Assembly: GCA_018296165.2 (NCBI GenBank)
Contig: JACKQL020000033.1
Location: forward strand, 372,001 to 436,000
Length of the DNA: 64,000 nt
Direction of reading: 5' to 3'
Source: Termitomyces sp. T153
Lineage: Eukaryota > Basidiomycota > Agaricomycetes > Agaricales > Lyophyllaceae
Shown here one piece after another: positions 1 to 64,000 of the stretch. The position numbers and the translations under genes are program-made. The stretch's first letter is position 1. Each line of letters starts with the position of its first letter. The notes under the pieces were generated by a model. That model made no database searches. It was not told the origin of the DNA and worked only from the letters and a program-made list of their open reading frames with translations.

Positions 1-2160
1 CTGTTACTGAATTACTGTCTGCTGGCACATATCTACTGGTGAAATGGTGATCACCATAATATATAACACCTTTTATATCATAGTTGTGAGTCATGGATCT
101 ATCCATTGTATAAATAGCAACAGTCTTGTCAATTGTGACAGACACAGACAACATGTCAAAACATGATATGTGAGGTGCATCAATGAATTGCAACACCCTG
201 ATGAGGAGTTGTTTACATACCCAGCATTGTGGTCTGGTCTGCAACCAGAAGTTTTCCATGTGTTCATGTATAGATTGACTATCCAACAACAGTATGACCA
301 TGCATGACTTTGTGCTGCTTGACCACTGATGGCTCCCTCTATGCCACTCTAGACATATTGTGTATGAATCCACTATAACTTGTTTATATACTGGGAGTTC
401 ATCAACTAATGTGTGCATGGACATATACTTGCCAAAAGGAAACTCAGTGTGATTTTAGCATTTAGTTTTATCCACAGCCACTCTCTGCATTCCTCCAAGG
501 CTTTGTGATCTTCAGGTCTGACTCTTGTAAATTCTCTTGCAATATGCCTGCACAACTGTGGACTGGTATCTCTCATTTTGACAAGCCACTTGTACATCCC
601 CACACAAGTTGAACAATATCAAAATGACAGGGTCATAGATCTGTTCAAGTGTTAATTGCCATACTGCTCTGTCATGAAGTGCCATGGCAGATGGGACCCT
701 TATTATCAGAGGGTATCACAAGAGCATGATGCAAGGAAGAGCAAGTGGAGCACTATGGCAAGAATTCAGGGAATTGGAGCTCCTTGACAAAATTACTTGG
801 TTGAGATACATAGGCAAGCTACCAAAGAGTTTGCAGGATACACTCAGATATTCAGACTTGATTGCTTCATTTCATAAGTGTAAGGGCAAATTTTACTTGC
901 CTCCTAGATTGCATCCTGCCCTTTGTTGGTCCAAACTTAATCTGTTTGATGAATCTGATTTCATGGATATCCCATGGCAAATTGTATCTAAGAATAAGTC
1001 CATCAATCCACCTCTTGAATTTGTAAGTGTGTTTGTACCTGCCCAAGGTGCAAAGAGTTTTGTGCAAACTCTTGACAAGCCACAAAAACAGAAGATGAGT
1101 GGACAGATGGCTTCATGTGCAAATAAACAGAGGCAGTTGAGCTGTACAGAATCCTCATTGTTGGTGTCCCATGATTGGCAGACCCTTTCTGCTTGCAACT
1201 GGAAGCTTAACAGTTGTGCATACTAGATTAAATGGTCTAGTCTTCCCTTGATCTGCATAATCAGTAATTGCATAGTTTACAAGGACTTCTACCTGTGATC
1301 TTGTTATACCAATTCTTTGATTTTTTGGTAAGCAACATTTTATAGTCCCAGATGTTTGGGTGACAGAGACAACATTTTCAGGCAAATTTTGATCTGCACA
1401 GTCTGTGGAGGGTTCTTAAGTTTTATGAATAGAGTATCCAGCATTTGTTGGCCCAAGGAACCTACACAGGACTTCCATCCACATGCATACCCTGCCTGGC
1501 CATTGGTGATGCATAACTCTGTTGCCAAATTTGTTTTGATAATGACAGGTAAAACCAATACATAGGGAGAGTTTCCCCACTACTTGAGTTGTAGTTGATG
1601 AAGGAGGTTGTTCCCACATCTTGCCCTAGATGCATGGCCTTTGCTCTTCAACAGTCCAATTGCTTTATAATCTCACTTGTCAGCAATGGTATCCTCACTA
1701 AAGAAGTCAGTAAGTTGCTGTCCACTTTCCAAAGCAAACTGAGCACTTTCAATCATGTTAATTGTGTCCTTGTCAATGTTGTGTGCAGTCATGATAGACA
1801 CATTCCAGAAAACTGCATCTATGATACTGACATTGGAAAGTGTTGGTACACATTGGGATTCCAGGAACTGTATATTGCCACTAGTACATGCACATATCTT
1901 GTGTTGATTAAAGCTGTAGTTCACCCAAGCAAAGACAAGAGATGATGGCAAGAGAACATAAGCAATATTGTCAATACATATACAAAGCCCTGATAGTACA
2001 TTCAAGGTACAAAGCCTGTGGACCAGAAAGATTCAGGACTGAAGATGTAGTAGCTGTCCAATTGTCATTTCAGGTTGTTAACATAATCAGAGGCAAACTG
2101 AAAATACTACTAGTGTTGAGATCAATCACACTAATTGACAAGAGCTTCCAAGGGTAGGTT
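1..2160. other. Unrecognised decayed region
   Basis: No gene is recognised. The longest open frame is 684-1226 on the plus strand (180 codons), and shorter overlapping frames occur on both strands, for example 406-603 minus. None shows a motif I can assign. CpG is rare throughout, which fits an old, deaminated repeat rather than a living gene. A relic of a transposon coding region is the likeliest reading, but that is inference. Confidence 0.35.
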
Positions 2161-2394
2161 CAGCTTATTGCAAGCATGACTTCAATGACAGACCAACACA
2201 CCATCAATTGAAGGAATGCAAGGCAGAGAGAAACTTGAGAGGAAGCTCAGAGAGATAGCTGGCTGTGCACCAAACAAGATGGAAGTCTATCCAGCTCAAA
2301 GACCAGGATATTGTGCAGCATGCAGACATATTATGCTAATACATCTAGTATTCATTCACCTAAATAAGGTATCAATTACATGATTATAATGGAA

Positions 2395-2700
2395 GCAAAG
2401 ATTAAAGATAGCCTCCAGCTATATTGTTGGTTTCACATCATGTGCATAGCAAAAAGGTAACTGGAAGGGAGCAAAAATTGAAGATAGCTTCCAGCTATAT
2501 CATCAGTTTCACATCACAATGCATAGCAAAAAAGTAACTGGAAGGAGGCAAAAATTGGAGACAGCCTCTAGCTATATTGTTGGTTCCACATCATGTGCAT
2601 AGCAAAAAGGTAACTGGAAGGGAGCAAAAATTGAAGACAGCCTCCAACTATATCATTGGCTATACATCATGTGTCAGGTCACATGGGAACAAAATTTGAA
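2395..2700 (+). repeat. 76-bp minisatellite, about four copies
   Basis: Four head-to-tail units start near 2395, 2471, 2548 and 2624. Each begins with GCAAA(A/G)ATT and carries AGCTATAT and TAACTGGAAGG motifs. The period is 76-77 bp. The fourth unit fades out after about 2670. Copies differ mainly by transitions. Confidence 0.85.
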
Positions 2701-2785
2701 GACAAAATTTGGCAGGAAATCAAGGACTAAAGCCTCAGCTACTTTGTAAACCTTGGAACCAGTAAAGTTCATGGAACTTGACATG

Positions 2786-3300
2786 TGTAGTGTTTCTGTT
2801 ATGGTTTGCACAACTTAGAGTTCACACATTGTAAGTCAAAACCAGTCCTGATTCTGTCTATGAAGTATGAAATAAGGTGCTGTTCTATGTATGGTTTTCA
2901 GAGTGGCATTATGTGATGCTGCTGAAATATTACAATGCTAATCTATAAATATCTCAGTATATATATTGATAGAGAGTCTAGAGAGTAAAGAGAGGTCTGC
3001 TGTACACTCTGTTGCATACCACACTTTGAGACCATCAATGGTCTCACATATGGTGTAATGTTTCTGTTACATTTTGCACAGCTTATGGTTCACACCTCAT
3101 AAGTCAAAACCAGTCAATTACTCTTGTCTACAAAGTATGAAGTAAGATGCTGCCTTATATAATTATGATATGAGTATTTAAAAGTAGCATCACATGACAA
3201 TACTTAATAACATAAGTAAATTAATATTGAAGAGTAATGCTACTGAGGGGTAACAAGTGCTCCATTACATACCCCCCTTTTGAGTCTGTCAATGGACTCA
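2786..3300 (+). repeat. Two tandem 268-bp LTR-like units with hairpins
   Basis: Unit 1 (2786-3050) and unit 2 (3054-3300) share a start TGTARTGTTTCTGTTA, a middle part (AAGTCAAAACCAGTC, AAAGTATGAARTAAG) and an end carrying a palindrome: 3027-3046 in unit 1 and 3281-3300 in unit 2. The TGT start suggests a duplicated or nested retrotransposon LTR. No primer-binding site or second LTR was found, so this assignment is tentative. Confidence 0.55.
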
Positions 3301-3531
3301 TAAAAAATCAGAACACAAATAAGGAGGTGGGATATGGCATTCCACCCATGAGTCTCACCAGAATCCAAGCATGGATCCCTAAGTTAGAATAGTGGTAGGA
3401 CCAAGTGGTCCTACTCAATAAGATAAACATAGTACCATCCCAGCACACTGCTCAACTGTGCTGGGTAACAAGGTGGGCACTCAGTGAGCCTGCATTCTTT
3501 TTCCAATTTTTTGGTGAACTCCTCTAGTAGT

Positions 3532-4021
3532 TCACCCCACCCATTCATCCATCTTTGAGGCCACCACTTCCTTATTGCTCACAATGTCCACCCAGCACTC
3601 CAATACAGCATTAGCCATATCACTAGAGCCACTTGATACAGCCTCAGGAGCAGCCAGGGTAGCAACATTAGTCACTACAGCCATATCAGAAGGGCTAGGA
3701 ATGACTTGTGGAGTTGTCTCTGGGTGGGGGTTTGTGGGTGTCAAAGAGTCATTACATAGGTACATCCAGAGAGGACACAATAGAGCTTGCAGCAGAGTTG
3801 GTAGTGGCTGAGGCCACTGACAAAGAGGACCCCTCCTCAGTTGGAGCTGCACTTGGTGGAGGAACCACAGATAATGGCTCCTCTGCTTCTGCAAGGGAGG
3901 CTCTCACTACCTCTGCAGGATAATGCAGAAAGTGAGTAAAGATGGCCACCTCACTATAGCACAACCAGTTAGTGCAGCTGAGTAGGAAGTGACTGTGGCT
4001 CTCATGGCATTGCAGGAGCAC
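3532..4021 (-). pseudogene. Unrecognised Ser/Thr/Ala-rich coding relic
   Basis: Overlapping minus-strand frames at 3532-3894 and 3752-4021 are rich in Ala, Ser, Thr and Pro and show no known domain. They lie in the same orientation as the relics at 4107-4520, 5178-5927 and 6507-6914. The four could therefore be pieces of one decayed gene or gag-like polyprotein. No start, stop or splice site can be assigned. Confidence 0.25.
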
Positions 4022-4106
4022 TTGGAAGCACTCCTAATTGTCAGCAGTGGGGGCATACCACCCATCATACCTATTCAAAGGCAAGGGGCCCACCAATGAT
4101 CTGGAG

Positions 4107-4520
4107 TCAATGGCATTTCTTGTTGACTCTTGTAAACAGGCTTGTGTGTAGTGTGCTCCTTGACTGGTGGTGATTGAGGAAGTGTATACTATAACTATAC
4201 ACATGATTTACCCAGGCAGGAGGCATACAGTTTGCCAGGAGGTGATGTATCACCTCTGTCTCATTGAACTTGTCAATTTGCATAGGCAGCACTTGCAGCC
4301 TATGCAGTGTGAAAGTGTAGAGAGCAAGAGGAGTAAACTTCCTTATATGAGCACAGTAGTTGTCAACTGTGTCCTGATAGAGATGAGGTTGAGCAGCCAC
4401 TGTAGCAAACAGCCTCATATAGGACATTTGTGCATGCAGTGTAGTTGGAGCAAGTGCCCAACTCAATACATATCCAGAGACCAAGCATTGGTCTACATGT
4501 AACAATGCATCAATGGCCAC
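4107..4520 (-). pseudogene. Unrecognised coding relic, 137 codons
   Basis: This open minus-strand frame of 137 codons has a helical, mixed-charge composition that looks like real protein sequence rather than a shadow. I see no catalytic motif, zinc knuckle or membrane segment. The plus-strand frame 4167-4502 is its antisense shadow. The position between other minus-strand relics suggests it was part of a longer gene, possibly retroelement gag. That is inference only. Confidence 0.3.
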
Positions 4521-5177
4521 ACCTGAATACAGGTTCTGTAAACCTGGGTGGCCATGGTGCAGAATGTACTGTGTTCACACATCAATGTTGAAGTGATGGC
4601 TGATTGAGACTTTATAGAGTCCTGCTCATTATGTGTTGTTATTTGTATGGCCAAGCATGGCCAACAAATGTGAAGGCAAGGGGACCAGTTGCCAATGGCA
4701 GTCCCCTCTGGACAGAGATGTTTCCAACTCTTCCAGAATCAACTCCATGATGTGCCACATAGTGTGGTCTCTATGGTTTGGAGCCATGTAAAAGGAGATC
4801 TGGTGGAACCCCTGAAAGAGGAGAGTGGCATGTATCTACTCCCTCATGGTAAGCTTAGCCTGGCTCTTCCAAATGAGCTTCAGGATCAGCCACAGCTGTT
4901 CTGACATCATAGGCATTCCTTGAGGAGCCCATCAGTATAGCAATTCATAGTGTGAGGATATATGAGATGTCCCTGCCATCTCTGTGGAGCAGGCAAAGAC
5001 TGCATTAGTCATTGGCTACCAGTAGAAATAGGAGTAAAGAATACCTCTGAAGTCCTTTTGGCACTCAAGCACCTGCATACCAATGTGGTCTCCTAGCTGT
5101 CTGGAAGGTGGCTGGGAACTATATCATTCAGATGCTTGAGGTCCAGTTTGAACTTTCTCAGTGTCAATAGCTAACAG

Positions 5178-5927
5178 CTATTTGGCATTAGCATTGTGAT
5201 GCTTTTTGCAACAATGCTCAGCAGCATTGTCCTCTGAGTCACTGTCCAAAATACATTGTTTGGACATTGAGACATCATCATTGTCATTGCTTCCCAAGTC
5301 AGATGCCACTGAGGCACCTGTGGCAGCTTGGGCAGCTTGTACTTGGGTGACAAGGAATTCTTTGTCATGGGGGTCCTGACACACTGGTGGAAAGTACTTG
5401 TGGGACAAAGCAGTAGGAATATTATAGGTCCTCAGTTTGAGGACCTCAATTATTCCTTCCTCTGATTCCTGCAGCACATTTGCAAGAAAGGCAACTGGGG
5501 TGGCAATGACCACAGGGTCAGCTGCCACTACTAGAGTAGTGGCTGGCTTTGCAGTGCCAGCCTTTGTTGTTGCTGATCTTGATGGTCCAGCTTTAGCTGC
5601 CACTGGTTTCAGTGGCCCAGCTTTGGCTGCTGCTGGTTTTGATGGTCCAGCAGTGGACAGAGACATCTTGAAGTCAGGGTGCTCATCCATCATCTGGTCA
5701 TCACTAGCAGGCACATCATCATAGGGCACCAGCAGCCTCTGAGTCAAGGAACCCTTGACAGATATAGAAGGCTCTGTGCAAGCCTTCTTTGCTTGTGGAA
5801 GTTGAGGAGGAGATGCTACCCACTTCCCCTTCCCCAAGGCTGAGCAGAAGAGGCCCATCTGGGCCTCATTGCTTTGGTTTTGAACAATGTCAAATTTGTT
5901 CAGAACTTGAGATAGTGAAAACTGCAC
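5178..5927 (-). pseudogene. Low-complexity AGPSKPAAAK-repeat protein relic
   Basis: A 249-codon minus-strand frame. Residues about 95-135 are three or four imperfect repeats of an Ala-Gly-Pro-(Ser/Leu)-Lys-Pro-Ala-Ala type. A Ser/Asp/Asn/Glu-rich acidic stretch lies near residues 205-240, followed by a basic Cys-Cys-Lys-Lys-His-His tail. The composition suggests a disordered, nucleic-acid-binding or structural protein. No family is recognised. The frame is closed by stops at both ends and CpG is nearly absent. Confidence 0.35.
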
Positions 5928-6506
5928 TACTGAGTTATTGAGGATATCAGCCCCAATGTCCTCTGGTACTCTGGCTTTATGAAGCCACTAGAGAGGGTGA
6001 GTGAGTTGCTCATCCATGACAGTAGAAGGCTCAAGCTCTTTTGCTTTGCCCTTGCCCTTCTCCTTTCTGGAGAAGTGGTGCTCAATCATCTTCTAGGAGT
6101 CAACAAGGGAGTGCTACTCCCCTGTGCTGGTGCAGGTGGTGATGCCACAGATGCCTTTCCTTTTCCTTTGCTAGTTGAGGCAGCCATTGGATGCTCTAAT
6201 GTACTTAAAGCTAAAGATGGGATATTTGATGAATGCACTGCAGCAGGCAGCAGTGGGTATGACTACCACAGAGGGGCCAAGGACTGCATCAGAGCCATGA
6301 TCAACTCTGGGCTGTTATTATCCACCTTCATTGATTGTCCACCTCTATTGCCTCTGATAAAGATGATACAGGATCAAAATCCCTACTTGTAGTGATATAG
6401 TGGCAGGTTGTTATTGACCTGCCATGCCCATTGTATGGCCAGGGCTAGCCACTAGTGGTGGGGCCACATTATATTGTAGCACTATGTATTGTCAACTTTC
6501 CTAGGG

Positions 6507-6914
6507 CTACACAGGCTGTGGGCCCACAGGGTATCTGAGGTTCATTGGTGGGGGCACCTGAAGTCTCCTATGTCCTCTTCCTATACCACCATGCTGCAGA
6601 GGCACACCATGTCCCCACATTGGCAACTGCTGCATCACCACTGTGTAGCTGGGCAGGGCCACATCTCCTGGCACTGCTGCAGGTCCTCTACCCATAGGCC
6701 TCATTTCTCTTGGAGCTAGAGCCACTCTTCTCATTGCTAGAGGTGCTATGTCCCCAGGCACCAAGCCTACTGCCAATGCAGCAAAACCACCAAACTCTGA
6801 GAGTGAACTACTCTCTGGGGCTGCTCCTTCTCCTCCTGAGCTCTGTTCAGAGCTCACCAAATACTCTGGCAGACCATTGTCTGCCTTGCTAGGCCATTTC
6901 TTTTTCTTGCTCAT
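6507..6914 (-). pseudogene. Unrecognised Gly/Pro-rich N-terminal relic
   Basis: This 135-codon minus-strand frame begins with a very basic Met-Ser-Lys-Lys-Lys-Lys-Trp. It continues with a Ser/Glu/Gly-rich part and a Met/Arg/Gly/Pro-rich part. It could be the amino-terminal end of the decayed gene running through 5178-5927. I recognise no domain. Frames at 6489-6719 and 6710-6892 plus are shadows. Confidence 0.3.
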
Positions 6915-7503
6915 TAGGCAAATGTCTCCTTACTTTGATGTTGGCATGTCACACCAATGTTGTAGTAGAAGACTAAGGCCAAATGGACTTTGCAACCAGC
7001 CAAAAAATTGGCTAACATGATATTTGATGGCCACCAGCATGGCAGCCTGTCCAGCTTCTGGACTATTCTGGCCAACTGCACAGGGTGCTAGACATTCTGC
7101 AATTCCAAATACCTGTCAAGGGCCTCCAGGTCCTTGCAGATGGTGAGGGACTCCCAAGTAGTGTCTCCCAAACTCTAACAAACCTTGAATTTGAGGTTTG
7201 CCCCATCCCAACAATAACCTAACAGGTCATCAAAAAACCACTCCTAGCTGTCTGGAGCACCAAAGTCATATGACTCTGGTGTTGCCCTGTTGGGAAGCAG
7301 TGCATTTATTGCAAACTCAGTTAAGTCTATTTAACTTAAACTAGTCATTCTGAGATCAGGACTTTCTCACAATTGTGCCCATCTCCACTATACTGGGCTA
7401 CTGCCTAAAACATGCAGATGCCCATTAGCAAATCTTCAAGTTCACTGAACTTGGCAGATCCAGCATATAAGGTGATCATCTTTGACAGATCACTCCTCCT
7501 ATG
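6915..7503. other. No recognisable feature
   Basis: Decayed, CpG-poor sequence with only short overlapping frames. I see nothing that can be named between the relic at 6507-6914 and the solo LTR starting at 7504. Confidence 0.4.
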
Positions 7504-8552
7504 TGTTATAACCCACTCCCAGACCTCCAGACCTCTACCTAAGCCACTCTGCCTCCCCAGAGTTCCCTCTAACTCACCCCAACCTTTGTTCACTCACAGC
7601 AACTGTCCTGGCTAATTCCAATGCTTTTTTGGCAAACCCTGACAACCTCCTAGCAAACCTTGGCTTATCCCCTGTGGACCCTCAGTTCCCCCTCTCCTCC
7701 ATGAGGCCTCCAAGCCTCTCTGACACCTCCCTTGACCCAGACACACATCACTGGCTTGCCCTCCTATAACTTACATAACCACTCCAGAACTGTTTGACAA
7801 TTATAAGGTAGACTGCATTCCCATCAGTTTCCATCAGAATATCACCACAGCCTGCTATCTGATCAGATCTGCCACCCATTGGCCCTGCATGGCTCCAACA
7901 AGCCTTGCCATCACACTCTCAGCCCCTGGAAGAGGTTCAGTAGTTAGTATATAAGCCATAGAGTAGCATCTATTACCTTAGTCTTGATATTGCTTTACTT
8001 GGTTTCCTGTGTCTTATGTTTCTTTCCTGTTATGTTTCCTAGTCTCATTTCAATTTCTATTCTTAGTCTTGAATCTAATTCTCAGTTCTATTTCATCTCA
8101 TCTGTCTCTATCTCCTTTATTATTCCTAAGTTCCTTTCAACTCTGACATCATTATGAATTCTGCACATATGCTATGACCCTTGCAAACATTCATACAAAA
8201 ACTCTGGACCTCACCCTATGCTCAGCCTAGGGACCTATCACTCTTGATTGATCTCCCATCAAACTCTGGCTCTGCTCCTATCATTTGCAAAGCCTCTGAT
8301 TGCTCCACAGTCCATACATTTGCTTATGGACTTGTACCTGACACCTGCCCAAGCCCAATACTCAATATACTTGGTCTTAGACTTCTCTGGACCACCCTAG
8401 ACTTGCTTGGACCACTTCTCCTGGCTTCCCCTCACAAGTATCCAAGGTCCAAACCACTCTCAGAGCACTAGGTCATAAGTGCAGGACATTGTATCTGCCT
8501 AGTAAGGATGTGCCCAGTCAAGCTGAGCCTCTGGAATCAGCAGAACCTGACA
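7504..8552 (+). mobile_element. Decayed solo LTR, same family as 13907-15096
   Basis: It starts TGTTATAACCC and ends AACCTGACA, matching the young LTR (TGTCACGACCC to AACCTGACA) after C-to-T and G-to-A changes, mostly at former CpG sites. The internal landmarks are in the same order: TAGTATATAAG promoter-like box near 7947, CTTGATATTGCTT near 7985, and the GCCTAGTAAGGA segment near 8497. Flanks read CTATG before and CTAGG after, a plausible 5-bp target duplication with one change. No internal region is attached, so it is a solo LTR. Confidence 0.8.
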
Positions 8553-8937
8553 CTAGGCTTAAGTCCTTCTGGGATTGCCAGTTGAGCAGCAAGCAACTGC
8601 TCCATCACCACTCATAGATGATTATGCATTGTCTGGCAGTGATACTTATGGGCCTTCTCCACTCTGGAAGTGTATTGAAAACTGCTGTGGCTGTCTCTGG
8701 GAGGACTGTAGTCCTCCTCCTACCATCTCTATAAACCACATCATCCTCTTCATCTGCTGGACCATTTCCTAGTCCATTTGGCTCTGGCAGACCTTTTTCT
8801 CAAGATAGTAATGGTCCTTGACCAGAAAAAGGCAGTCCTCTTCTGGGTTCCCCACCACCTCCTCTGTAAGAGTGACCTCTGGAGGCTGTGGCTCAATCAC
8901 AGAACTGGCAAAGGGAGATCCAAAGTATATTCTGTAT
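8553..8937. other. Short unassigned flank of the giant element
   Basis: No gene recognised. This is the host-side sequence left of the CACTA terminus. Its last three bases (8935-8937, TAT) form the left target-site duplication. Confidence 0.4.
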
Positions 8938-9757
8938 CACTTCAGGAAATGTAGTGTGTTTCCTGAGAAAAAGGTGTCAGAAATATGTTTTTCAATTTCT
9001 GACACCTTTTTCTCAAGGAACATGCTAAATTTTGTGTCAGAAAATTTCAATAAATATATTGAATATTCTCTTAATGCTTCTTTCATAGAATGATAAATTT
9101 TTCTGTGTTTTTCCCAAAGAAAAAATCCTCAAAATATTTGAAATGTTCTTGATGATTTTCTTGAGAAACACATGATATATTTTAGCACGTGTTTCTCAAA
9201 AAACCTTTGTCCTGTTCTTAGTTTGTATCTCAAGAAACACTCTGTATTCTTCTCAAGAAACACGCAATAAAAAAAATGTAATAATATTATATAGAAACAA
9301 TATACAGAACCATGTGTTGCATCACTCAGCATGCGACTGTCAATTCACTCATCAAGATGCTTAATACATACTACTGAGTTGGTAACATAGTGTACAAAAT
9401 TATAGACTTCCAAGAAACTCCAAGAAACAGATGAACAATAGCTGAAGTCAAGAAAAATGAGGGCTAAATCAGCAGGACAGACAGGGCATCAACTTACAAG
9501 GAAAATCACCAAAATCAATTTGATCTACAAGCCTCTCAAATTTGAATTTGCCAGCTGTGGACAGCATGCAGAATGCTATATGGTTGGTAATGAGCAGATC
9601 AAGATTTTGTGCAGCCCAAGCACTGCGCAACTACCTGGGATGGCATGGTTGTGCATGTCTGGTTGACTCTTGATTGGTTGGATGGCATCATTGAGGGGGG
9701 TTCATCAACAACAATGAGTTCCTATGTCTGGTTGAGGATCAGTTGATCACTGTTGCA
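8938..9757 (+). repeat. Left terminal/subterminal inverted region of the CACTA element
   Basis: It matches 47411-48179 in reverse complement, including the terminal CACTT, a perfect 20-bp stem hairpin at 8965-9014, several TTTCT-CAAGAAAC palindromes between about 9000 and 9260, and an open frame at 9457-9666. The counterpart of that frame is 47500-47709 minus, with about nine in ten residues alike. Differences are mostly transitions, so the two ends are not recent copies of one another. Confidence 0.8.
8965..9014. repeat. Perfect 20-bp-stem hairpin near left terminus
   Basis: The arms 8965-8984 and 8995-9014 are exact reverse complements (core GGTGTCAGAAAT) around a 10-base loop. The same structure occurs in the right terminus at about 48103-48152 with one mismatch. 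It may be a transposase-binding or end-recognition site. Confidence 0.85.
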
Positions 9758-10088
9758 CTCCAGTTTGACAATACAAGACAGAGACTCACATGCCTGAAGC
9801 TTGTTAATTCTGTGTAGTCATAGAAAAATCTCAACACTGACCTGTGACAGATGGATGGAAATGGTGGACCCTAGGCAGATGTTATCATACAGAATCTCAA
9901 AATTAGGCATCATGGTCAGCTCTGTGCTGGTGTATTTGAGCTGAAAGATTGGCATTGTGATGGGGTTATGAGAAAGAATGTGCATGCATTTGTAATCATT
10001 TGGCTACCCTAACTTTAGATTAGATTTATTTGCCTCAAGCCTTGGTAAATCCTGGCCAGTTTCTTCCTTACTCTGAGCACTTCTCTCA

Positions 10089-12560
10089 TCATGCAGTCCA
10101 CCTTGGAATCTGGTGGGCACCTCTAAAACACTTGGGCAGATCACAAGCTACAGTGCACTTGGCATTGATAGCAAGTCCATAGCAAACACAAACTGCTTGT
10201 GGAATGATTCTGTTTTGACCAGCAATTTGAACATGTCTTGTATCGCAATGACGATTATATGTACTCTCTAAAACCAAGACAGCCACAATCTCAATCAAAG
10301 TACCAGTTTGGACAACAACACACCTGAAAATGACTATCCTGGAATTCAATAGAACTTCTCTGGAGCAGAGAGCTAAAGGTATGCATAGGGGAGTCAGTGA
10401 TGGTCTCTTGAGAGTGCATGGCAAGTGCTGGAGCATGTGGCATATATACAGGACTTGTCAGCTGCACTAAGAAAAGTGCAGCATCTAGGCTTGTCAGCTG
10501 TTCATTTGTGGTATTTGCATTTGACCACTGGGTCAGTACTCCATGTCTATGCTTCGCTGCAGGGGCCCTGTTGGAGAAGTGAAATCTGGACTCGCAAGTT
10601 TGTCCTTGCCTACAGAATCTAATGCACAAGAAGATGTGTAATTTTCCAAAATTTGAGGAATAGAAGTGTAAAACAAACTTGTGGGACACATGGAAAAGAT
10701 AGGCAGAAATTGAGATGTGGATGGGATATAGAGGGACACAGACCACCTTGGTGAGATGAGTTCTGGCAGAGAAGGCAGAAGCTGATTGTTCTCCTGGATG
10801 ATGGGGATGTCAAGTGTGAATGACATGGGGTTGAGTGGTGGGATGAGTAATGCTGCAGATTTTCCCACTTTTGACTTAGCAAGACAATCTGAAGGTCTTA
10901 GGTCAGCATCAATGTAAAAATGAGAGAGAGTAGCATTTACCAATGGCCTCATACACACTATTTGCATCACTCGCAGACAACACTGTTGATGTCTTCAATG
11001 TCTTTCAATTTCCATTGAAAATCCTATCTGTGAATGATGCTGATCTTCTAACACCTAAGCTCTTTTTGGGAGACAACACCAGCCACCCAATGCCTGGACC
11101 ATTGAAAAATCCATTCTTGTTCTCAATTTCACTACCATTCTCCACTGGCATAGAAATGACTGACCAATCCTCTGACATTTCCAACAATGCAGACACACTG
11201 TCTCAGGGTTGGGAACTACTCATCAATGAGGTTTTCAAGGAACTCACAAAACACTTGAGGCTAGTAAAATACTGCAAAGATCTAGGAGATGTCTATACAG
11301 GGGACTTGATCTCTGCATCCCATGCCATGGCATCAGCTGGCACAACCTCTTTTTCTGGTATTGGAGTAATTGCTAAGGGGTGGATGTGCTTTGAAAGAAA
11401 GGCAGTTCAGGCAGCGGGTGAAAGGAGAGGGTCACAAATTTCTCTTTGTGGGCCTCACTGTCTGCTGACTCGTCCCATCTCTGCACTGACTTGCTCCTGA
11501 GGAGCAGGTTGCAGAAGATGCTTTTTGACTTGCTCACTATTGCTTCCTGCTTTGCATGAGCCTTAGCCATGGTAGCATGCTTCTTCTTTTCTTTCTCAGC
11601 CTTGACAACTGGCTGCTTCTCCCTTTCCTCTCCCCCCTTCATTTCCCCTTGTCTTTCCTTCTTCTCCAGCTCAACACCTGCCTTCTTTGCACCCTCACTG
11701 GGCAACTCTCCATGCTCCAATGAGAATTCTAGTAATCTCATGTACTTTGCCAAATTCAGAGACTTCTGGCTTGGGAGTAGGCAGGAAGTACTCAAGCTTG
11801 TTAGGTGTAGTGCCAGATCTTTGAGATTTGGGGGTAGGTACAGTGGTGGATGTAATGCAGGTTGCAAGGTGGCTTGGGCTCACTGCAAACAGCTTGCTGG
11901 ACATGCATTCCCACCTTGTGGAGAGGTGAACATTTCAGTAGGTTTGGTGATGGATGAAGTCATGGGGACATGTGTGGTCAGTTTTGGTACAGCAGGAGTA
12001 GCCTCAGATTGGGTATTGAGTTTTAGTTTTAGATCAGGTATGAATTTTATAGTATTCATTGAGATCTTTGGTTCTTGGGATGTTGAAGGAGTTTCAATAA
12101 CTGGTGGTCAGTATAATGGAGGGGCAGCAAGAGGAGAAATCTGCCCCAGGAACATGTCTTGAAGATTTGCAATAACCTTTCACCACCATTACAGGCCACA
12201 TCCAAATTTGGCATTGACACAATGTGTTCCATATCAAATGGTGACCCAGCATGGCCAACACCAGGAATTCAACTTGCAGCTCATATGCCCAATATACAAT
12301 TCCCATACAACTCACTGCACATCTTCTGTGGCGCATTTTCAGCTATGGGTGGTGCACCAAGTCCAAAACTGCCTCTAGGGACCAGTACACTGCCCTTCTT
12401 TTCAAACTTTGCTATCTTGTCATGCAGACAGGCCAAGTTGGGCACCGCACCAGGTGTAAGTGGTATTGAGGGCTATGACAGGTGGTTGGAAGTTGCCAGT
12501 GCAGCATTTTGCTGCTACAAGGCAGCTATCTGCTCCTTGAGGTTGCCCAGCTGTAGTTGA
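10089..12560 (-). pseudogene. Decayed gene with Lys/Glu-rich coiled coil
   Basis: Discontinuous minus-strand coding sequence. The best pieces are 12300-12555 (a Gln/Leu-rich helix followed by a Gly-Ser-Phe-Gly-Leu-Gly-Ala-Pro-Pro motif) and 11373-11867. The latter has a highly charged Glu/Lys stretch at about residues 55-105, containing Glu-Leu-Glu-Lys-Lys-Glu and Glu-Lys-Lys-Lys. Further Ser/Pro-rich pieces follow at 11005-11196 and 10533-10970. The pieces are in different frames with stops between them, so the gene is dead. The charged helix resembles generic coiled coils such as the KER region of CAF-1 large subunits, but no diagnostic motif supports that. Probably cargo of the CACTA element. 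Confidence 0.4.
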
Positions 12561-12738
12561 CTCTTGGAGTTCCTGTTGGTGAGGTCAGTGTTGCATACAA
12601 CAAGGAAGAGGACATGTTCGCTGACATTTTCAGTTCTAAAAGAGTGTTGGATGTGCTACAAGCCAGTCAGCGACTGTAGATATCAGGGTAACAGAAGATC
12701 TAACTTCAAGTGAAGCGATGAATGGAAGTGGCACACAC

Positions 12739-12764
12739 ACTTCAGGAAATGTAGCATGTTTCCT
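12739..12764 (+). repeat. Orphan CACTA-terminus-like sequence
   Basis: CACTTCAGGAAATGTAG followed by catgtttcct matches the first 27 or so bases of the giant element's left end. It abuts, at 12765, the inverted copy of TOM1-like exon sequence. It is not flanked by a matching second terminus that I can find. Confidence 0.7.
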
Positions 12765-13040
12765 GTGAAGATGCTTGACCATGAGTTCTGCAATGGTTGC
12801 CAATGTTTTGGTGACCTGGGCTTGTGGTAAATTGAGAAACAGAAAAGAATTAAAAGCTTAGATTAATAAACTTATGCAAAATGACAAAAGGCACAATCTT
12901 TCACTACAGATTACATTGCACAATTCTCAATGTTCAATACAATTAACTAGTTTTTCCCTCTCTTGTCCTTTTTATCAGCCTGTGGTATATGAGAAAACTG
13001 AAGAAATATAAACGAAAAGAGAATTGACCTTCCAGCAATC

Positions 13041-13563
13041 ATGCCTGTCATAAATCCCCTCCTCCCCATCAATCTCCCTAATCACCTTCACACTCCAAGA
13101 GACCCAGACACACTTGATCCAGTCAGTACATTTGTTCCCCTTTACTTGACTGAAGCATTACTCACTGATGGCAAGGCATTTGACAAATATCCCATTGCCT
13201 CGAGTTCCCTTCAAAAGTGTGCCCTCCAACACTTCTCCCACAAATGAGCCATGAACTTCATGGCATGAACCTCATTGGTGGATCAAATGCACATGTTGGT
13301 GTTGCACTGGATAGAGGCCTAGAATTGAATCAAAAGATACTCAAAGTGAAAGACCATATGCAAATCCATTGGCTCTTCTCCAGCTCAAGGATGGGGTACC
13401 CTTCAAGTCAAGACTTGCTCAGGTGAAGGACAGGGCAGCACATCAGGATCTTGAAGGACTTGGCATGCCTTGGCATATTGACAGTGTAGATGATGCTAGA
13501 GAAGTGTTAAGTAAGTCAAAAGAAGGAAATAGAATGACTTACTTGTCAGAGCTGGTGGTTTGA
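13041..13563 (+). pseudogene. Unrecognised duplicated coding relic
   Basis: Three short frames on the plus strand (13041-13247, 13217-13426, 13369-13563) look like one protein broken by two frameshifts. The first begins Met-Pro-Val-Ile-Asn-Pro; the last contains Gln-Val-Lys-Asp-Arg-Ala-Ala-His. No family is recognised. An identical set lies inverted at 40067-40589, including the same frameshifts, so the breaks predate the duplication. Confidence 0.4.
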
Positions 13564-13906
13564 GTGAAGGAGATGGTCAAGGAACCAGACACCTTAAATA
13601 TGACAGAGCAATGGGGTCTTCTGAAGAATTAGAACTTGGAATATTATCCCAGAGCTCAGACAATCATAAGAGTGAGTGAGTTTGGGTGAACCCAGGTGTC
13701 ATGAGTAAGGGATAAAGCTTGGGTGAACCCAAAGCTCATCAATGGTGGTATCCAAAACACAGAAGAGACTGTCTTGTTCCCAAGGCACCTTACAGGTGTA
13801 CATCAAGCCCCATGCCTTGAAAGTCACTCAGCAAAGGAGGAAATTTGAGAGTTGGGGCTCCCAAACCCAAAACTTGAGAGGGAGTGTGAGTGAGTTTGGA
13901 TGTATC

Positions 13907-15096
13907 TGTCACGACCCGTTCCCCAAAACCCCGCACATCGTCCATCAAACCCCCAAACCCCCAAAAGGACCCCCAACGCTCCGCCAAACTTCCGCCCATG
14001 CCCCGCGCCTACTTCGGCTAACTCCGACGCCTCCCCAGCTAACTCCGACGGCCCCCTGGCCAACTTCGGTGCCTGCCCCGCAGCCACTGACACTTACCCT
14101 GGGCTTCCCAAACCCCGAGAACCACCCCCGCTATTCCTAATCTTCGCCACCCATCATTAACTCAACACCCTGCTTCCTCCGACCTATTCTGGAGTATCAC
14201 GACAACCTCGGGGCAACCCGCGTTCTCCAATGATCCCATCAACGTATCAGCGCGGCACGATCTTCGATCACAACCGACACCCGCCCACTCCGTCAAGCCC
14301 CGCCAAGCCCCGCCGCCACAGCCGACGTACCCCGAAGTCCTCCGGTAGTCAGTATATAAGTCATCGAGTAGCTCTTCGTACTCCAGTCTTGATATTGCTT
14401 AACGTTACCTATGGTCTGATTGTTTCCTTTTCGTGTTTCGTGTTTCGTGTCCCATTCTCCTTACTCTCAGTCTCCCGGTCTTATCTCAGTCTCCCGGTCT
14501 TATCTCAGTCTCCCGATCTTATCTCAGTCTCCTGGTCTTATCTCAGTCTCCCGGTCTTGTCTTGTCTCCATTTCGTTATCGTTCTCGTTATTGTTTCGTA
14601 TCTCCACTTGAATCTACTCCTGCTCCATATTGTCTCGTCCGACGCTGTCTCGGTGACTCCGTCAGACCATTGTGCCCAAGTCTTCATCAACCCTAACGAC
14701 CTCACGAACTCCGCGATTACAATTACAAACCCCGACACTCCTTTACCAGGTCCGAACCTCACTCTTCGCTCGGTCCCGGACTCCATCAGCTCCAAATGAT
14801 CTCCCATCAAACCCCGGCTCCATCCCCATCAATCACACAGCCACCTACTCCCTTGCTTCCGTGAATCTCCCGTACGGCCTTCTGCCTGAACCCCGCCAAG
14901 ACCGTCTCGTTTCCCCACAATCCGACTTCTCCGGACCTTCCCGGATCTGTCTGGATCACATCTCCCCAACTACCCGCGCAACCCACCCAGACCCGGAATG
15001 TCTTTGAGTGTTTGGTTACCAATGCAGGGGAATCACACCCGCCTAGTAAGGACTCGCCCAGTGCAGCTGAGCCCCCGGGGTCAGCGGAACCTGACA
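13907..15096 (+). repeat. 5' LTR
   Basis: TG...CA-bounded LTR. A TATATAAG box lies at 14353-14360. Five 19-bp CT-rich units (CAGTCTCCCGGTCTTATCT type) lie at about 14468-14562, downstream of the box. No convincing tRNA primer-binding site was found immediately downstream of 15096. Confidence 0.93.
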
Positions 15097-17506
15097 TAAT
15101 ATCAAGACTCTACCTTACCCCGCCTGTGATGCCCGCATTATCTCCGCACACACGATCAAATAACTCTGATGTCTATGGTCTACCCGTGCCGGGGAACCCT
15201 TATAATTCATACGGCCCCGCCCAATTTGCCGAGGCACATTGAATCACGGATCCGACACCCAATGTCCCCTCTGCTCCGGTTACATCCATACAACGGCTCC
15301 CTCCCATGGACACCATCCCAACTCACACCCAACTCCCAACCCCTCGCGCAAACCGTCAAATCGTCGTCCACCTCACTCTTACACTCTCCGCCAACTCCGC
15401 TCTCTCACGCAAAATTGACCCCGACATCACCCAAAGAATAACATCCTAAAGCCTGGCGACCCTCCGATCAAATGAGCAACAATGTCTCCGGCACCGCGCC
15501 AACCCTCCGACCAACGATAATGCCAACCCGCCACGGAACAGTTGCCGACTGCACAAGGATTGCCAGCCATGAAGAGACCACTGAGAACGTGCTTCCCTGG
15601 AAGCCCCCCTGTGGATCCACCAACCCACCAGCAACCAAGAACCTCAGACCTAGGCTAGGCTCCAACCCTGACCTGCTTCCGGACCTCGATCGATCGGCCG
15701 TCACCTCCACCCAACAAATGAAGGGGCCCCGACTTCCCCGACCCGACTCCGACAACCCCGGAACAAGACCAAAACATCCCCGAGCCTCTAGACATTAATA
15801 AGGAGAACCACGGCACCCCACTCTCGACAAGGGACAACTCCGGACCACGCCGCTAGTTCACCACCCTCCTCCACACAATCCGGAGCCCCCGACAATGAGG
15901 ACCCTGGACGCCAAAACCCCCCCCCGCATGCCACCCCCGAGTTTAAACTCCACCCCCAGACTACGCTACCTCCCACAAAGGAATCCCCAGCATAGGAGCC
16001 ACCCCGAACTGACTATAGGAAAAAGGACCCTATACGAAGTAGTTCCCTAAGTACTCCAAATTCGCTGACATGTTCATATAAGGGAGGGAGAAGCCCCACC
16101 ATTATCCAGAAAACGACGATGGGCCGTTAAGGCAACCCGACGGCCCAAAGGGCGCGCGCTCCGATATCCTCAAAGAACCTCCCCCACCTGGCTCGACAAT
16201 CCAAACAACCCCACGCCAGCCCAAAACTGTCCCACTCAGGGCCCTCCGAACCCTTCAACACAGCTCCGGACCCTGGTGACATGGCTCCAGGGCCTCCGCT
16301 CCGACCACGACATTTGACCAAGAAAACTCACGGCGCCAGCTCGACAATGATGCCCTGGTAGCCCCAACCCCACGACAAAAATCACCACCCACCCCGAATC
16401 CCGTCCCTACACTGGAATATGTCTGCCGAACAGGGACCACATCATTGGAGCCTCCAGAAAAGCGGGCAGTGCCTCTCCCCACTGCCACCCCCACACTTAC
16501 AACAATCTCCGGGCCGCTCCGGAACACGAATGAAGAGCAGCCTCGACCCTGCCGCATCTCCCGGGGAACCCTACTCCAGTGCCTCCCCGCGGCCGACCTC
16601 CCCGCCGCCCCAACAACCGTGAACAACCAACAAATCCCCACCGAGTGACCCTTGGGTCGACTCCGGGACCACCCACTTCCTCCCTGATGAAGGAACTACC
16701 GACCCCCGGACCTCTGAACTCGAGGAAGTATCAGAAATACGTAAGACCCCCTTTGTCCGCCTCGGGCTTACCTTTGGTTAGGAAAGCAATATCATGTAGA
16801 TGATCCGGCACCCCAAATTTCGGCCCCGGACCCGAAGGAACTGGTTGGGACTGATCACCCCGCATCCTACCCCCTCGGTCATCGACACTCCGGAGCACAC
16901 CAAAGCGCCAACCGAAGCATGCCCGCCCACAGACGCAACACTCCGGAACACAACCCCGACCCGGACCAACTATACCGCGAGGACAAACCTCGCCTCACCC
17001 AACCCCACCAATGAAAAATGCCCCGCCGCCCTCGCCACCAATGCCAGCATAAGGGCCAGACCGTGGGGAGACCCCCATTACCCCCCGCCAACCCCACGGC
17101 CAAGGCAATTAAAGCCCCGAACCTGTTGGGCACCGTGAAAAAATTCGAAGGCCCACCCTCCACTACCAATATGGCGCACGTCCCCTACAACCCCAGTCAG
17201 AATTTCCGAGAATCGAACTCAACGACACCGCCTGAAATGCCGGGGACCCCCACCGGAGAACTCCCACCACCCCCGCCAGACCTCGAGGGCCCTCCTGCGA
17301 TGCCCCGCCCCATCCCGACAAACCCCGGGACTAGCCAGCGCAGACGGCACTAGCGGGCGTAACCCCCGCCTCTGGACTTACTAGGGATTCAACTCCCTCT
17401 CACACCCCTGCGGACCAAGAAAACACATGTTTGCGTACAAAAAAAATTTGTTCTATATACAATAGGCGGGGAAAGCAGCAAGTCCGAGAGCGACAAGAAA
17501 CAAGGC
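15097..17506. other. Internal region of LTR element, no recognisable protein
   Basis: Very C-rich on the plus strand with frequent CpG. Open frames exist on both strands but give Pro/Gly/Arg-rich translations without domain motifs. I find no gag zinc knuckle and no pol motif. Confidence 0.6.
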
Positions 17507-17517
17507 TCACACCCATC

Positions 17518-18648
17518 TCACTCCCTCCCCGGACCCCCCGGCAACCCAACCCCCAGGTCGACCTCCATCTGGGCCCGCACCACCGCTAGGATCTCCGCCA
17601 ACCCCGGCAATGCCTCCCCCGCGTCGGCCGCCACCTCCCACCACGATCCCGGGGCCACCGCATTGCGCCGCCGATGCCCCGCCAGCAACCTCTCCAACCG
17701 CGCCATCCCCTGCTGCAACTCCGGAGGCTGGACTGCGGACCCCTGCGTCAACCCGTCCTGAATCGATGCGAACGCTGCGGAGGCACCGTCCAAGAGGACC
17801 CGATGCTCCCACACCCAGCCTAAACTCAGAAAATGAACCGTCAATAACAAACGGAGGAACGGGAGACAACTCACGAAGGATCCCCGCGCGACCCAAGGCG
17901 GCCTCGTTGGCCAACCAATCCTCCCTCCGCCTCGCCGCCTCCAGCTCCGCCCACAACGCATCCCCCTCCGGAACTTGTCCCCGCCCCTCCGCTTCCCCCG
18001 CGGGCTGCCCCTCCACCTGCGCCAGACGCTCCCGCAAACCCCGCACCTCTAGCGCTCGCTCCGTCGCCACGCACACCGAAGTATTCCTCTCCCGCTCCAT
18101 CACTTCCTTCTCCGTCCGCGCCACGTCACGATCCTCCCTCGCCCGTCGGAGCTCACCCTCCCATACTGCCAACGATGTCGTGAAGGCCTCCACCTGCTTG
18201 CGAAGGAAGACCTCCGTGATTGAAGGAATCGGCATGGGGGGACTTGACGACCGCTCCGAGGGGACGCCCGGGACAGGAGAAAAGAGGGAGGACTCCGGAG
18301 GCCCCGCTGACAACTCACGCCCACGTGGCCTCTTGCTGGGTCCCGCCCCCGAGGGCGGGGAAGCTCGACACTTCCCCCGAACCACCGCCGAGGACGCCCC
18401 CTTCCCCTTTGGCACTGCGGGACGAAACTTGGTCCGCTTCGGAACCCCCGGAAAATCCACCACTACTACTACGGACGATTCTACAGGAACCCCATCAACC
18501 ATCCCAAAAGGAAAAGTCAACAACACTTATGACTCCGGTCCCTAACGCTACCCCGGCACCGACGCTCGAACTCCTCACCCCCACTGTCATACACCACCAC
18601 CTCGTCTAAATCGGCGGGAGAAACCACTGGAACGCTGGGGGAAGACAT
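17518..18648 (-). CDS. Antisense spliced gene in the LTR element
   Basis: Transcribed opposite to the retrotransposon. The predicted start ATG is at 18648-18646. The first exon encodes an acidic segment with Val-Val-Tyr-Asp-Ser-Gly-Gly-Glu-Glu-Phe-Glu. The second exon (from about 18475 to 17875) holds a basic Ser/Pro region and a long Arg/Glu-rich coiled coil (Arg-Arg-Ala-Arg-Glu-Asp-Arg-Asp-Val-Ala). A GT-AG intron at 17874-17820 (55 bp) is followed by a last exon with Trp-Glu-His-Arg-Val-Leu-Leu-Asp-Gly and a conserved Gly-Ser-Trp-Trp-Glu-Val-Ala-Ala-Asp, ending at 17518. The intron-1 donor here reads ATAAGT, whereas the relative at 46905 keeps GTGAGT; the change fits a CpG transition. The coiled-coil/WWEVAADxG architecture is familiar from repetitive Agaricomycete proteins of unknown role. 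Function unknown. Confidence 0.65.
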
Positions 18649-18845
18649 GACGAAATTTGGGAAACCCCGGGGCACGCCCAAAGCTTTTAATTGATTGAGG
18701 AGGACCCTGACGAAACGGCGGCCGCGCTTCGACTTTGTCTCCCACGCCGCTATCACTCGCTGCGGATTGATCAATATTGCTCGGCTTTGACTCCCACGCC
18801 CCGCCGATCCCCGTCCTGCCCCGCGTCTCGAAGGGTCTCGACGCT

Positions 18846-18858
18846 GAAAGGGGGGTGA
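18846..18858 (+). promoter_or_regulatory. Polypurine tract of LTR element
   Basis: GAAAGGGGGGTGA immediately precedes the 3' LTR start at 18859, the expected position of the plus-strand primer. The reverse complement of the same tract adjoins the truncated relative at 46576. Confidence 0.85.
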
Positions 18859-20038
18859 TGTCACGACCCGTTCCCCAAAACCCCGCACATCGTCCATCAA
18901 ACCCCCGAACCCCCAAAAGGACCCCCAACGCTCCGCCGAACTTCCGCCCATGCCCCGCGCCTACTTCAGCTAACTCCGACGCCTCCCCAGCTAACTCCGA
19001 CGGCCCCCTGGCCAACTTCGGTGCCTGCCCCGCAGCCACTGACACTTACCCTGGGCTTCCCAAACCCCGAGAACCACCCCCGCTATTCCTGATCTTCGCC
19101 ACCCATCATTAACTCAACACCCTGCTTCCTCCGACCTATTCTGGAGTATCACGACAACCTCAGGGCAACCCGCGTTCTCCAATGATCCCATCAACGTATC
19201 AGCGCGGCACGATCTTCGATCACAACCGACACCCGCCCACTCCATCAAGCCCCGCCACCACAGCCGACGTACCCCGAAGTCCTCCGGTAGTCAGTATATA
19301 AGTCATCGAGTAGCTCTTCGTACTCCAGTCTTGATATTGCTTAACGTTACCTATGGTCTGATTGTTTCCTTTTCGTGTTTCGTGTTTCGTGTCCCATTCT
19401 CCTTACTCTCAGTCTCCCGGTCTTATCTCAGTCTCCCGGTCTTATCTCAGTCTCCCGATCTTATCTCAGTCTCCTGGTCTTATCTCAGTCTCCCGGTCTT
19501 GTCTTGTCTCCATTTCGTTATCGTTCTCGTTATTGTTTCGTATCTCCACTTGAATCTACTCCTGCTCCATATTGTCTCGTCCGACGCTGTCTCGGTGACT
19601 CCGTCAGACCATTGTGCCCAAGTCTTCATCAACCCTAACGACCTCACGAACTCCGCGATTACAATTACAAACCCCGACACTCCTTTACCAGGTCCGAACC
19701 TCACTCTTCGCTCGGTCCCGGACTCCATCAGCTCCAAATGATCTCCCATCAAACCCCGGCTCCATCCCCATCAATCACACAGCCACCTACTCCCTTGCTT
19801 CCGTGAATCTCCCATACGGCCTTCTGCCTGAACCCCGCCAAGACCGTCTCGTTTCCCCACAATCCGACTTCTCCGGACCTTCCCGGATCTGTCTGGATCA
19901 CATCTCCCCAACTACCCGCGCAACCCACCCAGACCCGGAATGTCTTTGAGTGTTTGGTTACCAATGCAGGGGAATCACACCCGCCTAGTAAGGACTCGCC
20001 CAGTGCAGCTGAGCCCCCGGGGTCAGCGGAACCTGACA
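18859..20038 (+). repeat. 3' LTR
   Basis: Near-identical to 13907-15096, with a TATATAAG box at 19295-19302 and the same five 19-bp CT-rich units (about 19410-19504). It lacks 10 bp of the AAGCCCCGCC repeat that the 5' copy has. Confidence 0.93.
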
Positions 20039-20339
20039 GTATCCAGAACTCATGAGGGAAGGATAGAGCTTAGGGGAACTGAGTTCAACTCCAGTCCTAC
20101 TTCAATGGAGTTTGATGATTATGTAATTCACCCATGGAAAACACAATGAGCATTGAGTGAGTGGGTGTGATCTGTGAGCAATATATTGGAAAAATAGATC
20201 TTCAAGGTAGCATCATGGTGATATGGATGCTTTAGTCCATCAAGGCTATGCCATAGAGAGATCCTTAAGATCACTCAGCACAACAGGAGTCTGAGTTGAG
20301 GCAAGAACTAGAACCAAGTGATCACAAGTTTGGGTTGGA

Positions 20340-21245
20340 CCCAGAACTTCACAGGCAGTGGTAGAGTTTGGATGAACTCAGAAGTGATACAGAATTCAAT
20401 GAGCTTGGGTGAACCCAGGACTCATGAGGGAGGGACAGAGCTTGGGTGAACCCAGAGCTCATGGTTGTTTTCAACAAGTCAAAGTCTGACTTGACTGGTG
20501 TTTGATTCTTACATAACCCATCATGGGAACATGATCAGCAATAAGCAGAATCATAGATAAGTTTATGTATGAGTGTGTTGAGTGACAAAGACTACATTTT
20601 TGTAGGGACAATGGTTGAGTATCAGAAATGATAAATTTGAACAAAATTGATTTATTTGAGAGCCAAACTATCATAGTAATGACATCTGTAACTGACAGAC
20701 AGTAAGTGCAAACAAGACTACTATCATCTGCCAGACTACATGTATCTAGACTTGGCACCACAAGTTATTTAGATCTGATCAACATAAAGAGACTAGATCA
20801 AAATGAGTGAGTGTATTGATTGTGAGCTCAGAGAAAATAGTAAGATAGAACCCAGTGAGTGAGTTTGGGTTGGACCCAGAACTCATGAGGGAGGGACAGA
20901 GCTTGGGTGAACCTAGAGCTCATGGTTGTTTTTAACAAGTCAAAGTCTAACTTGACTGGTGTTTGATTCTTACATAACCCATCAATGCAATCAGCAATAA
21001 GTAGAATTATAGATAAGTTTATGTATGAGCATGTTGAGTGACAAAGACTACATTTTTGTAGGGACAATGGTCGAGTATCAGAAATGATAAATTTGAACAA
21101 AATTGATTTATTTGAGAGCCAGACTATAATAGTAATGACATCTTCAACTGACAGATAGTAAGTGCAAGCAAGACTACTATCATCTGCCAGACTACATATA
21201 TTTAGACTTGGCACTGCAAGTTATTTAGATCTGATCAACATAAAG
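20340..21245 (-). repeat. Palindrome-bearing module, two diverged copies
   Basis: 20454-20760 and about 20917-21230 are diverged direct copies with the same landmarks: the palindromic GAGCTTGGGT / ACCCAGAGCTC motif, GTCAAAGTCTGACTTGACTG, and a TTTGAACAAAATTGATTTATT stretch. Related modules in the opposite orientation lie at 30440-30830 and 39021-39440. They bracket the Tnp2 relic and may be old subterminal repeats. Confidence 0.7.
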
Positions 21246-24200
21246 AGACTAGATCAAAATGAGTGAGTATATTGATCTTGAGCTCAGAGAAAATACAAAC
21301 ATGTCTCAGTGATATAACCACCCAGTTGTCCTCCCATTTCAATCTTGCTGCATGAGCTTCAATGTCTGAAATCATCATGGCTCTAAGCCATGGGTCCAAT
21401 TCAGTACTCCAAATGCTTCCTCCTAATTCCTGATATTTTGAGTAAAGGTCAAAAGAGAATGAAGTTGAGGGCTTCAGATGATACCAAACAATCCATGTGC
21501 CATGAAGAGTCTGATTGTCCCTCACTACAGGAAACTTGAGAATGTTCTCAATCATAAATGGGGCAGAGACATTTTGCAAGAAGACAAAGCTGTTGCCCTT
21601 GTGCTTCTCACAAGAGGTGTATGACAAGCCAAAGTGATGGATTTGAGATTTAATGGCCACTTTCAGAGGAATTTTGTGATACAGCTTGGCATGTTCAATT
21701 GCCAGACCATATCCTTTGGGAAGTGGGGTTAATTTCCCTTTTAGAGTATCATTGTCATCATTGTTTACTTCAGTCCTTTGAACAAAATGAGGGTAAAAGC
21801 ATTGTCCTCTTCAGTTGCCAGGATCCCATGAGTCTGTGGTCAAATGAGAGTCTGAAACATGGACTTGCATTCTTTGATGATGTTGGGGCATGCCTGTTTA
21901 AGGAAGAGCCCCCTTACACTAGATGTCCAATGCCAAGTGCACACAATTGTCTCTTCATATTCACCTGAACTGCATGTTATTAATTGAAGCCAAATGAATA
22001 TGTTGGTCTTACCTTTCTTGTAATTCATTGACATTTGCTGCAATTGCCCAATTGCATGCTCAAAAGGAAAGGCCCATCAGCCTGAAGCAGGACCAAATAA
22101 TTTGAGAAAATCAGGAATGTGGAAGGCCATGTGATGATTGGGGACACATTCATAGAATGGGAAGAGGTGAGCAAGCTCTTTTCAATACTCAGTCATGAGC
22201 TCCAAATAATGCACTCTATGATTTGTGCTAGTCACTCTATGATTTGTGCTAGTCACTCAAGAAGTCACCACTTGGACAGCCAAAGAAAGCAGCATTGTCA
22301 GATGCAGGAGATTTTTCTTTTGTTCATCACCATCCCACCATAAGTGGGTCAAAGATATGGGAAGATTTACACAGCTGACCATCCACCATTGATCTGCTTT
22401 GAGCTTGGGCCCACTTGATAAGAGAGTTGTTGGGACCAAAGTCACCCAGGAAGGTCTGATAATATCTTCAAGGTCAGCCCAGATAGTCTCCGTTTCATCT
22501 TCTGAGAAGATTTCCCCATGAAATAATGTGACATTATGTTCTAGTTGCTAAAGTTGCTGGTAGAACAATCTAAGTCAATGTTGTTCATACACATTGACTG
22601 ATTTATCCATACCCAGAGAAGGATTGCATGAGCATAGTCCTCTCTAGTCCCTTTATCTCCCAGCAATAGTTGAATACCTAATCCTGTTGCCATACAAACC
22701 AGGGCTTCTTTGCACAAATTTCTCCATCTCTTGACTGCTTTATCAAAAGCTGGGCCTTCAGTGCTGAAATTGATGGGCCATTGAAGCCACTGGCAAAACA
22801 TATATACATCATTGAAAACCTTTGGCTCAGTCTCTGAATCTGGCTCAGGATTGGCTTCATTGTAGTGAAGTTTCACCACAGTCAACTTCACTGGAGCTCC
22901 CTTCTTGGTCTTGTACTTCTTATTGTTGGGGTCATAACCAAGGATGTTCTGGAAGTGCTCTTTAATCAACCTGAGAAAGAGATTATGCATAACATTGACA
23001 ACAAGATATGTTGATGCCTTGTAGTATGGAAGCCGGAGAAGCTCAGTCCATCACAAACCCAATTTGCCAACAAGAGCAGATGCCTCTTCTGGAGAAGAAG
23101 CCGAGAAGTAGTTCTCAGCCAAGTCTTGACATTCTTCATCTGTTTGGAATTTCCAGCATTTAAGATTGAAATTGCTGAGTTTGTGAGATGTCCTGTTGCA
23201 CCAGCAGTGGGAACAAAAGTACTCATGATAGATTGAAGTAAAGCCTCCAACTTTTTGAACCATCATGAGATCATAAATTACAAGAACAATGGTACACAGA
23301 ATCAGTCAACCATAAGGGAAGTTGGTGGTCTGGCTCAAGGCCACACCTGACCAGAGATCCAAGAATTCATCGATGATGGGGCACAAGTATGGGTTCATTC
23401 CATCCAGTTGGGCCTCAGGTTCCTTGGGGCCAGGAATGATGTGGATAAACATGTTCTCTGGTCTATACCATTCCTCAATAGGTAAATTCAAGCACACAAT
23501 GCATATCATGCCAATAGAGATCTTCTTTCTGGCTTGTTTGTTGCCCAAAGGGTTGAAGAAATCCATACTGAGTGAGAAAAGGTAATGACTAGCATTTTCA
23601 CCTCCATAGATGCTAAAGTGAGATTTTCCATTGGGGCCTTTGAAATTTTGGATAGCAGAACCTTGAAAGATGTCACTTAGTATTCCGTCAGAAGGCATTT
23701 CCATCTGCTTCCAAGCCTGATCCATCTTTTTTCCATATGATTCTTGTGAATAACCTGGCAAACCAATCTTTAAAGTCAAATACAACGTAAGGCCAGACGG
23801 GAATGTAGATGTCCAGTCCACATGTTCCTATTGACTTAGGACAAATGAGCAATTCTTCACAGAGAACACTATGCCAAATGGTGTCACACTGTAAGGGGTA
23901 GACAGGTACTTTGCTGTGATCACCTGCTTTATCATCAGGAATTTGGGCCTGTAAATCACATGACACTTTGGACAGGAAGCATAAACCAAGGACTTTCCCT
24001 CTATGTGAAGGGGTTTCATAGTGGTGTGAATATCAACAGGAAATTTATCAAGAATGCCAGTGATGGGACATGGAATAGATGGGAGAAAGGAAAAAGCATC
24101 AGTTATGATTTTACTGCACATCTGGAATATCCAGACAGTTCCCCTACAAGGAAGGCATAGGACAATATGGCAGATGGTGATTATAAAGACCACAAGTTGG

Positions 24201-24766
24201 AGGAAAGGTACCACTTTGCTAAAGCTGAGGAAAAAATGGTCACCTGAGGAATAAAGAATCAGAGAACAATTCATGCACATTGCCATTGGTGACTCACTCA
24301 TGTCAAATTGACTGTGTGCAAGCACCAGTGGCTCTGCAATTCATGTGTCTAGTGCATTTGTCCATGACTCTGTTGTCTCATCAAGAAAGTGCTGGACATC
24401 CTGCCATAGGGTGTTGATAACACTGTGCATGTGCACAATGGCAGGAGTCTTGACTCTTCCAATGGTACATAAATGCATAGTTTGCTCAACTAAAGTTTGC
24501 TTGATCAATTCTAATGCCATAAGCTTGTCCATGAATATACAGTTGCCTACATGAAACAGAGCCAAACTGATCACTTGCACCTTGGTGCACAAAGATATAA
24601 GTACACCCTCAATCTCATTGAGACCAGCGATGAGTTTGCTCACCCTGTTAATTGGTAAATTTAGCTTATCACTGGTTACAGGTAGAAACATTGCTGGATG
24701 TGCTACAATATTGCTCAGCAAAAGATTGTTCATAGCAATTGCTATCTCAGCTTCATGAGCCTTCAA
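21235..24766 (-). pseudogene. Tnp2-type (CACTA/EnSpm) transposase, broken
   Basis: Minus-strand relic in several frames. Read in coding order: an upstream part (24341-24766) without a clear domain; a Cys-Pro-Lys-Cys knuckle (about 23.95-23.97 kb); Tyr-Val-Val-Phe-Asp-Phe-Lys-Asp-Trp (about 23.79 kb); a 171-codon block at 23306-23821 with Phe-Lys-Gly-Pro-Asn-Gly-Lys-Ser-His-Phe, Asp-Phe-Phe-Asn-Pro and Ile-Ile-Pro-Gly-Pro-Lys-Glu-Pro; a Cys/His-containing stretch (23051-23266); and Met-His-Asn-Leu-Phe-Leu-Arg-Leu-Ile-Lys-Glu-His-Phe at the start of 22541-22990. This succession is the one I know from Agaricomycete Tnp2-family transposases, DDE enzymes that cut CACTA ends. The C-terminal part runs to about 21235. 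Multiple stops and frameshifts make it inactive. It supplies the superfamily identity of the surrounding element. Confidence 0.8.
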
Positions 24767-26215
24767 GGCTTGTGCTTTGTATGCTAATGCATGATCACCT
24801 AATCTCTGAGCCTTGTCCTCCTTTTCATGATTTCAAAGTGTCCTGGCATCAACCAAGGTGCCACAGGTGCCATCTGGAAGCCAATTCAGATGGCATTTGA
24901 ATTTTGTGCAAGTGCAGATTTTGTCTTTTGGCAACATTGAAGAGGTAGTAAAAGGGAGGGAGGCAATCATAAGTAGCCAAGAGACAAAATCAATATGCAG
25001 ACTAAGCAAGATAACATCTGATGGAAACATTGATTAGTATGACAAAGGTTTGCCATACAATGCTCTGTGGAAACAATTGAGAACCTCCTGCACCCTGTGC
25101 CCTGTCCCCTTTGAAATTATAGCATAGTTGGCACAGTTCATGCAGATGAAAGAAAGGGCTGTAACTGCAGCCTGGGCCTGCCTCCAAGAAAATCTATGTA
25201 AGGAGTCAAAATCAAACATGTGCCAAGCGGGGATAACAATAAGCATACCAATTGTTATTGGACTCTTTTAGGCAATCATTTTCTTTGTCCCCAGAAAGAC
25301 AAAGAGTTTTGCAAGTTCCTGTACATGTGCAGGGTGCAATACATATGATAACAAAGAACAGATACTCATTAATATTCACATGATGAGAAGTTTGGTACCT
25401 CATACAACTTCATTTTCAAATTTTCAAAGGTAACAAAATACAATCAGATATTATAAGTTGTCAACAACATGAAATGGCACTTCTACATCATCCACCTTGG
25501 CAGACTCTTCCTCTGATAACTCCAGCTTTGTGGTAGGAAAACTCTCTGCCACCAGGCAAGTAACAATAACAAATTGACTGATTGTGGAGACCTCTTTGGC
25601 CTGTGCCTAGTGATGGTCTGGATCATAGTGTAAGATTGGGCACCGACCACCTGGGTAACATATGATAGGGTGACCAGACTCAGGCTTTGCTCTGCAATAT
25701 TACTATCTACAAAAATAATGGGGGAGAGCACCATATGTTCAATGGGTTGAGCAAAAGTGTCTGGAGCTGCACAATAGTGGGTGGCAAGATCTTGAGCATT
25801 TGACTTGAAAAGCTGCATGGTTAGCGCTCTGACACCAGGGATGGGCTAGGGAGTGCGAATTTAGTACACAAAAAGATATCAAGGGAGGGGCAAGTAAACA
25901 AACATTGACAAAGGGGACAGCCATCATTGGAAACAGTACTTGCAATCACACAGCAGCATACAGCACACAGTATGCAGCTTGTTTCACAATAGAGAACCTC
26001 TTTGCATAAACTACCATGAAGCCCATTGCAAGCAGTTCATTGGCACTTTCAAAGGGCTAGATGACAAGTTGGTGAATGCAGACTTGATAGTGAATCAGAA
26101 CTATGCACCTCTTTCACCTACATATATGCCTTGAAACCTCCCAAACTGGAGCCACCTATGATCATATCATACCCATCTTCATGTTTGGCAACTGCAATGA
26201 CTTGCATGAGTCCTA
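24767..26215. other. Unassigned decayed sequence
   Basis: Short frames on both strands, none assignable. The minus frame 25034-25246 looks protein-like but carries no motif. CpG-poor. Confidence 0.35.
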
Positions 26216-26219
26216 AGAT

Positions 26220-27400
26220 ACCATGAGTGCAAATCATCGACTAGGGTTATATAACTCACCAGATCCAGACAACTTCTGCAACATTTCCCAAGTCGCTGTG
26301 TGTACTATGTAGACCATTCCATGATTGCTGCTGCACATGATAATTTTGCCTTCTTCTGCAAATACTCCTTGAATGATTCTACGCCGGGTAGACGTAACAC
26401 CTGGTATTGCTTCAGCTGGAGTGCCAGGAAATCAGTGGAGTTGAAAGTGGCCTTGGGTGAGATTATGAGTGAACAAGAGGTCTTTGCCAGGTGAAAGGGC
26501 AGCATGACCTCTGGAAGAGGCAGTCAATAATGCAGAGGACAATGGCAAGAAAAAGCACACATTGCACTTGTTAAATGTTTTTGCCACAGCTGGTTGGATG
26601 TTTGAGCATCAATGCAAAGGCTGTAAAGGGTAAATTTGGATTCAACATTGACCATTCAGATACACCTACATTTTGCCATTTTCAATCTTGGTGCGCAGTA
26701 TATTTTGGCTACCAGCACCAAAGAACTTGAGGCTTGTGGGGATGGCATCAGCCATGGGTGGAATGACCCACAATTCCATCATGTCAACTGCTGGGAGTTA
26801 GACAAAGACAGGGTGACATAACTGCCAATACTTACCACCTGCACTGACACTAAACAATTTGATTGTACCATTATGGCTAGTGACCACAAGTTGCTAGTTA
26901 GCATCATCACAAGCCTGGGTAGCAATGCTATCATTGAACTCAAAGATATTGTAGACCTTGGAATACCTCTGAGAGAACCACTGAGACCATGATCAGGGAG
27001 GGATGACATTTCAACTTGAGATGACATACAGAGGTTGAATTTTCACAGGGAATAAGGCAGATTGATCCTTGAATGGTCCCAACACATATAGATTCACCCT
27101 TGTTACCCACAGCATTTATTGTGAGACAAGTCAGAGCAGTGACTTTGCCCCATGTCTTATTGTAGAGGGTTTGTAGGGAGGAGAGACCCTTTGTGGAATA
27201 GACATGGACATGTCCATCATCACCTGAGAAATAATCAATTTGTGTAGTCAAGGCAAATTGAAAGACCTACCTCCTATTAAGACCATACTCAAATTGTTGG
27301 TGAAGGTCACAGTGCTAACTGGGCCTTTGCTGCCTCTGAGGTCACCCTGAAGCTTGTATTCAGAAGTCTGGGAAGGGGCAGAGGTCAAAAGGAGGGTAGA
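26220..27400 (-). pseudogene. WD40-like protein relic
   Basis: Minus-strand fragments with WD40-type blades: Gly-Pro-Val-Ser-Thr-Val-Thr-Phe (about 27.32 kb), Asp-Gly-His-Val-His-Val-Tyr (27.20 kb), Leu-Val-Val-Thr-Ser-His-Asn-Gly-Thr-Ile-Lys-Leu-Phe (about 26.87 kb) and Asn-His-Gly-Met-Val-Tyr-Ile-Val-His (about 26.33 kb). The layout matches a WD40 protein common in Agaricomycetes whose role is unknown to me. Frames change between blades and stops occur, so it is a pseudogene. A few CpG remain near 26380. Probably cargo of the CACTA element. Confidence 0.6.
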
Positions 27401-27661
27401 AAACAAGAAACTGATGCTGACAGATGTGAGAGCCATTGGATTGAACTGTGGATAAAGTGTGCAAGAGTGAAGTGGATAATCTCTTGTCAAAAATTGGGCA
27501 CAATTACATAACAAAAAAAAAACAAAGGTCTTTGTTGTCACTTTGAGGCTCAAAGCATGTTTGTAAATCAATAGAATTATACATAATGCATGCCAGGAGA
27601 TGGAAATGTATCTGTTTCCTGGAAAACTACAATGAACCTCTATGTTGAAAGACCTTTTCCC

Positions 27662-28310
27662 TTGACTGCATCTCAAATCGAGTTTACAGTTCTTCTGTCT
27701 GCCTCGCTTCCCCCAACTGCTCCAGGCATGGAGTTTGGGGATTACATTTTACACCACAATGACCCTGGAAACAAGAGTGATGGAGAACCTGAGATTGAGC
27801 CTCGCTGCTCCCAGAGGTGTTCAGGTAAGAAATTTCTCTGGCCCAATGGCAAACCAGGAAGGCCCAACAGTGGTGGGTTCAATTTGAGCTTAGAGCTTGT
27901 CAAGACTGGTTGGACTATCCAAACTGTTGAATGCTTTTCAGTGGGCAGTCATACAAGATAAACTTACAAATTGACCTGATTTTCTGAACAGGAAGATGTG
28001 TATGAATCGGCCGAAAAGAAATTGGATTTGACCAAGAGCTATTGAAAGCAGGATAACAAGATAAAGAAGTTATGCAAAGAGGTATGTGCAGACAGTTCAA
28101 GAGAAGGCTCGATTAACCTCATCTTAATGCATTCAGCAGATTATGAGGAACAAGAACTGGCTTCATCTAAAGGACTATGAGAATTACTGGCCAGTAACTT
28201 CTTTGCTGAAGTTGAAACTGAAGAACAGCGCTGCATCAACTTGCAGGCAAGAAATGAGGGCTACTCATGAGTGCTTGTGAGCTGCCATGAACAGAAGGGG
28301 AATAAGCCCA
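27662..28310 (+). pseudogene. Fragment of uncharacterised basidiomycete family
   Basis: Plus-strand fragment with Phe-Leu-Trp-Pro-Asn-Gly-Lys-Pro-Gly-Arg-Pro near 27835-27865 and, in another frame, Asn-Tyr-Trp-Pro-Val-Thr near 28190. I recognise both as landmarks of a repetitive Agaricomycete protein family of unknown function. It stops abruptly at about 28310, where palindrome-bearing repeats begin, so the C-terminal part is missing. Probable frameshifts separate the landmarks. Confidence 0.5.
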
Positions 28311-28499
28311 GATACTTAATTATTATTATTGTAACGTAGATGGGAATGAACATGGCACTTGAAGCTCAGTGAGAGGATAAGGGAGACCCTACTCTGGTGG
28401 ATCAGCATGCCAGGTAGATGGTCCATATGAATGCAATGGATAGAATTTGGAGATGTCAATTGCAATGGGTAGATTTTGGAGATGTTAGAGTATGAAGGG

Positions 28500-29345
28500 A
28501 GAATGACCAGAGTTTGGGTGAACCCAGAACTCAAGAGGAAGTGATAGAGCTTGGGTGAAACCCAGAACTCAAGGGGAAGTGATAGAGCTTGGGTGAACCC
28601 AGAGCTCATGCATGTGGTTGTTTTCAAGTCTGACTTTGCTGGTGTTTGATGATTCCAAGATATCAGATCTTATCTATATTGTTCATCTAGATTATGGAAC
28701 CATCAAATGCCATCAAAGTTTGGACTTTGAAATTTGGATGTTGGACTGTCATGACCATTGATGAGCTCTGGGTTCACCCAAGCTCTGTCCCTTCATTGCA
28801 AGTTCTGATTCTGCATTTGTATAAAATGACCTTCATTTATTGCCATTGTGAGATCACTCAACACTCATCCTTGCTCATAATGAATCTTATCTATATCATT
28901 CATCTGGAATGTCCAATGCTGGCCAAAGTTTTGGACTTCAAACTTTTGCCCGTCACAACCATTGATGAGTTCTGGGTTCACCCAAGCTCTGTCCTTTCAT
29001 TGTGAGTTCTGGGTCTGCATTTGTTGTTTGTACCTACTGTCTGTCACTTACAGAACTCATTACTATTATAGACATTTGCTTTCAAATCAATCAATCTTCT
29101 TCTATCTAGATGTTGTGTGCAATTTCCATTGTGAGATCACTCAATGCTCATCCTCACTCATAAGGAATCTTATATATATTGTTCATCTGGAATATGTAAC
29201 TGTCCAATGCTGGCCAAAGTTTTGGACTTCAAACTTTTGCCTGTCATGACCATTGATGAGCTCAGTCCCTTTCTCATGAGTTGTGGGTTCACCCAAGCTT
29301 GTTCACTCCCTTCTGAGTTCTTGGTTCACCCTAACTCCCTCATTT
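28500..29345. repeat. Palindrome-bearing repeat cluster, inverted about 28.67 kb
   Basis: 28500-28620 carries the GAGCTTGGGT-type motif in minus-module orientation. Three direct copies of a plus-oriented module, containing CCAAAGTTTTGGACTTC and CCATTGATGAGCTC, follow at 28713-28805, 28923-29010 and 29215-29300. The orientation switches near 28670. No coding sequence is evident. Confidence 0.65.
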
Positions 29346-30439
29346 CCTCTTGAGTTTCCAATCCATGAACCCAAACTTGCTCACTTCCTCCTGACTTGTA
29401 GCCTGACGCTTGGGATGTGCAGTGTTTTTTTCTTTGTATGTCTTCAACTCCTGTGAATAATCCAATTCCTTGAACTGACTCAATGTTATCTAAAGTTCCA
29501 AGTTCTAAGGTGACCACTTCCAAATATGAGATTCTGTGGCCAATGTCATCTTATTGCTCATCCTTGGTCATTGTATTTCCATTCCAGTATACTCATCTTG
29601 GTTGATGACACAGTTTCCAGACATTGCTGCAGCACCACATGGATATTGTGTTTGATTTCTTCAAGGTGTGGTCATCAAGACTTATACTTGCAATTCCACC
29701 AGACCTGCCCCTTGTACTTCCCTGTTAGCAGAATATGGATTTGACACCCCTGCCAGAGAGGACAACAATGTTGTGAAGAGGCAAAACTTGATGACATGAT
29801 TTCAGATGGTGCTAGAGCACCACATGGATATTGCATTTGATTTCTGACTATGAATAATATATCCCCATGCTCTTGAAGTATCAAAATGACAATGACTTTG
29901 TGAAAAGGTAAAGCTTGAATGGCTCTCTATCCTCAAGTTAGAGTCTCTCACCATCCTTACTGCTCTTCCAACTAAGTTCATCACAATGTACAATGCTGTA
30001 GCTGGGCTAATGCCACTCAACAACTGCATAGTTACTTTGCTGGCTCATCACCCTGGGAAACACAACAGGAAACAAGCAAGATGGAATACAGGAATTGGGC
30101 AACTGAGTTACTCAGCTTCTTGACAAGGCAGATTCAGGTGAGGCAGGAGGAAAGTCAGTACTGGATACACTGGTAGAGCATGTCCATGAGGTGGGGTGAG
30201 CGGAGCAGTTGTAAATTGCTGTGGAGGCCATGGGAGGTGTGAGAGCATCATCCAAGGTGGATATGGATATGTGATGGTGAAATGAGTGGTTGGTGGTTTT
30301 GGATTTATTTGTTTATACTTGTACTTCTCATTTCTGAGTATCATCTTAAATAGAAATTAAGCATACATTGCATCACATTCAACAAGCTCAGGTAAAGCAT
30401 TAGAAACACATTCATATCCAGCAGAGGTGTGATATTGTA
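29346..30439. other. Unassigned, with a short local duplication
   Basis: GCACCACATGGATATTG occurs at about 29631 and 29816 in otherwise diverged sequence. No gene is recognised, and the short frames on both strands have no motifs. Confidence 0.35.
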
Positions 30440-30830
30440 TAGCCCTGTTTGGAATTATGGTCTGTCACTTACAGAACACTGTGTGTATATTTTGCTCTCA
30501 AATAAATAAATTTTCTTCATGCCCATGTCAGATACTGCAAAATATGTAGTCTGCATGCAATTGGTATTGTGAGATTGCTAGATGCTTATCCTCACTCATA
30601 CATAATCTTATCTATGATTATACTTATTGCTCATTGCATTCCCATGATGGCTTATGTAAGTACCAAACACTAGTCAAGTCAGACTTTGACTTTTTGAAAT
30701 GACCCATGAGCTCTAGTTTCACCCAAGCTCTGTCCCTCCCTCATGAGTTCTGGGTTCACCCAAGCTCATTCTCTTTCCCTTGAGTTTTGGGTTCACCCAA
30801 GCTCTATCACTCCCTCTTCCAAGCTCTGAT
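30440..30830 (+). repeat. Palindrome-bearing module, plus orientation
   Basis: The same landmarks as the right arm of the inverted duplication (CTGTCACTTACAG, GCTCTCAAATAAAT, CAAGTCAGACTTTGACTT) are followed by three or four ...GGGTTCACCCAAGCTC motifs at about 30708-30805. It faces the modules at 20.4-21.2 kb. Confidence 0.7.
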
Positions 30831-31000
30831 CATCCTCCCCATATACTACTTACATTCTAGAATTTTATCCACCTCATTATAATCATCTTTCTATTGCAAG
30901 GCTTGGTACTTGCCCAGACCTCTCTATAATTGCATTTGTCATAACATTTTTATCTGAGCCCCACCAACTATAGACAGAAACAATGAATAGAGAGTAAGTT

Positions 31001-33204
31001 TTGCAACTCAATATACTGCTGAGCATTGTTAACACCAACTTTATAGATTGGATAAAAGTTCTGGAAACATTGTCATTTACCAGGGTGATTTATACTATTT
31101 GCCAAACTGCAGTCACTCAATTTCTCTCCCACCTCAAGATCCCAAAATTGGAACGGAGTATAGCATCATTCAAAGCAAGACTTCTTGTACAGACAATTTT
31201 ACCAAGCCTTTCTGGTGGACAGAGGCATATGGATGGCTTGCATTTGTCTCCTGTAAACCTTCATATTCCAGTACTCTTTTCAAATGACTTGCCAAAGTTC
31301 CAAGCTTGGAACATGCTAAAGATGGGCGAGACCAGTTTGTTCTACCTCCAGAAATTAAGGATTCCTGGGTCAAGTTAGATTGGTGGCTGAATTGTGTGAC
31401 AACTATCCTAGCCAAGAACTTCAAGGCTTTAGTAGTTCACCCCTTCTCTCCCTGGTCTGTGGGCTATGTTGATGGATGCTACAGCTATGGGCATACTTTG
31501 TCTCAAACCTATAAGGCTAGAGACTGGTTTTTGATTTGGATGAGATTGCTGTCCTATCTCATTGCTAAAGCCAAGTTAGCCAATGCAACTGATACCAATG
31601 TATATTGGCAAGTTGCACTTTGCAATAATGGTTTCCCAATTAAAACAGTAGACATGCTTCAGGCTTTGACAGTTTGTGACTTCTCCCCAAACACTGAATG
31701 TGCCAGCATATTCCTTGATATAACCAGTAAAGACACAAGGCAACCAGCTATAGAGTGGTTTCTCAAGTACAACATTCTGGTCTGGTATCAATGGGGTTCT
31801 AAAGAGGTGACCATCTCTTTCCTCACTTATTTGGCATTCTCAGTCCTTCACATCAGCCAGCACATCTTTTGGAATCTGAGTGCCTCGACATGCCCTGCAT
31901 TCATCCCCTCCAGCATGCTGTTATTCTTTCAGAGCCAGTGGTGCCAGAATCACCAGCCTTGCCTGAATTGTCATCAGAGCCCATACCCATTCTGTCATGA
32001 TTGTCAGACTCCAGGTCAATCGACATCTTGCAACAGGAAATTTTGGAAATTCTCATCTTGCACTATGGCTTTACTCCACCTCTTCCTCTTTCATCCTCAC
32101 TCCTCTTGCTGGCAAGTGCAGCAGAAGCCAGACAACTTGTTTGTTGGCTAGGTTTGGGATGGGTTGAGTGCCAGCCTCACATTATGGCAGTTCCATGTGC
32201 AGCTCTGGCAAGGTCTTACTTGAAAGGCATTATTGCAGGATGAAAACCCAAGTATGATGAGTGCAATTTCAATGTTCAAAGCCATATCTCTCTGTTAATG
32301 TCTGAGTATTGCAAATACTTATGCATCATCATCAATGATGATGATCAGTCTCAATTACTGTACATGTTTAACTTTGGGGACAAATCTGAAATGCTGTGGA
32401 AGCTGACATTGACTACTGTGGTGGATGCATTGATGGTGTGTCACCTTGATTCTCAGCTTCATGAGTCAGATGTTGCCAAGTATCTCTTCCAGCATGGAAT
32501 CCCATTTTGAACTTGTCTTCCTCTTGAACTTGCTTCTAAAGCACCATGCCAATCCCTGCCACCTTGTGTCCTACCTATGCAATTGTCTGATTCATTGTTT
32601 GGGATGGAGAATTACAATTCTTATCTGAGGCAATGGGAGTCCCTTTTGAATCAACCTCATGCACATGCTGCATTGATGCAAGGGGGTTTTATTTGGCAAT
32701 TGAGTGCATCTGTTGTTAGTTTTTCAACAGTCCTTCAAGGTCCTATGGGTTGGTCATTGGTCCCAAACACAATGCTCAGAGTTTATGACCCAAAAACCAA
32801 TAGAAGATTCATTGACGACACTTTGACTGAATTGGAGTTTGACCTTATTTCTGGTATGTATGTATGTTACACTGGTGAGATTTTCCTTCTGTTATCAAAT
32901 TTCTGGTTCTCACTTTCTTTTAGAATTTGGTCATCAAATGGTGTTCCATTCCTGGTTTCCCACAATGACAACCTCTGAAGCTAGTGGGGAAGAATATGGA
33001 TGCTGGAATGGAAATTGTGAGCATACCCTCTCTAGACAACTGGCTGAGATCACAAATACTAGTTCTCAAACAAATTCTCAAGGGCCCATCAGCTCAAAGA
33101 AATGGTGTGATCTCTTACATGGCAACAAAGAGATTCATTGTATTAAAGACACTATGGAGTCATGGTCCCAATCATTCATTGAACAGCACTTATCAAAGTC
33201 ATGA
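31001..33204 (+). pseudogene. Decayed Agaricomycete-specific gene (VWYxWG family)
   Basis: Plus-strand gene pieces. Frame 31306-32151 (281 codons) contains Leu-Val-Trp-Tyr-Gln-Trp-Gly near residue 160 and a Trp-Val-Lys-Leu-Asp-Trp segment near its start. A later piece, 32577-32978, has Ala-Leu-Met-Gln-Gly-Gly-Phe-Ile-Trp-Gln-Leu, Gly-Pro-Met-Gly-Trp and Ile-Asp-Asp-Thr-Leu-Thr-Glu, and 32950-33200 gives Trp-Phe-Pro-Thr and Trp-Asn-Gly-Asn-Cys-Glu-His. A likely intron starts at GTATGTATG (about 32853) and ends TTTTAG (about 32922). The order matches a large family I know from Agaricomycete genomes; its function is unknown. Stops between pieces and CpG loss mark it as dead. Confidence 0.5.
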
Positions 33205-33260
33205 AAGTCACATGTTGAGAGTATCAGATTCCTACTATTGTTACATGTATATATAAAGTG

Positions 33261-34158
33261 TATGCAAACCTGTAATATATATACTAATCCATTTATATCC
33301 ATCAAGGGAAACAAAACATTAAGGTTTTAGGGATATAGAGTTAACCCTGATGTGCTCTGCCTGCAAAACTAGTGGTTTCCAAATCAACTCATATAAAAGA
33401 GATTGATGAAAGGCCCATATGTACCAACACATGGCAAAGTCGGCAAGAGTGTTGTCTGCAGCTTTGATATTCACAAATTCTTTTTCTTTCCCCTTTTTCA
33501 AGACAAAAATGTTGCCTCACCAGCTCCCTGCTGCCCATAGTAAAATTTGATGGTTAACTGGTAAGTTCACATGGTTCTTAAAAAACAGATGGAACTGAGC
33601 TATTCCATGGTCACCTGTGACAGTGACAAGGGCATGGTGGATATGGGGTTGGACTTTGTGGTTGGTGAGGATAAACTCAAGGTGTGGTCACCTTCCACAA
33701 CCATTGGTTTGACATTGAACTCTCTTGGTAATAGGTTGTATATGTGATGCACCATAATAATGCCCATTGAGAAGTGTTGTATAGTCCTACCCTGGGTCAA
33801 CATCATACAATCTATCACAAATAAGAAAGCCACTCATGCATGTGGTAGGGGTGAACGGTTCCAAAGTATTGACCATCATGACAATTAATATGCAGTAGCA
33901 ATGAGCACATTGCCAGTTTGACAAGGAAGGAAACAAGCAATATTTCCATCTGAGAGGGTAAGCAAGCAGATTTTTATGCAGTCATGTCCTTTGTTTTCAT
34001 TTTGTCCTTTGTGATCAATTTGACAAAGGAGCGGACTTTAGAATTTCTAACATATGTTTTCTTCAAAATTCAACCTTTCAGCCTTTGTCCCATATCAGTT
34101 CCCCATTATCATCCTCACCACCTTTGGAAGTCAGGCAATACCTACATAGTCCAGATAC
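33261..34158. other. No assignable feature
   Basis: Only short frames (33319-33501 and 33600-33833 minus) without motifs. It may be intergenic sequence captured with its neighbours. Confidence 0.35.
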
Positions 34159-37110
34159 AATGAACGGTGACTTCAAGGTATGTGAAGTCCCATATTGTTT
34201 CTTTGTAATTTCTGACATTGCATTGTTTTCTAGGCTATCATCACCATTGGAAACGACCCAGCACATCACAAACCTTTGAATAGACAAGGAGCAACTATGA
34301 TGTCTGTAGACTCCCAAGAGGAACCTTTGTTCTATAAATGTTCCCTGTTACCCAAATATATTATAACAACAGTCAACAAGCAAAACAAAGAAGGGGTCAG
34401 ACATGTCAATGATGCTCCTTCTAAGAAACATTGACAAGGAAATGAAGAATTGACCAGCTGCCATGAAGTAGTTCTATATACAGTAGGTCACTTGTTCATC
34501 CAGCCATCCTTGTTTGACTTGTCTCTTGTAGGGCTTGGACAAGAACTCAAGTCAAGATGACAACAACACTGCTTTGCTGAAGCTCCAGATTCTCTCTCTG
34601 GAGCAGCAGGTGAGCTCTGCGCAAGTTGTTGAAGAATCCATACTGATTGACTTGCTAGCTTGCTAAGAAGATAGCCAAATCAGATGAAACACAGAAACAT
34701 CTTGCTGATGTATGTCATTCTCATATAAATCTGTCAGAATACTCATGACACCATCCACACCTAGATCAAAAGTACCAACACCGAACTTGAGCACACCCTC
34801 AACACTCAATGCTCTGACTTGCAATGCAAGACAATAGAATTGGAAGACAGTGCAGAACAAGTTGCATGGCTTCAAGCTTATGCTGATTGTCACTATTACG
34901 ATGAGATCACCAAGAAGAAAAACATTAGATTTCATGTGCAAAGAGCCCTAGTAGCAATGACTATTCTGGTGCAGACTTTTACCACAGAGTGCAACTCTTC
35001 TTTGAAGCAACTGACCATCCTTCAAGCCAAGCAGCAATGCCAAAGGGATGCTGAAGCAGCATTGTTAGAGGAATTTAAGGTGGGTTGTAATACTCATGCT
35101 TCTACCCTTTTAAGAATGTATTGAGTCTCTTTAGGACCAGATGGAAAGCAGTGAGCAACAGCTACTACTATTGCAAGGAGAGTGCAATAGGCTTCAATTG
35201 GATTTGAAACAAATCAAGGGCAATCTCAACAACACTACGAATAATAAAGAGATTCTTGTTGCTACTATTGGACATCTGAAGATTCAATTGTCAACCCTCC
35301 AGGAAACTCATCAAAATACCTTGGAACAACTGGGGTCAGTCAAAAGAGAGCAAAAGAGTCTTTGAGAGTGTATGGCTGCGGACCAGAAAAAAGTCAATGA
35401 GAAAATTGTGAGTGCTTATCAAGATCAACAAATGAATTATCATTCTAACTGCAAACAACTTCTCAGGCTGAGCTGGATGCCACCAAGATTGTCATATCTG
35501 ACTTTCAGATGAAGTTGGAAGCCCAGTCTGGAGAGTCAACAGTGGGTCACTATTCATTGCCTCCTTTCACTCCCCATTAAATCCTGGATCTTAGGCAGCC
35601 ATACAAAATCTTGAGCAGACTCATCAAATCACTCAAGGCCAGCTCAAGTTGGTTGAGAGGGCACAGAAAATGCAGTCTAGAGAGGCATTGGTCAGTCATT
35701 CTCTATCTGTTTGTGTGCTCTGCTCATCCTTCATTGTTAGATGACCATTTCAAATCTCCAGAGTCAGTTCTCAAATTTCCAGCAGGTCCATGAAATGACT
35801 ATGAGTCAACTGCAAACAACCAAAATGGAAAAGGAGAGTCTTGAAGCACAATTATCTGCCAAAAAGAAGTCTCTTCAAGAGAAAACAGTATGCCTTCATC
35901 AATTGGCTTTTTGTTGCTTCAGCTTTAACATTTCCTCAGGTTGAGTTGGCAGTATTGAAATCTGTTGAGTTGGAGCTGAGCACACAGTCCATCAAATCAT
36001 CAGTTGGTCATTCTTTGTCTGCTTTTATCCTCTGCTTACTATCCAATACTTAGGTGATGATTCAAAGACTTCAGAGTCAATTGCAGATGGCCAAGGAGGA
36101 GCAACAGATCCTAGAAATTCAAATATCTGTTAAAGAGGGGCTTCTCCAACAGATCACAGTAAGTGTTTGCCCATTGACTTCTCATCATTTTTGCTCTGAC
36201 ACTTTTGTCAGGCTGAGTTAGCAGTGTTGAAAGATGTACAATCAGAAATGAGCATGCAGTCTGCAAAGGCTTCTGTCAGTAACTGATTCATGCATTTTTC
36301 TCTTCTCCAATGATTACTCATTGTTAGGCCACTATTCAAGATCTTCAGAGCCAATTGACGAGTCTTCAGAACACCCATCAAAATACTCTGAGTCAACACC
36401 AGGAGGAATTATCAACTGAATGGAAGAAGGTTCAAGAGAATGTAGTAAGCCTCTGGCATACCATTTCTCATCATTCCAGTCAACTAAAACACCAGTTTCT
36501 CCAGGTTAAGCTGGCAGCTTTGGAGTCTGTAGAGTCAGATACCAGTATGTGGTCTGCAACAGAGGCATCAGTTGGTCACTTCCTGCTTTCTTTTGTTCTT
36601 ACTTATTTTTCAATGTTAGGCGCTTCAGGATCAATTGTCAGCTCTTCAAGAGGCACACCAAGCTACACAAATTGAATGAGATAATCTTCAAATTCAATGT
36701 GATCAAGCACTGAAACAGATGCAAGAGGCATGTTTACAACTTGATCAAGCACAAAAGTTGGTTGGCAAGCTCAGAGTTGTATGTCTTTCATTTTTTCTCA
36801 CTTCCTCGGGTTTCCACTACCTCTGTTGCAGGAAAAGAGTACTCATGAAGACACTGTTACCAAGCTTAAACAGAGGATTTCTGCTTTGGAAGGGAAGGTA
36901 TCTGCACATCCAGCACAATCAAATGAAACAACACAAGCTGAGCCCTCCACTGCTGAAGATCCTTCAGATGAGAATGTCATACTCAATGTTGCAGACCAAA
37001 ATGGATATGAACCTGACATGGAATCTGAAGATGCCAGTGACCAAATGATTATCAATGTAGATGACATCCCCAGTACCACCAACTTGAGGCCTGCTTGTTA
37101 TGAAGGGTAG
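34159..37110 (+). pseudogene. Coiled-coil gene with repeated exons
   Basis: A possible start ATG at 34159 is followed by a GT-AG intron (GTATGTGAAG... to ...TTTTCTAG, about 34178-34233). Coiled-coil exons follow: 34534-34609 (Leu-Lys-Leu-Gln-Ile-Leu-Ser-Leu-Glu-Gln-Gln), 34819-35124, 35141-35365, then a run of alternating short exons to 36700, and 36830-37110 ending in an acidic Asp/Glu/Ser-rich part. The run contains four related exon starts (CAGGYTRAGYTGGCAG type) at 35464, 35937, 36209 and 36502, and related partner exons reading Leu-Gln-Ser-Gln-Leu. This indicates intragenic duplication of an exon pair. Some stops fall inside exons. Family and function are unknown. Confidence 0.5.
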
Positions 37111-37223
37111 CAACAAACTGTCTCTGACTTTGCTGATGGAAGACCTTATCGCACTGGAAAACAGAAAGAAAATTTGCCTGACCCATCAATGCCAGTTGAC
37201 TACTGAGTAAATTCATACTATCT

Positions 37224-38985
37224 TTGATTATCAAATATCTGACTTGTTCTTTTCTCAAGCTATTCGGAATGAGACCCCATTCTTTGCCATTCAGATCATG
37301 TGCATTGTCTCAATCAGTTGCCTCCCATACTTGTGGGACTGTCAGAACTTCTCTTGCCAATGATTCAATGTGTTCACCTCACATTTCAAGCGAGGTTCTT
37401 GATGACCATCTACTGCTTTGAAACCAAATGATTCACTTGAGTCCTGCTTGGCAAGTGCAGCAATCACAGACCTCTCAGAAGTTTTCAATGCCATCCTACA
37501 TGTCACCTGGTCCTTGTTCTGAGAGTGTTTGCTCATCACCTATGATTGTGACTCCTTCAAAAAAGTCCAAGCAATGCAACTGTGATGATTTCATATGGAC
37601 AGACAGGCTTCCTAGAACTGGTCAATTGAATTACCAGCCCACTTTGTTGCCCAAGATTAATGAAGAACTGGTTCTCACCCCTTCTGCTCACCTTCACAAC
37701 TCTTTTTGATCATCTACCACTCCTCAAACGGCAAAGAGTTCAAGACTTTGAGAGACCAGAGAGGATGACAAGAGCACTTCTTCAAATGATGCAACTCAGC
37801 CATCTGTCTATTTCACTAGGAGACTCCAAGGTGGGGCTGCTAGTGATAATGGTGGTGGCAGTAACATTGAAGATGAAGAAGACTACAACAAAGACAACAA
37901 AGACAATGATGACAGCATTGTCTATGACAGTGATGACATTGGACCTACTCTTAGAAGACTGAAGGATGAAGTCCTGGCCTTACACAGGGATTTTGATGTA
38001 ACCACACAGTGTTTTGGTGAGCCCAGACATAGAAAAGCATTGGTGCAGTGGACATTCCCTTTCAAAGTACCACAAGGCCAAGAAGTATGAACTGAACAGC
38101 ACAATGATACCATGCGCATTGTCCAGAAAGAGATGTGGTCCCTCCTTGGAATTAAGAAGGATAGGGAATTCCCAAATATTGTCTCAGAAAGACCAGAGCT
38201 ACTGGCCATACCCTGGGACATGTTCAATTTTTGTTTCGATGATGATGCTCCTGGACTGAACCTCCAGCACCCACAGATTGATATCAAGGCTCCTGAAAAT
38301 ATATGGAATGTCTTACTTGCTCAGCAATTTGCTGACATGGTGATGCAGAAGTATCCTGAGAAGGACCTGTCTATAGACATAGTTGCATGACATTTCCTCA
38401 ATCATCTTGACACTCTTCAGAAGGCTTGTGCAAAGGCCTGTCCAAGGGCCAATGAACAGCCAGAGGACATTCTTGTACACATGACAGCTGAGTTTCAAGC
38501 TATGAGTCACCGTAAGTGAGTTAGGATGAGACAGAAACAAGTATGTGTATCCTTTCTCCATCTTTTCATTGGCTAACTAGCACATTCAAGCTATACCTCG
38601 CAAGAAGTGGTCATTGTCAAGACCAAGTTGAATATGATAATAATCTGGCTTGGAACAAGATGCTTCTCATGGTTAGATTTCTAAGAGTGGATGGCCAGAG
38701 TTCAGATGAGTCTGATGGTGGAGAATATAGAGTCAAAATTCAAACTTGGCATGATCCACACGTTACCAGACTGCTTTGCTACATAGACCAAAGTCATCTT
38801 ACCACTAAAATCCTTGGAAATTGACTCCCTGGTAGTGCTCCTTGTATCCATCAAATCAGTGAACACAAAGAGACTACACATCTTTACAGTGACATTCCTG
38901 CAAAGCTTCCTGCAAACTTCTATAACAAGGTGTAGTTTGAGACTCTGGTTCCTGGATTGCAAACCAAGTTGGACCCTCACCCAGT
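37224..38985 (+). pseudogene. Decayed Agaricomycete family gene (DGxSSDESD motif)
   Basis: Fragments in changing frames. 37830-38000 encodes an acidic Asp/Glu/Asn tract with Ile-Val-Tyr-Asp-Ser-Asp-Asp. 38112-38390 has Met-Trp-Ser-Leu-Leu-Gly-Ile-Lys-Lys and a helical segment ending Lys-Asp-Leu-Ser-Ile-Asp. 38543-38824 has the hallmark Val-Asp-Gly-Gln-Ser-Ser-Asp-Glu-Ser-Asp followed by Tyr-Arg-Val-Lys. I recognise the hallmark and its context from a widespread Agaricomycete family of unknown function. It may be the 3' half of the 34159-37110 gene. Stops at about 38390 and elsewhere show that it is broken. Confidence 0.5.
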
Positions 38986-39020
38986 CCTTAACTTACCTCA
39001 CTTGCAGAACTAGTTGATAT

Positions 39021-40865
39021 GATACATATAGTCTGGCAGATGATAGTAGTCTTGTTTGCACTTACTGTCTGTCAGTTACAGATGTCATTACTATGATAGT
39101 TTGGCTCTCAAATAAATCAATTTTGTTCAAATTTATCATTTCTGATACTCAACCATTGTCCCTACAAAAATGTAGTCTTTGTCACTCAACACACTCATAC
39201 ATAAACTTATCTATGATTCTGCTTATTGCTGATCATGTTCCCATGATGGGTTATGTAAGAATCAAACACCAGTCAAGTCAGACTTTGACTTGTTGAAAAC
39301 AACCATGAGCTCTGGGTTCACCCAAGCTCTGTCCCTCCCTCATGAGTCCTGGGTTCACCCAAGCTCATTGAATTCTGTATCACTTCTGAGTTCATCCAAA
39401 CTCTACCACTGCCTGTGAAGTTCTGGGTCCAACCCAAACTTGTGATCACTTGGTTCTAGTTCTTGCCTCAACTCAGACTCCTGTTGTGCTGAGTGATCTT
39501 AAGGATCTCTCTATGGCATAGCCTTGATGGACTAAAGCATCCATATCACCATGATGCTACCTTGAAGATCTATTTTTCCAATATATTGCTCACAGATCAC
39601 ACCCACTCACTCAATGCTCATTGTGTTTTCCATGGGTGAATTACATAATCATCAAACTCCATTGAAGTAGGACTGGAGTTGAACTCAGTTCCCCTAAGCT
39701 CTATCCTTCCCTCATGAGTTCTGGATACATCCAAACTCACTCACACTCCCTCTCAAGTTTTGGGTTTGGGAGCCCCAACTCTCAAATTTCCTCCTTTGCT
39801 GAGTGACCTTCAAGGCATGGGGCTTGATGTACACCTGCAAGGTGCCTTGGGAACAAGACAGTCTCTTCTGTGTGTTGGATACCACCATTGATGAGCTTTG
39901 GGTTCACCCAAGCTTTATCCCTTACTCATGACACCTGGGTTCACCCAAACTCACTCACTCTTATGATTGTCTGAGCTCTGGGATAATATTCCAAGTTCTA
40001 ATTCTTCAGAAGACCCCATTGCTCTGTCATATTTAAGGTGTCTGGTTCCTTGACCATCTCCTTCACTCAAACCACCAGCTCTGACAAGTAAGTCATTCTA
40101 TTTCCTTCTTTTGACTTACTTAACACTTCTCTAGCATCATCTACACTGTCAATATGCCAAGGCATGCCAAGTCCTTCAAGATCCTGATGTGCTGCCCTGT
40201 CCTTCACCTGAGCAAGTCTTGACTTGAAGGGTACCCCATCCTTGAGCTGGAGAAGAGCCAATGGATTTGCATATGGTCTTTCACTTTGAGTATCTTTTGA
40301 TTCAATTCTAGGCCTCTATCCAGTGCAACACCAACATGTGCATTTGATCCACCAATGAGGTTCATGCCATGAAGTTCATGGCTCATTTGTGGGAGAAGTG
40401 TTGGAGGGCACACTTTTGAAGGGAACTCGAGGCAATGGGATATTTGTCAAATGCCTTGCCATCAGTGAGTAATGCTTCAGTCAAGTAAAGGGGAACAAAT
40501 GTACTGACTGGATCAAGTGTGTCTGGGTCTCTTGGAGTGTGAAGGTGATTAGGGAGATTGATGGGGAGGAGGGGATTTATGACAGGCATGATTGCTGGAA
40601 GGTCAATTCTCTTTTCGTTTATATTTCTTCAGTTTTCTCATATACCACAGGCTGATAAAAAGGACAAGAGAGGGAAAAACTAGTTAATTGTATTGAACAT
40701 TGAGAATTGTGCAATGTAATCTGTAGTGAAAGATTGTGCCTTTTGTCATTTTGCATAAGTTTATTAATCTAAGCTTTTAATTCTTTTCTGTTTCTCAATT
40801 TACCACAAGCCCAGGTCACCAAAACATTGGCAACCATTGCAGAACTCATGGTCAAGCATCTTCAC
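39021..40865 (+). repeat. Right arm of inverted duplication, with empty LTR site
   Basis: Reverse complement of 12765-13906 joined to 20044-20747. It retains the uninterrupted target of the LTR element at about 39710-39735, where GATAC (reverse of GTATC) occurs once. About ten palindromic GGGTTCACCCAA-type motifs are spread over 39300-39990. At its right edge it runs without a break into the TOM1-like exon, so this arm is likely the source copy. Confidence 0.92.
40067..40589 (-). pseudogene. Unrecognised duplicated coding relic (source copy)
   Basis: The minus-strand counterpart of 13041-13563, with identical translations in all three overlapping frames and the same frameshifts. Function unknown. 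Confidence 0.4.
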
Positions 40866-43610
40866 GTGAAGGGTTTTGATGAGTACTCCCAGTGACTACT
40901 TCAGGTTTGATCTGATACTTTGTTATTAGATGATATACCTTCGTTTGTATATTACAGTCTTGTGTTGGGTGTCTATAGTGCCTTGCTTGTCAATGGTGAA
41001 TTGTTTTCACACGCTTGTTCCAGTCTTCTCTGATAGCTCGATTTCACATTGCAGAAAGAACCACATCTCAAATACTGAACACAATTGAACACCTTGCTTT
41101 CTACAAAGCAGGCAGGTTTGAGACCATCCTGGATACTTGTCAGGCCTTGATGGGTTCAATCGAAAGGATTATGGAAGTGAGCGAGGAAGAGAAAACTAAG
41201 CCCAAGGCTGTTGAACACAATGCTGCATTCACTGCACTCAAAGTGGCTCTACATTTTGTCCAACCAATCATCTCCTCAAAACCCCTTATCGAGTTGGGGC
41301 AGACATCTCTCCTCATCACTCGTAACAAAAAGGACACTGACCCTGAATATTACAAGCTTCACAACTTTCTGGTCAGGCTGCGGATGGCAGTCCTTCCTCT
41401 TATGAAAGCACTTTGGAGTGCCCCCTGGTTAATTTCTGTTCCTCTGCAAGGCAATCATCAAAACAGTCCTTGAACTCGTGAATGGAGAAGGTGAAGAGAT
41501 AAAAACTGCATGCTTGTGGCCCAGGTGGCATGGAAACAATCCATCTCGAGGTCACTGCAGGGGCTGTCATCAACCTTGATTGAGGATTTCTCTAGCATTG
41601 TAGGGTTACACAGGGGAGATTTTCCACCGCTATTCAAGTTGAGCCCCTATCTGGACCCAGCAATCAAGTTAGTCGTGAGCTGGATCCGCTTCTCACTGGG
41701 CAACAGTGGGCACATGAAGACAACATTGGTCATGGAGATTTTGTAGCTGAAAGATTAACGAGGCTCATGAAACATATCGTCTTGGCATTGTTACCATCAG
41801 CTGTGGAAGCAATCAAACGAAACAAGGAGAAAAAGGAAGAGGAAATGTTGGGAGGGGAAGTGGTTGAAGTTCAGGAGAAGGTTGAACTGGAAGACAAGGC
41901 CACTAATTTGGCTCAAGCAGAAGAAGAGAAACTGCTTTCCGAGGCAGCTGCAGATGCAGAAGCTTTGGGTAACACCCAATCAACTAGTGACACTCCTGTT
42001 GTGGCAACACAGATCACTCGAGATGAAGCAATGGACGATGCGATAACTACTGCCTCAACCAATACCAATGCTGATATGGTCGACGCCGTTGCCGACCATG
42101 TTGGGACTTCTGCTGATGCAAGCCCCTCAGTGAGCCCTCAATACAGTCAGCTGAATCAGCTGCTCCAGTAGCGGCTAAGCGAGTCATGGTTTTAATCCAT
42201 GGTAGTACAGTTGATATTACAGACACTGGCATCGACCCTACTTTTTTGGAAGCCCTGCCTGACGACATGAGGGAAGAGGTTCTGAGTCAACACGTTCGCG
42301 ACCAACGTGCTGCCAGGGTGGAACGCCCTGCTGACTCACAGATTATCTCTGAATCTCTCGATGCTTTACCTCCAGAAATAAGTGCCAAAATCATACAGCA
42401 AGAAGCTGCACAAAGGGCTCGTGTGCCTAACAGTGGGGGGCCAGTAGAGATTGACAACGCTAGTTTTCTTGCCAGACTTGATCCAACATTGCGCCAGACT
42501 GTCCTCATGGCACAAGGTGAAGGATTCATCCAAACTCTTCCATCTCATATCTTTGCAGAGGCTGGGGCCTACTGCGAAAATTAGGAACATTTGCATCGGC
42601 TTGCTATACGAGACGCAGCAATTCGGGGCCCCTCTATTCCCGCCCATGTAACCCGGAAGCTCGTACACCAGCATGACGACATCCAACTGTTGGACAAAGC
42701 CGAAGTTGCTGAACTTGTCCAGCTTTTGTTCTTCCCTCAGGTTTCGAAGAAGACCCTTCTGTACAGAATCCTTGTTAATCTCTGTGAAAATGCCAGTACC
42801 TGAACAGAATTATTTAACCTCCTTCTGAGCATCTTACAAGATGGAGCTGGAGATCTCGCTGCTGTCGATAAGGGTTTTGCACAAATGTCCGTGCGGAACA
42901 CCAAATCTCCAATCGTCAAGGCTCCAGGAAAGCAAAAGGCAATATTGGATTATCTATCGGCATTGGTGTTGAACTCACAAAGTGAAATCATACCAGACCT
43001 CGTGGTACAACGATACATTGAGGCACTGACATTCATTGTTAGCTCGAATGAACTGTCTACCCTTTTCTTCTTGATTGAACATGAATTCCCTATTGGTCTA
43101 CGTCGATCTGCCTCGAAAAAAGGTCAAGGCAAAGACAAACAGGCGCCACAAACTCATTATCCAATTAATCTGTTGCTTGGACTGTCGGAACGCTGATCAC
43201 TTCTCAAAACACCTGTTATAATGGAAACTGTTGTTGGCCTGCTTGCCACAGTAACTCGACCTCTCGCAAGCCTCAAAGATAAATGTTCAGATGCAGATCT
43301 TCGCGCCTCGACTCCGAATGGTTCCACAATAGATACAGAAGCAATGCGAAAACGGAAAGTATATGTACCACAGCACCTGAACGAAACACCGTAGTCAAGC
43401 AGCCGGCGACTGACAGTTCAACAACTCGTAAGTTATGTTAGTAATGGTTTGAATTTCTGACTCACATTTGACAAGGCGAGACTAATCCCGGAACGAACAC
43501 CCAACCCTCCATCGAAGCAGTGGAAGAAAAAATTCTTCTAGCCGATCCGCCGCAAATACCTCACACTGTGCTGCGTTTCGTCGTCAATATACTGACAATT
43601 GGGGAATTTT
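40812..43610 (+). pseudogene. TOM1/HUWE1-like HECT E3 ligase fragment
   Basis: Central part of a giant HECT-type ubiquitin ligase. Visible pieces are Glu-Leu-Met-Val-Lys-His-Leu near 40840-40865; 41015-41473 with Phe-Tyr-Lys-Ala-Gly-Arg-Phe-Glu-Thr; a charged region at 41767-42171 (Lys/Glu-rich); 42186-42584 with the conserved Asp-Pro-Thr-Phe-Leu-Glu-Ala-Leu-Pro-Asp-Asp-Met-Arg-Glu-Glu-Val and Leu-Pro-Pro-Glu-Ile stretch of the ubiquitin-binding region; 42591-43196; and Pro-His-Thr-Val-Leu-Arg-Phe-Val-Val-Asn near 43580. The N-terminal armadillo-like region and the C-terminal HECT catalytic domain are absent. Frameshifts occur near 41455 and 42175 and stops near 42580 and 43195. CpG is retained, so the capture is younger than the surrounding sequence. 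No ligase activity is possible from this fragment. Confidence 0.82.
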
Positions 43611-44338
43611 CAGGTCAAACATTCCCACACCTCGAACGCCACCCAGACCTCCAGTAGGGTACACAATCTTTGTCGAGCGGTATGCTTGGCATTGGAGGTG
43701 CAGCTTCGTGGCGCGGGTGGAGAGGATAAATGCAGAGATAACGATTACCTTACCCCATGGCCATCGTATGTCATTCTACTTGCTCAGTTTTGTGGCTGAC
43801 TTTTGATACAGGCTTCGTACGATAGCCCTGAATATGTGGCCGATCTTTCGAGCAGACCTATAAGCTCTTCACATCTGACGCTATCGACTTTTTGAATGGT
43901 AGATTTCCCGGCTGTTTCAAATGACTATGTTTGTGATGTTTGTGGTGCTTGGGTTCCCCCCATTACCGCCATTGCCACCGTTTCCGCCTGAGGTGTACCA
44001 ATTGTTGTATCTGTAGTGGTTGTAGTATCCCCGCTGGATATGGGGTGGGGTTAATATTGGTAGGAATGAGGATTGGGATTGTGACGAACCGGGACAATGT
44101 CGTTGTTGTTGTTGGAGGCGGCAGCGGGTAAAGCTGTGATAAGTTTTACATGAGCAACGAGAGTGGTGAGCACCGCAAGGGAGAATTTCGATGTTGGTGA
44201 GAGGTGGGTTTAGTCTTGAAGTTGAATGAGTTGTGTTGGGTAGGTGGAAGCTGATGTTTGGTGTTGAACTGGGGACGTGACTATCGCGTGTCACTTGTCA
44301 TGCGACGCGACGCGTCATTGATTGTTTTGTTTTCTGTC
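43611..44338. other. Spacer between captured TOM1 and Chk1 fragments
   Basis: CpG-containing, with no recognised gene. A minus-strand frame (43917-44294) encodes Gly-Gly-Asn repeats and is probably low complexity. The part just upstream of 44339 may be the original Chk1 promoter region. Confidence 0.45.
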
Positions 44339-45454
44339 ATGAGCAGCAAGTATCCAGCAGTCATCGGCTACATGCTCGTCAACCAAATTGGCGGCAGCAG
44401 GTTCTCCACGTACGTATGTCACAACAAACACACACAATCCCTCATTTCCCTCCAGCATATTCCACGCCGTCAACTTTTCAACGCACCTCATTGCCGCCTG
44501 CAAGCTCATCAAATTCACCCCTGCCACCACCCCCGCCGCCTGCAAATCCACTGAGAAGGAAATGCGCATCCACTCCGTCCTCAAGCACCCCCACATCCTC
44601 GAGTTTCTCAACGCCGTCATGGTCGAGACCAAACATGCGCACTTGTACGTGCCGGGGATCTACATGCTGATGGAGCTCGCGGGCAGCGGTGATCTGTTTG
44701 ACAAAATCGGTGTGTTGCTTGGCTAGGCATACGCACTTCATTCATGTGTCTGCTCAAAGTCCCAGATGTGGGAATCAAAGATGACGTAGTGCACCTCTAC
44801 TTCAACCAGCTGCTTTCTGGCATGGTTCATCGATGTTTTTCTTATTGTCTCTACTCACTCGCTCGTAGGACTACATACGCTCCCAAGGCATGTGCCACCG
44901 CAACCTCAAGCCCGAAAATCTCCTCCTCGACGCCACAGACAACCTCAAAATATCAGACTTTGGTCTCTCAGCCATGTACAAGCTCAAAGAAAGTGGCCGC
45001 ATGCGTGCCCTCACCAAACACTGTGGGAGCCTACCATACATGGCCCCCGAGGTGCGCATCAATGTTGTGTTTTGTTGTCTTAATATGCAAGACAACTGCA
45101 GCTCAATTTGGACGAACCATACAGCGCCAAACCTATTGATTTATGGGGCATCGGCACCATTCTATATGCTATGCTCACAGGCAGTACATCTGCTTCTCTG
45201 CTTATCTTCATTCTTTCCTAACCTCTGCACAGACACACCCTGGGACGAACCAACCACTGCCAGCCCCAAATTCACCCGCTACATCTCCGGTTCTATAGTT
45301 GACGAGCAGCTCTGGTCACGCTTCACCACAGAAGCCCTGTATATGTCCCATCCTCAAAGAAAAAAATTAATGTTCACCCCATCTGTGCACAGCACTCATA
45401 TGTGGCCTCCTAACCATTGACCCACATAACAGACTCACCCTCACAGATGCATTT

Positions 45455-46971
45455 TGTCAGGTTCTGCTGACCTCGGGGGCTCAGCTGCACTGGGCGAGTC
45501 CTTACTAGGCGGGTGTGATTCCCCTGCATTGGTAACTGAACACTCGAAGACGTTCCAGGCCCTGGTGGCTTGCGTGGGTAGCTGGGGAGATGTGATCCAG
45601 ACAGATCCGGGAAGGTCCGGAGAAGTCGGATCGTGGGGAAACGAGACGGTCTTGGTGGGGTTCAGGCAGAAGGCCGTATGGGAGATTTGTGGAAGCAAGG
45701 GAGTAGGTGGCTGTGTGATTAATGGGAACGGGGCCGGGGTTTGATGGGAGATCATTTGGAGCTGATGGGGTCTGGGACCGAGCGAAGAGTGAGGTTCGGA
45801 CCTGGTAAAGGAGTGTCGGGGTTCGTAATCGTAATCACGGAGTTTGTGAGGTCGTTAGAGTTGATGAGGACTTGGGCACAACGGTCGGACGGAGTCACCG
45901 AGACAGCGTCAGACGAAATGGAATGGGGTTGATATGGAACAAGAGTAGATTCGGGTAGAGATACGAAATGATAATGAGAACAATAACAAAATGGAGACAA
46001 GACAAGACCGGGAGACTGAGATAAGACCGGGAGACTGAGATAAGGAAACGAGACACGAGACACAAAACAATCAGACCATAAGTAACGTTAAGCAATATCA
46101 AGACTAGGGTACGAAGAGCTACTCGATGACTTATATACTGACTACCGGAGGACTTCGGGGTACGTCGGCTGTGGCGGCGGGGCTTGGCGGAGCTCGACGG
46201 AGGGGGCGGGTGTCGGTTGTGATCGAGGATCGTGCCATGCTGATATGTTGATGGGATCATTGGAGAACGCGGGTTGCTCCGAGGTTGTCATGATACTCCG
46301 GAATAGGTCAGGGTGTTTAGTTGATGATGGGGTAGCGAAGATCAGAAACAGTGGGGGTGGTTCTCGGGGTTCGGGAGGCCCAGGGTAAGTGTCAGTGGCT
46401 GCAGGGCAGGCACCAAAGTTGGCCAGGGGGCCATCGGAGTTAGCCGGGGAGGCGTCGGAGTTAGCCGAAGTAGGCGCGGGGCATGGGCGGAAGTTTGGCG
46501 GAGCGTTGGGGGTCCCTTTGGGGGTTCGGGGGGTTGATGGACGATGTGCGGGGTTTCGGGGAACGGGTCATGACATCACCCCCCTTTCAGCGTCAAGACC
46601 CTTTGAGACGCGGGGGCAGGGCGGGGATCAGCGGGGCATGGGAGTCAAAGCCGAGCAATATTGATCAATCCGCAGCGAGTGATAGTGGCGTGGGAGACGA
46701 AGTCAAAGCGCGGCCGCCGTTTTGTCAGGGTCCTCCTCAATCAATTAAAAGCTTTGGGCGTGCCCCGGGGTTTCCCAAATTTCGTCATGTCTTCCCCCAG
46801 TGTTCCAGTAGTCTCTCCCGCCGATTTGGACGAGGTGGTGGTGTATGACAGTGGGGGTGAGGAGTTTGAGCGTCGGCGCCGGGGTAGCGTCAGGGACCGG
46901 AGTCGTGAGTGTTGTCGACCTTTCTTTTCGGGATGATTGACGGGGCTCCCTTAGAGTCGTCCGTGGTAGTA
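45455..46971 (-). mobile_element. 5'-truncated LTR retroelement in Chk1 exon
   Basis: LTR 45455-46575 (reverse orientation, TGTCAGGTT to ATGACA), adjoining polypurine tract and about 395 bp of internal sequence up to 46971. The rest of the element and the second LTR are missing. A 5-bp CATTT lies on both sides (45450-45454, 46972-46976) and the kinase reading frame resumes exactly after it. Same family as 13907-20038. The LTR has only two of the 19-bp CT units. Confidence 0.88.
46787..46904 (+). pseudogene. First exon of the antisense retroelement gene
   Basis: ATG at 46787. The exon encodes the same acidic peptide (Val-Val-Tyr-Asp-Ser-Gly-Gly-Glu-Glu-Phe-Glu) as the 18648 gene, with about five residue differences. 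A consensus donor GTGAGT follows at 46905, which the other copy has lost. The rest of the gene is missing because the element is truncated at 46971. Confidence 0.65.
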
Positions 46972-47410
46972 CATTTCAGCATCCATGGTGTATCTGGTAC
47001 ATATGTGCCACTTCTCCACTTTCCCATCTTCCTCTTTGTACTCTACCATTTTTAATTTCTGCCTAATGTCTTATGGCTTACACACACTACTCAACAGCCC
47101 AAGCCAACTCGCTTCACAAACACCCTCTGTCCTCACAGAACAACTCACCACACCCCTCCATGCAAACAGTGACATGGCACTTGCAGTGCCTGATCTGCAT
47201 ATGAGTGGCCATAAAGATTGCAATGCTGATGCCAATGAGGATAAGGAAGGTGATGTGGATACCGACAAAGATGAACTGATGCTATCTGCACAGCTCTTGC
47301 AGTTCACACAATCATTAATGCTTTTTGTGTGTCTTTTGCTTTATCTACTAACCCCCAACTAATCACCCACTCCCCTCACAGTCCCAAACCCAGTTGGGCA
47401 CATGGTATTG

Positions 47411-48179
47411 CAACAACAACCAACTGATCCTCAACCAGACACAGGAACTCATTGTTGTTGATGAACCCCCCTTGACAATGCTGTCCAATCAATCAAGCAT
47501 CAACCAGACATGCACAATGATGCCATCCCAGGTAGTTGTGCAGTGCTTGGGCCACATAAAATCTCAATCTGCTCATTACTGACCATATAGCATTCTGCAT
47601 GCTGTCCACAGCTGGTGAATTTGAATTTGAGAGGCTTGTAGATTGGATTGATTTTGGTGATTTTCCTTGTAAGTCGATGTCCTGTCTGTCCTGCTGATTT
47701 AGCCCTCATTTTTCTTGACTTCAGCTGTTGTTTATCTGTTTCTTGGAGTTTTTTGGAAGTCTATAATTTTGTACACTATGTTACCAACTCAGTACTATGT
47801 ATTAAGCATCTTGATGAGTGAATCAATGGTCACACACTGAGTGACATGACACATGTTTCTGTATATTGTTTCTATATAATATTCTTACATTTTTTTATTG
47901 CATGTTTCTTGAGAAATATCATACATTATGCCAACATATGTTTCTCAAGAAAAATACAGAGTGTTTCTCGAGATACAAACTAAGAACAGGACAAAGGTTT
48001 TTTGAGAAACACAGAAAAATTTATCATTCTACAAAAGAAACATCAAGAGAATATTTGATATATTTATTGAAATTTTCTGACATAAAATTTAGCATGTTTC
48101 TTAAGAAAAAGGTGTCAGAAATTGAAAAACATATTTCTGACACCTTTTTCTCAGGAAACACACTACATTTCTTGAAGTG
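47411..48179 (-). repeat. Right terminal/subterminal inverted region of the CACTA element
   Basis: Reverse complement of 8938-9757. It contains the terminal AAGTG, the hairpin at about 48103-48152, the TTTCTTGAGAAAC-type palindromes, and a minus frame (47500-47709) matching 9457-9666. Its inner edge cuts into the captured Chk1 sequence near 47415. Confidence 0.8.
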
Positions 48180-48379
48180 TATGGTATGGTGCCTACAAGT
48201 ATACTACACACCTGACAAAAGAAGATCCAAAGAGAACAAGTCTGAGAAACTCCCTAAGCCAGATGCTACACTCTAGGCCATCAGACTTGTGGGACACAAC
48301 TGTACAGTAGGAGAGAAAGATCATGTGACTTGCATGTGCATGGCCACAGCTATGCACATGCTGGCCAAATCACATCACC

Positions 48380-51300
48380 CAGACTTGCACATGCTGACCT
48401 AAAAAAGTTTTCCCCTGACATCACCCTCTCCTTAGTGTGTGGCATCTCAATGTACTGGTTAGAAAAAGTCATGGACTGCCTGGTCAACTGCTGCAATGGG
48501 GTAGATGCCTTAAATGGCTTTTGGAGCATTGGAATGCCTATGGTAGAAATTTTGGACCAGGGCAGGTGCATGTACACTGGCCTGTGGTTCCCAAGAGATG
48601 TCCTCAATGCTATATCCCTTTCATTTCACCTCAAACTGCAACTTCCCTTGGAATACCCTGCTATCCACAATTTCTTCCACCTTATACTCCTCCTCATCAT
48701 CAACCAGAACTGGTGGTAGAGGTGGCTTAGGGCAGTGGCCAGGTATTGGATCCTCTTGAGCTGGGAACAGTTTGACAGCATTGAAGACTGGGTGCAACTA
48801 GCATAGGCCTGCTTGGAGTTTAAGTCAGTATGCCAAAGGCCCTACTTTCTTCTCCACTATGAAGGGGCCAAAATAACAATGCAACAACTTCTGGGATGGC
48901 CTTGTTGTCTTGATGTCTGAGCTATTCAAGTACACACAGTCTTTGGGCTTGGTTGTGATCATAGTACCATGCCATGTCCTCCTTGGCCTTCACCAATGCA
49001 GCTTTTGCCTCCTCCTGTGCCCTCTTCATCTGGTCCACAAACTTGTTGATGGAGTCATTCAGAGGGGCATGCCCAAGGTTCAAATCCCATGTAAGGGTGC
49101 CTGCCAGTGTCCAGGAAGAATGGAGTCATCTGCATAAAAGAGTGAACATGATTGTTGTATTGGAATTCAGCATCCAGCACATCCAGCAGCAGCTCATCCC
49201 AGTCATGCTGCCTCTCATTACAAAACAGGCAGAGATACTGTTCCAATTCCTGATTAACATGTTCTGTCTGCCCATCTGACTGAGGGTGATAGGCTGTGGT
49301 GGTATGAAGCTTTGCTTCTAGCAGGCAATACAGTTCCCAAGTGAACTCTGCCACAAACTGGAGGCCCCAGCCAGAGACATACCCATCTGACAGACCTTGA
49401 AGCTTCCAGACATTCTAATGATACAGACTAGCTGCTCCCAAGGCTGAGGATGTTATGTGGGTAGGGATGAAGTGGGCTTGTGAACCATAGAGGTCCATCA
49501 CTACCATAATAGCATCATACTCATGGGCATCTAGGAGTTCCACAATGAAATCTATGGATGCAACACTCCAGCAAGCAGTTGGAATAGGGAGAGAGTGGAG
49601 CTGCTCCATGGGTGCCTGGCAGCAAGGCTTGGTGCAGAGGCAGAGATCACAGGTGCTAGTGTAGGTGCTTATATATTGGGAGATTTGAAGCCACCAGTAA
49701 TTCTAAGATACCAGCTCCAGCATCTTCCACCTTCCAGGATGTCTGGCTACTCAAGAGTCATGATGTTGCTCCACAATGCAACAGCAAAGTTCTGGAATGT
49801 TAGGCATGTAGATGCATCCTCAGAAGGTCAAAAGTCCATCCTGAAGACCCCACTCATCTGCATGCACAGACTTAACTACACTTGCTTGTCAAGCTCATAG
49901 GGCCTGTGCAGCCTGGGCAATGGCATCCTTTTGTGCACCCTCTCAGTTCCCTCTTCAAATGTCTCTGAGGATGTTTGCCTTGTCCCCTTAGACCACAATC
50001 CCTTCTAGAGCATGGATAGCAAAGAGCTCTGGCTTGAGGAGGACAATGTTGTCATTATCCCCTGCCCCTGTACTATGGTCAGCCTGCTTGAACAATGTGT
50101 CTGGTTTGCCCATGCTCCATCCTGGCTTGTGATGCAGTGAGAAGTCAAAGTTGGCTAGATACAGGGACCACTGAGCTTGATGTCAATTCAGCTTCTTAGC
50201 CATGCAGAAGTACTCCAGGTTCTTGTGGTCCATCCAGACTTCAAACTTATACTGTGTGCCTCAAGGAAATGCCACCATTCTTTAAAAAACCACATAATGG
50301 CAAGCATCTCCTTGTCATGGATCTTGTAGTTCTGCTCTACTGTGTTAAGGCTTTTGGAGTAGAAGGCTACTGGATGCCACTTGCCATCCTCCTTTGACTG
50401 CTGGGAGAGGACTGCTCCCATGGTAAATTCTGAGTTATCTGCTTTGACTTGGAAGGGAGAGTCATCATCTGGAAACAGGACAGGTTTTGACATAATAGCT
50501 TATTTGAAGCTGTTAAAGGCAGCTTGCTGTGGAGCCTCCCATTGCCATGCTGCATCCTTGCCTGTGAGGTCAAAGAGGGGTCGGGCATGGTGGGAGAAGT
50601 CCTGTATGTACCTCCAGTAGAAGTTGAAAAACCCAAGAAAGGCCTGTACTTCCTTCTTGTTCCTTGGCTCCAGCCACTCTGCTACACCTGCCACTTTAAT
50701 GGGGTCCATCTCAGCCATTCCATGTGAGATAATAAATCCTAGGTACTCCACCTTAGTCTGCTCAAATTCACATTTCTCAGATTTTAAATAGAGCTGGTAT
50801 TGGTGGAGGCATTTCAAGACAATGCACATGACCCAGCAATGGTCCTCTAAGATTTTGGTGTAAATGAGGATATCATCAAGATACACACAAACAACACCTT
50901 CCACAATCAGGTTATGGAAGATGTCATTCATCATAGTCTGAAAAGTGGCTGGGCTAAGAACATCACCAGAGGTTCAAAGAGTCCACAATTGGTTTGAAAT
51001 GCTGCCTTCCACTCATCTCCCTCTTTGATGTGCACATTATTGTAGCCCCAACAGACATCCAACTTGGTCAAGTAGCATGCACCTTGAAGGTTGTTGATGA
51101 TTTCTGAGATGAGTGGCAAAGGATAGCAATTCTTCACCATCATCACATTCAAGACTTGATAGTCCTGAACCAGATGAAGAAACCCATCCTTCAAGAGGCC
51201 ATTGGGGACTTGAGGAGTTGCATCTGTCCAGAGCTGAGATTTTCCTGTAGGAATTCATCCAGCTCATCCAGCTTATGGGGCACAAGAGGATACACCTTGC

Positions 51301-52090
51301 AGCTGGAGGGTTCTGCATCTGGTCTCAGCTCAATTGCATGATCCCACTGCTTATGCTCTAGGAGTGAGTCAAAGGATGCCTTGGAGAATACATCCTCAAA
51401 CTCATAGAGGTAATCAAGAACTATGCTATAAAAGGGCTTGGGCTAGGAGTTTGCTACAAATGCCTCAGCCAGACACTGAAAAGTGGTCTGACTGGCCTAG
51501 ATCTCTGCCACTGTAGGAGGGGAGCAGAGGGTCATAACATAGATCCTATCACCTACCTCAATGGCTTTGTCTGGAGACTCTAGGTCCAGAGCACTGGTCA
51601 ATTCTCCTTGGCATTTCTCTTCCTCTTGAGGTTCACACCTAACACCTCAAACATCCTTACAGAGGGCCTCTCTATAAGGGAATGCCAAGGAGGGGGGGGA
51701 TTCAGGAGGGGGATTCAGGAGGTCAAGATCAGCATAAGGGAGATGCCCCACACAACAGGCATGCATGGTAGCATGCTCACTTATGGGCTTCCTCTACATA
51801 AGTCATGCAATGATGAGGGCAGTAGCTCATCTTAACCTTGCCATTTGTTCAGGACTAGTGGTGGAAAAAGCAGCTTACTCAGAGTGGTCTTGGTAGCAGA
51901 GGACTAGGTCCACTACTGAGCAAATAGAGCCAGCTTTATTGAGCATGCCATCAAGATTGTACATAGGGATAGGACAAGCTAGGGGGCAAGTGGTCAGACA
52001 TTGTCATTGCACATAGTCTGTGTCAAGGAAGAAGCCTATTGCCCCACTGTCAAGCAGGGCAATCACACTTTGGGTCTGCTGGATGTCTGT
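48380..52090 (-). pseudogene. Chromovirus (Ty3/gypsy) pol, copy 1
   Basis: Read on the minus strand. Aspartic protease around 52090-51860 (Leu-Leu-Asp-Ser-Gly-Ala, and Cys-Pro-Leu-Ala-Cys-Pro-Ile-Pro). Reverse transcriptase 51318-50500 with the Tyr-Leu-Asp-Asp-Ile-Leu active site at 50934-50870. RNase H-like region 50493-50188 (Ala-Asp-Asn-Ser-Glu-Phe). Integrase pieces 49609-49415 and 49354-49055 (Tyr-His-Pro-Gln-Ser-Asp-Gly-Gln-Thr-Glu). Chromodomain at about 48720-48530, where the conserved Trp of the Lys-Trp-Lys-Gly-Tyr motif is a TGA stop. Many frameshifts and stops occur and CpG is depleted. LTRs were not found. Such elements replicate through RNA and their chromodomain guides integration to chromatin; this one is dead. 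Confidence 0.88.
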
Positions 52091-52338
52091 TATCTCAATT
52101 CCTACTTGTAGCTTCAGAGAGTTGGCAGAAGGGGTAGAAGCAACAATGTAGCAATAAGTGAGATGGTGTTCTCATGCAGGAATTGGGAGATGTGTTGAGT
52201 AGAGGAGGGTACTGTGGGCCTGAGTGGCAGCTGTTGAGGTGAATGAGCTGAGCAAGAAGATAATGTTTTTCAGCATTGTTTGTGCATGGTTGAGCTGAAC
52301 CACAGAGCAAACATTCATCAGATGTAGATTCACTGTCA
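49455..52338. repeat. Tandem duplication, unit 1 (2884 bp)
   Basis: Matches 52399-55282 at a fixed offset of 2944 bp. All long frames I compared translate identically. It contains most of gypsy pol plus the 3' end of the pogo transposase. Confidence 0.93.
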
Positions 52339-52397
52339 GCATTGTTTGTGCATGGTTGAGCTGAACCACAGAGCAAACATTCATCAGATGTAGATTC
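52095..52397 (-). pseudogene. 3' fragment of pogo transposase (duplicate)
   Basis: C-terminal tail of the pogo frame, duplicated with unit 1. It carries a 22-residue internal repeat (Glu-Ser-Thr-Ser-Asp-Glu-Cys-Leu-Leu-Cys...), which reflects a 66-bp tandem repeat at 52273-52398 at the duplication junction. Confidence 0.75.
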
Positions 52398-52398
52398 A

Positions 52399-55060
52399 AT
52401 GTGGGTAGGGATGAAGTGGGCTTGTGAACCATAGAGGTCCATCACTACCATAATAGCATCATACTCATGGGCATCTAGGAGTTCCACAATGAAATCTATG
52501 GATGCAACACTCCAGCAAGCAGTTGGAATAGGGAGAGAGTGGAGCTGCTCCATGGGTGCCTGGCAGCAAGGCTTGGTGCAGAGGCAGAGATCACAGGTGC
52601 TAGTGTAGGTGCTTATATATTGGGAGATTTGAAGCCACCAGTAATTCTAAGATACCAGCTCCAGCATCTTCCACCTTCCAGGATGTCTGGCTACTCAAGA
52701 GTCATGATGTTGCTCCACAATGCAACAGCAAAGTTCTGGAATGTTAGGCATGTAGATGCATCCTCAGAAGGTCAAAAGTCCATCCTGAAGACCCCACTCA
52801 TCTGCATGCACAGACTTAACTACACTTGCTTGTCAAGCTCATAGGGCCTGTGCAGCCTGGGCAATGGCATCCTTTTGTGCACCCTCTCAGTTCCCTCTTC
52901 AAATGTCTCTGAGGATGTTTGCCTTGTCCCCTTAGACCACAATCCCTTCTAGAGCATGGATAGCAAAGAGCTCTGGCTTGAGGAGGACAATGTTGTCATT
53001 ATCCCCTGCCCCTGTACTATGGTCAGCCTGCTTGAACAATGTGTCTGGTTTGCCCATGCTCCATCCTGGCTTGTGATGCAGTGAGAAGTCAAAGTTGGCT
53101 AGATACAGGGACCACTGAGCTTGATGTCAATTCAGCTTCTTAGCCATGCAGAAGTACTCCAGGTTCTTGTGGTCCATCCAGACTTCAAACTTATACTGTG
53201 TGCCTCAAGGAAATGCCACCATTCTTTAAAAAACCACATAATGGCAAGCATCTCCTTGTCATGGATCTTGTAGTTCTGCTCTACTGTGTTAAGGCTTTTG
53301 GAGTAGAAGGCTACTGGATGCCACTTGCCATCCTCCTTTGACTGCTGGGAGAGGACTGCTCCCATGGTAAATTCTGAGTTATCTGCTTTGACTTGGAAGG
53401 GAGAGTCATCATCTGGAAACAGGACAGGTTTTGACATAATAGCTTATTTGAAGCTGTTAAAGGCAGCTTGCTGTGGAGCCTCCCATTGCCATGCTGCATC
53501 CTTGCCTGTGAGGTCAAAGAGGGGTCGGGCATGGTGGGAGAAGTCCTGTATGTACCTCCAGTAGAAGTTGAAAAACCCAAGAAAGGCCTGTACTTCCTTC
53601 TTGTTCCTTGGCTCCAGCCACTCTGCTACACCTGCCACTTTAATGGGGTCCATCTCAGCCATTCCATGTGAGATAATAAATCCTAGGTACTCCACCTTAG
53701 TCTGCTCAAATTCACATTTCTCAGATTTTAAATAGAGCTGGTATTGGTGGAGGCATTTCAAGACAATGCACATGACCCAGCAATGGTCCTCTAAGATTTT
53801 GGTGTAAATGAGGATATCATCAAGATACACACAAACAACACCTTCCACAATCAGGTTATGGAAGATGTCATTCATCATAGTCTGAAAAGTGGCTGGGCTA
53901 AGAACATCACCAGAGGTTCAAAGAGTCCACAATTGGTTTGAAATGCTGCCTTCCACTCATCTCCCTCTTTGATGTGCACATTATTGTAGCCCCAACAGAC
54001 ATCCAACTTGGTCAAGTAGCATGCACCTTGAAGGTTGTTGATGATTTCTGAGATGAGTGGCAAAGGATAGCAATTCTTCACCATCATCACATTCAAGACT
54101 TGATAGTCCTGAACCAGATGAAGAAACCCATCCTTCAAGAGGCCATTGGGGACTTGAGGAGTTGCATCTGTCCAGAGCTGAGATTTTCCTGTAGGAATTC
54201 ATCCAGCTCATCCAGCTTATGGGGCACAAGAGGATACACCTTGCAGCTGGAGGGTTCTGCATCTGGTCTCAGCTCAATTGCATGATCCCACTGCTTATGC
54301 TCTAGGAGTGAGTCAAAGGATGCCTTGGAGAATACATCCTCAAACTCATAGAGGTAATCAAGAACTATGCTATAAAAGGGCTTGGGCTAGGAGTTTGCTA
54401 CAAATGCCTCAGCCAGACACTGAAAAGTGGTCTGACTGGCCTAGATCTCTGCCACTGTAGGAGGGGAGCAGAGGGTCATAACATAGATCCTATCACCTAC
54501 CTCAATGGCTTTGTCTGGAGACTCTAGGTCCAGAGCACTGGTCAATTCTCCTTGGCATTTCTCTTCCTCTTGAGGTTCACACCTAACACCTCAAACATCC
54601 TTACAGAGGGCCTCTCTATAAGGGAATGCCAAGGAGGGGGGGGATTCAGGAGGGGGATTCAGGAGGTCAAGATCAGCATAAGGGAGATGCCCCACACAAC
54701 AGGCATGCATGGTAGCATGCTCACTTATGGGCTTCCTCTACATAAGTCATGCAATGATGAGGGCAGTAGCTCATCTTAACCTTGCCATTTGTTCAGGACT
54801 AGTGGTGGAAAAAGCAGCTTACTCAGAGTGGTCTTGGTAGCAGAGGACTAGGTCCACTACTGAGCAAATAGAGCCAGCTTTATTGAGCATGCCATCAAGA
54901 TTGTACATAGGGATAGGACAAGCTAGGGGGCAAGTGGTCAGACATTGTCATTGCACATAGTCTGTGTCAAGGAAGAAGCCTATTGCCCCACTGTCAAGCA
55001 GGGCAATCACACTTTGGGTCTGCTGGATGTCTGTTATCTCAATTCCTACTTGTAGCTTCA
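52399..55060 (-). pseudogene. Chromovirus pol, copy 2 (partial)
   Basis: Protease, reverse transcriptase (53878-53444, Tyr-Leu-Asp-Asp) and RNase H (53437-53132) as in copy 1, with the same stops and frameshifts. It lacks the C-terminal integrase and chromodomain because the duplication ends within integrase. Confidence 0.88.
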
Positions 55061-55282
55061 GAGAGTTGGCAGAAGGGGTAGAAGCAACAATGTAGCAATA
55101 AGTGAGATGGTGTTCTCATGCAGGAATTGGGAGATGTGTTGAGTAGAGGAGGGTACTGTGGGCCTGAGTGGCAGCTGTTGAGGTGAATGAGCTGAGCAAG
55201 AAGATAATGTTTTTCAGCATTGTTTGTGCATGGTTGAGCTGAACCACAGAGCAAACATTCATCAGATGTAGATTCACTGTCA
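52399..55282. repeat. Tandem duplication, unit 2 (2884 bp)
   Basis: Second copy. It is continuous on its right with the rest of the pogo transposase, so this is the junction that matches the original order pogo-gypsy. Unit 1 retains the continuation into integrase and chromodomain. Confidence 0.93.
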
Positions 55283-56477
55283 CCACCATCACTGTCTGAT
55301 GTTTCCAAGTCAAAACTAGATTCATCAGATTCAGAGTTCAATGTGCTGGCACTAGGATCATGTGAAATGGAGATGGGAATGGGATATGAACTTGGTACAC
55401 AGCTTGCCATGGTAGATGTTATGACACTGGGTGCAAAATTTTCATCAGTGAAGACACTCAGGTCAACAGGCCAGCAGCCACTCTTCTTCCATGCACTAAT
55501 AATAGTTGATTCTTTAAATTTTTGTGGACAGATATCCATGTATTCTGTGACAAAATGCTTGCATGGCATTTCTTCTCCAGCATCAGCAATAATATTTTCA
55601 TAACAATTAATCCAGGCACAAGAGAATGGACCAAATACTCCCACATCAAGAGGTTGAAGTTTGTGGGTGGTGTGAGGGGGAAGGCAGTACAAGATTATGT
55701 TGTGCTCATGTGAAAGTTGAATGATGTCAAGAGTATCATGTGAATTGTGACCATCATGTATGAGGAGTATATTTACCAGATGTGTTCTGTGCTTTTGCCT
55801 GAGGGATAAATGATTTTTCAAGCCATTCCTTACACAAAAAATCATTGGCCCACCCATTTTTAGACATGGAAATGCCAATATGGGGATCAACCTCAAACCA
55901 TTTATGTGAAAATTCCTTGCACTGCAGGCACTCAAAGTTTTTCCCTTGGAACCAGTGAAAAAGAAACATGTTATGCCATTCCTAATGCACATATTTCAAG
56001 GGGGAAAAGGCATTAGACAATGGAAAATGACTTGTTCCAAAAGCAAAAGCTGACAAAGAAATGGCATAACATGTTTCTTTATCCCTTTTTCCAAGGGAAT
56101 CAACTTCCAGTGCCTGCAGTGTTGCCAGAGAGGACAAATCCTGGGAGAATAGATGTACCATCAGTGCAGATGCATTCAATGATTGTGACAAGCTCAAGAT
56201 TAGCACTGCATGACTTGTACTTTGGACATCTTGTGTGTGGTACAAAACACCTTTTCTCTGATCCTTTGTGCCCACCTCCCTGTCTGACACTTGATATTGT
56301 ATGTATTCTCAATTGGGATCTGGTGGGCATCAATGATCTGATGCAATTTTTCAGAGTGGCAGCCAACAACTGGTCTGTCAAAGGCTTTTGCACATTTAGG
56401 ATCAAGGCCTGAATGTCTTCTGAGATGGATCTCTGGCCATTATTTAAGGTATTCATTTCCTTTATGTGACTAAACAC
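55039..56477 (-). pseudogene. Pogo/Tigger-type DDE transposase split by a MITE
   Basis: The N-proximal piece 56100-56477 contains Leu-Val-Thr-Ile-Ile-Glu-Cys-Ile-Cys-Thr-Asp-Gly and Pro-Gly-Phe-Val-Leu-Ser-Gly. The C-proximal piece 55039-55992 contains the second catalytic Asp in Leu-Ile-His-Asp-Gly-His-Asn-Ser-His, then Leu-Pro-Pro-His-Thr-Thr-His-Lys-Leu-Gln-Pro-Leu-Asp. The first catalytic Asp (Asn-Met-Asp-Glu context) appears lost: the aligned codons near 56290 read Tyr-Asn-Ile-Lys. The helix-turn-helix DNA-binding part is not visible. A 202-bp MITE sits between the pieces, and one further frameshift lies near 55770. Such enzymes move Tc1-type DNA elements at TA sites. Confidence 0.85.
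55920..56121. mobile_element. CACTA-type MITE, 202 bp, in pogo gene
   Basis: The ends CACTGCAGGCACT... and ...AGTGCCTGCAGTG are inverted repeats extending inward about 60 bp (shared AAGAAACATGTTATGCCAT). A 3-bp TTG duplication flanks it (55917-55919, 56122-56124). Terminus and duplication size fit a non-autonomous CACTA element. No coding capacity. Confidence 0.9.
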
Positions 56478-56912
56478 TCATTGGTCCACTCAGTCTATCC
56501 ACACAATATATCATCTCTTGCTTCCTCTATGCCCTTCTTCTTGTGCTTTAGGTACTTAGTGACTTTGTCTGTTTTCTAAGAATGCAATGATCACATTTTG
56601 ATTTTGCATGAATGGAGGTGGATGATATACCTGGGAGGAGACTTGCATGTGCCATAGTGGCAGCCCAGTGCCAGGTATTGAGATTCACAGGGTGTTGTGC
56701 ACTGCATGCTTGTTTGGATAGTGCAGCTTGCAGGTTGAGTGTGTACAGTTGTCATCCAGGGATCAGTGGGCCCAAGGCAAGGAGCATTGCACTGGTGCTG
56801 TCTAAGATAGATACTCCAGTTTTGCTGAATGTTATGGATGCATGCATACCAGTGACAAGTGTTGAGATGGATATAAGGTGGACAGTGGACATGGGGATTT
56901 ACAACATGTTTT
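56478..56912. other. Unassigned
   Basis: No recognisable gene. The plus frame 56612-57085 is protein-like in places but runs into the LTR and has no motif. It could hold the decayed N-terminal part of the pogo gene on the minus strand. Confidence 0.3.
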
Positions 56913-57992
56913 TGTTACAACCCACTGCCACACCTCTGGACCTTCCCCCAGGACACTCTGCCTCCCCAGAGCCTCCCCAGAGCCTCCCCCAACACTTTCC
57001 CCAACTTACCCCAACCTTTGTTGACCCATGGTGCCCATCCTGGCTAACTCTGACACTTCCTTGGCAAACGCCAATGACCTCCTAGCAAACCCCAGCACAT
57101 CTTCTGTGGGCCTCCCCAGCTCCCCCTCTTGTCTATGAGGCCCCTGAGCCTCTCCAACACCTTCCCTGGCATAGGATCCATCACTCAACCACCCCTGCAA
57201 ACCACATGACCACTCCAGAGTTCCCTGATGACTATGGAACAGACTGCATTCCCATCAGAGTAGCACCTCAGCCTGCCCCTCAATCAGAGCTGACACCTGT
57301 CAACCCTGCATGGCTCCAACAAGCCCCACTATTGCACCCTTAACCCCTAGAGAAGGTCCAGTAGTTAGTATATAAAGATGTAGAGTAACATCTGTTACCT
57401 TAGTCTTGATATTACCTACTTTACTTGGTTACTTGTGTCTCATATTTTCCTCTGTTTCCCAGTATCATCTCTGTTTCTACTATTAGCCTCAAATCTATTT
57501 CCTTTCTCAGTTCCATCTTGTCTTGCCTTCATCTCATCTTGCCTGTCTCTGTTTCCTTTATCATTCCTAAGTCCCTTTCAACTCTGACATCATCACAAAC
57601 TCTGTGCACATGCTATGACCCTTCCAACATTCTTATGACAACTCTGTACCTTGCCCTATGCTCAGCCCCAGAACCCATCACTCCTGATTGACCCCACATC
57701 AAACTCCAGCTCTGCCCCCATCACTTGTGAAGCCTCCACTTACCCCACAGCCCATACACTTGCTTATGGACTTGTACCTGACACCCACCCAAGCCCAATG
57801 TTTAATATACTTGGTCTTAGACTTGTCTGGACCACCCCAGACTTACTCAGACCACTTTCCCAAGCTTCTCCTTGCAAGTATCTGAAGTCTGCACCAACCC
57901 TGGAGCACTAGGTTATAAGCACAGGACACCACATCTGCCTAGTAAGGACTTGCCCAGTGTAGCTGAGCCCCCATGGTCAGTGGAACCTGACA
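56913..57992 (+). mobile_element. Decayed solo LTR, same family as 13907-15096
   Basis: It starts TGTTACAACCC and ends GGAACCTGACA, with TAGTATATAAAG near 57365 and CTTGATATTACC near 57404. A perfect 5-bp GTTTT duplication flanks it (56908-56912, 57993-57997). Nearly all former CpG are TpG or CpA. Confidence 0.88.
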
Positions 57993-57997
57993 GTTTT

Positions 57998-58575
57998 TAA
58001 GTATAAGATCAGCTTTGCTTTGAACCTGGAAGTGAATCTGTTCAATGCCTAGAGCCTCAACCAACATCCCAGTTATGCCCCAGACTGATTGTGGTGGAAT
58101 CAAAGAGAGTGTTGTAAAATCCAAGCAACAAGCAATATGTGCACAGTTTCACTGGAGTCAAGATAGAAGGGTTTTTCATTGAGTGAGGTGATGGTCATGT
58201 CAGGGGATGTCCCATTCCCCCTCTGTCTGGTTCTTCCTCCTTATGGTTTTCCTTTATTCTCCTTTGCTTTCCCTATCTGCTGGTCCTAGTTCTAGCCCAC
58301 AGGCTGCACTGGTTCTCTATTCATAATTCTGACAAGTGTTGCCTCCCCACATGGTCTCTCACCAAACCCCTGGATTGTTTCCTGCATTCCTGGCCTACCA
58401 CTCATTGTAAGCCTCCCATCATTGAACCACAGGTACTTTTGACTAAGGGCTATCTTTTGGTCATATTTTCACATGGTCATGTGCTGTGAGGTCCAAGATC
58501 AAGGCCATTTATGATAGATTTCCACTTTTGGATCAGACTCTGGATTTGATTGTTGTTGGGTGTTTTTCCAGAAGC
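57998..58575. other. Unassigned
   Basis: No feature recognised; it may include the decayed continuation of the copia pol on the minus strand. Confidence 0.3.
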
Positions 58576-59990
58576 TCAAGAGTAAATTTTCTGAACACTG
58601 GCATTGGGGATCCTTAGACTTGTTCTCTTGGGATCTCCCTCTGCCAGATGAGTAGCTAGAACTCTAGAACTTTTTGTAGATACTGAATAGATTTTGGATC
58701 TCACTCTGCTAGTTGTGTGATCGAGCCACAGCCTCCAGAGGTCACCCTTACAGGTCAGGTGTTGGACAGGAAAAGGGATTATGTTCATTGCTAGTATGGT
58801 CTCACAATTACAATTAATGTTATCTCCCCAGTCAACAGACACTCTAAGTCTGTCACCAAAGTTGTTGTATTTGTCCTCTATTGCCATGAAGCCCTAGTAT
58901 TCAGAGAAGTTAGTTGAATTTGTTGCAACCTCAGCAAAGTCAGCAGACTTTGCTGCATCAGTCTTCTGGACCTCCAGCTGAATCTTCTGCAGATGTGAGG
59001 CATCCACAATATAAGCCTGTCCAGCAAAACCTTTTATGGCTATACCATTCTTGGCTGTGTTGTTGTTTGATCCACTTGTTTTGGTGTTCTTTGCTCCTCC
59101 TATGCACTGTAGGTGCTGGAAGTTGATTCCCTTGGAAAAAGGGATAGAGAAACATTCTTCGTTAGCCTTTGGTTTTGGAAAAAGTCATTTTCCATTGTCT
59201 AATTCCTTCTCTCCTTGAAATAAGTGCATTAAATGTGTTGCTTTTTCACTTGTTCCAAGGGAAACAACTTCTGGTACCTGCAGTGATGGCTCTGCATGCA
59301 GTTTTCAACTGTTTGATAGTTTTTTCAGCCATTCCTCATCCTTGCCTCATGCACCATTCCTTGGTATGGCCTCAGCTCAACAAACTCAGCACAAAGCAAA
59401 CCTCACAGCATGGATAACCAGGTCCATGATTGTGGTTATGACCACTTGCCTTGGCAGTAAGAGTGGTGTCAATGGCAGGTGACTTGGAGAGATTAGCAAG
59501 GTTATTGTTAATTTGGAACAGTTTTCTGATGTCAACAGACCTATATGATGCCTCCTTGGTAGCATCAGAGAGACTGGAAGATACCTGTGTTTGAATGGCC
59601 TCAAAGGACTTGTTGTTGATTGAGTTGAGGAGAGCTATGCACTTGAGAAGGTCCTTGTCAATGGCCCTGATGGCAAATGCCCAATCAACTAGTTTGCAAA
59701 TCTTGCAGGTGGTATTTTTGATCTATTCAAAAACAGGCATGTAGGTAGAAAGTGCTTTGTGGGTCACAGCCACTTGTTTTATGGGCCCCTTCTGCTGAAT
59801 GCTCACCTGCAATCCATTGTAGCATTGTTTTGCTGTGCCATCAATGTCAAGGTCTTCCTGTTCAGCTTTGGATACAGCAGCACATATTATGCCAATGATA
59901 AGACCATTGTTGCTTTTCCAATTGGCATGAGCAGTGGGCTCTATAGTCATCTGGTGCAAAGATGAGTCATCCAGGCTTGGAATTGGGGGT
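58576..59990 (-). pseudogene. Decayed Ty1/copia gag-protease region
   Basis: Minus strand, related to the younger element at 62260. The gag segment 59723-59975 has Gly-Pro-Ile-Lys-Gln-Val-Ala and Ala-Leu-Ser-Thr-Tyr. A zinc-knuckle-like region at about 59330-59450 reads His-Asn-His-Gly-Pro-Gly-Tyr-Pro-Cys-Cys, with Gly-His-Thr-Lys-Glu-Trp-Cys downstream. 58576-58887 has Arg-Val-Ser-Val-Asp-Trp and, at the expected protease site, Trp-Leu-Asp-His instead of Asp-Ser-Gly. A MITE (59105-59285) interrupts the linker after the knuckle. Stops and frameshifts are frequent. Confidence 0.75.
59105..59285. mobile_element. CACTA-type MITE, 181 bp, in copia relic
   Basis: Ends CACTGTAGGTGCTGGAAGTTG and, inverted, CACTGCAGGTACCAGAAGTTG. 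Both arms share GAAGTTG and TTTCCCTTGGAA. Flanked by ATG (59102-59104, 59286-59288). Same family as the MITE at 55920. Confidence 0.88.
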
Positions 59991-60623
59991 GAATATACAA
60001 ATGATGTTATTGATAAAATTGGTGGCCTGAACAGCTGTATCAAGGTCTCCCAGTTGAGATTTGTCAAACAATACCCTGTTTATCATGTGGAGTAAGCTTA
60101 GCTGGATGGCCTCCAGGATGGTTTTCCTTGTCCACCTCCAATTTTCTACTGATCCTCCCAATATTAGACTTCCCTAGACCAGTTTTAGCCTCAATCTGAT
60201 GCAGAGAATACTCTTGAGCAAGGAGAGAAGCAACAGTAGAGCATTGTGCAAGAGAAGTAGCTTTCATGATGGTGGTTGAAGGTCAAGATGTGGTTCAACC
60301 AACTTCAACCACTCCCAAATATGCCCAAACATGGTCACATGACTCTGTTGATATTCCCACATGCAACTTACTCTTTATTTCTGACTAAAATAGGGATGAA
60401 TCTGCAAAGGTTGAAGATGCTCAAAAAACTGTCCCAATGAGTGAATATTTTAAAATGGCCATTACTCCATCAGTTTTGATTTTAATTACATAAGCTAAGA
60501 TGTGTAGCTGCAATGCCATAGTATTTTACATGATTTAACTAAAATTTTGAATACTTCCAATCTTTCATGCCAATGTCATCTTTTAAAAAGTATAAAACAT
60601 TGGGACAGTTTTTTGAGCCACTG
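59967..60623 (-). pseudogene. Tc1/mariner transposase N-terminus with terminal repeat
   Basis: The frame 60064-60267 has the helix-turn-helix of basidiomycete Tc1 elements (Tyr-Ser-Leu-His-Gln-Ile, Gly-Leu-Gly-Lys-Ser-Asn-Ile-Gly-Arg-Ile-Ser). It continues in another frame at 59967-60161 with Asp-Thr-Ala-Val-Gln-Ala-Thr-Asn-Phe-Ile-Asn-Asn. The catalytic DDE part is missing: sequence changes to copia gag near 59985. Upstream, the terminus reads inward CAGTGGCTCAAAAAACTGTC from 60623, next to a TA dinucleotide at 60624-60625. Confidence 0.78.
60419..60618. repeat. Tc1 subterminal inverted repeat
   Basis: CTCAAAAAACTGTCCCAATG at about 60419-60438 is repeated in reverse complement at 60599-60618. 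This is the IR/DR-like arrangement of many Tc1 ends and is a likely transposase-binding pair. Confidence 0.75.
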
Positions 60624-60625
60624 TA

Positions 60626-61490
60626 TACAAGGGTAGGCCATGTCAGTGGCCAGGTTCACAGTACCAAGAGGAATGGATCCTATCATCTAATGTAGGGTGA
60701 GGAAGAGGGAATAACAAGCAATCTTTTTTCTTAAAGAGAGAGCATGTGAATACCACACATGCCATTGATTTGATTGATCACAAACAAAGCAAGGGCCTGC
60801 AAGTGTGATATGTGTGAAGAGCAGGAAATGTAGAGTCAGGGGATATTCTCAGCATCATCAGTTCAGAGGTACACAGCAGAAGCCATAACTCATTATAATG
60901 ATAACTTTGTATATTTGACAGATCTGACAGATTGGTAAGAATAAATCCTCAGTTCAAGGTAGAATTGACTAGTATACTGTACCTGACAGATTGGTAAGAA
61001 TAAATCTACAAAACTATGTCTGTTATGTGGGTCCAATCAAGGATATGTACAGTTATGTACTCACCCCCAGTTCAAGGTATAATTGATTGAGGATGCAGTA
61101 AGATACATAGTTGTGCATATATAAATAGTGACCATGCAGGATTAGGCCAAGGGACAAGATAATGAGCATAATGAATAAAGGAAGGGGAAAAACAATGACA
61201 GTAATGAAGAAACAATGAGGAAGAAGAAAAAAAAGACTCAAGGGTGATGGTGCCTTACATGTTGTGAGTAGCATTCCAACAGAGTTCGGCTGTCTGCAAG
61301 ATCAATTCTCTCAATCAATGATGTGTCTTTTCCTCAAGGTTTCTTTTATCATACTGCTTTTGTTTAGGCATAATTTTACAAATGTGTGTTCTAGGATCAT
61401 TGGTGTGCTTGTTTGTTTTTTCTAGGCAAGTACCCCTTTGCCTACAGTTTTCAGTGTTCTTTGTTTGGGTCTATTGAGGGGAAGTACTTT
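60626..61490. other. AT-rich spacer with short direct repeats
   Basis: TGACAGATTGGTAAGAATAA occurs at about 60926 and 60984, and CAGTTCAAGGTA at about 60951 and 61069. No gene is recognised. Confidence 0.5.
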
Positions 61491-61695
61491 CACCGCTGGC
61501 AGCAAATAGTGTTCCCCAAAGAAATACTGAACAAGAAACCTGTTATACCATTTCCAAACAGTTTATTTCCAATGGACAAAGGTTCTAAACAGTGGAAAAA
61601 GCCTTTTTCCAAAGGAAAAATCTGTAAAAAAAAAGTGGTATGACAGGTTTCTTTTTCCATTTCCCCAATGGAAACAGGTGCCAGTGCCAGCAGTG
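61491..61695. mobile_element. CACTA-type MITE, 205 bp
   Basis: It starts CACCGCTGGCA and ends TGCCAGCAGTG, with inner inverted AAGAAACCTGTYATACCA arms. Flanked by TTT (61488-61490, 61696-61698). Third member of the family, with a diverged left end. Confidence 0.83.
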
Positions 61696-61742
61696 TTTAT
61701 TGACTTTTTTGTCGTTTCTCACCAAAGAGAGACAGCGTAACA

Positions 61743-62106
61743 TGTTGGAATGGAGTGACGTCACCAAAACAAACACTGCCAGGCACCACCCTTCACATCG
61801 TAATGGGTCCAGGCACTGTACCCTTCACATCCGGCCACCATCTCTTTCATACTCGAACAATGGAATAAAATACATATATATATGGACTACATACAAACAC
61901 ACCCTCAGTCACTTATACGAGACTGAGGGTGAGCACATCATACTTACACTATAACGACAACGACTGACTACATTATAATAGCATCTTACTGATATTATAT
62001 TGTATAGGTACAGTCATCAATATAGTCACTTATACGAGACTGAGGCATCTTACTGATATTATATTGTATAGATACAATATCTGCGATAGAAGTCCGATCT
62101 CTAACA
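61743..62106 (+). repeat. 5' LTR of young copia element
   Basis: TGTTGGAAT start and CTAACA end, 364 bp, CpG retained. It contains direct repeats of CTTATACGAGACTGAGG (about 61913 and 62027) and CATCTTACTGATATTATA (about 61982 and 62046). Its 3' partner lies outside the window. Confidence 0.75.
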
Positions 62107-62117
62107 GGTTATGGGCT
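62107..62117 (+). promoter_or_regulatory. Primer-binding site, half-tRNA-iMet type
   Basis: GGTTATGGGCT directly follows the LTR. It resembles the site used by copia-type elements that prime from the anticodon half of initiator tRNA-Met. Confidence 0.55.
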
Positions 62118-62259
62118 ATTAGTTGCACAACAACTCTCTGGAACAGTGTCGAGCATCTTCTATTTGGACCTCTCAGTCTCCTCTCATTTCTCCACGCGTC
62201 GCATCGCGTACTCTGTCTCTCTGGATATTCTGTCCATCGGCTAGTCTTTCAAATCTGCC

Positions 62260-64000
62260 ATGTTTCCAACCTCCCTCCCTGCCATCCTACCCAGTGACTC
62301 CACAAACCCATCAGTGCCTGAACGCATCATCCGACACAGATGGGATGGAACGAAATTCAACCGCACAGATGGTAATTTCACCCAGTGGACCGAGAAGCTG
62401 AAAGACGCTCTCATACTCAACGGCATATACACACATGTCTTCACTCCCATCATCCAATGCCCTGACGCCTCTACTGAACCCCGAGCTAATGCGAACTGGG
62501 CCATGAATGACCGCATGGCAATCACGTTTATGAAGACTGCCTTAGATGACGTTGAGCACCGGGACCTCATCACTGACAGTGGCGCATACCTCTGCTTTGA
62601 AGACCTGAAACGTCGCGCTCAGAGGGAAGGGCCCATCAAACAGGTGGCTCTTCTCCAGGAGGCTCTATCCACCTATTGTTCCACATCCGAGCCTCTGCCT
62701 GTCACTGCTGGGCGAATCACTGACATAGTCAGGCAAGCTTTTGATATTGGCACGATCGATGCTAACCTCTTCACTTGCATCGCCTTGCTGAACAGCCTGA
62801 ACGATCCGTCATTTGAGGCGCTCCAAAATTTGGTGTCCTCCCTCCTCAGCAGGTGCACAACTGCTTCCCCTTGCCAGCCGACTGATATTTGTCTCCTGAT
62901 GGAGAACGCACAGAATATCATTAATTCCAAAGCCAGCACTGCCCACACCACAGCCCTCAACACGAAAGGAGGAGCCAAGTCTTGTAGCACAGATCTGCCA
63001 GGACACAATCACGGTCCAGGCGCAGCCGGCTGCGAAAATTGCAATTCGCGTGGATGGCCATGCTGGGGACATACCAAACCGTTCTGCGTCCAAAAGGGTG
63101 GTGGGATGGCTGGGAAGTCTATTGCTGATGCACAGGCTGCTCAGAAGGCCTCCAAGAATAAGGAATCTCCAAGCAACAATGTCTCTGCAAAGTCATATGT
63201 TGCCATCACTGGGATCGACGGAAAGCTGTGGTATGTAGACCAAGCAAACCTTGGCCAGCTCCCCACCCCACCTGAAACCGCAGCAATCGCCAGCCTGACC
63301 CCCTTACCGGCTACAGTGTCCCCACCACTTGACCATTCCACAGAGTATTGGGAGCATGCCAGATTTACCGCCATGGAGGAGGCAAGGGCAACCATTGACT
63401 GGAGCAGGAACTCGATGCAAGTCAGCAACCAAGTATTGTCTGCAGATGTTAAGCCATCAACATGGCCAGCGCGCGCACCACTCACTTCCCCAACGACCCC
63501 ATTTCTAGTCAACTCAGGAGCCACGGTTCATATATCCCCTCACCACGATGATTTCCTTACCCTACGCCCCATCCAGCCCAGGATTGTCAAAGGTCTTGGA
63601 GGGTCCTCCGTCGCAGCGATTGGCATAGGCAATATTCGCCTGCATGTTACAAAGGACACAAGTATTGTCCTGGAGGATGCCTTATACATCCCGAATGCAA
63701 ACGTACGACTTGTATCAGTCAGCTCTCTTGCTAGATCCGGCCTTGATTCGATGTTCGATGATACATCTGTCAAGCTCATTCAAAGATCCACTCGAGCACT
63801 CATAGCACAAGGTCCACTCATCTGCAATCAACGGCTTTACTCTCTAAACCTCAGCTCTGCCCTAACCGAACACCATGCATACACAACCCAGCATGCCACC
63901 GATCTGGAAACTTGGCATCGTCGTCTCGGACATGCCAACTACCAAACGGTCATAGATATGGCAAAATCTGGTCTCGTCCCAGGTATGCCCTCTATCTTTA
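62260..64000 (+). CDS. Ty1/copia gag-pol, open at window edge
   Basis: An uninterrupted frame of about 580 codons starts at ATG 62260, 143 bp after the primer-binding site, and runs off the window. The order is: gag helical region (Trp-Thr-Glu-Lys-Leu-Lys-Asp-Ala-Leu, then Gly-Pro-Ile-Lys-Gln-Val-Ala at about residue 127); a Cys/His knuckle around residues 262-280 (Cys-Glu-Asn-Cys ... Gly-His-Thr ... Phe-Cys); protease at about residue 418, where the usual Asp-Ser-Gly reads Asn-Ser-Gly; and the pre-integrase His motif Trp-His-Arg-Arg-Leu-Gly-His at residues 551-557. Integrase, reverse transcriptase and RNase H should follow outside the window. CpG-rich, so young. The Asp to Asn change would abolish protease activity. 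Confidence 0.9.
   Translation, partial: MFPTSLPAILPSDSTNPSVPERIIRHRWDGTKFNRTDGNFTQWTEKLKDALILNGIYTHVFTPIIQCPDASTEPRANANWAMNDRMAITFMKTALDDVEHRDLITDSGAYLCFEDLKRRAQREGPIKQVALLQEALSTYCSTSEPLPVTAGRITDIVRQAFDIGTIDANLFTCIALLNSLNDPSFEALQNLVSSLLSRCTTASPCQPTDICLLMENAQNIINSKASTAHTTALNTKGGAKSCSTDLPGHNHGPGAAGCENCNSRGWPCWGHTKPFCVQKGGGMAGKSIADAQAAQKASKNKESPSNNVSAKSYVAITGIDGKLWYVDQANLGQLPTPPETAAIASLTPLPATVSPPLDHSTEYWEHARFTAMEEARATIDWSRNSMQVSNQVLSADVKPSTWPARAPLTSPTTPFLVNSGATVHISPHHDDFLTLRPIQPRIVKGLGGSSVAAIGIGNIRLHVTKDTSIVLEDALYIPNANVRLVSVSSLARSGLDSMFDDTSVKLIQRSTRALIAQGPLICNQRLYSLNLSSALTEHHAYTTQHATDLETWHRRLGHANYQTVIDMAKSGLVPGMPSIF

What the first reader, a model, noticed from the sequence alone, without database searches (positions are those of the whole stretch)
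8938..48179. A 39-kb CACTA transposon carrying captured host genes
Seen: CACTT...AAGTG ends with about 0.8 kb inverted similarity, TAT on both sides, and a Tnp2 transposase relic inside. Known: CACTA elements have CACT-type ends, 3-bp duplications and Tnp2 enzymes. Inferred: the whole 39.2 kb, with WD40, coiled-coil, TOM1 and Chk1 fragments, moved or moves as one unit. A fungal CACTA element of this size with multi-gene intron-retaining cargo is not something I know to be described.
Basis: partly seen in the sequence, partly recalled or inferred. Interest (0 to 1): 0.9.

Follow-up and report, generated by a model that had tools for sequence, protein, structure and literature searches.

The report
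Giant fungal jumping element carrying genes
A 39-kb stretch of a mushroom genome is one of about ten giant CACTA-type jumping elements that moved as whole units while carrying broken copies of the fungus's own genes, a habit well known in plants but which I did not find reported for such elements in fungi.

Summary
8938-48179 is one insertion: CACTT...AAGTG ends, TAT on both sides, and 38 paralogous copies of the target repeat run through the join (5 read: one TAT). The terminal motif occurs 95 times (control 0), giving 12 facing pairs 15-44 kb apart; for 10, both are supported as outer ends. Of 8 giant pairs with both flanks read, 7 have identical 3-bp flanks. Empty sites were found for 5 of 6 tested. 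All 6 elements read share core DNA; Tnp2 matches lie in 10 of 12 pairs. Cargo differs: TOM1 and a Chk1-like kinase here, ARO1 in two others, NIC96 in another, with donor loci elsewhere. Shared capture junctions at different insertion sites show that cargo moved with the element. WD40 and coiled-coil pieces belong to the shared core, not to recent capture. TOM1 cargo is CpG-decayed and no complete undamaged transposase was seen, so recent activity is unproven. Host: probably Termitomyces (inferred). Verdict: a CACTA element, new variant.

The parts
8935..8937 (.). left copy of the 3-bp target duplication, TAT
   Evidence: the 5 empty sites read carry one TAT
8938..9757 (+). left terminal inverted repeat (about 0.82 kb matching the right end; the family-shared end region runs to about 10.0 kb)
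8959..9260 (.). subterminal palindromic repeats TTTCTYRAGAAA (one mismatch allowed), 6 within 400 bp of the left end
12738..12765 (+). internal second copy of the terminal motif, directly abutting about 50 bp of TOM1-derived DNA
12765..13906 (.). inner inverted repeat, left arm, outer part (99.7% to the right arm)
13907..20038 (.). LTR retrotransposon inserted later into the left inner arm; 5-bp duplication GTATC; the right arm is the uninterrupted copy
20039..20746 (.). inner inverted repeat, left arm, inner part (99.9% to 39021-39728)
21238..25030 (-). decayed Tnp2 (Transposase_21) gene, part of the shared core
26243..26641 (-). core frame whose sister copy matches WD40 repeats
30998..33369 (+). 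core gene relic; 24 database relatives, the named ones (561-844 aa) from Termitomyces, Tephrocybe, Lyophyllum and Panaeolus; no family in the local Pfam copy, but the database lists PF28437 for 6 of the 24
34765..38231 (+). further core frames (weak coiled-coil; a 345-aa frame in a sister copy with 84-86% relatives in Termitomyces sp. Mn162)
39021..40870 (.). inner inverted repeat, right arm (uninterrupted; its outer edge overlaps the first bases of the TOM1 piece)
40812..43629 (+). captured TOM1 fragment from donor C1:153469-159710, with a 3.4-kb internal deletion at 41505/41507 shared with the C120 element
43953..45450 (.). captured fragment matching C2:78579-80213 (88% and 81%): Chk1-like kinase exon (+) and, on the other strand, what I read as the start of a small secreted-type protein gene
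45451..46971 (-). truncated copy of the LTR of the 13907-20038 element family; absent at the same place in C120
47409..48179 (-). right terminal inverted repeat with 6 subterminal repeats
48180..48182 (.). right copy of the 3-bp target duplication, TAT

Best explanation
This is a giant CACTA (EnSpm) DNA transposon that inserted at this site as one unit. It is one member of a family in this genome (probably a Termitomyces). Shown: CACTT/AAGTG ends about 0.8 kb long with subterminal repeats, a 3-bp target duplication, paralogous empty target sites, a Tnp2 core, and host DNA carried between the core and the ends. Inferred: a Tnp2 transposase of the family bound the subterminal repeats, cut both outer ends and moved everything between them. 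Inferred: host DNA was taken in when breaks in the zone 1-7 kb inside the ends were repaired with host chromosomal sequence as template or filler; after that, transposition copied the cargo to new sites. Inferred: the fungus silenced the family by cytosine methylation, leaving CpG decay and stops. Later LTR insertions and exchange between the inner inverted repeats reshaped the copies.
For: Motif: 95 copies genome-wide against a control of 0, 12 giant facing pairs, 10 of them with both outer ends supported. Matching flanks in 8 of 8 giant pairs read: 7 with 3 bp, 1 with 4 bp. Empty sites for 5 of 6 elements tested, with 38 (window), 17 (C15), 13 (C3), 2 (C120) and 2 (C78b) spanning places among 40 scored places in each of the two calls. 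Shared core at about 90-93% in 6 of 6 elements read. Tnp2 PF02992 above its cut-off; 54 database relatives, 52 of them with PF02992; Tnp2 matches inside 10 of the 12 pairs. Subterminal motif 5-8 times per end and 0-1 elsewhere in each of 6 elements. Same cargo at different sites: the window cargo lies full length (91%) in the C78:9874-53882 element (TGA flanks) and partly in C120 (CTA flanks), with the same 3.4-kb deletion junction in window and C120. ARO1 sits in C15 (ACA) and C3 (CAT) with the same right junction. Donor loci with open frames: TOM1 721 aa without stops, ARO1 285 aa, NIC96 157 aa. Break-repair signature: about 39 bp of element sequence (90% alike) on both sides of the ARO1 insert in C15. 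CpG decay in TOM1: 28 of 68 CpG positions changed C>T/G>A against 40 of 626 other positions.
Against: No complete undamaged transposase was seen: of the 5 rows covering residues 1-593 of the query, only C16:656279 (the query itself) has no stop, and its gene is interrupted by stops further on. No spanning empty site was found for the C16 element. C29 has a 4-bp, not 3-bp, match. Two of the 12 pairs are not secured as outer pairs: C48:216129 is probably an inner copy of the motif, since end-region DNA lies 3.6 kb further out, and C16:195859 is known by the motif alone. C78b and C120 have no match to the 593-aa Tnp2 frame. The 39-bp duplication is seen in C15 only; in C3 the left junction has lost about 74 bp. 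The kinase and secreted-protein stretches show little or no CpG excess, and the kinase alignment at its donor contains stops. No strain comparison was available, so empty sites are paralogous. Whole donor genes were not read.
Confidence: 0.95

Rival explanations
1. Two separate small elements with the same ends flank unrelated chromosomal DNA, and the pairing is accidental.
For: 13 small pairs of 0.7-1.0 kb with the same terminal motif exist, and internal second motifs occur inside the giants.
Against: The flanks join in 38 paralogous copies, 5 of them read with a single TAT; 7 of 8 pairs have identical 3-bp flanks; interiors are homologous between 6 of 6 elements read.
Confidence: 0.02
2. The element that moved was much smaller; most of the 39 kb, cargo included, accumulated in place after insertion.
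For: The LTR element at 13907-20038 and the truncated LTR at 45451-46971 did arrive later.
Against: Core and cargo with the same unique junctions recur in elements at other sites with other target duplications. Only about 7.7 kb of LTR sequence is clearly later.
Confidence: 0.03
3. A refinement rather than a strict rival: a nested composite, in which an older element with the inner motif (window 12738) sits within a younger outer pair that mobilised it as cargo.
For: An inner copy of the 28-bp terminus followed by TOM1 DNA occurs in window, C3, C15 (both sides), C78b (both sides) and C120, 7 copies in 5 of 6 elements; inner repeats are 94-99.9% alike within an element while the outer repeats are 88-98%.
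Against: The sequence outside the inner motif is conserved (aggtggcacaca or close) and inverted, so no target duplication marks an inner insertion; C16 has no inner motif by this pattern.
Confidence: 0.25
4. Host gene pieces were captured by RNA-mediated copying rather than from chromosomal DNA.
For: None found.
Against: Intron-like sequence of TOM1 is retained and colinear; the kinase fragment includes non-coding sequence and part of a divergent neighbour.
Confidence: 0.02

Closest known systems
CACTA/EnSpm transposons with captured gene fragments in plants (wheat 3B, 140 capture events, PMC4290129, passages read; soybean Tgm-Express, PMC1947982, and soybean 20.5-kb element, PMC2613891, both search listing only)
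   Same: CACT-type ends, 3-bp duplications, Tnp2-type transposase, subterminal repeats, host gene fragments inside the element
   Different: Fungal host; 15-44 kb; terminal inverted repeats near 0.8-1.9 kb plus a second inner inverted repeat; cargo-bearing copies mostly also hold a (decayed) transposase gene
Enlarged 16-20 kb EnSpm families of the red alga Chondrus crispus (cited in PMC6431247, passage read)
   Same: CACTA enzymes in oversized elements with 4-5 ORFs
   Different: The passage mentions ORFs, not host gene fragments; these are up to 44 kb
Fungal EnSpm and Plavaka elements carrying TET/JBP genes (PMC12730594, passages read)
   Same: Fungal EnSpm there: 5'-CAC..GTG-3' ends and 3-bp duplications; an extra gene travels with the element
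   Different: Here the cargo is fragments of TOM1, kinase, ARO1 and NIC96 with identifiable donors; the Plavaka ends given there (TGT..ACA or CATCA..TGATG) differ
Starship elements (PMC12134995, abstract start in listing; Starships of 42-606 kb in the basidiomycete Tremella fuciformis, PMC13066641, passages read)
   Same: Giant cargo-carrying fungal transposons
   Different: Starships are defined by a tyrosine recombinase and carry accessory genes; this is a Tnp2 element with long inverted ends and broken gene pieces
Pleurotus Helitrons with captured genes (cited in PMC6431247, passage read)
   Same: Gene capture by a DNA transposon in an Agaricomycete
   Different: Different enzyme and ends; fungal Helitrons given there as up to 14 kb

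Membership tests
CACTA/EnSpm | CACT-type inverted termini | tested here: met
   11 of the 12 outer ends of the 6 elements read begin CACT; the C78b right end has a mutated first base
CACTA/EnSpm | 3-bp target duplication | tested here: met
   7 of 8 giant pairs read have an identical 3-bp flank; the eighth, C29, has 4 bp; single TAT in the 5 empty sites read
CACTA/EnSpm | Tnp2 (Transposase_21, PF02992) enzyme | tested here: met
   30.3 bits against a cut-off of 28.6 in a sister copy; the window copy is its homologue with 4 stops
CACTA/EnSpm | acidic catalytic triad with C(2)C and H(3-4)H motifs | tested here: inconclusive
   Aligned with 8 of the 54 relatives; conserved aspartates and a CxxC motif are visible across separate open frames, but the triad was not assigned formally
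CACTA/EnSpm | repeated subterminal motifs | tested here: met
   5-8 copies of TTTCTYRAGAAA (one mismatch allowed) within 400 bp of each end, 0-1 elsewhere, in 6 of 6 elements
CACTA/EnSpm | evidence of mobility as a unit | tested here: met
   Paralogous empty sites for 5 of 6 elements; past mobility only
Pack-TYPE (plant) | non-autonomous, no transposase gene inside | tested here: not met
   Tnp2 relics lie inside 10 of the 12 giant pairs, the window included
Pack-TYPE (plant) | captured host coding DNA between the ends | tested here: met
   TOM1, kinase, ARO1, NIC96
Plavaka | TGT..ACA or CATCA..TGATG ends (from PMC12730594) | tested here: not met
   Ends are CACTT..AAGTG
Starship | tyrosine-recombinase captain gene | not tested
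   No directed search for that family was made; the 30 frames scanned against Pfam did not match one
Polinton/Maverick | 6-bp target duplication (recalled) | tested here: not met
   3-bp duplications in 7 of 8 pairs

The most novel reading that the evidence does not exclude
Lyophyllaceae fungi host a lineage of CACTA elements that acts as a standing gene-capturing vehicle, a Tnp2-based counterpart of Starships. Host DNA from unlinked loci is taken in repeatedly by break repair in a hot zone just inside very long nested inverted ends. The cargo is spread by transposition and sometimes includes intact, expressed genes in populations.
Probability: 0.3. Interest if true: 0.85.

Novelty: new variant of a known kind. 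Interest (0 to 1): 0.68.

Why it matters
It shows that plant-style gene capture by CACTA elements also happened in a fungus, at up to 44 kb, more than once and from several loci. The copies preserve capture junctions, donors, empty sites and a range of donor-to-copy identities (about 81-97%). That makes the long-standing question of how DNA transposons pick up host genes directly testable in one genome. It also means Starships and Helitrons are not the only cargo carriers to look for in mushrooms.
Full report
What was checked. The window lies at C33:372001-436000 of an unnamed 72.4-Mb, 307-contig assembly.

One insertion. The target was a dispersed repeat. The two flanks were joined with a single TAT and searched in the genome. 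38 of the 40 scored places (of 1591 candidates) ran through the join; the other two were the window's own halves. Five of the 38 were read and aligned: each continues through AGTATGGTAT or a close variant with one TAT and no gap at the join. So the whole 39,242 bp lies where those copies have nothing.

A family. The left end alone gave 75 matches (40 of 79 candidates scored). The 23-bp terminal pattern with up to 2 mismatches gave 95 copies (49 +, 46 -); the reversed control gave 0. The 95 include inner copies of the motif: 7 in the six elements read. Taking outermost facing copies, there are 12 pairs 15-44 kb apart (C3, C15, C16 three times, C29, C33, C48, C72, C78 twice, C120) and 13 pairs 0.7-1.0 kb apart. 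Many other copies are single. For 10 of the 12 giant pairs both members are supported as outer ends by matches of the longer end region. At C48 the left motif is probably an inner copy, since end-region DNA lies 3.6 kb further out, and C16:195859 is known by the motif alone. C16:424725 and C16:673373 share the same right flank, so these two may be one insertion duplicated by a segmental or assembly duplication.

Target duplications and empty sites. Both flanks were read for 8 giant pairs: 7 have identical 3-bp flanks (CAT, ACA, CTG, TAT, TGA, CCA, CTA) and C29 has a 4-bp match. The C78b right end has its last G changed to T. Joined flanks of 5 further elements were searched. Spanning places were found for C15 (17), C3 (13), C120 (2) and C78b (2), and none for C16; the remaining 6 of the 40 scored places are single flanks. 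The C3 places cross the join by only about 85-91 bp, and the target copies were not read letter by letter.

Anatomy. Six elements were read in full (window, C3, C15, C16, C120, C78b). They share core sequence at about 90-93%. Each has 5-8 copies of TTTCTYRAGAAA (one mismatch allowed) within 400 bp of each end and 0-1 elsewhere; mononucleotide shuffles of the window's first 400 bp gave a mean of 0.016. The core holds a Tnp2 gene (PF02992, 30.3 bits, cut-off 28.6); 52 of its 54 listed database relatives carry PF02992 (where only the 7996 best candidates were scored). Matches to its 593-aa frame lie inside 10 of the 12 giant pairs, including 4 of the 6 elements read; C120 keeps only the DNA of the later part of the gene and C78b has none. 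On the other strand are frames of a protein with 24 listed relatives, the named ones from Termitomyces, Tephrocybe, Lyophyllum and Panaeolus, of unknown fold, and further frames with 84-86% relatives in Termitomyces sp. Mn162. These identities are why I think the host is a Termitomyces; that is an inference.

Outer inverted repeats are 88-98% alike within an element; a second, inner inverted repeat is 94-99.9% alike. Inner-arm copies in different elements are mostly 89-93% alike, which suggests exchange between the arms of one element; against this simple picture, a 0.3-kb stretch of the window arm is 97.8% like C16. An internal copy of the 28-bp terminus, directly joined to TOM1-derived DNA, occurs in window, C3, C15 (both sides), C78b (both sides) and C120, not in C16.

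Cargo of the window. 40812-43629 derives from TOM1. Its donor C1:153469-159710 has a 721-aa open frame with three ubiquitin-binding repeats, and the fragment matches yeast TOM1 at 5e-12. Relative to the donor, 3.4 kb is missing at 41505/41507; the C120 element has the same join, with identical letters around the break. 43953-45450 matches C2:78579-80213 (88% and 81%), a locus with a Chk1-like kinase (Chk1 at 1.4e-16 for the window copy) and what I read as the start of a small secreted-type protein gene. The kinase alignments at that donor contain stops when read without regard to introns, so that donor is less certain. The whole block recurs at 91% in the C78:9874-53882 element and partly in C120, C48, C4, C2 and C29. 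All 6 elements read contain some TOM1-derived DNA, from about 44 to 705 bp, so this capture predates their spread.

Other cargo. C15 and C3 carry a 1.7-kb piece of ARO1 (6.5e-70) from C122:39330-41054. Both share the right junction. In C15 the insert is flanked by about 39 bp of element sequence on both sides (90% alike); in C3 the left junction has lost about 74 bp, so the duplication is seen in one copy only. C16 carries NIC96 (PF04097 at 1.8e-24) at 97% to C2:1676477, next to DNA matching C121:65640-67365 at 94-96%. The captures mapped lie about 1.4-7.4 kb inside an end.

Decay. In captured TOM1, 28 of 68 CpG positions changed by C>T or G>A against 40 of 626 other positions changed in any way, and 12 of 32 against 22 of 310 in the second stretch; in C120 33 of 68 against 48 of 626, and 15 of 32 against 17 of 310. 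The kinase and secreted-protein stretches do not show a clear excess (3 of 26 against 5 of 92, and 3 of 24 against 33 of 219), which is a result against uniform decay. The two ARO1 stretches are short (4 of 16 against 6 of 135, and 2 of 6 against 0 of 94). These counts take the donor as the ancestral state. Many Tnp2 rows contain TGA stops.

How it most likely worked. Shown: insertion of the whole unit, and movement of cargo with it. Inferred: Tnp2 action at the outer ends, capture during break repair, methylation-linked decay. The membership tests place it in CACTA/EnSpm; the size, the double set of inverted repeats and the serial multi-locus cargo in a fungus are what is new to me. Gene capture by CACTA elements itself is established in plants (PMC4290129, passages read).

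Noticed in passing
13907-20038: A 6.1-kb LTR retrotransposon (LTRs 98.6% alike) sits in the left inner arm with a 5-bp GTATC duplication; the right arm 39021-40870 is its built-in empty site, so it probably arrived after the arms became alike.
   Followed up: partly
49455-52338 and 52399-55282: An exact 2,884-bp direct duplication outside the element, carrying reverse transcriptase and, overlapping its second copy, a frame with a DDE_1 piece. It could be very recent or an assembly artefact.
   Followed up: no
G000 C1, C3 (two), C6, C9, C11, C13, C14, C24, C45, C68, C82, C129: 13 pairs of the same 23-bp motif only 0.7-1.0 kb apart: a miniature subfamily, with no pair of intermediate size seen between 1 and 15 kb by this pattern.
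   Followed up: no
G000 C16:393459-424725 and C16:635834-673373; C273:11400: Two giant elements on C16 share the same right flank, and C273 carries the reverse complement of the C16:168649 left flank: segmental duplication, haplotigs or assembly duplication.
   Followed up: no
G000 C2:74509-81774: Three related copies of the stretch that I read as the start of a small secreted-type protein gene lie within about 7 kb, around the kinase donor.
   Followed up: no
30998-33369: The core protein without a fold match has 24 listed relatives and 26 invariant columns among 21 aligned; it may be a second transposition protein or an old host gene.
   Followed up: partly
8640-8937 and 48183-48482: The insertion target is a dispersed repeat with at least 38 further copies in the genome, itself unclassified.
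   Followed up: no
G000 C6:1131-6008 and C16:636984-641860: The NIC96-bearing cargo block is listed at 100% identity in C6 and C16, where the distances to the next right-hand motif differ; very recent movement, conversion or duplication.
   Followed up: no
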